A stretch of DNA of 64,000 bases from Ilex aquifolium (taxonomy: Eukaryota > Streptophyta > Magnoliopsida > Aquifoliales > Aquifoliaceae): the NCBI GenBank assembly GCA_951799425.1, contig OX637396.1, forward strand, positions 42,089,901-42,153,900, given 5' to 3'. The stretch's first letter is position 1, and the number at the start of each line of letters is the position of its first letter. Under the pieces are notes generated by a model. The model worked only from the letters and a program-made list of their open reading frames with translations. It was not told the DNA's origin and did not search any database. The position numbers and the translations under genes were made by a program. Below are positions 1 to 64,000 of the stretch, piece by piece.

Positions 1-344
1 ACAAAATCTCTTAAAATTAGTAAACTAAAATTGATTCCTTAGAGTATTGATATGATTTGTTGGAACTTCATTTGGTTCAAAAATTATGGAATATATAGCC
101 AAAAATGAGTAAAATATAGAATTTGTAAGAAGATTAAATATTATAGAATATTACTTTTATTTGTGTCAAATCTATAATATTAAATAGAGCAGACTTCAAT
201 AAGTCAATTTGACGGTCTCAAATAGACTCATCTAACGGCCTCTAACATCTCTCTCAAAACCATTCACATTGAATTTTTACCCTCCCAAATTCATCACTTC
301 TCACTTACGTTGCACCGTACCTTCAGGCACGGGTTACCCCTAGT
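1..344 (+). mobile_element. Helitron-like 3' end (body extends left of window)
   Basis: The stretch ends in CTAGT at 340-344, preceded by an imperfect hairpin (arms 315-321 and 326-332, one mismatch) about 8 bases upstream. This matches the hairpin plus CTRRT ending of Helitrons. The block around 180-270 has diverged copies in opposite orientation at about 45.2 kb and 51.2 kb, and the 45.2 kb copy also ends in a CTRRT motif. The base after CTAGT is A rather than the usual T, so the assignment is moderate. Confidence 0.45.
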
Positions 345-785
345 ACAGCAATAAACATGCACACTATGCACATAAAAAACAAACAAATTCATTAAGTAAA
401 AATACACACACAATGCGCATAAAAAACACAAAAATACACTCAGTATAATGAAAACATACACACCCACACACACACAAATACACTAAAACACACATAGTAA
501 GTCCCCAAAGAAATGCACACACTAAAAACCAAAACATTCATATTAATACACCCAAAAAGCATATACATGATAAACAAAAAACACACACACATACACATTG
601 GTAACATCCTTGATGATACACCAAAAAACACATGCACACAATTTTGACACACCGTAGCACACCAAACACACAGTGGTAACACTCACTAACACAGGAAAAA
701 AAAAATAGTACTACATGAAAAACACATACTAGTACAACAAAAAACACACTAATATACAAAAAAAAAAAAAAAAACACAAAGGTCA
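345..785. repeat. A/C-rich low-complexity tract
   Basis: Nearly all bases on the plus strand are A or C, with short irregular CACA and AAACAC runs. It starts directly after the putative Helitron end. Long translated frames on the minus strand here are Val/Cys/Phe/Leu-rich artefacts of the composition. Similar tracts recur at 1.5-2.1, 8.3-10.9, 15.9-16.3 and 17.4-18.2 kb. Confidence 0.85.
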
Positions 786-1499
786 AAACATGGATAAAAT
801 AGTCATAAATTTCTGAAGTTTCAAGTGTAAGAAATTTTGAAGCTTCAAAATTAAATTAAATACAACATAAAATCAGTACCATTTATCCTTAATAAAATAT
901 AAACAAAAAAATGAACAAAAACAATTTTTACTTTGTACATTTCAACTCACTCCTATATTATAGTGGAATAAGAGTGTTTTCAAATCCCATAGGTCGTTTA
1001 CATCTGATTAACTTTGTACTAAATTTCTCAGTAATATTTTTTCATTACACACAATCAAAAAATCTACCACAACATCATCATTCATTTTGTTGCAAAACTT
1101 AATTAAGATTAGCCTCCATACTACTAAGTAATTGATTCATTAGAAGAGCGAGAAATATTTTTGGGTTTGGACACTTTCAATTGCATCTAATCGTGTTTTA
1201 CTAAGTTATGAGCCACGAATATGCCAAAAAAAGTCAAAGTGAACCATACAATAGATTTTTAAAAAAAAGGGGAAACGTACTTTGATATAAAGAAATATTA
1301 TCTTTGACTATTATATCGATTAGGGCATTTTACATCTGTTGTTGTACTTAGTACAAAAATAAAACATTTATTCCAATGTGTTCGTAATAGAAAGAAAATA
1401 AAATAAGATCATTATAAAATTTTTCAAAAAACTTATGCGAGGTGGTCATCTTTATACTACTATAGGTGATGGTTACTGAAAGATGAGTGGGATCAAGTG
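786..1499. other. AT-rich stretch, no gene recognised
   Basis: I see no coding signature, repeat border or RNA gene. A 63-codon frame on the plus strand at 911-1102 lacks any recognisable motif. Confidence 0.6.
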
Positions 1500-2140
1500 C
1501 CCCCATACACTTATATGTGCCTCTGCCCCCGCATACACAAAACATGCAACATAAAACATTGTATTGACACGTACTGATACACCAACGCACTCACACAAAT
1601 ATACCAAAAAAACACAAATATAATGCATAAATGCACCATAAAAAACACACTGATATGCAAAAGCACACATGAATTCCCCAACGAAATACACACCGACACC
1701 CAAAAAAAAAAAAGGCACACACATGGTAATACACCAAAAACAAACACACAATGGATGCCCCTACTTATGATTCAGAACAAAAAACCCATATTACCATTAT
1801 TTCGTTCATAAGTAGTGCACCCCCAAAAAATAAGAGATGCAGATAAAGAAGACACCAGATGATAAAAGCAAAAAAACACAAATATAATGCACCATAAAAA
1901 ACACACTAATATACAAAAACACACATATGAATTCCCCAAATAAATACACACTGACACCCAAAAAAAAACAGGCACGCGCATGGTAATACACCAAAAACAA
2001 ACACACAATGGCTGCCCCAACTTATGATTCAGAACAAAAAACCCATATTACCATTATTTCACTCATAAGTAGTGCACCCCCCAAAAAATAAGAGATGCAG
2101 ATAAAGAAGACAGCAGATGATAAAAGCAAAAAACACTTCA
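1500..2140. repeat. A/C-rich tract with 257-bp tandem duplication
   Basis: A unit comprising an A/C-rich part plus a unique part (ATGGATGCCCCTACTTATG at 1751, ATGGCTGCCCCAACTTATG at 2008) occurs twice in tandem with a period of 257 bases. The two copies differ by scattered substitutions. Confidence 0.85.
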
Positions 2141-2651
2141 CATACCTCAAATACCAAGCCAACACTATCTCAAATATATCAAGCACATTTACAACTTTCG
2201 TGCATTTTAAGGCTTTAATTCTCTAGGGATACTTTAGTCCTTTTCTTTTCTTTACAGTTGTTTATGTTGCGCTCACTCATCCTCCTGGAGATGCATGTTC
2301 CCAACCTGGAGAAGCCCCTAGCTTTACCAGATCAGTTGCAAAATATGTAACGATTACGTGAAAGGAAATTTCATGGTTTGACAATAAATCATGGGTACTA
2401 AATCCCATGATACAGTACTGCTAGAGATATTTCCTGCATCATGTTCTTCCATAGGAGTGTTCATTTTACTATTCTTTTCGATGTCCATCACTATGGATTC
2501 TAGCAAATGAAACTAAAAAAAGATACCATTTGTTTCTCAGTCCTTCCCCACCGGGTGTATTCCTTTTATCAACGAAGGATCTACTATTAAGTAAAAGGTC
2601 CGGACAATTCATCCAAAATGAATCCAATGATAGTTTGGAGTTAATTCATAC
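2141..2651. other. Spacer with no gene recognised
   Basis: This lies downstream of the last SEC10-like exon on the minus strand. I could not match any segment to the next expected SEC10 exon. An open plus-strand frame near 2257-2350 (LILLEMHVPNLEKPL) was not recognised. Confidence 0.5.
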
Positions 2652-4889
2652 CTTCAACATCCAAGTCACCACACCCCACACCATGCAAGTCTTGAGAAAG
2701 TTCCTGTGTCTTCTCACATGTCACAGCTAGCATTCGCAGGTACTGAAACAACAGGCAAATCCAAGTGAATAAAAATATAACTATGGCATCACGTTTGAAT
2801 GGGTAGAAAATTGCAGTCATAGTAATTTAACCAAGAGAAGTCTGCATTCTTCCATAGGAGGTGGATTCACAAGAGATGGGTTCTTCACCAATAGCTTCTT
2901 GAGAAGTTTTGGAATTCTGTCCTCCAAATTTTGCTGCATACACACAGAACATTGTTCACAACTGTGAGATCACCAACCAATACCATCCTGGTATCCCCTC
3001 CAATACAATGAACTAACACCAAAACCATGGGAACAAAAAGAAAGGTGTTCATCATGAAATACCTGAACCAAAATTGGCATTCATCATTAGGAGAAGGAAA
3101 TACAACCGTCATGGTAGCTGCTTCTTTTCACACAGAATCCGCAACAAATCTTAACCATTAAATCAAGATCAATGAAAAGACACAACAACTTTGAACAGAT
3201 CAAGGATAGTACTTCAAACTAGGTTGGGGACTCTGGTAATCCAGAACTAATCTTGTGTCTGCATTCATGGCCTCCATGTCAAACATTGGGCATAATCCAA
3301 TATAATGTTGCATGGCACCAGTACCCCTGTTGAACTGCATTGCAAATCAAGCAGGTAAGAAGAAGAAAGGAAAAAACTTCCCTAAAGATTATAACAGTTC
3401 TTTAAAAACTTACTGAGTTCCATCCTATACCGAAAGTAGCAAATTGAAACAATAGTCTATAATCACAATGAATAAATACTAAATCCTTGACACACAGAAT
3501 CTTTTGAAAACCAGATAACCCCCTTATCTGAATGCATTCATCTATCCATATGTGAAGGTGAAAAAAGAAAGAAAAGTCTATAGCATTGTATGGTTTCCAA
3601 GATAGTATTGCTGTTCATGAGCATGTTGGAGTTATTACAAGCAACAGAAGGAACATATCAAAAATCAGATCCAGTTTTTGCAACACAAACCAATAAACTA
3701 AAACATGACAATTAGATGCAATTGAAGAAACCATAACAAGATTGGGAAAAAATAGAACAAGAACAACAGCAGTAGAAAGTTTAAATTGCCTTGTTTAATC
3801 TCAGAATGCCCACACACAAAAATATACTTTCAAATATTTGTTCTTTTGAAAGTAGGAGTCTGGAGTAGTTAGTCAATTCTTTCAAAACATTAAAAAGTAT
3901 AAATGAATTCCAAGAAACGGTGGGTAAATATGCAGATCTGTTCACCCTCACCATGTTACAAAAAGCATTACCAAAGTGTCTATGAAAGGCCATGCAAATT
4001 GACCTTCTAGGTAAAGCATTGTCTAGCATGCCCAGGAAACAAAAATACTCTAGCTTCTATGATTCACCTTTTGAAATGGAAATACCAAACATGCCTCAAT
4101 GTTTTTGATTGAATATAAAGGTTTGGGTGGTGGTGAAAGGGGTGATGTTCTTTGGAATTGTGCTTTCTTTGCAATAGTGTGGGTCATTTGGATGGAAAGA
4201 AATTCTAGAATTTTTTAAGATAAAAAAGATGTGAAGGAAGGGATGTGGGATCGAATTTATTTCCTTGCATAATTTTGGGCCTCCATTACAAAGGAGGTCG
4301 AAAGTATTACCTCAAGTTGGATGGCATCGTGTGGGAGATAATTTTCTTTTGATGGCTGTTTAGTTTTTGTATTTTGCTCTTTTTTTGTATGTTTGAGGGT
4401 TGGACTACTTGTTCACCCTTGCTTGCACCTTTTTTTGGTTCTTATCAATGAAAAGTTTGTTTCTTATAAAAAAAAAAAGTGCCTGCTGTGTGTTTGCTAG
4501 GTGTTGCACATATAGTACCAGGTTTGGTTAAAGCCGTGTCCAAGAGCTGGGAATTTAGGGGAAGGAGTCTAATCCTATGTATTTCTATCATTAGCTGGTG
4601 GAGATTGTGGAAACCATAGCAGAATAGGTGATTCGACAAGTTGATGGTTCAGTATAAGGCATCTACAATCTAGGTTGATTAACATTTCCATTCTTTAGTA
4701 ATTTATGTGTTCCCTAACATGCATCTTGCACAATTTCTATTTGTAGAGAAAAAAATCATATCGTGAAATGAACAAATAAACGTCACCGAAATAACCTGAG
4801 ACAAAATTTGAGGACACTCTGCCATGGTAGACAATTCTCTTCTCTGTGATGCTGCATCAAATCGAGTCGGCAACCTGTTCTCCACTTCT
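2652..4889 (-). pseudogene. SEC10: Exocyst SEC10 relic, middle exons
   Basis: Five exon-like segments lie in the order of an authentic SEC10 (exocyst subunit that tethers secretory vesicles to the plasma membrane). 4889-4796 reads RFDAASQRRELSTMAEC and ends in a GT donor. 3334 to about 3210 reads FNRGTGAMQHYIG and then MNADTRLVL. About 3149-3063 reads KEAATMTVVFPSPND. 2933-2832 reads KNPSLVNPPPMEE and is open. 2742-2652 reads YLRMLAV and GCGDLDVE, open, with both splice sites. Breaks are a TGA at 3128-3130 where the family has Arg, and a one-base deletion after PSPND. A LINE end sits in the intron between the first two exons. Introns are retained, so this is not a processed copy. The start, N-terminus and most other exons are absent. 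Confidence 0.85.
4085..4478 (+). mobile_element. Truncated LINE (L1-type) 3' end with poly(A)
   Basis: The plus strand encodes a decayed reverse-transcriptase-type zinc-binding tail with the motif AIVWVIWMERNSRIF followed by a stop. A T-rich 3' UTR and an 11-base poly(A) tract (4468-4478) come next. WxxWxERNxRIF is typical of the C-terminus of plant L1-like LINEs. The element is 5'-truncated and I could not find a target-site duplication. It lies in the intron between two SEC10-like exons in the opposite orientation. Confidence 0.8.
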
Positions 4890-5436
4890 TACACAAGCTT
4901 GAACAAGAAAACACGATATGCTAGTATAGAATTTACCAAAAAAAATTAGCAAGGAGGAAATCTGTGAGCCTATTTAACCTCCAAGTCCTAAATGTTTCAA
5001 CTTTGGAACTTTCAACAATTAATACACAAATGGGGCTCTCACTTTACTATTCACATATGGAGAAAAGCAATTTAATGGATTCATAGTCTCTAACATATGT
5101 CAATCATTTGCGCTACTTCTAGTGAACGCCTGACCAACTTTTTGTAATTTATTTTATAGCGAAATGCACATAATTCTTATTAACCAAATGTTAAATGCAT
5201 GCAACAACTCTTTCCCACAAATAAAATCATGACCATCAAACTAAATGGAGAGCTCGGTCACAGGCGGTGATGGGATCATGTACCATGACAAGCTATGATG
5301 GTTGTGGACTAAAAGGAAAATCTCAGACAAAATGGCATTTGCACTTATGCCAGTATTACTAGATATGACAGAAGAAATTAGTAGCAGAAAAAAAATTAAC
5401 TGAGGGTCACAAAGATGGCAGACGAGAAATAGGTAC

Positions 5437-6729
5437 CAATTCAGTCAAGAAGGCTTGTTTGTTAAGATCTTCTAGTGCAGTGAATGTAGCCTCAAGCACA
5501 TGGAAGAGGTATGCCACAACCCTGGCTAAAGGGAAAAGAAACATGGGCACATACCTGCCACTTGTAAGCAAAAAAGCAAAAGAGATGACAACAAAAAGGA
5601 CGAAAGGAAACAAGTTCAAGTTAAAATATGCTGCAACGAATGCCTTGAGGTAGTGCCATGAGATAAAATGATATCATTTTAATGCCAGGACATGCCTATA
5701 TTTTCTATGCTCTGCGAAACAGAACAATAGATTCAATATTGATTCAGTTCCCAGAAACATTCTCACATATTAGAAATATTTTTTCACCTAAAGTTCTATG
5801 GTTGTCAAGTTGGACAAACCTTGTGCAGGCATTGTTCGGCCGATGATCAGGAGTGAAAGAGAGAAAAATTGTTTCCATTGCTGTGGAATAAGAAATCTTT
5901 GTATCTTAATGCACATATTAAATTTCTCAGAGCTATTAGAGCAATCTAATGAGGCTACTATGAAATGTTGACTCATGAGTGGGGCAAGCTCTTCTATTCT
6001 GGTTCTTATCAATACACAAATGTATCACTCACCAAGAATTTCAATTGCACTAATATTCATTCTGTAGGAATTGGTTCAACCTTTTCCTAGCCCCTTCTCA
6101 TCAATGAACTCCTGAAATATACAAAGAACGCCCCCAATCAGTACAATGGAATGCATCTATTTTTCTATCTCTCGACTCGAAATGAAAGCATGTTTGAAAA
6201 AGGGTCTTAAAATGTGTAGGGTTGGGCTTGGAAGGTCTCTTAACGTCTTCTTTTTTCTTCTCATCTGAGTTATTTAACAAAGACTTGCCATGGTAAGGAA
6301 GAAAGGGTGATGCCATGCCATGCCATCATCAGATGATTGATAATCTGTTACTTTTTTGTTCAGCTGAGGGCCATTTATCAACCTATATCAGTTATCCAAT
6401 GAAAAATATTCACGTCTAAAATGAGATGACTAGCAAAAGAACCGAAGAAACACGCGTGACCTAAGTGCCTTTCATTTTTAACTGACTACTTGTCATAGAA
6501 AGACCAAAGCAGAGGTATAGCTGAAGAACAATTTATTTAATTGAGCCACTTAATGAAAGAATGGCCTGCTTTAGCATACATAAACCAGAGTGTACGCTTC
6601 AAAATCTTAAATTACAAACCTCAGCCATACCTGTTTCAATGCATCAGCACCCTCTGCAACGGACATAGCTGCAGCAATTTGAGCACCATCCAAAGGAAGT
6701 AAAAGCCCATAAATAGAGTTTACAAAGTA
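5437..6729 (-). pseudogene. SEC10: Exocyst SEC10 relic, late exons
   Basis: Four exon-like segments match the C-terminal third of SEC10. 6729-6631 is 33 codons, open, reading YFVNSIYGLLLPLDGAQ with both splice sites. About 6382-6318 reads VDKWPSAEQKS then, after a one-base shift, TDYQSSDDGMA. 5880-5820 ends in DHRPNNACT and a GT donor. 5521-5437 reads VVAYLFHVLEATFTAL and NKQAFLTEL, 85 bases, phases matching the previous exon. In the intact protein these residues follow the segments found at 2.65-4.89 kb, yet here they lie upstream of them on the same strand. The order is therefore permuted. The frameshift and missing exons make a functional product unlikely. Confidence 0.85.
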
Positions 6730-7054
6730 CTACAGAAAAAGTTCAAATCAATACAGGATTCAAGAAGTATCGGGCCATTCCCCCCAAGCATTCGAATGGG
6801 TAAAAGAATCCAAGAATCCTTAGTGTAATCGAATTTTTTTAAATGCTTTAATCCAAACTCATTGCTAACATGAAGTAGTATTTTGCACAAAAGAAAATAA
6901 AATAAAAAGGGCAGAAACCCACACTTGTTTTCAGCAGCATAAATTTTAGAACAAGAAATTTCAATTCAGCATAAGAAAAGATGATTAGAAAGAAAATGGG
7001 ATACTCATAAAAAATGATCACATTTTGAAATTCTATTTCTACCTATTAGTCTAC

Positions 7055-7181
7055 CTTCACATCTGAAGAGAAGTTTGTGACTATTTTTTTGTATCCCGCT
7101 TTCTTCGGCTGAAAATTCACCCACCTCAGCAAGATTTTCTCAGGTGGTAGGCTCATCAGCTCCTCCACATCCTGATAGTTT
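7055..7181 (-). pseudogene. FIM: Fimbrin exon relic (second CH domain region)
   Basis: One exon between an AG acceptor and a GT donor reads [19 protein letters not shown], then [11 protein letters not shown] and VTNFSSDVK without a stop. This is the hallmark of the plant fimbrin calponin-homology region that bundles F-actin. No adjacent fimbrin exon of the same region was found. The neighbour downstream is the SEC10 late-exon relic. Within fimbrin it should precede the piece at 11.66-12.53 kb, but it lies 3' of it. Confidence 0.85.
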
Positions 7182-7540
7182 CTGACATAAAATAATGAAA
7201 TGCATCAGAGGTAACACATGGCATAATTCCACTAATTGGTGCAAGACCAAAAGCCGGTGAGAGAACATTTTTCACCTCACTATCATTGATCAACTCCACC
7301 GAGTGTTTTCTTCAGATTGAGGTCTGCCAGCAGTTGTATTTAGGAATAGCATGCATTAACCATGTCCAATTTAATCCAAAATACACAGTAAAATTCTTAT
7401 GTAGATAGTATTTAATATTAGACAAAGGGATCCTTGTGATACAAAGCTTTGGGAATCCAACATCTCCAAAATTTTGGATAAGTGGATACTTGAAGAATCT
7501 CACTAACGATCTGAGATATTAATTCTTTCTTTTTGCCACT

Positions 7541-7670
7541 TCTACATGTAGGCTTGGTCTTAGCCACTTCTACATGTAGGCTTGGTCTTAGCCACATGAT
7601 CTGAGGCATTAATCCTTTCTGGTAATCCTTTCTTTTTGCCGCTTCTACATGTAGGCTTGGTCTTAGCTCT
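7541..7670. repeat. Short tandem repeats of a 25-base unit
   Basis: The unit CTTCTACATGTAGGCTTGG plus CTTAGC occurs twice in direct succession near 7541-7592 and again near 7640-7666. A related single copy is at about 16650. Confidence 0.8.
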
Positions 7671-8335
7671 AGCTCTTCCCTTGTGGAAAAATATAATTAA
7701 GAAAGATAGTTCATGTCACAACCAATAAATATTAGAAGTGCTGGTCACATAGTTTAGATGGCCTCCAAGTAACAACATTTTGTTTCAAGTGATTAAAAGT
7801 GACCAACGAATGAGAAAATCTGACATAATATTAACAAGCCTGTCAAACCACAACGCGACTCGTACTATTATGCAGACACATGAATAATGCAATTTTATGA
7901 TGATGAACAAGGTCTTCCATAACCATTATGCATGATTTTACAACAACGGCATGACGCATACATCTAACTTTCAATAATAACCACTCTGGGACAAATTAAA
8001 GCAATATGTTACCTGGATTGAAGGCCAAAGCATCAAGCAACAAAAAGAAGTTGCATATATGAATAAGAAACAACCAATTTTGGAAGGTATTAATACAACT
8101 TGATGGTGAACTAAGGCACAAAACTACTTTTGTCGCTCTATCAACTTCACCATGTCTACAACTAAACAATTCGCAAGTGCAAAACACACGAATATGGAGG
8201 AGGCAAATTGTGGGTTAAACTAGTTGTGAGCAGATTGATGACGAGTTGGTTGTAATTCAAATCCAATAAATTTTCAACCTGTTTAACAAATGAGTTATAA
8301 CGGGTTGGTATAAATTAATAATCCCGTAACAAATG
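7630..8335. repeat. Segmental duplication block, copy 1
   Basis: This roughly 700-base stretch is highly similar to 16640-17400, sharing for example CCTCCAAGTAACAACATTTTG and TACCTGGATTGAAGGCCAA. The second copy has extra internal repeats and indels. No coding content was recognised in either copy. The block leads directly into the tandem array that follows. Confidence 0.85.
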
Positions 8336-10925
8336 GCCAAAAACATTAAGAAAAGCACGCACTAATCAAAATACAAACACAGACACACAAACACAAAAAG
8401 CGCACGCATAAACATATAGATAACATAAAAAAATACACAAGGTAACACATTATACAGAAAAACAAATTGTAAAAAAAAAAAAAAAATACAATATAAGACA
8501 CAAACCACTCTAGTAGTTCTATGAATTTCATTATGTCTAGATCTAAACAATTCGCAAGTGTAAAGCACACGAAGATAAAGGAGGCAAATTGCGGGTTTTA
8601 CTAGTTATGGGTGGATTGATGACGAGTAGGTTGTAATCCAAATCCAAAATAAGTAAAAAAAAATAATAATATAGGCAAGCACTCATAAAATACAAACAGA
8701 GACACACATGATTAAGGTACACGCATTTACACATAAAAACACACAGATAAACACATAGATAACATTAAAAATACTCACCGTAACACATTATACGAAAAAA
8801 CAATGTGGAAAAAAAAAATATACAAACACTGTAGTAAAAACCTACACACCCCACCCAATATACTTCTAAAAAAACCATAAACAAAAACACCATATAAGAA
8901 TGAAACACAAAAACACATAGTGCACATCAAAACATATAGATAACCAAAAAAAAAAAATACACATGGTAAACATTATACAGAAAAGCAAATTGAAAAAAGA
9001 AAAATACAATGTAAGACACAAACTACTCTAGTAGTTCTATCAACTTCACTATTTCTAGATCTAAACAATTCGGGAGTGCAAAGCACACGAAGAAAAAAGA
9101 GACAAATTGCAGGTTGGACTAATTGTGGGAGGTTGGTGATGAGTAGGTTGTAATCCAAATCCAACTCATTTTCAAATCATTTAACAAATGAGTTATAACA
9201 GATTTGACCATAACGAGTTGGATTAAATTCGTAAACCCGTGAAAAAATAAGTAAAAAACATTACCATAAACAAGCACTCATAAAATACAAACAGAGACAC
9301 ACATGATAAAAGTACACGCACTAACACATAAAAACACACACATAAACACATAGATAACATCAAAAATACTCACGATAAGACATTATACAGGAAAATAATG
9401 TGGAAAAAAAAATAAAAAAACACTAGAAAAAACCTACACACCCCACCCAATACACTTATAAAAAAAAAACATACACAAAAACACCATATAAGAAAGAAAC
9501 ACACAAACACATAGAACACATAAAAACATATAGATAACAAAAAAAATACACATGGTACCAAATTATACAGAAAAACAAATTAGATAAAGAAAAATACAAT
9601 GTAAGACGTAAACAATTCGCCAGTGCAAAGCACACGGAGAAAAAGGAGGCAAATTGTGGGTTGGACTAATTGTGGGTGGATTGGTGATGAGTAGGTTGTA
9701 ATCCAAATCCAACTCTTTTTCAAATCGTTTAACAAATGAGTTATAACATATTTGACCATAACGAGTTGGATTAAATTCGTAACCCGTAAAAAAATTACCA
9801 TAGACAAACACTCATAAAATACAACCAGAAATACAAATGATAAAAGTACACGCACTAACACATAAAAACACACACATAAACACATAGATAATAAAAAATG
9901 CTCACGATAAGACATTATACAGAAAAATAATGTAGAAAAAAAAAATACAAAAACACTGTAGTAAAAACCTACACACCCCACCCAATACACTTATAAAAAA
10001 AAAACATACACAAAAACGTCATATAAGAACGAAACACACAAACATATAAAAATATATAGATAACAAAAAAAAAAAAATACACATGGTAACACATTATACA
10101 GAAAAACAAATTGAAAAAAGAAAAATACAATATAAGACCCAAACTACTCTAATAGTTCTATCAACTTCACTATCTCTAGATCTAAACAATTCACGAGTGC
10201 AACGCACAAAAAGATAAGGAGGCAAATTACGAGTTGGAATAGTTGTGGGTGGATTGATGACGAGTAAGTTATAATCCAAATCCAACTCATTTTCAAACCG
10301 TTTAACAAATGAATTATAACATATTTGACCATAATGGGTTAGACTAAATTTGTAAACCCGTAAAAAATAACTAAAAAAACATTAATATAGGCAAGCACTC
10401 ATAAAATACAAACAGAGACACACATGATAAAAGTACACGCATTAACACATAAAAAAACACATAAACACCTAGATAACATTAAAAATACTCACGGTAACAC
10501 ATTATATAGAAAAACAACGTGGAAAAAGAAAAATACAGAAACATAGTAGTAAAAATCTACACACCCCACCCAATACACATACAAAAAAAAAATACACAAA
10601 AACACCTTATAAGAATAAAACGCAAAAACACATAGTGCACATCAAAACATATAGCTGACAAAAAAAAATACACATGGTAACATATTATACAAAAAAATAA
10701 ATTGAAAAAAGAAAAATGCAATGTAAGACGCAAACTACTCTAGTAGTTCTATCAACTTCACTATCTCTAGATCTAAACAATTCGCGAGTGCAAAGTAAAC
10801 GGAGAAAAAGAAGGCAAATTGCCGATTGGACTAGTTGTGGGTGGATTGGTGATGAGCAGGTTGTAATCCAAATCCAACTCATTTTCAAACCGTTTAACAA
10901 ATGAGTTATAACAGAGTTGAGGCAT
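8095..10925. repeat. Tandem array of 0.5-0.6 kb units with A/C-rich half
   Basis: Each unit has a conserved block of about 200 bases (TAGTTCTATCAACTTCAC, AACAATTCGCGAGTGCAAAG, GGTTGTAATCCAAATCCAA) and an A/C-rich half (CACACATAAACACATAGATAAC). Conserved blocks start near 8095, 8505, 9020, 9600, 10140 and 10730, giving spacings of about 410-590 bases. Two further units lie at 17.16 and 17.61 kb. The units differ by indels and substitutions, so the array is old or turning over slowly. Confidence 0.88.
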
Positions 10926-11205
10926 AGGGTATAATTCCCATTTTTTTCACAGATTGGGTACTCTCTAGTGTTGATGGCGGGACTACCACATTGATAAGCT
11001 TACGGCATGACACAAAATGCTTCTAATTAATTGAACCAACAACAATATACAACAATCTTGAAAAATAAAGGGAAATCTCTAGACATATATATGGGTACAA
11101 GAAGCACAATAAGTGGGTGATGATCACCAAATAAGAACTCCATCCTTCGCAATTTCAAATTGGTCATTAGTTGAAGGATCTATAGGAAGGTAGCAATTTA
11201 AAGAG
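10917..11205. repeat. Duplicated 290-bp block, copy 1
   Basis: This is closely similar to 14080-14370. Both contain GAGTTGAGGCATAGGGTAT and GAACTCCATCCTTC and end in AGTTGAAGGATCTATAGGAA. They lie 3.2 kb apart in direct orientation and bracket the fimbrin and DRP1 exon relics. Confidence 0.88.
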
Positions 11206-11659
11206 AATTCAGATCATGTTATACCTGTAAAAGAGAGGGCGATGCCGCTAGAGTGCAACAGTTGAACCATGTGCTATCCACTTTAGTGGATACAGTACCT
11301 TTGTAAATCAAAATCATAAGCTAACAATTTGATTCCAACGTGTCCAAAGCTTAAAGCAGACATGCTCAGATAAACGTATTGGATTTGGTCTGTGGACTTA
11401 GAATCTTAGATGGACCTAATGGGGATCATGCGTATTTATTCAAGAACTGTTAAACCATTTACCCAAAAAAAACCCCAAGGGACTCTTCCTAAATTCCCAG
11501 CAAAGCACAATAGATTGGCTGGAAGTCCCACTATATGGAAGCACTTGTTTCCATGAGTTGGATTACAAATTTAGTTCCATCTCAGACATAATTGCACCTT
11601 GAGGCCTCAAGAAGTCAAACTTTAGAACTAAAACAACCCTCTAAAAGGTTTTAAATTAC

Positions 11660-12527
11660 CTCAGTTATGCCTTCAGGAAGAAAAATATTCAACATCCAAG
11701 CTTCCTCGCAATACTGATGATGTTGGTTGCAATCATCTTTTTCTCCTCCTCTACATTACCCCAAATTTTAAAGAAGAAAAGAATCAGTTTCAAGTATCTT
11801 AGTAGTGAAATGAAGCCAAAGACAAGCAAGAACCATTAGTATCATACAAAATGGCTAGCACAATCCCAGACAGCTAGAAAAATACTTCCATAAAGAATGT
11901 GCATGATTTTGTATCCGTCCACGTACATTATGTAGAATATATTATTTTCAAGACCTCCTTTATTATATCAAAATCTAATTATGCTCCAAATGCACCTAAA
12001 GGTTTAGCAATTACATACAAACAAACGGCAAAAAGAAATTTCAAAGTTGTAAATTCAAAACAATTGACGACACTTCCCTGCCTCTGAAATGATCAACACG
12101 GACAACTCAGTACATGCTGTAGCTGCATAATTAAACAGCCCAGAGGACAAAGACACAATTCAACTCCAATCTCAATATACCTTTTCACTTCCACAAAACT
12201 TTTAATGAAAAATACACATGGATAAAGGGACACACATGCATGCATATCGTTTCAAGATGCAATGAATCAAATCATACACTGTCCTTCATACTAAGCATAA
12301 TGCAATGTTGCTTCATATGGCTTGAACAAATAAAATAAGCAACGACAAAGAAGATCTTTAAGCAATATTATGAACAACTAGTAAAAAAAATTTAGAAGCT
12401 TTTCATTGCATAAATTGGAAGACGGCATACCCTTTTCTCCTTTTGTAACACGACTCCGATTGACCACTTGAGGATGTACAGCACTAAGCAGCTCAAGGAG
12501 GAAAATTCCATTTAATAAACTATTATC
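11660..12527 (-). pseudogene. FIM: Fimbrin exon relic (fourth CH domain region)
   Basis: Two consecutive exons are visible. 12527-12431 reads NSLLNGIFLLELLSAV then VTKGEK. 11750-11660 reads EEEKKMIATNIISIARKLGC, a stop, then IFFLPEGITEV. Exon phases join correctly through GT/AG introns, as in plant fimbrin's last actin-binding module. The TGA at 11689-11691 replaces the family's Ser codon. With no other exons nearby, this is a broken fragment. It precedes the earlier-coding fimbrin exon at 7.1 kb on the same strand, so the gene order is scrambled. Confidence 0.88.
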
Positions 12528-13355
12528 CTGCAAAATCACAGTTCATATCTAAACCATAAACTGTAGTTGCAATTTGAAATTGGGCCACTTAAAACCAACT
12601 TAATAAGCAATTCAAATCACACTCAGATTGAATTTGCATTCAGAGGACAATTACTACATTACGCCAAACAAGTAATAGGCTTTAAGCATCAGTCTGCAGC
12701 ATGTTAAGGACCACTGCAAGCAAGCAATGCCAAACAAGCAATGGTTATTCAGAAAGCTAAAGGTAGTTCTTACAAGAAATTGGAGTTCTAAACTCATCAA
12801 GGATAAAAGGATCAAGGACATGTACTTCAAAACTTCCTATATGGCTCTGGCTTCCCGAATTCATCACTGCGGAGCTATCCTACTCTGAAAGAGGGAGAAG
12901 CAGGTGCACAATTAGCCCTTTAAGCACAAAGTTCAAGTAACAATAAACCAAATGTAAAATTAGCACGATCTTAAAAATGGCTAAATCACGTAAAACAATG
13001 TATTCACATCTTGATTCTTGTCTCACGAAGTCGTTGATTCTCATTCCATCCTTTCCTAACTTACATGTTAATCAATAGTGATGTCCATTTCGATTAGATA
13101 ACCTATATTTCCTCTCCGTGGACTTGTTATTTTTTAACCACATGGTTTTCGTTATCAAGGTTGCTAGCCCTAGAACTCTCACAAGATTTTAATCCTCGGT
13201 TTTGGTGGTTGTGTAATCCAATTTTAATTTATAATGTCCTCAACTAGTACTCATATAAAAAGCAGTGTAAACAAACCAACCTTCATTGTGATTAGGATTT
13301 ACCATGCACAGACAATTAGATTGCAAAACGAAAATGAGCACCAAATCTATCTCAC

Positions 13356-13933
13356 CATTAGGGGTATAAATACTAAGGTAGATTGGAACACTGGAAATTT
13401 GTTTAGTGCTGCCTGTTTCTCTATCTGTCTCATCAGCGATCTCCTTCCCAACAACAGCCATGCAAAATAAACTGAATTTAGCATCTGAGATAGATCACAA
13501 AGAAAACCACTGATAAATAAAGCTACAGATGCATATGAACCATAGGGGGAATAGATAAGGCTAGCACTACACTGGGATACAACTTGACAGTATAGCAAGT
13601 ACTTAGAATCTTAGGCAGAAACAAATTTAACATTCACAATGTATATTTCTGAGCAAGTGGTATCCTAACAATACTTATCAAAATCAGAGAACCTCTTTCT
13701 TGGGGCGTGAGCAAATTCCGTATATTCTCTTCCTTCGTCAACCCTTTGGAGCAGTAAAACAAGAGGTCGTCGAGTAACAATCCCTGCATAAGACATGAGC
13801 ACATCAATCTAATGCTCATGGTAAAGGGATTTACATATGGATTCATATCATTATACCCGTACAATTATACATGTAACATTGGAAATACTAACAGCATTAA
13901 TTACCAGATCCACGAGGCAAAAAGCCTTGGCCC
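13356..13933 (-). pseudogene. DRP1: DRP1 (dynamin-related) relic, copy A, exons 2-tail, 3 and 4
   Basis: Three pieces of the DRP1 GTPase domain are in correct order. About 13933-13905 is an exon-2 tail reading FLPRGS. 13783-13679 is exon 3, reading [17 protein letters not shown] and [13 protein letters not shown] without a stop. About 13460-13356 is exon 4, reading [14 protein letters not shown] and [17 protein letters not shown]1 proteins are plant large GTPases acting in clathrin-mediated endocytosis and cell-plate formation. The splice donor of exon 3 is AT instead of GT (13677-13678). The P-loop half of exon 2 is missing. Exon 3 and its flanking introns are near-identical to the copy at 24.23-24.45 kb. 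Confidence 0.88.
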
Positions 13934-14079
13934 AAATGACATTCTGAAACGTCCACATAAGGAAACCGGGATATCAGAAGTTTCACTCCACAAGAGAGCA
14001 TTCATCTATAAAATGAAATCATTACACACGCTTCCTTCAATCAAATCCTAAGTCCTTTTATTGCAACGCCATGGCAGAG

Positions 14080-14370
14080 TTGAGGCATAGGGTATCATTC
14101 CCATTCCCCTCTCACGGATTGAGTACTCCCTTCATTCATCGGTTGTGTGCTTGACGGTCACATTGATAAAAGCTTATTGCACGACACAAAATGCTTCTAA
14201 TTAATCGAACCAACAAAAATATACAACAATCTTGAAATATGAAGGGAAATCTTTAGACATACATATGCAAACAAATAAGCACAACAAGTGGGAGATGATC
14301 ACCAAATCAGAACTCCATCCTTCACAATTTAAAAGAGGTCATTAGTTGAAGGATCTATAGGAATGTATCA
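14080..14370. repeat. Duplicated 290-bp block, copy 2
   Basis: This is the second copy of the block at 10917-11205 in direct orientation, with about 10-15 percent mismatch by eye. Confidence 0.85.
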
Positions 14371-14916
14371 TTTTAAGAATACACTTATGCAAGGTATTTA
14401 TTGATACGTGAAACATAAGATGCTTGATTCTCTTACCATGTGACGCAATTTAGAAAATAGTAGATTTAAGGAATGCTGATGAGTTCTTTGCACCACATCC
14501 TTTTCTTAGATTCAGATGGGATTGCAGAGAAGACAAAAAACTGAAAAACTGATAAGCATAGAAGACAAAAAAAATGATAAGTACAAGAACAGAATTTTGA
14601 ATTGGTCAACAAAAATGGAAAAACTCAATCCAAAATTTATAGTCTTTGCCGCCCAAAACCTATGGAATAAGAGAAAGAAGTAGAACCAGAGAGGAAAAGA
14701 AACTCGAGCCTGATGACTTATGTAGTTATGTTACTTCGATTTCTGAAAACTGCAAAGTTCACATGGACTAAACCACATAGGTGAATACTTAAGCTCAAAT
14801 GAGATGATTTTTTGACTTTCTTGGTAATCCTGAAAATCAAAAAAACAATGTGGATTTCAATTGCTAGTTTTTTCACACACACACATCCATCCATATATGC
14901 ACACGTAAATATTTAC

Positions 14917-15236
14917 CTGAAGAAAGAGTTCACAATGGACATCATCATCAAGTTCTGATAGAAATCTGGAAGAAAAGAAGCTCCAACTCCATAAAGTTCT
15001 CGTTCAAGTATTTCAGTCCCTACATCTTATGACCAATCAGCAAGTTTGACGTCACCGTTCTCTCTCATTGTCATGAACTGCAAGAACCGTGAGTATACCA
15101 CATCAAGATGCAATCCACTAATATAGCAAAGATTGTACATGAATTTTTGAGCTGGACAGAGCTTACGCAAGTCTTCAATCTTTGAAGCTCCACCTATGTG
15201 AACTGGTTCGAAGCCATGGATCTGATAATAACATCC
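14917..15236 (-). pseudogene. Unidentified exon relic with one internal stop
   Basis: A 320-base segment lies between a plausible acceptor (TTTTGTAG) and donor (CAG then GTAAAT). It encodes about 106 codons in one frame, interrupted only by TAA at 15027-15029. The frame reads IHGFEPVHIGGASKIEDLRK, then MYNLCYISGLHLDVVYSRF, then ERELYGVGASFLPDFYQNL. It has the composition of a conserved globular protein, but I do not recognise the family. Its orientation matches the other relics. Confidence 0.6.
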
Positions 15237-15899
15237 CTACAAAACCAGTAATTATTGAATTTTTTCTCACTTAAAATTTGTGGAGAGAAAGAAACTCAAA
15301 AAATTAGTTTCTCTCTAAATCCAACAAATTTCCTCCCCCTATCTGTGTTCTTCTGTTTGTCTGTTTCTCTCAGGCTTGGAAAGGTAGACTCAATAGTTAA
15401 AACCCGCTAAGTTAGGGCAACAGTTCAAAATTCTAGATCACTCTCCACAATGGAAATTTAATTATAAATGAAAAAGGTAAATTAAACCAAAGAAATAGAA
15501 CAAAAAAAAATGCAGAGCAAAATGGTGTCATCACATGATGTTTAGTTTTCCCTATCGTAGTAGTCCCCAAAAATTGTGATTCCAAATTCTATTACGTGTG
15601 ACTTAAGGAGAGATCCAGAAGAAAGTAGAGCAAGATTGACCAGAAAAAAACAAAAGGGCAAATATATCAAAATAAACATATTTTTTAATTTCCAAATCCA
15701 TAATTGCAGAGACAACACTCAGCTCCTATCATCATAAGCAACACCGAATCAATTATACAAAGCTAACAGTACATCTTGCATTATACAAACTTTCGGCCAA
15801 TGCTAGAAATATGGGAATCTAATCTTTCAAAGCTATTAAACAAGCCATGTACACCGTTTTCCAGCTGAAAATTGAGACATGCATAAAACGTGGCTGACA

Positions 15900-16300
15900 G
15901 TACATCTAACTGATAAACATACTAAAAATACACGCAAACATAAAAAAACAAACACATAGCAAACACAAAAAACACACACAAACACATTGATGACATAAAA
16001 ATACAAACAATAGTAAATAAACACCCACACACACACATTACACACATAAAAAATATAAAAACACATTAAGAAAATAAAAATACACTCAACATAATAAAAA
16101 CATAAACAGCCACACCCAAAGACAATACACATAAAAAGACATAGACAAAAACAAGTTGATGAAGGAAAAACACACTCGCAAATACATTGATAAAAAATAT
16201 TATAAATACACTGACAAAACACACACACACTGATAAACACTCACACATTAATAAAAAAAAAATACAGGATACACAATAAAACATACATAGACACATTGAT
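15900..16300. repeat. A/C-rich low-complexity tract
   Basis: This resembles the A/C-rich halves of the tandem array units. Long minus-strand frames here are composition artefacts. Confidence 0.8.
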
Positions 16301-16639
16301 AAATATAGACTCTTAAGTGTTCTATTCAACTGACATCGACTTTGAGTGATCTACTCGAGCATATTACTTTAGTTGGTTGATATGTTTGAATGGAATCTTC
16401 GGTTCATCATTGAAACGTCTGGGTGCAACCTTATTAGGATAATGGTGGTGTTTAAAACAGTGGAGCAGTGGTGGTTCAAGATAAGTACTTACTTATATTC
16501 AGTTCAACCCATTGAACACCCATATCCATCCCCACTTTACTAATTTGAGTGGTATTACCAAATCCACTTACAGCCCACAAAAACAAATTAGGCACCCAAC
16601 TCGCTAATTTGTGGGCATACTGGTTACTGATAAATAAGG

Positions 16640-17400
16640 AATGCCGTTTCTACATGTTGGCTTCGTCTTAGCATCTAGCTCTTCCCTTGCGAACAATATA
16701 ATTAATAAAAGATAATTCATGACACAACCAAAAATTATTAGAAGTACTGGTCACATTGTTATGTGGCCTCCAAGTAACAACATTTTGTTTCTAGAGATTA
16801 AAACTGACCAACAAACGAGAAAATCTGACAAATTAAAGGAAGATGGTACCTGGATTGAAGGCCAAGCCACAACGCGACTCCCATTATTATGCACACATAT
16901 GAATAATGCGATTTTATGATGATGGACAAGGTCTGTCATAACCATTATGCAAACATTATTTTACCATGATGGCATGACGCAGACATCTAACTTTCAACAT
17001 AACGACCACAATGTGACAAATTAAAGGACGATGTTACCTGGATTGAAGGCCAAAGCATCAAGCAACAAAAGGAAGTTGCACATAAAAGGCATGAATGAGA
17101 AACAACTAATTTTGGAAGGTATTAATACAACTTGATGGTGAAATAAGACACAAAACTACTCTTGTCGCTCTATCAACTTCGCTTTATCAACTTCTCCTTA
17201 TCAACTTCTCCATATCTACATCTAAACAATTCACGAGTGGAAAACGGACATAGATAGAGGCAAATTACAGGTTGGACTAGTTGTGGGCAGATTGATGATG
17301 AGTCGGTTGTAATCTAAATCCAACTAATTTCTAACTCGTTTAACAAATGAGTTATAACGGATTTGGTCATAATGGGTTGGATTAAATTCGTAAACCCTTA
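16640..17400. repeat. Segmental duplication block, copy 2
   Basis: This is the direct-orientation counterpart of 7630-8335. It contains GATTGAAGGCCAAGCCACAA at about 16852 and the related GATTGAAGGCCAAAGCATCA at about 17041, so this copy carries an extra internal duplication. Confidence 0.82.
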
Positions 17401-18245
17401 AAAAATAGTCAAAAACATTAACAAAGAAACGCAATAATAAAAATGCAAATAGAGACACACATGATAAAAATACATGCACTGGCACATAAAAACACACACA
17501 CAATCACAAAAAGCACACACAAAAACACATAGATAACCTAAAAAATACACACGATAACATTACACAGAAAAACAAATTAAAAAAAGAAAAATGCAGTGTA
17601 ATACAAACTATTCTAGTAGCTATATCAACTTCACCATGTCTAAATCTAAATAATTTACGAGTGCAAAGTACATGAGGAAAAAGGGGGCAAATTGCGGGTC
17701 AGACTAGTTGTGGGCAGATTGATGACAAGTAGGTTGTAATCCAAATCCAATTAATTTTCAACCCCGTTTATCAAAGGAGTTATAACGGAGTTGGTCATAA
17801 CGGATTGGCTTAAATTAGTAAACTCGTAAAAAAATAGTCAAAAACATTAGCATAAGCAAGCACTGATAAAAATACAAACAGAGACACACATGATGAAAGT
17901 ACATGCACTAACACATAAACACTTAGATAACATAAAAAATACACACGGTAACACATTATACAAAAAAACAAATTGAAAAAAGAAAAATACAGAAACACTA
18001 TAGTAAAAACATACACAACCAACCCAATACACTTAGAAAACACATACACATAAACATCATAAAAGAACGATACACACAAACACATAGTGCACATAAAAAC
18101 AACACACCCCCTGCCACCGCCACAATAAACATACACACTAGATCTAGAAAATCATAGAAAAAATAGACACACTAATACACAGTAAAACGCAATAACAAAT
18201 ACACATAGTTATAGAAGAATACAAGATACACACACATACACACTT
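17155..18245. repeat. Second tandem array, two units
   Basis: Conserved blocks start at about 17160 and 17610, each followed by the A/C-rich half, as in the 8.1-10.9 kb array. The array stops at about 18.25 kb against a Helitron-like terminus. Confidence 0.85.
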
Positions 18246-18251
18246 ATAAAT

Positions 18252-18340
18252 ATTAGGTATTGCACACGTGCGTTGCACGTGGATCATTTTATTTTAAATA
18301 TAAAAAATACACTAAATTTGTTGAATACTTTCTCTAAAAC
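18252..18340 (-). mobile_element. Helitron-like 3' end (body to the right)
   Basis: On the minus strand a perfect 7-bp-arm hairpin (CACGTGC, loop AAC, GCACGTG; 18281-18265) is followed by 8 bases and CTAAT (18256-18252). This is the expected Helitron 3' terminus. If real, the element extends rightwards and could include the PFK and DRP1 pieces at 20.7-25.1 kb. I did not locate a 5' TC end. Confidence 0.5.
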
Positions 18341-20339
18341 TCATAACCTTAATGATTAACAAACAATCTAGAACCACGTCCCATATTCTTCAAATAATAT
18401 GGGACAAACTATTTAAGAGTTTTAGGTGTATAGACATCCCATCACCATTTCGGCCTTGTTGCTACAGTTTTTGTAGATTCAGATATACCTATTTGCAAAA
18501 TAGAGAAAGAAGTTGGATGATAGGGATAATAAGTTTACAATATGAAGGTCAAGTACAAGAGAAAAACAAACCATAAACCTAGAAATATAGAAAGAGTGCA
18601 AATTTGCTCTTGCAAGATGAGCGCAATATAGGTCGCAGAAAGTTGGAATTCAAAAGTGTCAATTCAAATGTAAAAACAATGACAAATTTATGTATGAAAA
18701 ATAATTGATTATCACTTGATTAATGCATGGAAAATACAAATTTATGCATTTCCATGACTCTACCATCAAGCCAATTATGGTCCACTTAACCCAGCAAATC
18801 ACACTACCACAAAAACTGGGAAGACAAAAAAATTGACTTAAAAAAGATGCAATGTTTTAATACCTGGCTGCACACAAGACCACATCATCACTGATTGCAC
18901 ATCCGTTAAAGCATATAATATAATAATCTCAATGCAAATGCACGATGTATTAATAGACCTAAAATAAACCATCAAAGAACATCCCTCAATTATAAAAAAA
19001 AAGCTTCCCCGAATGACTAATCATATATGTACAAGCAATAGAATATGTTATAATCATAGCATAGCGTTCCCATATTATTGAGGGAAGGAGATAAGTTGGG
19101 GAAAGCACAAAGGTCTTTTGATTGATCATGAATAAGCGGATGTACAATTCCCGACATCTTCTGTCATACTTTTTCAATTTCCATTGAGACGAAATAAGCC
19201 AACAAGGGTTGTCTTGACCGGCTAAGTGAATTTCCTAAACAAATCAATAATCATAAATTAATTAAAATCATGATAATTAAGCAAGGATTTGGTGATTAAT
19301 AAATTAGCAAAAGTTAATTTTTAATTTCTATGTTGTTAGATGTCTGCCAAAAAAAGTTAAAGCTTAATGACACGTTTAGAAACTTTTTTTTTTTTGGATA
19401 ACGAAAATATTTCTAAAATGATAAGCTACACAAATATCAAACTAAACAGTGAAAACTATTAATTTAAAGTATGGCTTCGGGCATCAATGTTCAATTGCAC
19501 TTTGGAAAAACAATATCGTCAGGATGTTTACCAATTTGATAAAATTATTATGTTGTTTTTCATGAAAATATCTCTCTTGATGGGAAAAATTCATGGACTA
19601 CAAAGCATGGAGTAAATCTCGAAAGGAGATCACCAACATATATGCATGTAAAACAGGACCAGATACAATACCAGTTAAGAGTGCCCACAATATAAGCCTG
19701 TGCATTCTCCAAGAAAATGTTATATAACCCAAATAAAACCCTAAATTAAAACTCAAATGCATATCATCCCTTGGATGAGTGTGAAACGAGTGGATCTCAC
19801 TGAAAAAGTTGATGAGACACATTCATCCAACAGATGATATGCATTTGGGTTACAATTTTTTATGTTTCATTTGAGTTTTGTAGCATTGCTTGTTTTCCAA
19901 TACCTTGTTGAATGCATCTTGACTCTTGCTCTGCACAGCTATCATTGCTGGATGTGTTTAAGTGATCTTTTGGTCCTCATGAAGCCATGTAATCAATAAG
20001 TATATTCATCAAAGCCATGCAACATGTTTTAATGAAATTTTCAGAAATTTGTACACACTTCAAATTCAAAACAAATTGACAATTATGCACATACATGGGG
20101 TTCTAATTGAACAATAGGCGGTAACAATAGGCAGCCACTATTTGTTTAAAAAAAATGATAATTCAGTGTACTCCATGCAAGTATTTCTAAGCATTTTTCC
20201 CTACTTTCTAAGAATTAGGCAGCAAATAATTTGCAGGGACAAGTTGACCAAGGCCAAATGCAGCATATCAACTAAACTCTTCTAGCCATTTGCATGTTCA
20301 ACACCTGCCCTGCATATCAAACAACACAAATGATACTCA
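18341..20339. other. No intact gene; decayed sequence with one foldback
   Basis: I see no clear exon. Open frames at 18352-18576 (plus) and 18986-19177 (minus) have no recognisable motif. A small foldback lies at 19745-19855. Confidence 0.5.
19745..19855. mobile_element. Small foldback element (MITE-like)
   Basis: Imperfect inverted repeats AAATGCATATCATC and GATGATATGCATTT flank a short loop, extending through TGGATGAGTGTG and CACATTCATCCA. I saw no clear target-site duplication. Confidence 0.5.
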
Positions 20340-20690
20340 TAAAAGCATCTCCAGCCCTTCCTTTTTTTAAACTCAAATTTAAATTTGGCTTAAAAACTCA
20401 TAAAAAATTTCTCCAATTTTATACCCAAATTCATACCAAATTAAGGGAACTTAAATTTTTTTTCAAATCAAGAAAGACTCAAACATTTACTCAAATCTCG
20501 AATGATTAGATTCAATTCTCTTTTAAAGATCTAATAGTCATATTCTATGTTCTTTTAAATTTGGGTTTGTCCTCCTTTATATTTAAGTTTTTCCATTGAA
20601 GTGTTTTATATCAAATCAAGGTTTTTCCTCAAATACTAACTCATATTTGAGTAAAAATTTGAGTCAATACTTACAATTTACTAATAGGCA
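20340..20690. repeat. Dispersed about 340-bp repeat, copy 1
   Basis: This shares order and wording with 53150-53480: TTTTAAAGATCTAATA, then TTTTAAATTTG..TTTGTCC, then a closing TTTGAGT motif. It is probably a nonautonomous transposon, but the ends are not defined. Confidence 0.6.
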
Positions 20691-20726
20691 CGGGTAAAGA
20701 TTAAAACTTACCAAATTAAAACTTAC

Positions 20727-20789
20727 CCTTTGACGGGGTCCAGCACGTCTAAAATGTGTTCCTCTTGGACTGCTCTTGTGAACAATGAT
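20727..20789 (-). pseudogene. PFK: ATP-dependent 6-phosphofructokinase exon relic
   Basis: One 63-base exon (21 codons, phase 0, AG acceptor and GTAAG donor intact) reads [20 protein letters not shown] followed by R. This matches the conserved segment just before the nucleotide-binding glycine loop of plant PFK, which phosphorylates fructose 6-phosphate in glycolysis. No other PFK exon was found nearby, so it is an isolated captured or leftover exon. Confidence 0.75.
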
Positions 20790-21016
20790 CTGCAATGAAG
20801 GTATGAATGATATTTAAATAGGGGTCAATTATCATTTTTGCATTGGCCTATAGCCCCTTCTAACCCAAAAAATCCAGTTGTTGAAGACTCATCATAAACA
20901 ATCTCCTTTCGTTTTCTAAGAAATAGAGGGAAGCCACCCTCGGTAATGTAAACACCAACTTTTTAACAAAATTAAATCCATAGGTAACCTCCAAATCGTA
21001 GATTTGCCATAACTTC

Positions 21017-21331
21017 TCACTTAATAACATTCAAATACATTACGTATAATATAAGAATGTGTACCAATAGAGAAGTGAATGAAGACGATGGCAGATTGGA
21101 AAGGGCTTGTTGTACAAAGGACGATAAGCAATTGGTGTCGCCACATGCGTAGATGGAGAAGGTTCGACAATAATTCTTTTCAGCACAACGAAGCTTATGT
21201 TCTAAGCGATCGACGTGAGAGTCACAATCCTGGAAAAACTGCAAATTTTCAGCAACACACAATTCCTTCAATATAATGAACTGTGCTTCTGCTCCACCGT
21301 GGGGCACAACAATATTCACCGTCGCCATCAT
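21017..21331 (-). CDS. Hypothetical 104-codon ORF
   Basis: A clean ATG-initiated frame reads MMATVNIVVPHGGAEAQF and continues past a Cys/His-containing stretch (LRCAEKNYCRTFSIYACGD) to a hydrophobic tail. I do not recognise it. A GT-containing junction near the tail suggests that the last 20 residues may be intron read-through. It lies on the same strand as the captured exons around it and may be another fragment. Confidence 0.25.
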   Translation of the reverse strand: MMATVNIVVPHGGAEAQFIILKELCVAENLQFFQDCDSHVDRLEHKLRCAEKNYCRTFSIYACGDTNCLSSFVQQALSNLPSSSFTSLLVHILILYVMYLNVIK

Positions 21332-21744
21332 TTATCGTCGACTTTGATTTTGAAATCTCATGATAACACACTAATATTGCATGAGTTTATGTTATCCACC
21401 TCTCCGTTATAAAGATGAGAGCCAGTAGATGAAGGGATATTGAGAATTTATTGTGAGAATTGGTAGCATCACACTGTTGGTTTGTAGCCGATCAGGAAGA
21501 CGTAAAGTTGGATCAAATTCTAACTGGTAATTGGTCTATTCAATGTACAGTAAATTTGGAGGATAAGTATGACATAGTTGTAGTATTGGAGGGTAAAAGT
21601 GGAAAAAAAATGTTTTTCATGTATGCTGATATTTTAAAGTAGTATAGATAGACTTTGAGTGATCTATCCATATCCAACTAACATTTACTTTGATTGATCT
21701 ACTCGACAACATGTATCTCCAGATGGTGGATATGTGTAAATGGA

Positions 21745-22456
21745 GAGCATGTATCGAAGAATACTGGAGAGCTCTACAAAGAATTAAAAATGAGTTAAAG
21801 TATCAATGAACAAAACCACCAAACAAGTAGCACTTGACATCAGATTTGAAGTTCCGTGAGTTAACAAAACAAATCCCGATCAAGAAATCAACGAATTATA
21901 AGTACCACGATTAACAATCAAAGATCTCGAAAAACTATACATATGAAAAAGATAAAAAAGAAATAATCCGAAATCAAATCTCTCAACCAATAATTCAGAT
22001 TTGAAAAGAGAAGAGACAAGATTAATGAAGACTTACCAGAGCTATACAAGCAATTACAAATATATGTTGAATAATTAATGAACAAAACCATCGAACATCT
22101 AGCTCGTGAGGTCAGATTTAAAGTCCAATGAGACCACAAAACAGATACACATCAAGAAATCAAGATATTAGAAAAACCAAAATTAACAATCAAAGAAAAT
22201 CAAAGATCTCGAAAAATCTATAACACAGAAAAAAAAGGTAAAAAGATAAACAATGAGAAATCAAAACTCTCAACCCATGATTGAGATTTGAAGAAGATAA
22301 CAAACAAGATCACTGTATGGCAAGGTGTGATTCAATCACAAAAAATAAAAAAATAAAAAATTCACAATATTATCTTCAAAGAAACAAAAGAAGAAAAAAG
22401 AGAGATCTAACCTAACCACCGACGACGGCGCTGGAAGGGAAGGCCGACGACGGTGA
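21745..22456 (-). pseudogene. DRP1: DRP1 relic, copy C: exon 1 tail plus two exon-2-like repeats
   Basis: At about 22456-22412 the minus strand reads AFPSSAVVGG then TAG, matching the end of DRP1 exon 1 (LPSIAVVGGQ). CAG at the donor has become TAG. Downstream, two tandem units of about 275 bases each carry a decayed exon-2 start (SSGKSS-like at about 22044-22021, SSPVF at about 21776-21745) with the same intron-1 sequence. These are repeated partial copies of the P-loop exon. Confidence 0.72.
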
Positions 22457-23587
22457 TGTAAGATATTCATTCTTTTGCATGATCGGAGATGATTTTCCTT
22501 AACCAGAAGCAATTCAGCTTCAGATACCTTTACAAAATTCTGCAGTCTGAAAAATCAACAATATGTTTGACAAGCATGTTCTTAAAATTCAAGCCAGATA
22601 AGAAAAAGGATTCAAAAAGCATATGCAGTCAATGCTCTAGCATGAGCAACTCCACACACCATGCATTCCAAATGTTGCACAACAATGAACTCGGCTAGTT
22701 ATGTTGGAAACTTGGAATAAACATATTTAAGCATGTCTAGGAATAACTAATAACAAGTTGCTATATAAATTTGCATGCAGTTCATATAATTTATAAGACC
22801 TAGAAAAGTTGAGTATATTTCCAAATTATGAAAATCTATCCATACCAAGGTTACTCCTGAAGTGTATATTCATACTCGATACAACATGCCACTCTCACAT
22901 GAACTATACAGTTTGGTTGAAAGATTAGAAATAAGAAAAGTCAATAAACTATCCTTTTTTCTTTTACAATACCCCCCCCCAAAAAAAAAAAAAACCAAAA
23001 AAAAAAAACAAAAATCCAAGAAAACATTAGGATACCTTACCTGCTGAAATCTATTTTCAAGCTAGAAAATTGCTATTAGTAGTGGAGTCATAATTTTAAT
23101 CCAGTGGAGCCAATCTATAATAATTGAGATGTAGCATAGTATTTTGAATTTTATGAGGTTTCATCAATCAACTACTTAATTGTAGATTATCATGGCATCT
23201 ATGTACCCCATAACTGATCAATGAATATAGGATTTCAAAGAAATCTAGATAGTAGTGATTTCTTTCTATGAAAATAGTTAACATAAGTTGCCTGAACACC
23301 CCAATACAATCTAGCGTTCTTGTCTAATACTATGAGCTACCCAAGTACACATGATATAAAGGTATCTCCCATTTTCCAGATGAGTAAAGAAAAATGAACA
23401 ATTTCATACTTGAGAATCCTACAAAATTAGAATAAATTTACTTCAAGGTTTCTATAAATCATATTATATTAATTGTGAGAAAATTCATCATAAATATGAA
23501 GGAGTTCATTCCATGGCAGGGTCCCATTCACATGGATTTAATGCTCGAAACAAACAACAGAACTTCAGAATTCAAAAAGTGACTTAC

Positions 23588-25068
23588 CTTCTCAATATGT
23601 GATGGAACCATATTCTCAATGTCGTGCACAATACTATCAGGTTGACCCTCTACAATAATCCCGTTACTATAACATCAATCATTCAAATTCCGTATCTAAT
23701 GACATTTAGACATCTCCTTTTTCTGGGAAGTAAGGTACCTCGGCTGTCCAACCTTTATATCTCTTCTTTCTCAAGATAGGCTAACACACGACTTATAGCA
23801 CTTTGAAGCTTGTTGGGTAAGGGATCGTGTCCATCCATGAGGCTGATGAGTTATGTCTAGCGGCCATACTTTGATCACTCTGTATTGGTATTAAAAACGA
23901 AAAAAAAACATGCAGTACAAGGGTAATATGTAAACAAGAAACTATTTGGATAGTTGCAGATAACGGGAGATGCTGAACTCACCAACTGCTACTTTTGTGA
24001 GTCCAGCAAAAAATCAATCGGTGTTAAGTTCACAGCTGCAAAGATCAGACAACATGAAGAAGGGTAATATGTAAACAAGTGATTTACCTTCTCAATATAT
24101 GACCGCACCATATTCTCAATGTCCTGCACAACGCTGGGATACAACTTGACAGTTACAATCTTAGGCAGAAACAAATTAACAATCACAATGCATATTTCTG
24201 AGCAAGTGGTATCCTAACAATACTTACCAAAATCAGAGAACCTCTTTCTTGGGGCATGAGCAAATTCTGAATATTTTCTTCCTTCGTCAACCCTTTGGAA
24301 TTGGAGCTGTGAAACAAGAGGTCGTCGAGTAACAATCCCTGCATAAGACATGAGCACATCATTCTAATGCTCGCGGGATTTATACATGGATGGACATATT
24401 AGATTCATATCATTATACCCACAGCGTACAATTATACAGGTAATATTGGAAATACTAACAACATGAATCACCCGATCCACGAGGCAAAAAGTCTTCCAAC
24501 GATGCTCTCAAGCACCGAAGACTTCCCCGAGCTCTACAAACAATTAAAAATACATGTCAAGTAAGTAATGAACCCAAAAAAACAATGAACAACAGATTTG
24601 AAGTTCAGTGAGACAACAAAACAGATACAGATCAAGAAATCAACAAATTAGAACTACCACGATTTACAATCAAAGAAACTCAAAAGGTTTCGAAAATCTA
24701 TACACTGGAAAAAGATAGAAAGATAAAGAATGTGAAATCAAAACTCTTAGCCCGTATTCAGATTTGAAGAGGAGAACAGACAACATCATTGAAGACTTCC
24801 GAGAGCTCTATAAGCAATTAAAAATATGCGTTCAATAATCAACGATTTGAAGTCGACAACAAAACAGATGCACATCAATATATCAACAAAAAAGAACTAC
24901 CAAGATTAACAATCCAAGCAAATCAAATATCTCCAAAATCTGTACACAGAAAAAAAAAAAAAAAAAAAAGAAAGATAACGACGGCGATGGAAGGCAAGGC
25001 GTCCCAGAGAGTGTGTAAAGAGCTCTCCTCACCATGATCGCCTAGGGCCGATTATATCTCTGTATCGA
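23588..25068 (-). pseudogene. DRP1: DRP1 (dynamin-related) relic, copy B, exons 1, 2, 3 and 5
   Basis: Pieces follow the DRP1 order. About 25068-24977 is exon 1, reading [15 protein letters not shown], with no start ATG and two indels near IQR. About 24807-24781 is a decayed extra exon-2 start. 24533-24472 is exon 2, reading SSGKSSVLESIVG and then a two-base deletion. 24338-24228 is exon 3, reading IVTRRPLV with an intact frame and splice sites. About 24133-24088 is part of exon 5, reading QDIENMVRSYIEK. 23650-23588 is a second exon-5 piece, reading EGQPDSIVHDIENMV. Exon 4 is absent between exons 3 and 5. Dynamin P-loop residues GKS are kept but the frame is broken just after them. Confidence 0.85.
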
Positions 25069-25270
25069 TTGGGGCTGAGAGAGTGAGGAAGGAAGCGTAA
25101 GAAGTGGTAAGAAGGGAGGGCGGTGATTGATCAAAACTAGAGACTTGAAATTTATTGTCGAACGAACCAAAGTTTTTAAACGTTGGAGTGTCGCGGTGAC
25201 TTGCAAAACGGGTTTTCTTTGTTTCCTTTTCTGTCGCTGTTTTTTTTTTTAAACAAAACAAATGACATTT

Positions 25271-26177
25271 TATGGTAGCGTTTGGTAACAGGGGGTTTGT
25301 GTTTTTTTTTTTTTTTTTTTTTCATTTTTTGCTAAAAAAAAAAATAATAACGCGTTTGGGATGTATTTTCGTTTTTTTTTTACTCCCCTGTTTTGAAAAC
25401 CAGGCCAAAATATAAAAACATCAAAAATGATGTTTTTGAAAACATCAATAAAAAAAAACACGCGCGTCTCAGTTAATGAGGTCTTGCCTTTGAATCTTGT
25501 TAACACCAAAATTTAGGACTTTTTGTTAGAAGTATAAAAGCCATTTTCTTTTTCTTTTTTTCCCACTTTCTCCATCTGTCTCTCTCTCGATGGTTTCTCT
25601 CTTGTGAAACCGAAGCCGCTGGTTTCACTCTTATGAAACCGAAGCCAAGACGCAGATTTGAAAGATGAAATCGAAGACGAAGACGAAACCCACTTCGTCT
25701 CTCTCGCTCGTGGTCAGTGTTTTTCCCTAATTTTATACCATATATACATAGATCTTTATTGGTGGTTGCGGTTTCAGTGGGGGTGGGTTTCGGTGGTTGG
25801 GGGTGATCAGTGGGGTGGTTGTGGTGGTGGTTTTCAGCGGTGGGAGTGGGTTGTGGGTTTCGGTTGTTGGTTTCGGTGGTGGGGTTGGGTGGTGGTTTTG
25901 GGTAGTCAGTGGGGTTAGGGGTGGGTTTCGGTGGTGGGGGTTGGGTGGTCAGTGGGGTTGGGTGGTGGTTTTGGGTGGTTATTGGGGTTGGGTGGTGGTT
26001 TTTGGTGGTAATTTTTTGGTATAATACCAAATATGTTTTTTATTTTTGTTTTTACAATTTTTTAAATATAAATGACTACCAAACATGTTTTAAATTTTTA
26101 ATTTTTATCACAAAAAAAACAAAATTTAGCTCTATTTTTTTGTATAAAAAAAACATAAAAACGAAAATGTTACCATA
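25271..26177. mobile_element. Probable nonautonomous DNA transposon
   Basis: Ends TATGGTAGCGTTTGGTAAC (25271) and GAAAATGTTACCATA (to 26177) form short imperfect terminal inverted repeats. The interior has T-rich and G-rich tracts. No convincing target-site duplication was seen, so the superfamily is open. A stretch at about 57.5-57.9 kb has similar features. Confidence 0.45.
25745..26015 (+). repeat. G/T-rich degenerate minisatellite
   Basis: Repeated GGTGGTTTTGGGTGGT-like and GGGTTTCGGTGG units fill this stretch. The plus strand has many GGG or GGGG runs at short spacing and could form G-quadruplexes. The proline-rich frame on the minus strand is a shadow of it. Confidence 0.8.
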
Positions 26178-26630
26178 AAATATTAAACTCTTAATCAAAC
26201 AAAAAAATGTTTATATTCTTAATCACGAAAATATCTTTAAAGATGTTTATATTCTTAATTTATACCATAAAATATTAAACTCTTTTTTTTTGGTAAGTAT
26301 AAAATATTAAACTCTTAATCAAACAAAAAAGTAATAATGTACTTGATTTTTAAGAAAATTGGCAATAAAAGCTTGATTGAAAATACTTAGAAATCAAGTA
26401 TAATATAAAAAAGGAAAAATTTCAACCACACCCTCTCTAGTTTATCATATCTTCAAGGACACCCCCTCTAATTTCTAAATCTTCAGTGACACTCATTCTA
26501 GTTTATATTTAAACATCACTAACACCCCTACTATTAAACTATCATTTCTAACAAAAAAAAAAATCTAAAATACTAAAAATGCCCCTACATAAACCTCATG
26601 TAATTTTTCTACATAAAATTTTATTAAAAT

Positions 26631-27318
26631 TAGGGGTGTTAACCCTACCCTACGGGTAGAAAATATGCTCTTCCATCTTCCTACCCGATATTTTGCGGAA
26701 GAATTTTTTCTTAACCTACCCTACCCGACAGGTGTGGTATTCTTACCCGACTTCCTACCCGATTAATCGGGTAGGAAGTCGGGTAAACACTTTTATAACT
26801 ATTAATTTTTGAATCATTTTAACAATTTAATTAAATAACATCCACCAATTTAACAGCACAATAAATCAATAACACTAAAATCTAAAACAATTACAACAAC
26901 AATTATAATAAAACACAAGAAAGTATGACCATCAATCCACCATAATTGTTACACAAATACAATAACAATTAATTTAAGTTTAAACCATATGAAATAACTT
27001 GGATGTTACTGGTAGAATCAACTTGAGCAGAAAATTGTGGAGTCATTTCAGCCATTAAGAAATGATCTGTGAACAAAAACAAAATATGGAGATGGTATAA
27101 TTAGTAGATTAGGGTTTTATATATATATTAATTAATGCAGGTAGGGTAGGGTAGGAATGCGGAAATGGATGGCTATTCCGCATTCCTACTCGATTTAATC
27201 GGAAGACCAAAAACTCTTCCGCATTCCTACCCGATTTTTGCGGCTAATCGTTCAGTAGGATAGGGTAGGGTCGGGTAGGGTAGGAACTTGCGACCAGTCG
27301 GAAATTTGAACACCCCTA
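26631..27318. mobile_element. hAT-type nonautonomous element with 8-bp TSD, nested
   Basis: Terminal inverted repeats TAGGGGTGTT and AACACCCCTA are flanked by a perfect 8-bp duplication ATTAAAAT (26623-26630 and 27319-27326). The 688-base interior is rich in CTACCCG motifs. There is no coding region. It sits inside the Mutator-like element and is therefore younger. A same-family element with the same terminus lies at 47414-48275. Confidence 0.92.
26743..26786. repeat. Perfect 44-bp palindrome
   Basis: Arms of 22 bases (TTACCCGACTTCCTACCCGATT) meet without a loop, centred at 26764/26765 inside the hAT element. It could extrude a cruciform or form a subterminal hairpin. Confidence 0.9.
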
Positions 27319-27815
27319 ATTAAAATTCGAGCCGATTAAAATTTATTTTTCTACATATTAAAATTTGAACCAATAAAAATTCGATTGAAGTTGAATAAAT
27401 TTTATTTTTTTTAATTTATTAAAATTCGAGCCTATTAAAATTTGTGTCGATTTGAACTATACCCGAGTTGTTAGCGCCAATTAAAATTCGCTTTCGAGTT
27501 GATCAAAATTTATATTTTTTTACTTATTAAAATTCGTGTCAATTAAAATTCGATTTATTAAAATTGAAGTCAATTAAAATTTATATTTTTTATGTATTAA
27601 AATTTGGGCTGATTAAAATTCAATACGAGTTGATTAAAATTTGATTTGAGTCGATTAAAAATAATTTTTAATTGGTTCAAATAGAATTTTAATTAGCCTA
27701 AATTTTAATACGTAAAAAATATAATTTTTTTTTTGCTCAAATTTTAATATGTAAAAAAATAAATTTTAATTAGCTTGAATCGAATTTTAATTCATTCGAA
27801 TTTTAATACGTAAAA
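27319..27815. repeat. Degenerate short repeats (TTAAAATTCGAG-like)
   Basis: Loose 20-30-base units with TTAAAATTCGAGTCGATT variants in both orientations fill the right part of the Mutator-like element. Confidence 0.7.
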
Positions 27816-28525
27816 AAAATTAGAAAACAGAGGGGGTCTCATTGAAGATATGCTTATCTAGATGGGGTCTCATTGAAGATATACTTATCTAGAGGGGGTG
27901 TGAATGAAGTTTGTCCTCAAATATATCATGGGCAATTTAGTAAAATTGCATTATAATTAATATTTTTAATCTTACAGGTGGTGTCACTGAAGATTTAAAA
28001 ACTAGAGGAAGTGTCCTTGAAGATATGGTAAACTAGAGGGGGTGTGGTTGAAATTTTCCCTATAAAAAATTGGGTATACAAACAGAATAATATCACCAAT
28101 ACAAAAAAAAAAAAAAAATCAAACTTTTAGTTTCTAACTACATTATTATATTTTTATCTAATTGAAGATACATGTGAAAATTTTTAATCTTTCAACATAT
28201 AATATAAAAATTTTAAAAATTTTTAGGATATAAAATATCATTCATCCTTTTTTTTCCCCTCTTTTTTCATTGGGGTAATAACATTAAGGGATAAAAAATG
28301 GGTAGTAATTGAGCAGAAAATGCTAGACACCAAAAAAAAAAAAAAAGTGTCAAAACACAGTCATATATCTCACCCTATTTTATTGATTTTTTGTATTGAA
28401 TTTTTTTTTCATGGCCTCAAATTCATGTTGTCATCAGAAGCAGAACCTCGTATTTCTTCTAAAAAATCTCCTAATTGCTCCAGAACAACTAGAAAAATAT
28501 TCTTTAACCGGAAAGAATTCGGGGA

Positions 28526-30938
28526 TGTAACGCCCCAAATACCACCCTGGACGGCATTACATTCTACAACCATTCATATCATGAGAGCACTAATATAATT
28601 CATTCATAAATAAAAGTTCATTCACCATATCTAATGATTACAACATTATCCCAAAAGATCAAGCCAAAATGTGGCGATTTCATCCCAAAAGATTCAAAGT
28701 TAATCTAGCAGCGGACTAACAAAAGATTATATTTTTTTTTACATGATCTCAAAATAACTCTTCCATCTAATACAAAGATGGACAGTCTAAATATCCCCAT
28801 CTGGATCCACATGCCCGTCACCTATACGATCTCCTTCTGAAGCATCACCTGAAAAATGGATTGTTTGTAGGGGGTGAGCACTAAGCTCTGTAGGAAAATC
28901 CTCCCAAACCCGAACAAGGTTTAGAAAACATAGAAAACGGTCGGTCTCTTTTCACAAATAACATATATAGATTTTGAGATAACACCGGGACATTTAACGG
29001 ATCTCAAGTTTAAGTAAAAACAGTAATTGAATGAATAAATGCACACAATATACAATTAATACACCATTCCACCATTCACCGTTTCCACAATAACCCATAT
29101 ATAATTTATAATCCATTTCCACCATACACCGCTTCCACAAGTTCTCGTGGCATCCCATACTACCCCAGGACTCTTGTAGAAACTGTCTATGGTAGAATGA
29201 ACAATATACGACTGTACTCGTATCTCAGGTATGAAGCACGACTCCGCATGGTCACCATCGAGAATATCATGTCCCACGCAAGTACATACCAATGCTACCC
29301 CGTGAGCAATAGTGGTTTAGTCTTACCAAAGCACTAACCCCACTATGAGTGGTAGGAAAAGTTCTTACCAAAGAAGACGTCTACCCACTCCATGATACCT
29401 AGTCAATAGTAACCCATGTTCATATCGAGCAACCATACAAGAGATACGATACCAACTACTTTCTCAATTAACAAGCAAGTTCCACAATTTAGTTTTCTGT
29501 GGTATGAGCATCCTTTCAAGGAACTTCTCACCCATGTTCATCCAAACAACATTCCATAATTTCAATACCAACACGTATTACACATATCCAACAATTCCCC
29601 CAAATCCACAACTTTCGCAAGTGATATTTCCCATAAAACATATTTAAGAAAAAGTACATGAGATCATCAAAAGTATCATTTTATTGTTCAATACAAATCG
29701 CTAGAGTTTTGAAATCAAGAACAAATGAAAGATCAAGCTTTGGAACTCAAGAACAAAGGACAAATCAATTCTTGAATCCCTAACAACAAATATCAAGCTT
29801 GAAATCAAGAATAAAGGGTAAATCAAGTCTTGAATCCATAACAACAAATATCAAGCTTGGAATCAAGAATAAAGGAACAATTAAGTATTGAAATCGACAA
29901 CAACGAATATCAAGATTTAAATCAATAACCAAGGATAAATCAAGAGAAAACCCACTTCCCTTGAAGAACTAGGGCATACAAGAGGTTTAGTGATTACCCA
30001 ACCATCACATAGTTTAATACAAGGTAATAATTGCAAGAATAACAAGAAATGATGAATTCATAGCAAGTATATATGATTGAGAGTCAAGAGAATGCATATC
30101 TATAGTAGCCCTAACCTCAATGTAAGAGAATGGAAGAAAACCCCTACCTTGAATCCAAGAGTTGTAAGCTAACCCAAGCTCCAAATATCTCTTTCCTCCC
30201 TTCTCCTTCTCCTTCTTGTCTTCTCTTAGGGTTCTAAGATGTTTGTGGTGAGGATGAGATGAAGAATGGGGCAAATAGGGCTTGGAATGGGTGTTTTAAA
30301 ACCCAAAATCCCGACTTTTTACTGTTCGGGAAGGCTCCAGTCAAAGGGTACCGGTACCGGGTACCGGTACCAATTAGCTACTGGTTCCGGGGTACCGGTA
30401 CTGTTCGGTACCGGTACTGGGTACCGGTACTGTTTGGCTGCTTCGACTTCCAGGGCAGTTTTGACCCCTTTAGAGGTCGAATTGGAAAATTTCCAAGAGA
30501 TACACTTTTGTAGCCCTAGATGTCTACTATCTAATGTCAAAATTTCAGATCAATTGGATATAAGAATAAAAGTTATGGCCAAAATACTAGAAGGTGTCTC
30601 AACTCATTTTTACCCAAAAATTTCTCTAAGTGTGTTTTCACTCCGAAATACTTTCTAACTTCCAATACACCTCATATTACCTCTCCCAAGGTTGTTCGAC
30701 CTTCCGGATTCAATGGAGACCTTATTTTGACCTAGAAATATTCAGAAACTTCCATAATCCCTTTCCTCAAGTTTACACACCTTCGAAACTTAAACTTCCC
30801 AATCAATTTGTATTTCTAGTTTTTTTTTTTTTTTTTATTACTACCGTCACTACACCTATCTATATTTCTACATTTTTTTACATCAATTATTTACTATATA
30901 TCTATATACATATATAAAAGAACATGTGGGGTGTTACA
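28526..30938. mobile_element. Solo LTR, 2413 bp, TSD GGGGA
   Basis: The unit begins TGTAACGCCCC and ends GGGGTGTTACA, with a perfect 5-bp duplication GGGGA on both sides (28521-28525 and 30939-30943). TG..CA ends plus a 5-bp TSD and no internal retrotransposon genes indicate a solo LTR. The end sequence and a GTGAGCACTAAGCTC motif resemble long Ty3-type LTRs. It contains about four roughly 60-base repeats at 29700-29950 and a GGTACCGGTACC-type repeat at 30346-30440. Confidence 0.9.
30346..30440. repeat. GGTACCGG-type repeat cluster in LTR
   Basis: GGTACCGGTACCGG and GGTACCGGTACTG recur about six times. The units are self-complementary and can fold back. Confidence 0.85.
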
Positions 30939-31332
30939 GGGGATGAAGGGGATTTTTAAGTTCAAAGTATACTTAGCATGACCGAGTTGATTGATTGGTT
31001 GCATTTCATAGTGTGACAAAAGTTTGCTCGTTTGTATTAGGGTATAATTTTTGTTCTAAATTAAAAATTTGCTAGAGATGATTGTGTAGACCTTAGTCAC
31101 ATAATTAGCCTATATACCTCACTCTCTATCGTTCAGAGCTTTAATTCACGAATTATTAGCGAACTCGGCATCAATTCGCCCTCCCAAGCCACTAAATTCA
31201 TGATTTCAAATACTAAATTCATAAATTAAATATTTAAATCAGTTCCCAAAGTCAAAAGTCTTAAAACCTGATCTTGAACCAGCCCAAATAGGCAAAAACT
31301 GATTCATTTGAGAGACAACTTGCGAATACATA
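30939..31332. other. 3' flank of CYP703A
   Basis: AT-rich and non-coding. It should hold the P450 3' UTR and polyadenylation site on the minus strand, but I see no decisive signal. Confidence 0.5.
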
Positions 31333-33334
31333 TCAATGATACATATAACTTGGTAATCGTGGCTTGGCAATAGCCATCAAGGGCTTAGCCTTGGGCATTG
31401 TCATACCATAAACCTCTTTTGTATCAATATCCTCTGCCCTCATTCCTTCAGGTGGGCTCCAATCAAAGCAATGAAAGAGTCGAGCCAAAGCCATCAACAC
31501 AAGCGTCACGCCAAGCGGCGCGCCGGGGCACTTCCTCTTGCCAGCACTAAATGGCAATATCTTGAAATCGGCTCCGTGGCTTATTTCAACTCGGTTGCCG
31601 TCGCTCGAAAAATGCCTCTCCGGCCGGAATTCACCAACATCATCCCATATCGCTTGATTCCGACCGAGCCCGTGCGTGTTGATGAAGACACGTGTCTTAG
31701 CAGGGATGTAATAGCCGTTGATTGTGGTGGCGCGTGTGGATTCATGTGGGATGAGAAATGGTCCGGCTGGGTGCATGCGAAAAGTTTCACGTACAACACA
31801 ACGTAGGTAATTAAGGTGGGATAAATCAGATTCCAAGACCATGCGCTGTGGGCCTACAACCATGTCTAGCTCTTGTTGTATCTTGTGAAGGACACGTGGA
31901 TGTTTGATCACCTCAGCCATTGCCCATTCGTTGGTCACAGCTGAAGTATCTGTGGCTGCAGCTATCATATCCTACAATGCCAAAGCATCAACCAAGAAAG
32001 GAAGTAACAAAGAATGGTATTAATGACAATCAAAGTGAAAAAGAGTAAATACAAATTGCAACTAAGAATTTGTCTTAATTTATTAAGAACATATCACTTA
32101 ATATATTATTAAATCAATAAATTAAATTAAAAAAATTTGGGTTCAAAAGTATTATGTAATGAAAACCCAAAAAATTGCAAACCTCATATTTTTCGGTTTT
32201 TTTTTAAAAGGCCATAATATTACAAGAATAACGATGACATCAAATTTGGCAACGAATTGAAGGTTACAACTCGATAGAGATCAAATAAAACTCAATTGAA
32301 ATTGATTTACTACTAAAAAAGTTAGGTAAGACTAAAGAAAGACGACTTTAATAAGATTGAGTTGTAATTTTACCCAATAAAACTGATGTTTTAGATTATA
32401 TGTGTGAGTTGCATACCTGAATTAGAGCTTTAATCTCAGTATCATTCATATGCTCTTTCCCATCTTCCCCCGGCAAAGTTAACAAAATATCAACAAAATC
32501 CAAATCTCCATCACATTTCACTCCTTCTGTTTCCTTTCTCTTTCTATGTTCTTCAATGATTTTCATGTGAAAATCATCTACCCTCTTCTCCACCTCCCTC
32601 ATTTTCTTTTCACATCCATAAGGATCCACCCACCTCCAAAATGGCAGATAATCACCCAAATAAATCAAACCCAGAAGCCAAAACAACTCATGGGTTATGT
32701 GCATGAACTCCAGGGCCTCCTGTGGGCCTGCCGTTTCCGACCCAAAATACTGCTTCCCAAGCAACATTCTAGTCACATTGTTCATTGAAAACCCACCCAA
32801 AGCTTCCCTCAAATTCAGTGCCTCTCCAGTATGGGACATGGCCCATACATCTTTAATAAGATGAAGGGCTTCTTCGGCCCTGTGCTTTGCAAAGGACTCG
32901 AGTCTCTTTGTTGTTAATAGTTGCTCCATGCAAATTCTTCTCATTCGCTTCCACTTCGGGCCTAGAGGAGCCAATGCAACATCCCCGCAGCCGTAGGCGA
33001 GATGGACAGCGGCCAGAGTCCGTGGTCGGGAGGCGAAGATGTCATCTTGCCGAAGAAGTATTTCACGTATGATTTCAGGGTCATTGGTGGTTATGGCGTC
33101 GACAGTGCCAAGTCGGAGGTAGACTAAAGGCCCGTATTTCTCACAGAAGGAAGCTAGGTCTCTGTGAGGCAACTGGCCCAGTTGGAGAAGGTTGCCAACA
33201 ATGGGCCATCTTGGGGGGCCAGGAGGGAGCCTATTGCTTCTGTTTTGGGACTTTTTTCTGAGCCATAAGCAAGAAACATTGAATATTATGAGAGATACAC
33301 AGACTACTGTCCAAGCAAAGGTGTAGAGATCCAT
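31333..33334 (-). CDS. CYP703A2: Cytochrome P450, CYP703A type (fatty acid hydroxylase)
   Basis: Two exons (33334-32417 and 31971-31333) joined by a phase-0 GT/AG intron of 445 bases give 518 residues, close to the roughly 510 of known CYP703A2. Residues 1-25 form a membrane anchor. PPGPPRWPIVGN is at 37-48, the oxygen-binding I-helix AATDTS at 311-316, ETFR at 368-371, FRPERH at about 421-426 and the haem loop FSAGKRKCPG at 447-456 with Cys454. The family adds in-chain hydroxyls to medium-chain fatty acids such as lauric acid in the endoplasmic reticulum of tapetum and pollen, feeding sporopollenin synthesis. The frame continues upstream to a GTG, but the first ATG (33334) gives the family-like N-terminus. 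All catalytic motifs are intact. Confidence 0.95.
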
Positions 33335-34033
33335 CACTGCAACAAGTTTCACCAGCTAATAGGCTCAGCAGAGGACATTAAGCTTCTTACTGTGGGTTAA
33401 GTAGAGAAAAGAGAATGATTAGCTATATCATGATCTTGGCATGAAGTGAAGTAGTTAATAGATAATGGAGAACCCTACTTCTCGTGGTTAGGGAATGTTT
33501 GGTTGTAGTATTAGGGTGAGATTTAAGTAAATTAGATGTTATAGGGTTCGGTATAATTTTTCAATAACACCATATATATAGTATCGATCAAATCTACGTG
33601 ATAGGTGGTACAAAATTAGTATTTCTTGATTATGATTTGGAAATTCTAGTATGCCCGTTAAATTCTGAAAATTTTTATTTTGGGATTTGGGTGAGATTGG
33701 ACCAAACATGATAGAGATTGAATAAGGATAAAATGATAGACCGACTATTAACGTCGGTGCAAGTTTTATTAAAATTAAATTTTCTATTCTCATTTCATTT
33801 TATACCCGAACCAAAAATCCTTTCAATCCTTTGTTGGGTCGTTTGGTATCCATAATCATTATTTTTTGAAGAAGGTTTGCTTGGTAGGTGATGCATGCCT
33901 AATGTGACTGTACCATATGTAAACCTGCTTCAAAGAAATGGTATTTGCATGGCTTTTTTCATATAGAAGATAGGTGCAATGCAAGTCTGGTAGGCTTTGA
34001 GGTGAATAATTTCAAACTTCACTTTATCAATAT
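33335..34033 (-). promoter_or_regulatory. CYP703A 5' leader and proximal promoter region
   Basis: About 700 bases separate the start codon from a solo LTR. I see no unambiguous TATA box. CT-rich leader sequence lies just upstream of the ATG. The LTR boundary therefore limits the native proximal promoter. Confidence 0.4.
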
Positions 34034-34763
34034 TGATGAGTCCGAAATCAACTGGGTCAGACCCAATAAAATAAAAAGAACCCAAGTTACCAGAGCCCAA
34101 AGGGAGCTGGCCCAGCCCATTAAATCAAGAAAGAGTCCAAGAGGAGCCCAAGCCCAAAAGAGGCACCCAAGGGGGCGCCGCCCAAGAGGTCACCCAAGCC
34201 CCTGGCGCCGCCCAGGGTTGGCCCTCCTGTTCCTCCTTCGCCCTCCTCACTTTGTCACTTCAGCTCAAGTCCAGCCCAGTTCAAGATCCTCCTCCAACGG
34301 AATAGGAGCACGAGGGAGAGAATATCGGAATACACACGGAGGTCTAATCCTACCATAATTGTACTTACCAAAGTGGTAGAGTCCTCTCTTAATTGTACTT
34401 ACCAAAAAGTAGTGGCCGCCTCACCATACCTATATAATGTAAGCCCTCTCCACATAAAGGGCATGACCTTAGAACCTTGAGACCTCTACTTCTCGTTTTC
34501 TACACCTCTCTAGTTTCTCCCCCCGAATCATTGTAATATTGCCGGAGGATACTCTCCCGGTGACTTTTATTCATTAATAAAGATCTCCGGCCACCGCTGT
34601 CGTTCCCGATAGTGGAGTAGGTCACTCGGACCGAACCACTATAAATCTGTGTGTTTACTCTTATTTACTGTTTTGCTATTGATTGCCTCTTTATTGCTCA
34701 TTAATTGCACCCTTATATATACTCGACTGTTGATCTTGTGCAATATCAATTTGTGCACCATCA
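34034..34763. mobile_element. Solo LTR, 730 bp, TSD AATAT
   Basis: It begins TGATGAGTCC and ends TGTGCACCATCA, with a perfect 5-bp duplication AATAT (34029-34033 and 34764-34768). A TATAAT-like region, a CATTAATAAAGATC signal and a GTAGGTCACTCGGACCGAAC motif are typical of plant LTR interiors. No pol or gag is present. Confidence 0.9.
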
Positions 34764-34768
34764 AATAT

Positions 34769-35381
34769 CTAATTAGATTGTGATTTGATCATAACCATAT
34801 ATATGGTGTAATTAAGTGTGACCTTTATCATAATTAGATTGTGAAGTGAACATTAAGCTTGAGTCACCGGTACCGGTTAATTAGAGGCTTTTAGAATTAA
34901 CCTCCATAGTCCATTGTTTTGGTTAGGTGGTCCTATTCAAATGGGATTTGACAAATGCGAGGACATAATTTTATTAATTTAAAACAAAAATTACGGAAAC
35001 ATAATAAGTTTTACCGTAATTACATCTAGTTTTATTAGGCTAGCTTGTCACGGACAAAAAGTGCTAATATAATTATTCAAAACAAAACATGTGGTACATG
35101 ACATATATTTAATAAATATGTTTCTTATTTTAATTGTAAACCAATGACCTTCAAGTTTCGTGCAATGATAGCTTCTCATTTTCTTCCTCTCATTAATAAA
35201 TGGGTCAATATATTTTTATTAAGTCTTTGACTTCCACCATCACATCACCTTTGGCTCCTCTGTACCAAACTATCATCACCATATGCCATGATATCAACTG
35301 GTTCTGTAGTTCCCTTCAACTCCAAATCAAAATAGAAAAGAGTTAAGAGTTCACTGTACAAGATTCTCATAATTATTATTT
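34769..35381. other. Intergenic, nothing recognised
   Basis: AT-rich, with no frame, repeat border or RNA signature that I can support. Confidence 0.5.
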
Positions 35382-35636
35382 TTTGGGTGACGGAGGAAAT
35401 TTTTTAATCCGTCTCCAACAAATAGAGACGCGTTTATGTCGTTCAGACTGGTGAGTCTGAATAGAATCGAGAATAAATCTTGAGTTCATGAACCACTCTT
35501 TTAACCTATACACCAGTTAAATCATGGCTTGCACTTCGGAAGGGATTCGAACCCACTAGAGACTTGAATACAAGTCGTCAAAGCAACTGAGGTCTGTCTT
35601 ACCAACCAACCATGCTCGTCCAAAGGATTTGAACCC
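35382..35636 (-). mobile_element. tRNA-derived SINE
   Basis: On the minus strand an A-box-like ATGGTTGGTTGGTAAGAC is followed about 45 bases on by a B box GTGGGTTCGAATCCC. A non-tRNA body then ends in an A-rich tail near 35382. No intact tRNA cloverleaf is present. A Tourist-like MITE begins immediately beside its head. Confidence 0.75.
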
Positions 35637-35639
35637 TTA

Positions 35640-36118
35640 TGCTCCATTTGGTAGAAATGATGGAAAAGTAGGAGGTTTATCCTCCAAGAAAAGAAAGTAT
35701 GAAGGATACATTTTTCTTCATTTATGTTTGATAGGATCAATGAAAAACAAAAATGATTAATTTTTTTTTTTTGTACTTGGTAAGTTGGAAAAAATATATA
35801 TTTTTTAATTTTAATTTTAATTTTAATTTTGATTTTGATTTTGATTTTGATTTTGATTTTGATTTTGATTTTTTTTAAATTTTATTTTAAAGTTTAAAAA
35901 AAAATATAAATAAGTATTTTATCATTATATTTATATATGAAATTAATATGTACATAATATATATATATAATTTTCATCCATTTTCTTTCCAATTTTGGAG
36001 GAATAGTGAGTTTAAAGAAAAGCTCATTCATCTACTTTTTTATCTTTCCTATTTTTCTTCCTTAGCAAACATGATATTTTATCTATCTCTCCAACTTTCT
36101 ATCGTACCAAACCGAACA
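35640..36118. mobile_element. Tourist-like MITE, TSD TTA
   Basis: The ends TGCTCCATTTGGTAG and CGTACCAAACCGAACA form inverted repeats flanked by TTA (35637-35639 and 36119-36121), as in PIF/Harbinger-type elements. It belongs to the family also found at 43229, 53591 and 62306. The interior contains a TTTTAA/TTTTGA hexamer repeat. Confidence 0.85.
35800..35875. repeat. Hexamer microsatellite (TTTTAA)n(TTTTGA)n
   Basis: About four TTTTAA units pass into about seven TTTTGA units, a compound hexanucleotide repeat. Confidence 0.9.
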
Positions 36119-36121
36119 TTA

Positions 36122-37465
36122 ACCTTAAGAAAATAAACTATTTATATGACAAAGAGTACCATTGAACAAAAACTCTCTTAATGACTCTCATAATTATTGG
36201 ATAAACTTTCATAATAATTAAATTTGAAAGCGAGTTAAATACACAGAGTTTCCATCATTACATGTACAATTACATCAAGTCAAATGAAACAATAGTATCG
36301 CTGCACCAAAATCCGCCCTCGGCTCAAACAATTAATTAACAAGATTTGAAATTAAAAAAAGCATACGACGAGTGGGGCAAAACATGAAATGATTGAAAAT
36401 GGTAGAATAGGTATAGTGTGTGCAATAGCTAAAGCAAAAGCACATAAGACTTCTGGTCTCGATTTTTGTCACATTCTTCAGCATGTATCCACACTCAACT
36501 CCTACCTGTATCACATCAAAGATATTGTGCACCGTCCATTTGCGTAAAACTGGGGCTAGGTGCATCTTTTTTTTTTCTTTTTTTTGTCTTTTGTAAGAAG
36601 AAAATAATATTCTTTGTAAAATTAAATTGAGATAAAATATACCGAAAGAGACTCGAATCCGACCACTCTATTGTGTGTGTCATTCCCAAGTTTGGAGTTT
36701 GGACCATTACCTCTATTTTCAATGTTAGAATCAAAGGTTCCTAATACCTTAATTTTTTCAAAGACTGTGGGCTTGTGATCTTTTCTCGTGTTTAATGATG
36801 TTCTTTCTTTTTACCCTTTATAAGGAGAAAGCAACATTAAAGGGTTGGCCTATAATTGAGTACAAGATCTATTTTCTTCCCTCTCCTTCACGTGCATCAA
36901 GGCAAGCAGTGTTTGATTGCTGAGAAAATTGAAGAAACCAGTAGAAATCTCCTCATTTAAACTGAATGAACAATCCCCTACCACAATGTAATAGAAACCG
37001 TCAAAATCATACAAACTGAAGAACGTTTTTTAGGTTAGCGATTAGTCTAATGATCACAATTATTTTTAGACTTCAAGATTGTGAATTCAAACCTCGTCAC
37101 CTACTACCGGTAATAATGTGTGACCAAAAAGTAAAGAACAACATTCATTGTTTACACCGTCCCTATATGATGTCTAAACGTAAACCCCAAATGATTCCGA
37201 ATGCTCACACACAAGTCAACCACTCTGCAGTATATAGTACTATTTTTTTTTATTTTTTTGTGATGAGTAAAGGCCGTTGGTCCCACCTTACATAGTAAAC
37301 CCAGTATCTACTATATATAATACTATCTGTTCACAAGGAACTAATAAATTATTTGCCTGTCGGATTATCAGAAACTAATTAGTTCCATTTAATAGAGAAA
37401 AATGGTTAGCCTCCAGAAATACAGAGAAGAGGACAATTAAGGAAACTACAGGCATGCATGTACAC
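36122..37465. other. Intergenic with SINE-like fragments
   Basis: Around 37030-37140 TTAGCGATTAGTCTAATG and TGTGAATTCAAACC resemble degenerate A and B boxes of a SINE (plus). At about 36640-36660 an inverted B box (ACTCGAATCCGACC) suggests another on the minus strand. No gene was recognised. Confidence 0.5.
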
Positions 37466-37629
37466 TTAATTCAAAGACAAACAGCTAGTAGAAGTGATGA
37501 GGAAAGGTTGGAGTCTTGGAGACAATATTAAATATAAGATGCTTCCCATTGACAGGGACAAAAATCTACAGAGTGGAGGCAACTGATTAAATGAACCATA
37601 ACAAAGCTTAGCCTCAAAACAATCACAAC

Positions 37630-37815
37630 AAGCAACTGATAAAATCCCTTGGGTGGTTAAATGGTTGAACCGGACTTTTGGTAATCCAGATGTCTCAGGT
37701 CGAATCCCTTTATACACCCGGGCTAACCACCCTTATCCTTTTTAAAGACATGCTATAACTAAGCTCAAGCTACGGTGGCGTAATAGGCGCAAACCTAGAC
37801 ACCAGGTAGCCCAAA
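37630..37815 (+). mobile_element. tRNA-derived SINE
   Basis: GGGTGGTTAAATGGTT (A box) and CAGGTCGAATCCC (B box) lie about 45 bases apart. They are followed by a body containing GGTGGCGTAATAGGCGCAAA and a tail CCCAAAAAAACTG. Related body sequence recurs at 46.3-46.5 and 55.8-55.9 kb. Confidence 0.75.
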
Positions 37816-38490
37816 AAAACTGATTAAATGAATCCATGGGATCATATTCCCAAGAACTAGCAATTTCTTTCTTCTTGTGAAGAGCTCAACACCAATTTGC
37901 TCACCTAAAAACCATTTTGTTAGAAGAATGCAACTGAACACATACACCAGCAAACAACTTGCACAGTTTCCCTCAAGAATAGGAACAGAACCCAACCATG
38001 ATAACCCACAAAGGAAAGGGGAGATAAAAGCCTAAACGGATGACTGAACACAGATTTATAGAGTCCATGGAGCTCACAAGCCTTCCATCAAAACTTCAAG
38101 TGCTATACACAGCAATATATTGATAAAGAACCATGCAATGATACTATGATACACAGATTGTTGGAAAGAAAATGTATCTGAAAAAATCATCAGAGAAGCA
38201 ACTTTATATCATTCAAAACAAAAACAAAATTGGCAGCTTCTAAACAAGCAACAATAGCAGAGCCAGTTAAATTCACAAATTTAAATCATCTGGCCAGCAT
38301 ACTTTCTCTTGACAACATACATACACTATAAGCAAAAACAGAAAATTTGCTATCCTACTTGGTCAATAGGAAGTTATTTTTCTACTTCTAGCTGCACCGT
38401 GTATATCAAGACTTCTGCAGAAATTTTTGAAAGGGGTTCTTCACTACATATTATGCCTCCAAACTATGCTAAATATAATCAATCCTCTTA

Positions 38491-40302
38491 TTACCCAACT
38501 GATGACAATGGCCCTGACGTGTTGGATTCACGGGAAAATGCTGCAATCAATTTTTCCTTTGTCAGTTGTTCTGATCCTTGAGATTTGATGACAAACGTGT
38601 GAAACACTTTGTCGTTCCCTGTAGCAAGTTTTGACTCAACAACCGTGATCTGGGCCTCTTTGAGAGCTTGGATGACTCTTGATACCGGGTGAGTATCCAA
38701 AGGGCAGCTCACTCTTACAATAACCTCATCATGGACAGCTTGAATTTCAATATCAGGACTTTCTGAATTTGAATTAGCTTCAAAGGCCAATTCATCTCTT
38801 GATGCGGTTCCTAGTCTTTCCCTCTCCGATTCCATGTCCTTGAGCTTCTTCTGAAGATCAGTTATGTAGGCGATCGCGTCTCCCAACAGGGAGGCTTTGT
38901 CCATCTTGGAGATATTGGGCACAACAGCTCGCAATGCATAGAAGCGTTGGTTCAACTTCTCGCGCCTCTGCCTCTCTGCCTCCACATGATTGAGGGCCTC
39001 CTCTCTTCCATTAGCAGGCTTTCGGCCACGCTTCCGAGGCCTCTTGTCATTGGCCAGGCCTGTTTGCTCTTCTTTGCATGAAGCCTCAACATCTGAATGC
39101 TCGGACTCAGCACTCTGGGAAATGATAGGCCTTGAGGTGGCCCCAGTAAAATCAATTTGCATTTGTGCTGGCCTTTGAGGCTGGAAATTGTTAAGCCGGA
39201 ATTCTTCCCTAACCCCATTGATGGGTTCCTGTAAATGGTTTGATGGGGTCTGAGGACTGTAAATCTCTACTGTGCCTCCGTGCTTCACCCCATTGAAATG
39301 TGCCCAATTCGAACCCTGAAGACCATTTATAGTATTTGATAACTGTAGCCTGTTCCCATTTGAGTTCACTTCCCATGACCTCTCGTCTGCCTTCCTAACA
39401 GCAAGTTTTTCCCTAAACTGGGGACGACTCAAGTTCAAATCCTGCCCAAAAATCTTTGGAATTCCATCTGGCCGCTCGCCACCAATACACATATTAGAGA
39501 GCTGAGCATTTCCATCTTTCTTCTCAGTTATCACCGGCAAGGCTACCATTGGTTTCGACCTGACTTGCGATGAAAACAACGAGAACGAGGATCTTATTGA
39601 CTGCAACAGCTCTAAAGTTTCAGGTATGGATCTCACTGATCCCAATTCAACTACTCCAATATCAGTTGGGATCAGAACAATAGTTTGGATACCTGCAGAC
39701 CTTGCGAGAAATGATCGGATGCAGTAATCCGTTGAGGACTTCAAAGCATCCGAGAGCCACATATGCCTCCCAGATGCAAAACACCTCCCTGGACCACCTT
39801 CCCCTCGAGGGAATGAAAAGTACATCGACGCAAGAAAGAACATTTCAGTATCTGTCACCCTATCCAATCCAAAAGCATAAGTATCCTCATCTAATCCCCC
39901 AAACATGACTTGTAACTTATAAAGCACCCTTTTCCTCATCCTCTGTTGGGTCTCATCTTGAAGCCGAGGATTGAGAAATCGGGTAACTTCAGACTCCTCT
40001 CCCTCCCTTGGCTCTCTACAAGAACCATCACCCCATCCCAGAACCAAATCACCGGACTTAGATCGCGAAATTTGCCAAAAAATCGCATAATTCCAACTAA
40101 AATTGACCGCGTTTGGGCTGTCCACGAGATCTGAAAGCTTATTCTGCAAATTTTCATCATTCCCCATTGCCGTTAACAAGCATTCTGCTGAAACCGAGCT
40201 CGAAATCAAGTAATCAAAAGCCCTAGTACCCAAAACTGCTTTAACTATGGCCTTATCTTCCTCATTCCATCCCATACCACTGATACCCACCTCTACTTTC
40301 AT
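38491..40302 (-). CDS. BHLH13: bHLH transcription factor, bHLH13/JAM2 type
   Basis: A single exon of 603 codons. Residues about 12-190 form the MYC-type N-terminal domain ([38 protein letters not shown]). A basic stretch [10 protein letters not shown] begins at 420, and the bHLH spans about 439-484 ([16 protein letters not shown]). It has His439, Glu443 and Arg447, the set that reads the G-box CACGTG. An ACT-like fold lies at about 517-591. Subgroup IIId members bind JAZ proteins and repress jasmonate responses in the nucleus by competing with MYC2. The frame extends upstream to a GTG, but ATG at 40302 gives the conserved N-terminus. The intronless structure is normal for this subgroup. All DNA-contact residues are intact. 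Confidence 0.94.
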
Positions 40303-40860
40303 CTCTAATCCGCAAAAGAGCAATACCCACCAACAAAAAGACTCAAAATCTCGATACAGATCGAAATATACCCCCAAAACAATGGAAGTAAGCCAGTCTC
40401 TACTCACGAATTAAAATTCAATACATTCAACATACGTACAAGCCAAACCAAAACAAACCCGTCTTCTCATTTACACTACAAGCCATCATCATTTTCAATA
40501 TCCATTTGGTCATACCTCAAGTTTCAGATCTCAAGAGCTCTATATCCAAGTTATAAGCAAACAAAAAAAAGGAAAACTCACAAAAATTCAAACTACAAAA
40601 CAAGTCTATATATCGAAAAAATACACAGTTGAAAGAACAAGAACATACAAACCAGTACTGGAGGTTAGGAAGCAGAAGGGCAACCACTTTGAAATGAAAG
40701 TATTCCGGGAAAGTGACAGTTCAATTGGGAAATATCTCTTCCCGGAAAACAAACGTTGGGGGAATTTCAGAGACAGTAACGAGAGCTTTCTCTCTTTCCT
40801 AACAAAGTGAAGTTTGGAGAGAGATGGGGGCGCTCGTTTTGGTTTCTCAATCCTAACCGC
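40303..40860 (-). promoter_or_regulatory. bHLH13-type gene leader and proximal promoter
   Basis: The minus strand is pyrimidine-rich, with a CTG-GTTTGT junction near 40645-40655 that could be a 5'-UTR intron donor. CT-rich sequence at 40775-40830 suits a plant core promoter or leader. No clear TATA box was found. Confidence 0.35.
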
Positions 40861-41039
40861 ATGAATTTACACTATGGTTAGTATAGAGGTTAAAATTGTA
40901 CCAGGGTTGAGTTAAAGAAAAAAAAGTACTTCAACGTTTGCTGGTTGAGTAAAAAACGGCAACAATCTTGTACGGTTATTCTTTAATTTCTGATCACTTA
41001 TCATAAATAAATTTAAGTAAAATTTAATGTTTTAATTAA

Positions 41040-41355
41040 AAAAAAAGTGAATTATATTTTATACCCTAAAAGATTTCAAGATTTTCATTTTATAACATCA
41101 AAAATTAATTTTTTTATATTACACCCTCAATATATCAAAAGTGTTATAATGTAACAATTTTGTTAATTTTTCGTTAGTTTTCTGTCAGTGTTAGTGAGTT
41201 GACTTTTGATAAAAAAAAATAATGAAATTTAACAGAAGGATCGCATTGTAACATTTTTGATACATTGACGGTACAATATAAAAATTTTAATCTTTAAGAG
41301 TAAAATATAAGAATATTAAAATCTTAGAGGGTGCAAAGTGTGAAAAGCCCTAAAA
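41040..41355. mobile_element. Foldback MITE-like element
   Basis: Imperfect inverted arms of about 100 bases start ATTATATTTTATACCC on the left and end in GGGTGCAAAGTGTG on the right. The centre contains TTAGTGAGTTGACTTTTG. There is no coding sequence and the TSD is unclear. Confidence 0.6.
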
Positions 41356-41804
41356 AAAAACTAAAATTTGCATGTGATGAATGGGCAATTCACCCTCACA
41401 TATGGTACATAACTTATCATTTAATAAAATTTTAAAAATATTAAAGATAATCTAAATTCTTGTTTAATTACATGTATGTTCAGTGCTATATATCATAGTA
41501 CATTAATTATAGCATGACAAAATCATAATTGTATAAGTAAACATTTCTTTAATGGTAAGACATCTAGAAGTTGGTGCCTTTCATGTCATACGGGGAAGGA
41601 AGATTCCCTCCAAAAATTTTTTTTCCTCACAACATTGGATTAGCTATAACATATTCTAGTGAAATTCTAACAATAATACATTAATTTTGCGACTCATACA
41701 TAGTGCATGATTTAGTATTGAATGATATTGTGAAAAAAGTGTTAGAGGGAATATAAATTCCTCAATAGCAAATCATATCCTACTAGTGAAAAGAAATCTG
41801 AATC

Positions 41805-41998
41805 CTTGTATAATGAATTGAGCTATGTAATTCAAATCTGTAACTCAAATTTGCATCTTAAATGAAGGGATATCATTAGATCAGTGTGTCTCATTTAAAA
41901 AAATTAATGGGACCCACTCATTCAATAGTCCACTTCATTTGAGATGTAAATTTGAGTTACAAATTTGAATTACATACTATTTCCATAATGAATTTCGT
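41805..41998. mobile_element. Foldback MITE, about 190 bp
   Basis: Arms ATGTAATTCAAATCTGTAAC and its near-complement GTTACAAATTTGAATTACAT are part of an inverted repeat of about 60 bases per arm. The loop includes GGGACCCACTCATTC. A similar loop motif occurs in the foldback at 19.75 kb. Confidence 0.7.
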
Positions 41999-42986
41999 TG
42001 TTTATTTGTAGCTTTCAGAAGGGATTAAAGGTAGAATCTAGAAGTCTTACAAATTAAGAAAACCTTTTTTGTTTTTGAGGAATAATTAATTGACATTGGT
42101 AAGCTTACGAATGTTTAGCAAGGTAGCAAGTTGAGTAGAGGGACCCAAATACCTTGTACAAGTGGAAGATGTCGTGACCAAGTTATCTTTAGCTTTTTGA
42201 TTGTGTTGTTTTCTTTTTACACCAAGGTTAATAGTGTTAAAGCAAAAGGAAATACTAGGAATCCAACACCTTTGTTTATGTCCTAGGTTTTGGGCAATGA
42301 TGGAGATCAAGGTACAAGTAGAACATATTATAACACCATGGCCCTTGGTTGAGTAGAATCTAAGGCAGATAAAGTTCGAAAATGATTCTAATAAAACTAT
42401 TACTCTTACTTAATTGTGGGCGCATTTCATTCTCATTCTACCATATATATCTTGTGGTTTTTTTTTTTTGGGTAAGTAAGTAATCATACTTTATTTTACA
42501 AATAAGACATGTATTTTAACTATCGTTATTAGTATTAGTCCTTAAGATCGTGGGTTCGAACATTATCGTTTCCCTCTCCTACAATAGTGCTTGACAAAAA
42601 AAAATTATATAAGTAGACTCTTCAAATTATTAATAATAGATGATCCATTAAATTTTTTTTTTTTTTTTTAAAGTAAGGGAATATGGATCCAAAAGAATAG
42701 AAGAAATAAGAAATTAACCAAGTAATTATTTCAGTAAAACGCGCTAATAGTCACGTGAAAGTAGGTGTGGTGGCAGGATAAAAATTAATTGATCACGCAG
42801 AGCAGATCAGGCCAGCTCGCGGATCACGCTTTTTTTTTGGGGGGGCGTGGGGGGTGGTTTCATAACTTCCCCACAGTCCCACGACTCCCACCACCAAACA
42901 TACACGTTTACTTTTTTGTAGCCATGTTAAGCCACGTGGTTTATTTTTTCACACGTTTCGCTATACCACCTAATCTTTAACCGGGT

Positions 42987-43030
<44 letters not shown>

Positions 43031-43228
43031 CCAAAACCTCGTGAACCGAGAGTGTATGTCAAGTATGGGCAAGAACAACGTGATCTCACTTTTGCCCTTT
43101 TCTAATAGGTTTAATTATGGAAATGAAAATAATTTTTTAATATTATATATATATTTTTAAATGAGTGGCCAATGGTGCAATGTGTACAAATTAACAAGGG
43201 GAGAAATCAAAATCGAGCCATAGTTTAA
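41999..43228. other. Intergenic with simple repeats
   Basis: This holds a possible SINE end at about 42510-42600 (B-box-like GTGGGTTCGAACATT and A-rich tail) and a (GA)n tract at about 42986-43026. I see no gene. Confidence 0.55.
42986..43026. repeat. (GA)n microsatellite
   Basis: About 20 uninterrupted GA units. Confidence 0.95.
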
Positions 43229-44661
43229 TGTTCCGTTTGGTACGATGAAAAAATGGAAGGATGAAAAATATGAATGATGGAAAGTGGGAAGGATATATAA
43301 AATATCATGTTTGATAAGGAAAAATGGAAAAGTGGATGAATTAACTTTCCTTCTAACTCACCAAAATCAATCCTTCTAAAATCGAAAGGAAAGTTGATGA
43401 AAAATTAATTATTTATGTTGAGATGTGATGAGGTCTCGGAAATAATCGCCCAAACTCAGCCTGGGACCTCCCGTTGGGTTTTAAGAATTGGCTCGAGGAA
43501 AGTAATGTATCAAAAATGGCAAACACAGAATGTAAGTGGTTCACCCTTGCCGATGGACTTGGGCTACATCCACTGTAACGGAGACTCTTACTCCTTTGTG
43601 CAGTATATTGATCTCAGATGATAACAGGTGAGTTACAGGCACAGAGCCGTTGCAAAGTATTAATGCCTTTCTTTTTTGAATATCCGGGGGTGGAGAGTGT
43701 AGGAACGGGAGAGAAGGTCCAGAAGAAGAAGATCAAGGAGTGGATCCCTCTTCCCTGCTTCTACTGTTCTTTTTATATGGTTCGTCTTCCTAGGGTTTCT
43801 TGCCATTTCTTCTACCTCTTTTTCTTGATCTTGTCGGGACCCTTCGTCCTTGCCCTGTGAGCTCTCCTGTCTGCCGACGTTATTGTGCCCACGACTCCCT
43901 TGTTTGTTCAGAACCACTTCCTTCTGCCTTTTGCAAGGTGTAACTTTGAGGTATCAGAGATGGTCCCCCCTGTCCCTAGAACACATGGCGCAACAGGGTT
44001 CACCTTAGGTCAAGGGTGTGGATTTGGACCAGGGCCGGACTACTGGTTCTTCGGACCCTTTGGGCTTTAGTCCCTTGGACCTCTGCTTTCGTTGTGGGCT
44101 GGTTGGGGGTATTTTCTTTGGGCTAACAAACCCATATTCTGGGCTCACAGGGTGTACTGGGCTTTGTTGCCATGGCGGCCCATGCCTAGAATTTTATCCT
44201 TATCAAGATGCATCTTATTTTTCTATATATCTTTTAATATATACATATATTATATATACATTAATTTCATATAAAAATACAATGATAAAATATGTATTTA
44301 TATATATTTTTTAAAAAAATTTAAAAAAAATTTTAAAAAATAAATAATAAATAATAAAAATAAACAGGTCAACTCGCAACTCGACACGACACAATTAGTT
44401 AAATGAGTTGAGTTTGACTAATATTCGACACAAACTCGTAATGACTCAACACGAATTTGACACGACACAACTCGATTGTCACCTCTAATCTTAACCAGCA
44501 CAAAAAAAAAAAAAAAATATTCATTTTTATTTTCCATCCATCCAACCAAACACAAATGAAGGAAAATGTATCATTACTACTTTCATTCATTGAAAGATAG
44601 AAAGTACATCCCTCATACTTTCCATCATTCATACTTTTCATCATTCCTAAGAAACGGAGCA
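43229..44661. mobile_element. Tourist-like MITE, TSD TAA, split by a solo LTR
   Basis: The left end TGTTCCGTTTGGTACGATG and right end GAAACGGAGCA are flanked by TAA (43226-43228 and 44662-44664). With the inserted LTR removed, the element aligns along its length with the intact copy at 53591-54234, including the interior block AACTCGCAACTCGACACGAC. Confidence 0.88.
43426..44205. mobile_element. Solo LTR, 780 bp, TSD AGATG, nested
   Basis: It begins TGATGAGGTCTCGG and ends TTATCCTTATCA, with a perfect 5-bp duplication AGATG (43421-43425 and 44206-44210). The empty site is seen in the sister MITE at 53.8 kb (GTTGAGATGTAACTTATTT), confirming the borders. No internal domain remains. Confidence 0.93.
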
Positions 44662-45176
44662 TAAGAGATATATGTATTAATATACCCAAATATTATGTAT
44701 AAAATGTTTAAAATATCGTACATGTATTTAAGATCTCTTTCCCCTTCCTTTTCACATAGGCATTAGGCATGGTGAAATGGAATTGTACTTGAGTGATTTC
44801 CCGAGGAAGTTGGGTTAAAATTAATGTATGTTTGATGAATTGATATATTTTTTATATCCTATTAATTTGACAAGTTTAAATTAATTTTTTGAATTTTCTT
44901 GAAAAAAATAATTAATACTATAGTTGATCGAATGAAAAGGATTTTAATGAGGCATATACATTAAAAAATATTAGATATAAATGATAACTCATTAAATGAC
45001 CCACATTTAAACAAAAAATCTAGTTACACGCGGTTATTTAGTTCCCACTCAATATAAAATCTTTACTCCGTCTTTGTTTTTTGTTATGTTGATTGATAAT
45101 GAAGGGTACTATTTTTATTATAAAATCCAAAATACCTCTCAATAAGAAATAAAACAAACAAATTATATATATATAA

Positions 45177-45335
45177 ATTAGGAGTAATCCATGTTCGAAG
45201 ATATAATACAATATGAATAATTTTGAAAGAGATGTTAATGATTATTGAATGAATCTATTTTAGACCATTAAATGAACTTACTGAAGTCTATCATATTTTA
45301 TATTATAAATTATAAATTTCGATAATGCTTATGAA
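45177..45335 (-). mobile_element. Helitron-like 3' end, diverged copy
   Basis: On the minus strand the stretch ends in CTAAT (45181-45177) followed by T, the usual Helitron insertion context. The block TGAATGAATC..TAGACC..AATGAACTTACTGAAGTC matches, inverted, the end at 1-344 and the copy at 51.1 kb. The hairpin is degenerate. Confidence 0.5.
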
Positions 45336-46290
45336 AATGAAGGGTATTATGGTCTTATAAGTTTTTTTTGTTCTTTCCATTCGTAAAATCCGTGATGGGG
45401 CCACACACACAGTTCACGTGCTTGCTGGGGCACCACCGCTGGTAATCAAACTCCGAGAAAGACAAATACGCCGGGTATGGTGAAATCCAACATTAAAAAT
45501 TAGGTGTAACAATGATATCATGTTTTTATTAAAATATAATATTAATAATTAATAATAAGATATTAAATAAATTTGATAAATTTTATTATTTTAATATGAT
45601 AAAATACACATCTATATAATAAATTAGATATGTATTTGAACTTATGGGGTATATTTTTCCACCAAATTTCGCACAGTCAACACACTTTCCTCCCAAATTT
45701 CAAAAATTCAATACACACTCCACAACACACAGCTGCATATACATACACACACTCTAACACACATTTCAATACATGCACAATATAATAATTCAGTGTACAG
45801 TAATTTTAGTCACGGAGCATCGCTAGTGATATTATATAACTGATTGGTGACATAACATCACATTCATAACATAGTGTCACCATGATCTAATTTATTCTAG
45901 GGGTTAAATTAATTACAATTGTTGGATTAAAAGTAAGTTTATTCAATCTTAAAATTTATAATTAATTTAATAATTACAATAAATTAAATTATTGATTAGA
46001 ATTTAGACGTCTAAATTAAGTCCCATGAGCATTGCACTTTTCCTCCTCCTTTGAATTCGATTCCCTTTCAACCAAGGCACAATACATGCTATGCATGTGC
46101 TTTAGGAAAGTACTAATTCTGTGTACTTATTATGTGTGCTGTTTGACTTGGGCAGGGGCTCCAAATTGATATAATTAACCTTTTAATATGAATAAAAATT
46201 TAGTTGATTTAATGGTAAATATGAATTACTAATTCATGCTATAAGAAGAAAATTATAATTTTTAATTTTAGTCCATTTTTTTATTTGATA
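45336..46290. other. Intergenic, no gene seen
   Basis: AT-rich sequence with a short A/C-rich stretch (45.70-45.80 kb). No frame or RNA gene was recognised. Confidence 0.5.
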
Positions 46291-46299
46291 TTACAGGAA

Positions 46300-46505
46300 T
46301 TGTTTTTTTAATTTGGTACAACAATCAAGTCTGCCCTCTTGCAAATAAGAGGTTTCAAATTCGATATTTCTCACACCTTTTAAGGGCCAACCAATTTTGT
46401 TCCTCATGAGACATATTCTTAAATTAGCTCGATTTACAGTTATTAGCTTGAAACTCAAAAGAGTAATCGGCGCAAACCTAAGTACTATGTAGTTAAAAAA
46501 AAAAC
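46300..46505 (+). mobile_element. SINE fragment
   Basis: A degenerate B-box-like GAGGTTTCAAATTCGAT is followed by a body ending AGAGTAATCGGCGCAAACCT and a poly(A) tail. The 3' half matches 55800-55945 and partly the SINE at 37630. Confidence 0.6.
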
Positions 46506-47413
46506 AACATAAATATTGACACACAATACCTCAAACAAAATGACACGATCTAAACACGATTTGAGGCAAAAATGACACAAGACGACTCAATGGACAACCC
46601 CCAGAAGATATCATAGAAATTAAATTCTTTTACCTCTCAGTCATTCCATTGCTTTTCTTTCACACTTCCTAGTATATTTCATCATATCACAAGGCATCTA
46701 TTCTATGCATTACTACATACAAACAAGCAAATAATGAATCTTTTCATCGGAGTTATCTCAAAGTTTGCATAATATTAATTTTTAAATAAAACCACTACGA
46801 GAAAAGAAAAACTGCTTGCACCGGGGGGAAAAAAAACATGCGAAACTATAGATTAATTCAATTTTTTACTCCAAGTATCAACCAAACAAAGCATACATAG
46901 TTTGTCCTTTTAACGTAGCTTTGTTCCCAAATCCAAATGTATATTACTAATCTCTTTGATTAAACTTGCAGAAATGTTGTAGTTATCGTTCAAGAATCCA
47001 ACAAAACTTGTCGGAAATGTCAGTTCTTCTGAGCCTCTTCCCAAAGGGCAAAATCTTAGTCAATGAACCCTTTAAATTTATCTTACAAACACTTGTCCAA
47101 AAGAAGTGTAGGATACGTCACCAAAAAAGTATCGGACATATGTCTAAAATTAAAATTTTATCATTTAATTATAAATATAGATAAAAAATGTATCATATAC
47201 ATATGTCTGAAGAGTATCGATATTTGACACGTGTCCGACACGAATACGCCGCTTTCTTGAAAGTGTTTGTGCTTCATAGTTCCAAAGAAATGTGCCTGTA
47301 CTATTCTTTGTTTGGTGTTGGAGAATCCATCACTACTTGCTCATTTCCTTGGTCTTTTGCAAGAATGATTTGGATCCCGTACAACTTATCTTTAAGGATT
47401 TTAAGGGCGATCT

Positions 47414-48275
47414 TAGGGGTGGTCAAAAACCCGCTTACCCGTTTTTCCGATCCGAAACCGACCCTACTGACTGCAAACAGACGATTTTTAATGCATCCGG
47501 TTCAGTTTTCGAAATTAAATACTAATTACCCAAAAAAATCGGTTCGGTTGATTGGTAGCTCCATCTCAAGACCCGACTCCCCGAACCGCCCGCCCATTAA
47601 ACATTAAACATATATAATACAAAACATATATCTCAAATTTGAACACCCACTCTCTCTCTCTAAAAGTTGTTCGACGCTCCTCTCTCTCTCTCTAGAAGTT
47701 GTCCTCAATCCTCATCTTCTCAACTGCCTCACACCTGCAAGTCTCTTAGAGCATAAGATCTTATCAGATCTTGGTAGCGCACTGTCGTAGATCAAATCTT
47801 CTTCGTAGCACATTTTCTCGGAGGGGTTGAAACGATTAAAACTTCATTTTTGTTTATCTGTTTTTCGTATGTGCTCTCTTCTTTTGGATCTGATTTCTTT
47901 TTCTGATTTGTGCATGTTTTAAATAGACGAATCTGAATCCTTTTTTAGATCTAATTATTGAATGCTTTAAGTTTTTGAATCTGAATTTTTTTCTAATTTT
48001 TAGTTCATATTTGATTCATAATTTTCGTATATGTTGAAAATCCTCGAATTCAAATCTCTCTTTCTCTTTTTTTATTTTTCTAGATTTGATTCAAAAGTGT
48101 GGGCTCATTCCACCCGATGACCGAATTAAAACCGACCGACAAAAAGGGTCGGTTGTTGGCTCGGTTGGTTGTGTGGTTCGGCTCGGTTCAGTTTATCATT
48201 CCCACTTCCGACTACTTACGGATCGGCCAGCGGAAGTTGACACTTCCGACCCTATTTGTCGGTTGAACACCCCTA
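47414..48275. mobile_element. hAT-type nonautonomous element with 8-bp TSD
   Basis: The ends TAGGGGTGGTCAAAAACCCG and GTCGGTTGAACACCCCTA form inverted repeats flanked by a perfect 8-bp duplication GGCGATCT (47406-47413 and 48276-48283). It encodes no transposase. The termini match the hAT element at 26631. CT-rich tracts and T-rich sequence fill the centre. Confidence 0.93.
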
Positions 48276-48849
48276 GGCGATCTTTACCAAGTTCACTTGG
48301 GTAGGGTTTAATAAAACTGAAAATTGAAGTCTGAAAACTAAAAGTTGAATGCTGAATTTGTGGATTGTTTGGTATCCACTTAATATTGTAGTTTATTTTG
48401 AAGGAAAACACTTAACATATTAAGATATTTTAAATTATAGTTATTAAATAGACTTAAATAATAAGTGTCGAATACATTTATTTTAAGTGTTAAATTTAGG
48501 TTAACAAACACACCCTTAACAACTCTCTTTTTCTTTTTCCTCAAGAGTATGTCAAATATTAACAAATAAAAAAAATGACAAATACCTTTCGAAAAAAAAG
48601 AGACAATTGAAATATTAATTTGCATATACTATTACTCATTGGAACCACAAGTTGCAATTTGGGCTTGGGCTCACAGAACGGTTTTATATCAGGCCACATT
48701 TCAGTCTCCTTGGGTGTCATTCAGAAGCCTGTTTCTAAATCCAAATCAGGGTCCATCATTGGCCCACAATTAAGATCATAGAAAGCCTTTTTTGTACATC
48801 GAATCGGCTTAATCGAGTTTGGTCAGAATCGTTCAGCCAGTTCGTTTGA

Positions 48850-49070
48850 AAAATAAGATGTCACAACCTCAATTATAGTTCAAATATCGTCTTAATTTCG
48901 AATTTTCTTAATCTTTTAGGGCAAAATTATGAAGGATTTATTTCTCATAAATATTCTAATCACAGTATAGTTGACCTGTTTTTGATCAGGTCAGATAAAA
49001 AATTAATCAAAATATGTGTAAACTGATCTGCACACTTCTAACTGATCTGCACACCCAGTGAATGTCCCGT
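48850..49070 (+). mobile_element. SINE fragment (same family as 59461)
   Basis: TTATTTCTCATAAATATTCTAATC followed by CCTGTTTTTGATCAGGTCAGA matches the body of the SINEs at 59461 and 62170. The 5' promoter half is degenerate. Confidence 0.6.
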
Positions 49071-49522
49071 TTGAGAAAGATTGAGCTTACCCTCCTTCAA
49101 TCTCCACAAGTTTAGCCCGAAATTCACACTTGATGTACATTAGATAAAATGGCCAGCCTTTTTTTTATTTATTTGAACAATGGAAAAGATGAGTTCAATG
49201 CACGTGTTTTTCGTGATTATGGAGCTTAAAAAATGTTAGATGTATGTTGTCTTGCGAGCACATGAGGAGAGCTAATTTGTGACTTGAAGCTGATGCCATT
49301 TCAATGAATTTCTCCAAAAAGTTCTTTTTTTTTTTCTTTTTCGAAAGGTATTTCCCCAAAAGTTAGATGCAAATGGAAGATAAGATCTGAACATCAATCT
49401 TAAAATATCACCCAAGTTGTTGTAGGAAAGTCATTTGCTTCAATGATAAGTAATTTTTCATTTTGACAATATTCATGCTCACGGTCCCGAAAACTTACAC
49501 CCACTGAAGCCCAACATGCCTA

Positions 49523-49525
<3 letters not shown>

Positions 49526-49564
<39 letters not shown>
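49526..49564. repeat. (TC)n microsatellite
   Basis: About 19 uninterrupted TC units. Confidence 0.95.
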
Positions 49565-49567
<3 letters not shown>

Positions 49568-50082
49568 GAGGAGTAAATTACATTTTACCTCCTTAAACTA
49601 TTACCCTTATTTCACTTTGTATCCTCAATTATAAAATTTCTTACATTACACCTTAAAGTATCAATTTTGTTTCATATCACTCCAATAAATAACGACAAGC
49701 TTGAAAATGTGTCAAATGAGGGAGAAAAACCCTAAAAAACTTCCCGCTAAATGCCTAGTACCTCTTTATTTAACCTCTTTTATAACCAAATGATTACTGA
49801 GAAGAAAAAGAAGATCGACCAGAGAAAAAAATTTAAAGCTTAGAAAATACAAAGTCATGAATATGTATTTTTCTTGATTTTTTGACCTACATATGTGCAA
49901 TAGACAGTTGCTTATTAATAGACCACTTGTATATGCATTTATTATCAAAAAATTGATAATAGTTATCTATTAGATAATAGTTTAAAAGAATAAAGTGTAA
50001 TTTATCCAAAAAATCAGAGAGCTTAAATGGGTTGTTGAGCTTTCAAGCTCTCCTCATAATTGCAATGGAGTTTTTTTGTTTT

Positions 50083-50110
50083 GGGGGGGGGGGGGGGGGG
50101 GGGGGGGGGG
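50083..50110 (+). repeat. 28-base poly(G) run
   Basis: A continuous run of 28 G residues bordered by TTTTGTTTT and TGGTGTTCC. Such runs are rare in plant DNA and prone to length error. Confidence 0.9.
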
Positions 50111-51109
50111 TGGTGTTCCGTATTGGTGGTGTTTTCGAAATGACCCAACCATAAATTTTAGGCTTTAGTGCATGCCATGCATCATGTCCTCTCAACACCT
50201 CCATATAGGTTCCTGCTGGTTGGTTGGTTGACAGCCGTTTGTTCAATCACACTGGGGCCCCCATTGACTTGACCAATAAAAATCACCACATGCAGCATAG
50301 AGAATGTACAGTGTGACAGATGATCCGTATATTATTGACATAGCCCCCGCTTCAGTAAAATAAAACCAATAATTACATTGGAGTTTTTCTTTTTTTACTT
50401 TTTTCTCTGTAAATAGATTTGATTAAGCTATCTTAGTTGAATTTTAACACAGAATTATCAAAAGTACTATATAAAGATCGTGATCACCCAATCCCAATAT
50501 GAAGTGATTATTTTTATTTTTTAAGTAATTGAAAAAATATATCAAAATAAAATTAAACTATTCGATCTCGGTTTGACAGATAAATTCACAACACCCAAAT
50601 TTCTGAGTTTTGAAATAATTTGGAGCGAATTTACCAAGTGGGGAAGAGAGTAGAGGACAAAGCAATGTGGGCCAAGATAGGCCCAATAAATTCCAGGGGC
50701 CAGTTACAGTAAACATCTTAAATTAAAAGAAGAGGAGAGAGAGAGAGTAAAGGACACAACAATGTGGACCAAGTGAGGTCCAAGAAGTGCCATGCGCACT
50801 TAGTTTTGATTAACGGCGGAGATTAACCATTGATAAAGACTGGGCTAATGGATGTACGGCCTAAATATCAACCAAGCGTTGTGATTAATGGCCCTTGTAC
50901 GAAAGCGAGCCCAAATTCGAACCCAACTAAGAGGGAGAAGGGTCGCTTTCGTTTTTTTGGGTCATTTTCGTTCTTATAGTTGGCCAGTTGTCAGGATTGT
51001 CTTTAATCCACAAGTTGCAAGGTGTCGGACAATCCTTCTTACACGCGAGTGTTGTGATATTGGAAGAGGATTGTGGGGAAAAACCAAAACAAAGCTGGAT
51101 CCAATTTGG

Positions 51110-51295
51110 AAATAAATAACCTGTGCGTGAAGGCACGATAGTGAAGATATAAGAGAGACTAAATAATGAGAAGAAAAAAATAAAATTTAATGTGAAAAGT
51201 TTTGAGAGAGATGTTGGTGGCCGTTGTATGAGTTTATTTGAGACCGTCGAATGAACTTATTGAAATCTGTCATATTTTATATTATAGATATTAGT
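51110..51295 (-). mobile_element. Helitron-like 3' end, diverged copy
   Basis: CTGTGCGTGAAGGCACGATAG, a GAGAGATGTTGGTGGCCGTT block and GAGACCGTCGAATGAACTT repeat, in inverse orientation, the stretch at 180-330. The CTRRT end itself is lost. Confidence 0.5.
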
Positions 51296-53149
51296 TATAA
51301 GGGTTACACATAATAGTATTAGGTAGTGTAATTATATAATGTTAAATAAATAAGTAGACAAAAATGAGTCTATTTTTTTTAAATGGGATATTTACTATAT
51401 TATGGGCTTGTTTAGTGGGGGTTGAAAATCTCAGTTTTTTTTTTTTTGTTGTTGTTATTTTTGAGAAAAAAGAAGTCTGGCATGTTTGGAGTTGGGCTTT
51501 TTGAGCGGTTTTTTCATAATTTTTTGGACAAAAATAACTTTTATCAGTACCAAGGAAAAGTTGAAAAATGAGAATTATCTAAGGACTTGCAAAGAAAATT
51601 TAATTTTTTCATAAATATTCCAAATGGTTCCAAGAGCTTTTTTAATTCAAATTTCTTAATTTCGCTTTTCAAACATTTGGTTCGTACTCCAAAAAGCTAG
51701 CTTCAAACGGGTTCATTACATGAAAAAGTAGTTATTTGAATAAGTGAGATTTACTTTTCATATTTGACTAGTTATTATTAGACGATTACACCAAATAACA
51801 ATGCTGATGTTATATAATTGTTACCCACATTTGGTATGATAGAACTAGATATCGAGCAAGCATCCTACATTCCTAGAAAATCACACTTCGAATATTTATT
51901 TAAGTAATAGAAACAGATAAAATCATGGTAACAACAAAATTTATAATTTTTTTCATGATAAAGAATTGTCTTAACCATATGTTTTTGAAATTCAATACCA
52001 TAAAGTCTATAATATAAAGTACAAGTATACATATTCAATCACAATAATAAGCATGTCAAGTACAACGTGACACTATTGCAAGAGACAAATGAAAATACCC
52101 CAATTAAATCTACTAAAGTAATTCAAATGACTGGATTTCACTAACTACTACTTCAATCGTCAATAGTTATCATTTTATTTTTTTTATCACCATGCAATAG
52201 TAAAGCGTCTTATAAATACATTTAAATCATCCAATTTGATTCTTTCTTAATGATCTCTATTTCTTACGAGTTCAAAATAGACGTTATTGACATGGTTGTC
52301 CTCGATTATTTAAAAATACCACTAAGGTCCCGTTTGGGTGGCGATAATTTTGATTGGGAATGAAATTTTCATTCTTAAATTCTAGATTACCATGTTTGGA
52401 TATTCAATTATTCAGTAATCTAACTTGAGAATAAGATTACTAGCGTAATTCAATTCCCAATAATAATAAGTAGCCTAAACCCATGGCCAATGGTGATAAT
52501 CTTATACCTACCAATTGGATTTCAACAATACAATACAGTAAAAAAAAATTCCTAGGAAAAAGGCAATAAAAACACAAAAGGAGGTCACCGCAATCACGTG
52601 TTGTCCGCATGTGAACCTCCCAACCCTATGGAGCCCAAAAGCTTTTTAGCATTGAGCTTTGATAGTGATCCTTCGCAAAAAGGGTAATATTGTCAAATCG
52701 ACTTAAGCAAATTCAAACAAAACCCCACGCCCCCTCCTCTTCCCACGCGCTTTGCTTTCCGTTCCCATCAAATCTGTAATATAAAAATTAATTAAGTATT
52801 CATCGTACAATATTTTTATTTATTTATTATTTAATTACTCATTTTAAAATTAAAGTGAATAAATAGAAAATAAGAGAGAAATAGAAGAAAGAGAAGAGCG
52901 AGGTAGATGTACATTAATAAGATTATTTAGTATTAGAGAGTTTGTTGGTTGAGTTATTTGACATTAGGGACAACATAAAAAAGATGATGTTTATGAAAGA
53001 GAAAAAAAATTGGGATGAATTTCATATCATTATATCAAAGTGGATAAAAAAGAGATTAATCTTAATTGTTGTTGTATTTTTATTAGTTGAGAATTCAATT
53101 TTCTAATTATAATATTAGATCTTTTAAATACGATTTATCATAGTATCTG
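51296..53149. other. Intergenic, no gene recognised
   Basis: AT-rich. A segment starting near 52325 (GGTCCCGTTTGGGTGGCG) resembles the start of a DNA transposon, but I could not find its partner end. Confidence 0.5.
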
Positions 53150-53480
53150 TACTTACTCAAATCCCGACACAAACCTAAATTTGAGTAGAAACAAGTTAAA
53201 AATAAGCTATAGTCCTATACTTAAACTCATACAAAAAACAAGTGAGACTCAAATTTTTAATTAGATCAAAAGAGACTCAAATCTTTAATGGTAAGATTTC
53301 ACAATTTTTTAAAGATCTAATAATCAGATTTCACACTTCTTTAACTTTGGGTTTATTTTTTTTTAATAAAAATTGAGTTTATCCTCTTTTAAATTTGAAT
53401 TTGTCCATTAAACTATTTTATATTAACTAATTTTTTTTTACCCAATGTTAACTCAAATTTAAGAAAATATTGGAGTCAAG
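53150..53480. repeat. Dispersed about 340-bp repeat, copy 2
   Basis: This is the counterpart of 20340-20690, sharing TTTTTAAAGATCTAATA and TTTAAATTTGAATTTGTCC in the same order. Confidence 0.6.
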
Positions 53481-53590
53481 TTGTACCTTAAACAGTAACA
53501 TGAGACAAAAAAGGACATATTTGAAGTCGGGTCCCACTTGATTAATGTCACACATTGCTTGTATTTGGTCTATTTATAAAAAGAGTTTAA

Positions 53591-54234
53591 TGCTTCGTTT
53601 GGTACGATGGAAAAATGGAAGGAAGAAAAATTGGAAGGATGAAAAGTGAGAGGGATAGATAAAACATAATGTTTGGTAAGAAAGGAAAATAGGAAGGATG
53701 AAAAAGTGGATGAATTAACTTTTTTTCTAATTCGCTAAAATCAATCATTCCAAAATCGGAAGGAAAATAGATGGAAATTTAATTATTTGTGTTGAGATGT
53801 AACTTATTTATCTATATATCTTTTAATATATACATATATTATATATACATTAATTTCATATAAAAATATAATGATAAAATATGTATATATATATATTTAA
53901 AAAAAATAAAAAAATAAAAAAAAACAGGTAAACTCGCAACTCGACACGACACAATTAGTTAAATGAGTTGAATTAGGTTTGACTAATGTTCGACACAAAC
54001 CCGTAATGACTCAACACGAATCTGACACGACACGACTCGATTGTCACCCCTAATCTTAGCCAGCACAAAAAAAGAAAAAAAAAAAAAATTTAGTCATTTT
54101 TATTTTCCATCCATCCAACCAAACACAAAGGAAGGAAAGTGTATCATTCCTACTTTCTTTTCTTAAGAGATAGAAAGTGTATCCCTCCTACTTTTCATCA
54201 TTCCTACTTTCTATCCATCGTACCAAACGGAATA
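53591..54234. mobile_element. Tourist-like MITE, intact, TSD TAA
   Basis: The ends TGCTTCGTTTGGTACGATGG and CCATCGTACCAAACGGAATA form near-perfect 20-base inverted repeats flanked by TAA (53588-53590 and 54235-54237). At 644 bases it is the best-preserved family member in the window. It ends about 230 bases before the AP2/ERF start codon. Confidence 0.92.
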
Positions 54235-54463
54235 TAATAGACTTATAATCAGTCAATCACTATGACCTTTATCTACGTTATGAGGTGTCTTACCTCTAGA
54301 AATATCACGCGCTGTTATGCGCTTGATGCATGTTTTATCAACTTAATGTTGAAAGGGTAATGTAGGAATTGAAAGGATTGGTTGATATGTTGATGTTGTC
54401 TATTACATACAAACATCAATATTAAAGGCACACAAGCAGAACCCAACGGTTTTATTTTTTGTA

Positions 54464-55036
54464 ATGGAGCAACCACCACCATGCTCTGAAGATGACCTAA
54501 CCACGTCGTCGGAGACCACCACCGTCGACAATCACCGAGAAGCCGGCATTGTTCGAGGTGGTACGAGGCATCCAGTATTCCGAGGTGTCCGGAAACGACG
54601 TTGGGGCAAATGGGTGTCGGAAATTAGGGAACCAAGAAAAAAGTCACGTATATGGCTAGGTTCTTTTCCGGCGCCGGAGATGGCGGCGAGGGCATATGAT
54701 GTTGCTGCATACTGTCTGAAAGGACGTAAAGCACAGTTAAATTTTCCCGACGAAATCGAGCTCTTACCACGGCCTTCTTCATGTAAAGCTAGGGATATTC
54801 AGGAGGCGGCAGCTATGGCGGCAAAGGCGGTAGTGATGGTGGAGAAGAAAGGCGAAGAATTGGATGGCGACGGTGGTGATGACTTTTGGGGTGAAATTGA
54901 GCTGCCGGAGCTGATCGATGGTGGGAGAGAGGTTTGGTCTGAGAGTGTGAGTGATTATTATATGTCTGAGGCAGGGTATTCCAATTCTTGTGGTGGGCAG
55001 TTCCCTGGTGATGCCACATCCATTTATGATGGATAG
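54464..55036 (+). CDS. AP2/ERF transcription factor, DREB (A-4/TINY-like)
   Basis: A single exon of 190 codons. The AP2 domain spans about 38-95 ([46 protein letters not shown]). It has the DREB-type Val and Glu at the two selectivity positions in [27 protein letters not shown] follows the domain and is typical of the A-4 group. An acidic C-terminal motif [12 protein letters not shown] resembles that group's activation motif. Such proteins bind DRE/CCGAC or related elements in the nucleus in stress and growth control. The ATG at 54464 is the first in frame and gives a normal-length N-terminus. The exact subgroup within A-4 is my estimate. Only about 230 bases of non-transposon sequence lie upstream. 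Confidence 0.93.
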
Positions 55037-55799
55037 ACAGTGAAATGCTATGTGGTATGTTCTTATTTTACATGCACTATTGTATTAATCATACATAAGG
55101 GCCATGTGATCATAAAATTGTTTAAATTTGAGTGGCGTATATTCGAGTCATCTGTATAAATAGGTAAGATAGCTTAATCTAAGCCTTCTCAAATTAAAAC
55201 TCGTACATTAGACTAACACACAGATATATGTGAGCTTAGCAATAGTTGAGCAAGAAGCAAATCAACTATTAATATTGGGAAGCCTCACCACTTATCAGCC
55301 ATGAATATGGCGATATAAAATCGAACGTCTGAAAAATGAAAATTTTCAATTCTATCTGAGTCAAATGTTTCATTTTCGGAAAGGGAGCTGTCACAATGTT
55401 TGACAAAGAAGGAATAACCTCATAGAATGGAGATGATGATGAGTTTTTCTTCCTAATTTTCTCACTATTTATTTCGACGCAACGACATCTCTTATAAAAA
55501 TTTCTATTTATCACAAAAAACAAAGAGCATTTGAAGAAAACATATATCATATCCTATTTCCATTTGAATACTATGGATGCCATTGTAGTGACTTACATGA
55601 CATTCCAATCTGCAAGTGAAATGCCATAAAGGATTTGATAACAACAAACACCATCTTTTCAATTATGAAGCAGTTAAAACACCATCAATAGTTGTTACCA
55701 AAGATTATGATTTTGATGTAACACAAAATATATACATTACCATCCACGTGTAGATATTGCTTTCAACAGCATTATTAGAAAGCGATCGAAAATTTAATC
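55037..55799. other. 3' flank of the AP2/ERF gene
   Basis: Probable 3' UTR followed by AT-rich intergenic sequence. The 93-codon minus-strand frame at 55269-55550 has no recognisable motif. Confidence 0.5.
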
Positions 55800-55945
55800 A
55801 CCCTGTTGGAGGAAAATTACTAGAATTAAGAGATGCTAAACTTGCTTATCATGTCCTTAAATTAGCTCGAGTTACAGTGGCCGATTCAAAACTCGAGAGA
55901 GTAGTCGGTACAAACTTAGACACCTCATAATAAAAAAAATAATAT
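55800..55945 (+). mobile_element. SINE 3' fragment
   Basis: TTAAATTAGCTCGAGTTACAG and GAGAGTAGTCGGTACAAACT match the 3' half of the fragment at 46300-46505 and end in an A-rich tail. Confidence 0.6.
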
Positions 55946-56322
55946 GAAAATAAAAGGGCATGCCTTTATTTATTTATTTATATTTCCATTATTGAGGGTC
56001 TCAAAATCACACAACAATGTAGAGGATATTTTTTGTCCACTGAGTGTATATTATTAGTCAGAGTCATGGATGGAGATCACAAACGACAAGCTAGCTCGAA
56101 TCTGGAATACATGTATGTGGAGAAGTACAAGTATTCTACTTGATGAATATATCTCTGTTAGATCCTTATATTGGCCATTTGCCATTTGCCATTTGCGTTA
56201 TCTTGATAATTCATTTCTAAATTCTCCCTTTGAAAAAAAAAAAAAAACTCCATTCTTATAAAATTGCATTATCTTGATTCTTTTATTTTCTGAAAGTTAG
56301 AGCGAATAGTATTTAAGTATTG

Positions 56323-56550
56323 TGCTTCTTCGATTGAGCGGTGAAGACAACATTTCTCTTTCTCATATAAATTGATGAACTCAAACAAAAAACGTGAATG
56401 CCTCGTACGAGCTTATTGAAACCTCAAGTTTTGCTTCGATCGAGCGGTGAAGACAACATTTCTCTTTCTCTTCTAAATTGATGAACTCAAACAAAAAACG
56501 TGAATGCCTCGTACGAGCTTATTGAAACCTCAAGTTTCGCTTTGATCGAT
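56323..56550. repeat. 106-bp tandem duplication
   Basis: The unit containing GCGGTGAAGACAACATTTCT and GCCTCGTACGAGCTTATTGA occurs twice (starts near 56323 and 56429), with the beginning of a third. The copies differ at only a few bases, so the event is recent. Confidence 0.93.
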
Positions 56551-59460
56551 ATGAGAAAGATGCATTCAAACAAAACTTCAACATCCTTGAATAATGGAAT
56601 TCCCTCTGATTGCTAGCAATCGGTGGTGAGTTGCTAGACATCATTTAATACCCTTTTCTAAGCCTAGGAACCACGATCCCTTTCTATTTTCTGGCTGAAC
56701 ACTTCAGCCACATCATTCAAGGAGAAACCACAGGTTTTTATTTTTTCGTTAAGGATCTAGAAATTCCCCAATACACTTTTATTCTATTTCATTCAACAGT
56801 AATTCAATCATTATATATGAGTGGGAAATCACATATGAGTATGGGGTACTTGAGTTTATAATAGGTTTGAGAAAATTAAGGGAACGGGTATTGAATGAGA
56901 CCTTATTGAAGGAAAGGTATTGAATGGGATCTTCTTACTATATGATATAAGGCTTTAATGATAAAATAATTGTATTTTTTACACATGAATTGTAAAGTAT
57001 AGTCTTTTTTTTTTTTTTTTGGGTAAGTAATAAGTATAGTACATTACAATGAATTAATATTGCAATAAAGTACAATATATGTACACTAGAAATAATTTCT
57101 CAGGAAGTCCGAATTGAAGGTTCAATCATGTGTCCATGATGAAGTTGACATATCATAGTGCAGAGATTTAAAGCTTCCCAAAACTTTAACCATTCTACAT
57201 GACGACATTAGAGTTATGACACTTTCTGGAATCATCCCAAGCTCCAAATTTTCATCAATAGCAATTTGCTGTGTGTTGTCCACTGCCAAAAGCAATTGAA
57301 ACCCATACATGGAACTTCAATCTTCTCTTGTTTCTTGCTCAAAAAAAAAAAAAAGAAAGGGAAAGAGATCTTCATTTCTCTATGAGAAAGTATTAACAAA
57401 AGATCTTCATTTCTCTAAGGATTATGATTAGTTCCTCAAAATTGTCCAATTGGTTATGCAGATACAAGGATATTGCTTGTGGTCGTATATCTGATTCAAC
57501 TTTCAGAAACTATGGCCTTATTTGGTTTGTGTTTACGAAACAATTTTTTATTCTCAAAACTCTAAAAATAAGAGAAAATTTGTTTGGTTAGGTTTTTTCA
57601 ATCTTTAATTTTTAGAAAAAAGTAGTAAGTAACGTGGAGTTTTAGGGAACAAGTGATTGGTGTTTTGGCCAAATTTGGGAATAGGTTTTCAGAAAAAGGG
57701 AAAACACAGGAAACAAAAGTCCAATTAATGAGATCTCACCATCGAATCCTGTTGGTTACAAAATCAATATTTTACTATATAAATCCTAAAAACTCCCATG
57801 AAATGACAAACGACGAATGCCTGGAACGATGAACGATGACCTACAACTTTGACTTCTCTCTACTACCAGTTGGGCTCCATCGACGACCAACAGCTCTGAC
57901 CTCCCTTTCTCTGTGTGTATGTGTGTTTGTAAAATTCATAGAACTGGGTTTTACAGATCTAACCAAATCTGTAAAATCAGATTTGGTTTTTACATGATTG
58001 AAGCTCTGGGTATACATGATTTACAAAAAAATTCATAAATCTGGGTATAATATGATGGTTATTTCATATTATTTTGGTGTTGTGTTTGTGTTTTTGGGTA
58101 TAATATGATTAAAGCTAGCTATAATATGATGGTTATTTGGTATTATTATTGTATTATGTGTCTTTGGGTATAATATGTTTATTTTGATAATTGAGAAGAA
58201 ATTAAAGCGGGTATAATATGATTAGAATCGAAAAAAAAAATTAAGAAAACCATTTATTTTCGAATTACTATTTTTATTATTATTTTTTTTTGTTACAGTC
58301 CAAACAGGTTTTACTGGTTTCTGTTCTATAGAACTGTTTTTGAAATAATTATATAATCAAACAAGTTTTTAGACACAAAAAATATCAAAACACACTTTTT
58401 TAAAATTCTTTTTAGATTCTATTCTTTGAAATGCAATTCAAACACTTCCTACTTCAGCTTGAAAGTGTAGTAGTGATTGTCTCTACTCTTACTGACAAGA
58501 AGATGAGATCCAATTATTAGTGTTTTCCAAAATAAAAGTACAAAATCTTCTGTCAGATTAGTAAGGGATTGGAGGCCAACCACTTCAAATAATGGAAAGT
58601 TTTTGGCATGACTCTCAACTATAGGGTTATGGATTTTACACCTCACAAGAAAACAGAAAATACAAATCACAAGACCCTGCAAGGTTAATGCATGGTTCAC
58701 CACCTCTACTTGTCGTTGGTAAAAAGGAAAAAAAACACAAAAAAGTCACCCTCCTTGATCTCTCTTCTCCTCTCCCCACCCTAGTGGTAGCATCTTGGTA
58801 ACGTTGTTTTATTTGTCAATAGAGTAAATATGTGATTGATATACGTATTCTGTATAAGTGACTTATATACATCTTAGTCTATAAACTTAAAATTTTATCA
58901 AGTTGTGTCTAAACTAGTTAGTTTAGATAAGGTTAGACCCCAAAGGTATGTTTGGTTTAGGTATTAAGGGGTGGGGTGGGGTGGATTTGATTAATTTAAT
59001 TTGGTTATAATATACTATTAAGTTTAAATAAGGTTATAGTGACCCGGTATTAATTTTTAATTATTCCCGACCCGGTTCACTGTTGCCATTTAACACCTAA
59101 TATTAGGTAGTAATGAATATCATGTAGTAGGTAGTATTATTTTTAACAAGTTAAGTATTAAAACAATGACTTTATTTTCTTTGCAAACTTAGAGTCACAC
59201 CTTCATGTAAAAGTTATACATTATACAAATTTTTACCCTCAATATTTATTTTGTCATTTTTAACTTAATACCATACATTATTACTTAATCTAAACATAAA
59301 TTTAGTATTATAATTATAGACTTATATATTATCTCAACCTTGATTCAAACTTGTTATACAAGAATAATATTAAATAGTACTCTTATTAACACCATTTCAT
59401 TGAATGGATGAGAACTAATTACCCAGTTCCATCATTTATTTGTACATGAACAAACATGGT
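56551..59460. other. Intergenic, no gene I can support
   Basis: Two minus-strand frames, 57122-57310 (QIAIDENLELGMIPESVI) and 58449-58703, have protein-like composition but no family I recognise and no partner exons. The stretch 57.5-57.9 kb resembles the transposon at 25.27 kb. Confidence 0.45.
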
Positions 59461-59685
59461 CAAAGGATAGCTCAAGTGGTAACATGGACGAGTTGTAAAT
59501 TCAAACGTTCTGAGTTCAAATCTTAGTAACCCCTTGAGGTTAGACCATTAGAGATTTATTCCTCATGAATACCCTAGTCTCGGCGTGGATAACCTGTTTT
59601 TGACCGGATCGGAAAGAGAATTAATCAAAGTGCGTGTAAGTTGGCCCGAAGACCTCTCACTATTCAACCCAAAAAAAAAAAAGAA
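59461..59685 (+). mobile_element. tRNA-derived SINE
   Basis: The A box GGATAGCTCAAGTGGTAAC and B box GTTCTGAGTTCAAATCTTAG lie about 35 bases apart. They are followed by a body (CCTGTTTTTGACCGGATCGG) and a poly(A) tail at 59670-59680. This is the most complete copy of the family with relatives at 48850 and 62170. Confidence 0.8.
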
Positions 59686-60239
59686 TTAACTAAACTGGAT
59701 TTTAACAACTCAAGTGAGTGACTAATTTCATACATTTTTTTTTTCTACTGGGCGACTAGTTACATTCTTGATTCCATCTGACCCTTATAAATTTATACTA
59801 TTACTGTGACTAATTTAAATTTCTGAATGTCAAAACAACCCGAACTGAATAGTTACCAGTCTTAATCAAGGGTTTTTTTAGGTGTAGGTATATTTTTTTA
59901 GACTTATTTAAACAAAAATATATGGATAAGTTATTTACTCTATTAAGTACATTTTTTATAAAACTTTTTGTGTTTAGATACAAAATTCAAATGAATTAAA
60001 AACATTTTTACCTAAACACCCTTCCTTAAATTATGTAGTTATCATTGACAGTTATTTGAGGAAACAAATATGTAAAGATTAACAATAGTAATTGGAGGTA
60101 AAATAGAGGCATTAATGATCAAAATCCTTCTTCTTCGGCAACAGGATTTTATGACAATGAGATTTGATTAAAATGCTACAAATTATATGTGAATAAACAC
60201 TGAATTTTCCCAAAAAAAAAAAAGAGAATTTCTTTGTTT

Positions 60240-60405
60240 TTTTTTTAATAGGTGTAACTATTTTTTAATGGGTGTAACTGTTTTTTAATGGGTGTAATTA
60301 TTTTTTTAATGGGTGTAACTATTTTTTTAATGAGTGTAATTGTTTTTTAATGTGTGTAACTTTTTTTTTTAATGAGTGTAACTATTTTTTTAAATGGGTG
60401 TAACA
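60240..60405. repeat. Minisatellite, about 20-22-base unit
   Basis: Eight imperfect copies of GGGTGTAACTATTTTTTTAAT lie in tandem. Scattered GTGTAAC motifs continue to about 60600, suggesting an older, longer array. Confidence 0.9.
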
Positions 60406-61138
60406 ATCACAGTCTCATGCAATTGTTAAGACATGATGGTGTAACGATGCCGCGATACTAAATGGTGTAACTATTTAGTTTATGTAAATAACTGAATGAC
60501 AAGAGTTGGTGTCATAATTTTGTGTAATTGTTTTGTGTAACTGTTTGATGTATTATATGACAATTGTAATTAATTGATGTAACTGATTAATGTAATTATT
60601 TTGTTATAATATTAATATAAATAGAGTAAAAGAAAATAGGGAGAGAGAGAGAAAAAAAAAACTGTTACAGAAAATATGTCCCTATTTTACCTCTCATTGC
60701 TTGATTGTAGCAAAAAATATACGGAAGGAATACAAAGGGTTTCAACCCATCAGCTATTTACTGAATGGCAATATTGTCATTTTTTAAAAATATGCACTTT
60801 AACCCAAATAAGATTTTGTGTTATATTTTTGCTCAAATAAATCTAAAAAATTGTACCAGTTTCCAAATCACCCCTTAAACAACTGTATAGGCCCAATTCA
60901 GCTGCACACACTAGATTGGACTTTTGTGTGGGCCAAATTTCAATGGTGGGACAATCAGGCCTGAAACGGATTCGGCTCATATTACCACACATAAGGCTGA
61001 ATTAACACCTACTGGATCCAATTAAAATATGGGTTACTGGGAGGCCGGTACCTCCCAAAAAACTTAATAGGATAAAAGTACACTTTTTAAAATAATTGGG
61101 ATAGAAGTACATGTGCTTAAAAAAAGTCATAAAAGCCT

Positions 61139-61280
61139 TTTTACCCCTATCATAAATAATGCATACCTAATTGAATGTGAGACTTTCAAGATTAGAATGT
61201 GAGACTTTCAAGATTCCTTTTGATATTTGTGTATCATTTGAATTTTGAAATTTCATATATACACACACACACACACACAC

Positions 61281-61324
<44 letters not shown>

Positions 61325-61740
61325 TCGAAAAAGAGAGACACGATATAAATCGTCATGCAAACAGTGTCACCAAAGAGAGACACGATATAAATTGTCATGC
61401 AAACAGTGTCACCAAAGAGAGACACGATATAATGACAATGGGGGTCCAATGACATTCCATGATGCCATTGATTGGACCCCCATTGTCATTATATCGTGTC
61501 TCTCTTTGGTGACACTGTTTGTATGACGATTTATATCGTGTCTCTCTTTGGTGACACTGTTTGCATGACGATTTATATCGTGTCTCTCTTTTTCGACTCC
61601 ATATATATATATATATGTATATATGAAATTTCAAAATTCAAATGATACACAAATATCAAAAGGAATCTTGAAAGTCTCACATTCTAATCTTGAAAGTCTC
61701 ACATTCAATTAAGTATGCACTATTTATGATAGGGGTAATT
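61139..61740. repeat. Large near-perfect inverted repeat (about 600 bp)
   Basis: The left arm (61139-61450) and right arm (61471-61740) are near-perfect reverse complements around a 20-base spacer. Each arm contains about three copies of a roughly 45-base unit (GAGAGACACGATATAAAT, GTCATGCAAACAGTGTCACC), a TA/CA microsatellite and an outer part (TACCCCTATCATAAAT). The arms differ mainly in microsatellite length. A transcript would form a hairpin of about 270 bp. It is probably a foldback transposon, and no protein is encoded. Confidence 0.93.
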
Positions 61741-62169
61741 ATGTAATACAATTTAGAAAGAATTTGAAAATGTTTTAAAATGTGTACTTATTGACAACTA
61801 TTTAATGAAAAAGAGGACTTAAAGGAGGATAAGTTTGGAGGTGGTACTTAAAGTCAACTAAGTTTTGAAAAAGGTACCCCCATCTCATTATCTCTTGAAA
61901 TATTTCACAATGTTTAGTCTAAGTGTTAAAATATGATACGATTCATTAATATGACACGATTAATAAATGAATCGGATATAGGTAAAACCAATCAAAAGAA
62001 ATAAACAACAAGACTCGTTAGACACAAATAAATAAATAAATTGAGTATGAATAAAATATTTTTTGACAAGAACCCGTTAATTTCCAACGTGAAGTCACTT
62101 GACAGACATAGCTAAGCATAAGTGAGCTTGGGAAGTGCATTCTCCACCAGCAAATCAGGATGTTTGGAA

Positions 62170-62740
62170 AAACCTGAAAATATCCTAAAAAACATTTAAT
62201 ATTAGTCGAGTTGTACATAAATTGTAAACTCAAACGTTTTGTGTTTGAATCTTTACAATCTCTTGAGGTCAGACCTTAAGAGATTTATCTCTCATGAATA
62301 TCTTGTATTCCGTTTGGTAGGAAGGATGGAAAGTGAGAATGATATACTTTCTATCCTTCAAGAAATGAAAGTATGAAATTATCATTGTATTTATATATGA
62401 AATTAATGTATACATAATATATGTATATATTAAAAGATATATAGATAAATAAGATACATTTTAATATAAATAATTAATTTTCCTTCCACTTTCCTTCTAA
62501 TTTTGGTGAGTTGGAAAGAAAACTCATTCATCCTATTTTCCTTCATTACCAAACATGATGTTTTATTTAACCTTCCAACTTTTTATCTTTTCAACTTTCC
62601 ATCATTCTATTTTTTCATCGTACCAAACGGAACATTAGTCCCGCTGTGGATGGTCTGTCTTTGATCAGACCAGAGATGAAATTAGTCGAAATACGCGTCA
62701 ACTAAGTTGGACACCCCTGACCGATAAAAAAAATAAATAA
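62170..62740 (+). mobile_element. SINE interrupted by a MITE
   Basis: A SINE of the 59461 family runs from about 62170 to 62305 and resumes at 62638 (GTCCCGCTGTGGATGGTCTG) to an A-rich tail at about 62740. The intact relative at 59.5 kb shows the uninterrupted order. Confidence 0.8.
62306..62634. mobile_element. Tourist-like MITE inside a SINE
   Basis: The ends TATTCCGTTTGGTAGG and CGTACCAAACGGAACA are flanked by TTG (62303-62305) and TTA (62635-62637), consistent with a TTA duplication with one later change. At 329 bases it is a shorter derivative of the 53591 family. Confidence 0.85.
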
Positions 62741-62978
62741 AAACTTCATGCAATCAAATTTCTTGAATTGAATGTTGAAAGTTGAATTTATTGTTTCAGA
62801 GTAATATTTGGAACCACCTTTCATTGAGTAATATTTGGAATTTATTCTTCTATAAATACAATTCCAAACCCCAATAAAAAAGAAAATTCATCCATCGACA
62901 CCGCCTTTTGAAAAAAATCTAGTAGGATCCGACCCGACTTACATGCCATTTGGAGTATTCGCTCTTCACTCACCGTCC

Positions 62979-62986
62979 TATAAAAG
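62979..62986 (+). promoter_or_regulatory. TATA box of the exportin-2/CAS gene
   Basis: TATAAAAG lies about 237 bases upstream of the CAS start codon, so transcription probably begins near 63010-63020. A possible 5'-UTR intron donor (CTCAG then GTATTTTG) lies at 63061. Confidence 0.6.
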
Positions 62987-63215
62987 CTCTTTCATATCCC
63001 TCCTTTACTTTCAAGTTCAAACACTCTGATCAGCTTTTTGGAAAATAATAGATCACTCAGGTATTTTGTCTCTTTAACTCCTCTGTGTCTTTCGATTCAT
63101 ACACTCTGTATTTGAATGTATATATACATAAGATCCTAGAACAATATTCGAAATCTTTCTAAAGCCCACCTACACACATCAAAACCCTAGAACCACAGTT
63201 GTTGTGCACTTACAA

Positions 63216-64000
63216 ATGGAGTGGAACACAGAAACCCTACAGTTTCTTTCTCAATGTTTCCTCAACACACTCTCTCCTCTCCCAGAACCCCGCCGCCGTG
63301 CTGAGGCGGCGCTGGCTGAGGCCTCCGATAAACCCAACTTCGGCCTTGCCGTGCTCCGCCTGGTAGCCGAGCCCTCCGTGGACGAACAGACCCGTCAAGC
63401 TGCCGCCGTTAACTTTAAAAACCATCTCAAATCGCGGTGGGTTACCAGTTCACCCAATGAGTCGAATCTCCCATCCCTAATTCAAATTTCCGACCCTGAA
63501 AAAGCCCTAATCAGGTCCCTGATTGTTTCTCTAATACTTCAATCCAGTCCCCGAATCCAATCACAGTTATCTGAAGCCCTAGCCGTGATCGGTAAATATG
63601 ATTTTCCGAAATCGTGGTCCACTTTGCTTCCTGAGCTCGTTTTGAGTCTTAGTAGTGTTAGTGAAGCAAATGATTATGCTTCTGTTAATGGAATCCTGGC
63701 TACTGTAAATTCGTTATTTAAGAAATTTCGGTATCAGTTTAAGAGCAATGATTTGCTTATTGATTTAAAATACTGTCTTGATAATTTTGCGAAGCCATTG
63801 TTGGACATTTTTAAGCGAACTGCTGGATTGATTGATGTATGGGCTAGTTTGGGTCAGCCAGCTGAGAAGCTTAGGCAATATATTGAGTCTCAGAGGTTGT
63901 GCTGTAGAATATTTTATTCCTTAAATTTTCAAGACTTGCCTGAGTTTTTTGAGGACCATATGAGTGAGTGGATGATTGAGTTCAAAAAATATTTAACTGT
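63216..64000 (+). CDS. CAS: Exportin-2 / CAS (importin-alpha re-exporter), 5' part
   Basis: An uninterrupted frame from ATG at 63216 runs off the window after 261 codons, against roughly 970 in the family. It opens [20 protein letters not shown] and continues with the importin-beta N-terminal region (about residues 28-75: [33 protein letters not shown]). Then follow [20 protein letters not shown] and [20 protein letters not shown]. This matches plant CAS almost word for word. CAS carries importin-alpha back to the cytoplasm with Ran-GTP after nuclear import. No intron is seen in the visible part. The start is well supported by the family N-terminus, and the TATA box lies upstream. Confidence 0.96.

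Follow-up and report, generated by a model that had tools for sequence, protein, structure and literature searches.

Gene pieces in the window

The window, the whole stretch of 64,000 nucleotides of Ilex aquifolium DNA analysed here (contig OX637396.1, positions 42,089,901 to 42,153,900), contains pieces of four host genes, SEC10, fimbrin (FIM), DRP1 and phosphofructokinase (PFK). These names had been proposed in an initial annotation made from the letters alone, and they are borne out: the pieces match genes of the plant's own 800-Mb genome, and their similarity to the four families is present by structure, Pfam and genome DNA matches. The single strand that the annotation described is found as well, with minus-strand gene sense in 32 of 33 match rows (each at least 48 bits); the sole exception, at 170-254, is a short unrelated repeat outside the DRP1 gene. 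As had also been claimed, introns are retained, the matches of SEC10, FIM and DRP1 continuing through them, and these pieces are therefore not retrocopies. Because the exons are short, single stop-free frames give few significant Pfam matches: among 20 such frames of the window, one had E < 0.001 (FIM CH2), and three gave weak matches that agree with the names (CH at 0.088, Dynamin_N at 0.14 and at 0.18). Of the others, 14 matched nothing and two matched unrelated families weakly. Scans of the window for tRNAs and RNA families found nothing.

All gene pieces described here lie on the minus strand, and matches elsewhere in the genome carry a C number. The SEC10 identity follows from the protein encoded by the exons of the matched C5 gene, which hits Pfam Sec10_HB (E 1.2e-114). 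The middle part of SEC10, exons and introns, occupies 2410-5174 (75% to C5:1193576-1195986, in two rows), with a dispersed repeat inside it at about 4094-4480; the genome DNA matches correct the identity of its exon at 2652-2969 to SEC10. The late part follows at 5168-6815 (71-72% to C5:1189876-1191070), the two parts being joined head to tail through matches that share 7 bp. Adjoining an AC-rich repeat is an N-terminal exon at 15792-15914 (85% to C5:1200416-1200538, with relatives on C3 and C2), which we take to be SEC10-like from its resemblance to plant SEC10 and from the C5 match.

FIM is identified by the frame 7049-7204, which matches the plant fimbrin structure 1pxy (E 4.8e-14), and is present in two copies. 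To the first belong the CH2 start at 7050-7451 (75% to C19:6719993-6720367, and 1pxy) and a CH1 region at 10912-11252 (67% to C19:6718435-6718789, up to 11211, and 86% to C2:7472074-7472450). The second comprises a CH4 region at 11291-12890 (67-68% to C19:6722147-6724758, two rows) and the 5' end to CH1 region at 13931-15347 (65-75% to C19:6717286-6718950). The exon at 14888-15262 is to be renamed as the FIM 5' end by its genome DNA matches, and the CH1 region exists twice, at 10912-11211 and as part of 13931-15262.

DRP1 is identified by the frame 13243-13494, which matches the Arabidopsis DRP1A structure 3t34 (E 2.4e-10), and its parent lies on the same strand of C6, about 72 kb to the left of the window copy. 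DRP1-A is split into part 2 at 12886-13923 (C6:42042132-42043274, 83% for the whole row and 87-88% for sub-rows) and part 1 at 21768-22444, the end of exon 1 with a partly duplicated intron 1 (75-79% to C6:42043303-42043712). DRP1-B, at 22460-28500, stays collinear with the parent (C6:42039862-42044713), apart from gaps, over almost 5 kb, the 5' flank included; an exon piece is repeated internally, and the parental stretch at about 42042000-42042900 is absent. DRP1-B is a local duplicate carrying its own upstream region. The mosaic, originally drawn as 2652 to 25068, has to be extended on the right: beyond a TIR element, DRP1 homology continues to about 28500.

The scrambled exon order noted at the outset is real. 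In the minus-strand reading, late SEC10 precedes middle SEC10 and FIM CH4 precedes CH1 and CH2, and pieces of DRP1 and FIM alternate. An AC-rich array at 7637-10926, with successive units about 520-600 bp apart in self-BLAST, shares part of its unit with a late SEC10 intron on C5 (C5:1188994-1189517), and this intron module also occurs on C2 and C3; judging from these matches, the array may derive from the SEC10 intron or may be a repeat that entered it. Another copy of the AC-rich family lies at 15913-18252 and is collinear with C2:2880741-2882284 and C3:3195992-3197572 to about 17594; its right part, from 21649, is separated from it by a Helitron.

A Helitron, a TIR element and the search for outer ends

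This non-autonomous Helitron, at 18253-21648 on the minus strand (A|TC...CTAA|T), carries the PFK fragment at 20710-20993 and has dispersed copies. The fragment matches a C3 gene (70% over 316 aligned columns) that in turn hits Pfam PFK in two frames (E 1.5e-7 and 2.6e-4); a PDB search with the PFK exon returned no PFK, and the name comes via the C3 relative. The element sits between an A and a T, with no target duplication, and its joined flanks, ATAAATA|TAGACT, align ungapped at the join with 16243-16394 and with C6:42088045-42088173, two empty-site paralogues. It has the 5' TC and the 3' hairpin with CTRR common to Helitron copies: the 5' end TCTATAC is shared with the copies on C16 and C19, and the 3' end reads CTAA in the window element and, among the copies, CTAG on C19 and C17 and CAAG, which is not CTRR, on C4. 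No stop-to-stop frame of at least 110 aa for a Rep/helicase is found within 18253-21648, and non-autonomous Helitrons do not require one. Maize gene-capturing non-autonomous Helitrons, as outlined in PMC3288121, share with this element the A|T target, the 5' TC, the hairpin before CTRR, a captured fragment in sense and dispersed copies. They differ from the mosaic in that here PFK alone sits inside, and SEC10, FIM and DRP1 lie outside the ends; dispersed copies of the Helitron are also absent among the matches listed for the SEC10, FIM and DRP1 queries. Carriage by a Helitron or Pack-MULE, as first suggested, is thus upheld for PFK by a Helitron and is not supported for one collector of all four genes, as the ends enclose PFK alone.

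The TIR element, Mutator-like, lies at 26413-28060 inside the 5' flank of DRP1-B, with 81-bp inverted ends (91%) and a 9-bp target duplication (TATAAAAAA), and collinearity of DRP1-B with the parent picks up again beyond it. A Pack-MULE for the whole mosaic was rejected, since this element lies within the DRP1-B flank and self-comparison showed no TIRs with a target duplication around the pieces.

A different proposal is that one old Helitron or other transposon took up the SEC10, FIM and DRP1 pieces stepwise and that its ends then decayed. The single strand of all pieces and the presence of Helitrons in the genome favour it, as does the recurrence of shared stretches: the SEC10-like exon beside the AC-rich repeat occurs five more times on C3 and once at C2:2.88 Mb, and a stretch that leads from a 257-bp repeat (up to 2133) to SEC10 (2410 onward) has a 94% match at C2:7592745-7594020. 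A common strand for four genes has a computed chance of 1 in 8, however, and is therefore weak evidence for a single vehicle. The first 27 kb also hold five hairpin-CTRR sites, where 20 shuffles gave 1.05 on average, but one of the five belongs to the PFK Helitron and another to a small element at 343. Among the remaining sites (16738, 25622 and 26630), only 25622 (+) could end an element over the mosaic; it is weak and unpaired, with no known 5' partner or copies. Terminus scans found no pair of Helitron termini enclosing the whole mosaic of 2.4-25 kb, and self-comparison (E up to 1e-6) gave as the only enclosing inverted pair 170-277 with 51182-51289, both of which belong to a small multi-copy repeat. 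Together with the local origin of DRP1-B, which brings its own 5' flank, this makes stepwise uptake by one transposon quite improbable.

Sources of the copies and the joins between them

In-order relatives exist for DRP1 (C6), SEC10 (C5) and FIM (C19), the longer relatives of the latter two lying on C5 and C19, so that the objection that parental genes are absent does not apply. Ka/Ks between gene and copy is 0.22 for DRP1-B (119 codons), 1.2 for DRP1-A (66 codons) and 0.19 for FIM (113 codons), against 0.07 (200 codons) for the control C6-C5 DRP1 pair, values that rest on few changes and are biased downward by the restriction to open, alignable frames. The low values of FIM and DRP1-B would be consistent with genes that stayed functional for a while and decayed afterwards. 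The Ks of FIM, 0.37, resembles the control Ks of 0.41 (p 0.76), and that of SEC10 to the window, 0.20, is lower than the control (p 0.008). In the inverted block shared by C5 and C6, bHLH lies at C5:0.59 Mb and DRP1 at C5:0.65 Mb; FIM is not among the matches listed there, and the C5 SEC10, at 1.19 Mb, departs from the block expectation in position and orientation. This misplacement and the low Ks weaken the notion that the window SEC10 is the in-place C6 homeologue, and SEC10 would therefore have arrived by a route that is not seen.

Head-to-tail joins are found in SEC10 (5168-5174), FIM (11211/11291) and DRP1 (22444/22460). Consecutive same-gene joins show back-jumps in 5 of 20 and strand changes in 0 of 20, as counted in a hand-trimmed list of match rows from which five AC-rich module pieces were left out. 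Gaps occur at some joins and overlaps of 5-7 bp, which may be due to chance, at others. The features of same-orientation duplication and break repair, namely head-to-tail joins and copies with introns and flanks, are present. The odd order, and nothing more, might suggest that an assembly error fused unrelated contigs; this is barely credible, given that the pieces are 8-36% different from their parents, that one repeat-SEC10 stretch recurs on C2 and that the 800-Mb assembly comprises 103 contigs.

Probable duplication and decay, and related systems

The most probable reading, to which we assign a probability of roughly 0.7, is that duplicated genes clustered here have decayed, rearranged by same-orientation duplications and deletions and later entered by Helitron, TIR and AC-rich insertions. 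The DRP1 neighbour about 72 kb away is the source of a local duplication in the same orientation, and FIM and SEC10 would go back to older duplications, at the DNA level, of the genes on C19 and C5. Rounds of same-orientation duplication followed by partial deletion may then have broken and reordered the genes, which would explain much of the scrambling and the common strand of same-gene pieces. The DRP1-FIM-DRP1-FIM alternation could stem from one more duplication of a boundary segment and the loss of alternate halves. The AC-rich repeats, the single Mutator-like TIR element and the single PFK-bearing Helitron were presumably later insertions. Several observations speak against this reading: the C5 SEC10 is out of place in the inverted block and its Ks lies below the control, FIM is not among the matches listed for that block, the two SEC10 parts share no duplicated part, the C2 relatives contain inverted blocks, and the recurrence of the SEC10-like exon with the AC-rich repeat on C3 and C2 indicates that some joins of SEC10 with the repeat are older and dispersed. 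A same-strand multi-gene mosaic that resembles a gene-collecting transposon can thus arise mainly by duplication and decay, with a Helitron nested in it. For annotators and studies of exon shuffling, parental alignment, back-jumps in coordinates and empty-site paralogues separate the two origins.

Vaughn and Bennetzen reportedly described, in 2014, patch or filler DNA and tandem duplication at plant double-strand breaks. Gene movement by patch or filler DNA at such breaks in plants (Wicker 2010, summarised in PMC3445842), as these accounts outline it, resembles the locus in its DNA-level copies with introns, its pseudogene fragments, its same-orientation duplications at several scales and its near and far sources; unlike it, several genes are interleaved here in one place. 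A literature search on SEC10, fimbrin and pseudogene together found no account of this locus.

Alternatively, circular DNA intermediates or template-switching break repair may have permuted the segments here and on C2. The two SEC10 parts stand in the order B-A here and A-B on C5; their matches share 7 bp and no part is duplicated, which is also what a circle would produce, and the change from A-B to B-A is the signature proposed for human segmental duplications via circular intermediates, as summarised in PMC7450558. The likeness to these duplications includes the very short overlap; unlike them, the locus has no known second permuted copy, and the FIM and DRP1 copies overlap, as tandem duplication predicts. 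The B-A order is also obtainable by tandem duplication and deletion, and short overlaps may be fortuitous, leaving permutation by circles or template switching unlikely as the main account. Nevertheless, two C2 loci (7.47 and 7.59 Mb) are patchworks of this part of C6, inverted blocks included, and such blocks are not given by simple tandem duplication; C2:7592411-7595395 consists of C6 pieces in both orientations, with a 5-bp overlap at one join. These stitched, partly inverted relatives make repair- or circle-based shuffling plausible, though unproved. It is a long shot that the C6 end region is a recurrent hot spot of gene shuffling, independent of transposon capture, from which segments would leave as circles or template-switched DNA, be permuted (SEC10 B-A) and reinserted, and send packets to C2 at 7.47 and 7.59 Mb.

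Gene identities, strand and order

Minus-strand frames of the window (C6:42089901-42153900) were listed, the window was compared with itself and searched against the genome (the sole genome used; 800 Mb, 103 contigs), and its pieces were aligned to fetched loci. As the initial annotation had proposed, the pieces genuinely derive from SEC10, fimbrin (FIM), DRP1 and phosphofructokinase (PFK), as judged from alignment to loci of the same genome, Pfam and the plant fimbrin 1pxy, which matches the window FIM CH2 exon. The SEC10 pieces match a gene on chromosome 5 (C5) at ~1188.3-1196 kb, whose protein, typed from exons, is assigned to Sec10_HB by Pfam (1.2e-114); queried without its N-terminal part, it placed 15 of 23 rows on C5, 5 in the window on C6 and 3 on C2, among the matches listed. 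An exon at C5:1200416-1200538, which we take to be one N-terminal SEC10 exon, also has matches on C3 and at C2:2.88 Mb among those listed. FIM pieces align at 65-75% to C19:6717286-6724758, assessed by span of matches. DRP1 pieces match C6:42039862-42044713, and a second DRP1 gene lies at C5:0.649-0.655 Mb. The PFK piece (20710-20993) is 70% identical to C3:47241215-47241527, adjoining frames called PFK by Pfam. Parent genes were assessed from exon frames only, the DRP1 parent by its N-terminal exons, which are in frame and match C5.

The claim that all pieces share one strand likewise stands: 32 of 33 match rows (>=48 bits against the SEC10, FIM and DRP1 loci) have minus-strand gene sense, as does the PFK piece, the sole odd row being a short repeat common to the window and C6:42049413. 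Pieces of the same gene travel as a group, so only the four genes count as independent, and the chance of all four sharing one strand is 1/8. Scrambled exon order was also seen, on alignment to the C5, C19 and C6 loci, for SEC10, FIM and DRP1. In plus-strand order, SEC10 runs C5 1193576-1195986, then 1189876-1191070, the two matches overlapping by 7 bp at 5168-5174, and FIM runs CH2 and CH1 (copy 1), CH4, then CH1 and the 5' end (copy 2), with a 6.3-kb back-jump at 11211/11291. One DRP1 copy, DRP1-A, is split between 12886-13923 and 21768-22444; the other, DRP1-B, begins past a 3.85-kb back-jump at 22444/22460.

Joins, duplications and relatives on C2

We put at roughly 70% the probability that the mosaic is a decayed duplicate-gene cluster, rearranged by same-orientation duplication and partial loss, to which a Helitron and other elements were added. 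Such duplication and loss would account for the common strand of each gene's pieces and for a large part of their scrambled order, and one further duplication across the boundary, with loss of alternate halves, could have interleaved DRP1-A with FIM copy 2. Joins were counted on 28 pieces, hand-trimmed from the 33 rows by dropping three array rows, two intron-duplicate rows and one short repeat, shifting one start (24126 to 24153) and adding 28074-28500. Back-jumps (>30 bp) occur at 9 of 25 joins, or, leaving out five AC-rich module pieces, at 5 of 20 (SEC10 1, FIM 1, DRP1 3), and none of these 20 joins changes strand. Duplications in the same orientation also occur on a smaller scale: within DRP1, an exon piece of 58 bp (23574/24074) and an intron unit of ~270 bp are repeated, and elsewhere there are a pair of 257-bp copies (1630-2133) and an AC-rich array at 8.1-10.9 kb (unit spacing ~520-600 bp).

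Capture as a fragment is improbable for DRP1-B: it tracks its parent, ~72 kb away, collinearly across exons and 5' flank, with gaps; it is without the parent stretch ~42042000-42042900, where one exon piece is doubled.

Simple tandem duplication as the sole explanation is most strongly challenged by two stitched mosaics on C2, 120 kb apart, with pieces from C6:42.038-42.114 Mb and inverted blocks in both. C2:7592411-7595395 joins window 3622-3291 (inverted), 2022-3294 (direct, 94%), C6:42038560-42038668 (direct) and window 1573-353 (inverted); the 2022-3294 block contains the transition between the 257-bp repeat (to 2133) and SEC10 (from 2410), which is therefore older than the C2 copy. C2:7471539-7474199 joins FIM, an AC-rich unit, a DRP1-parent intron piece and an inverted piece of C6:42086510-42086911. 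Some of the rearrangement, chiefly that of SEC10 and the C2 packets, may have involved template switching or circular intermediates; gene movement via filler DNA is summarised in PMC3445842, wheat break repair is discussed in PMC6097286, whose reference list includes a patch-repair paper, and the circle signature was taken from PMC7450558.

The AC-rich repeat family, a central module flanked by AC-rich direct repeats, occupies window 7637-10926 and 15913-18252, C3:3.195-3.378 Mb and C2:2.8806-2.8825 Mb; at least six related places cluster on C3, and a SEC10-like exon lies near at least five.

Age and constraint

Ks and Ka/Ks were estimated from few codons, using only those parts of exons whose frame is open and alignable; the ratios are lowered by this choice of frames, a bias that weighed slightly against the decayed-cluster reading. 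The DRP1 C6-C5 control gave Ks 0.41 and Ka/Ks 0.07 (200 codons), FIM against C19 0.37 and 0.19 (113), SEC10 against C5 0.20 and 0.45 (188), and DRP1-B against its parent 0.28 and 0.22 (119). FIM and DRP1-B may have been under coding constraint for a time before decay; DRP1-A against the parent (Ks 0.045; 2 synonymous, 8 other changes) shows none over 66 codons (Ka/Ks 1.2). The bHLH-MYC gene at 38491-40410 (minus; homeologue at C5:591820-593703) and DRP1 show an inverted C5-C6 duplicate block. By its Ks, SEC10 in the window appears to postdate the C5-C6 split (p 0.008), which speaks against a plain in-place homeologue; FIM Ks does not differ from that split (p 0.76).

Helitron and other inserted elements

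Helitron, Mutator and LTR elements were classed by their general hallmarks. The PFK piece lies in a minus-strand Helitron of 3,396 bp (18253-21648), bounded by A before TCTATACTACTTTAAAA at 21648 and by CACGTGCAACGCACGTGTGCAATACCTAA before T at 18253; its empty site, ATAAATA/TAGACT, is present at 16243-16394 and C6:42088045-42088173. Among the matches listed, relatives lie on C4, C16, C17 and C19, with partial ones on C13 and C3; matches reaching an end stop within 8 bases of it, and the C4 copy ends early on its 5' side. Among the matches listed for the PFK exon, it recurs in the C4, C16 and C17 copies (90-94% protein identity) and in poorer pieces on C19 and C3, and the Helitron-copy loci are absent from the listed SEC10, FIM and DRP1 results. 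Accumulation by a single gene-collecting element, of Helitron or Pack-MULE type, was not borne out. The Helitron ends here enclose one gene piece, whereas the maize Helitrons described under stepwise capture in PMC3288121 are multi-gene. An unpaired Helitron-like site at 25622 weighed slightly against the decayed-cluster reading.

A Mutator-like TIR element (26413-28060; 81-bp inverted ends, 9-bp target duplication TATAAAAAA) interrupts the DRP1-B 5' flank, beyond which collinearity resumes, to 28500. An LTR-like stretch (28526-30938, TGTAACG...TGTTACA, GGGGA on each side) is possibly a solo LTR. A 104-aa open frame within the Helitron (21020-21331, minus) has no Pfam match. A short Helitron-like element at 171-343 (plus; 5' TCTATAATATTAAA, hairpin, CCCCTAG/T) has relatives at 45198-45310, 51177-51289, C6:42088889, C6:42089639 and C6:42049418, and a long inverted repeat at 61141-61738 (84% over ~600 bp) is possibly a foldback element.
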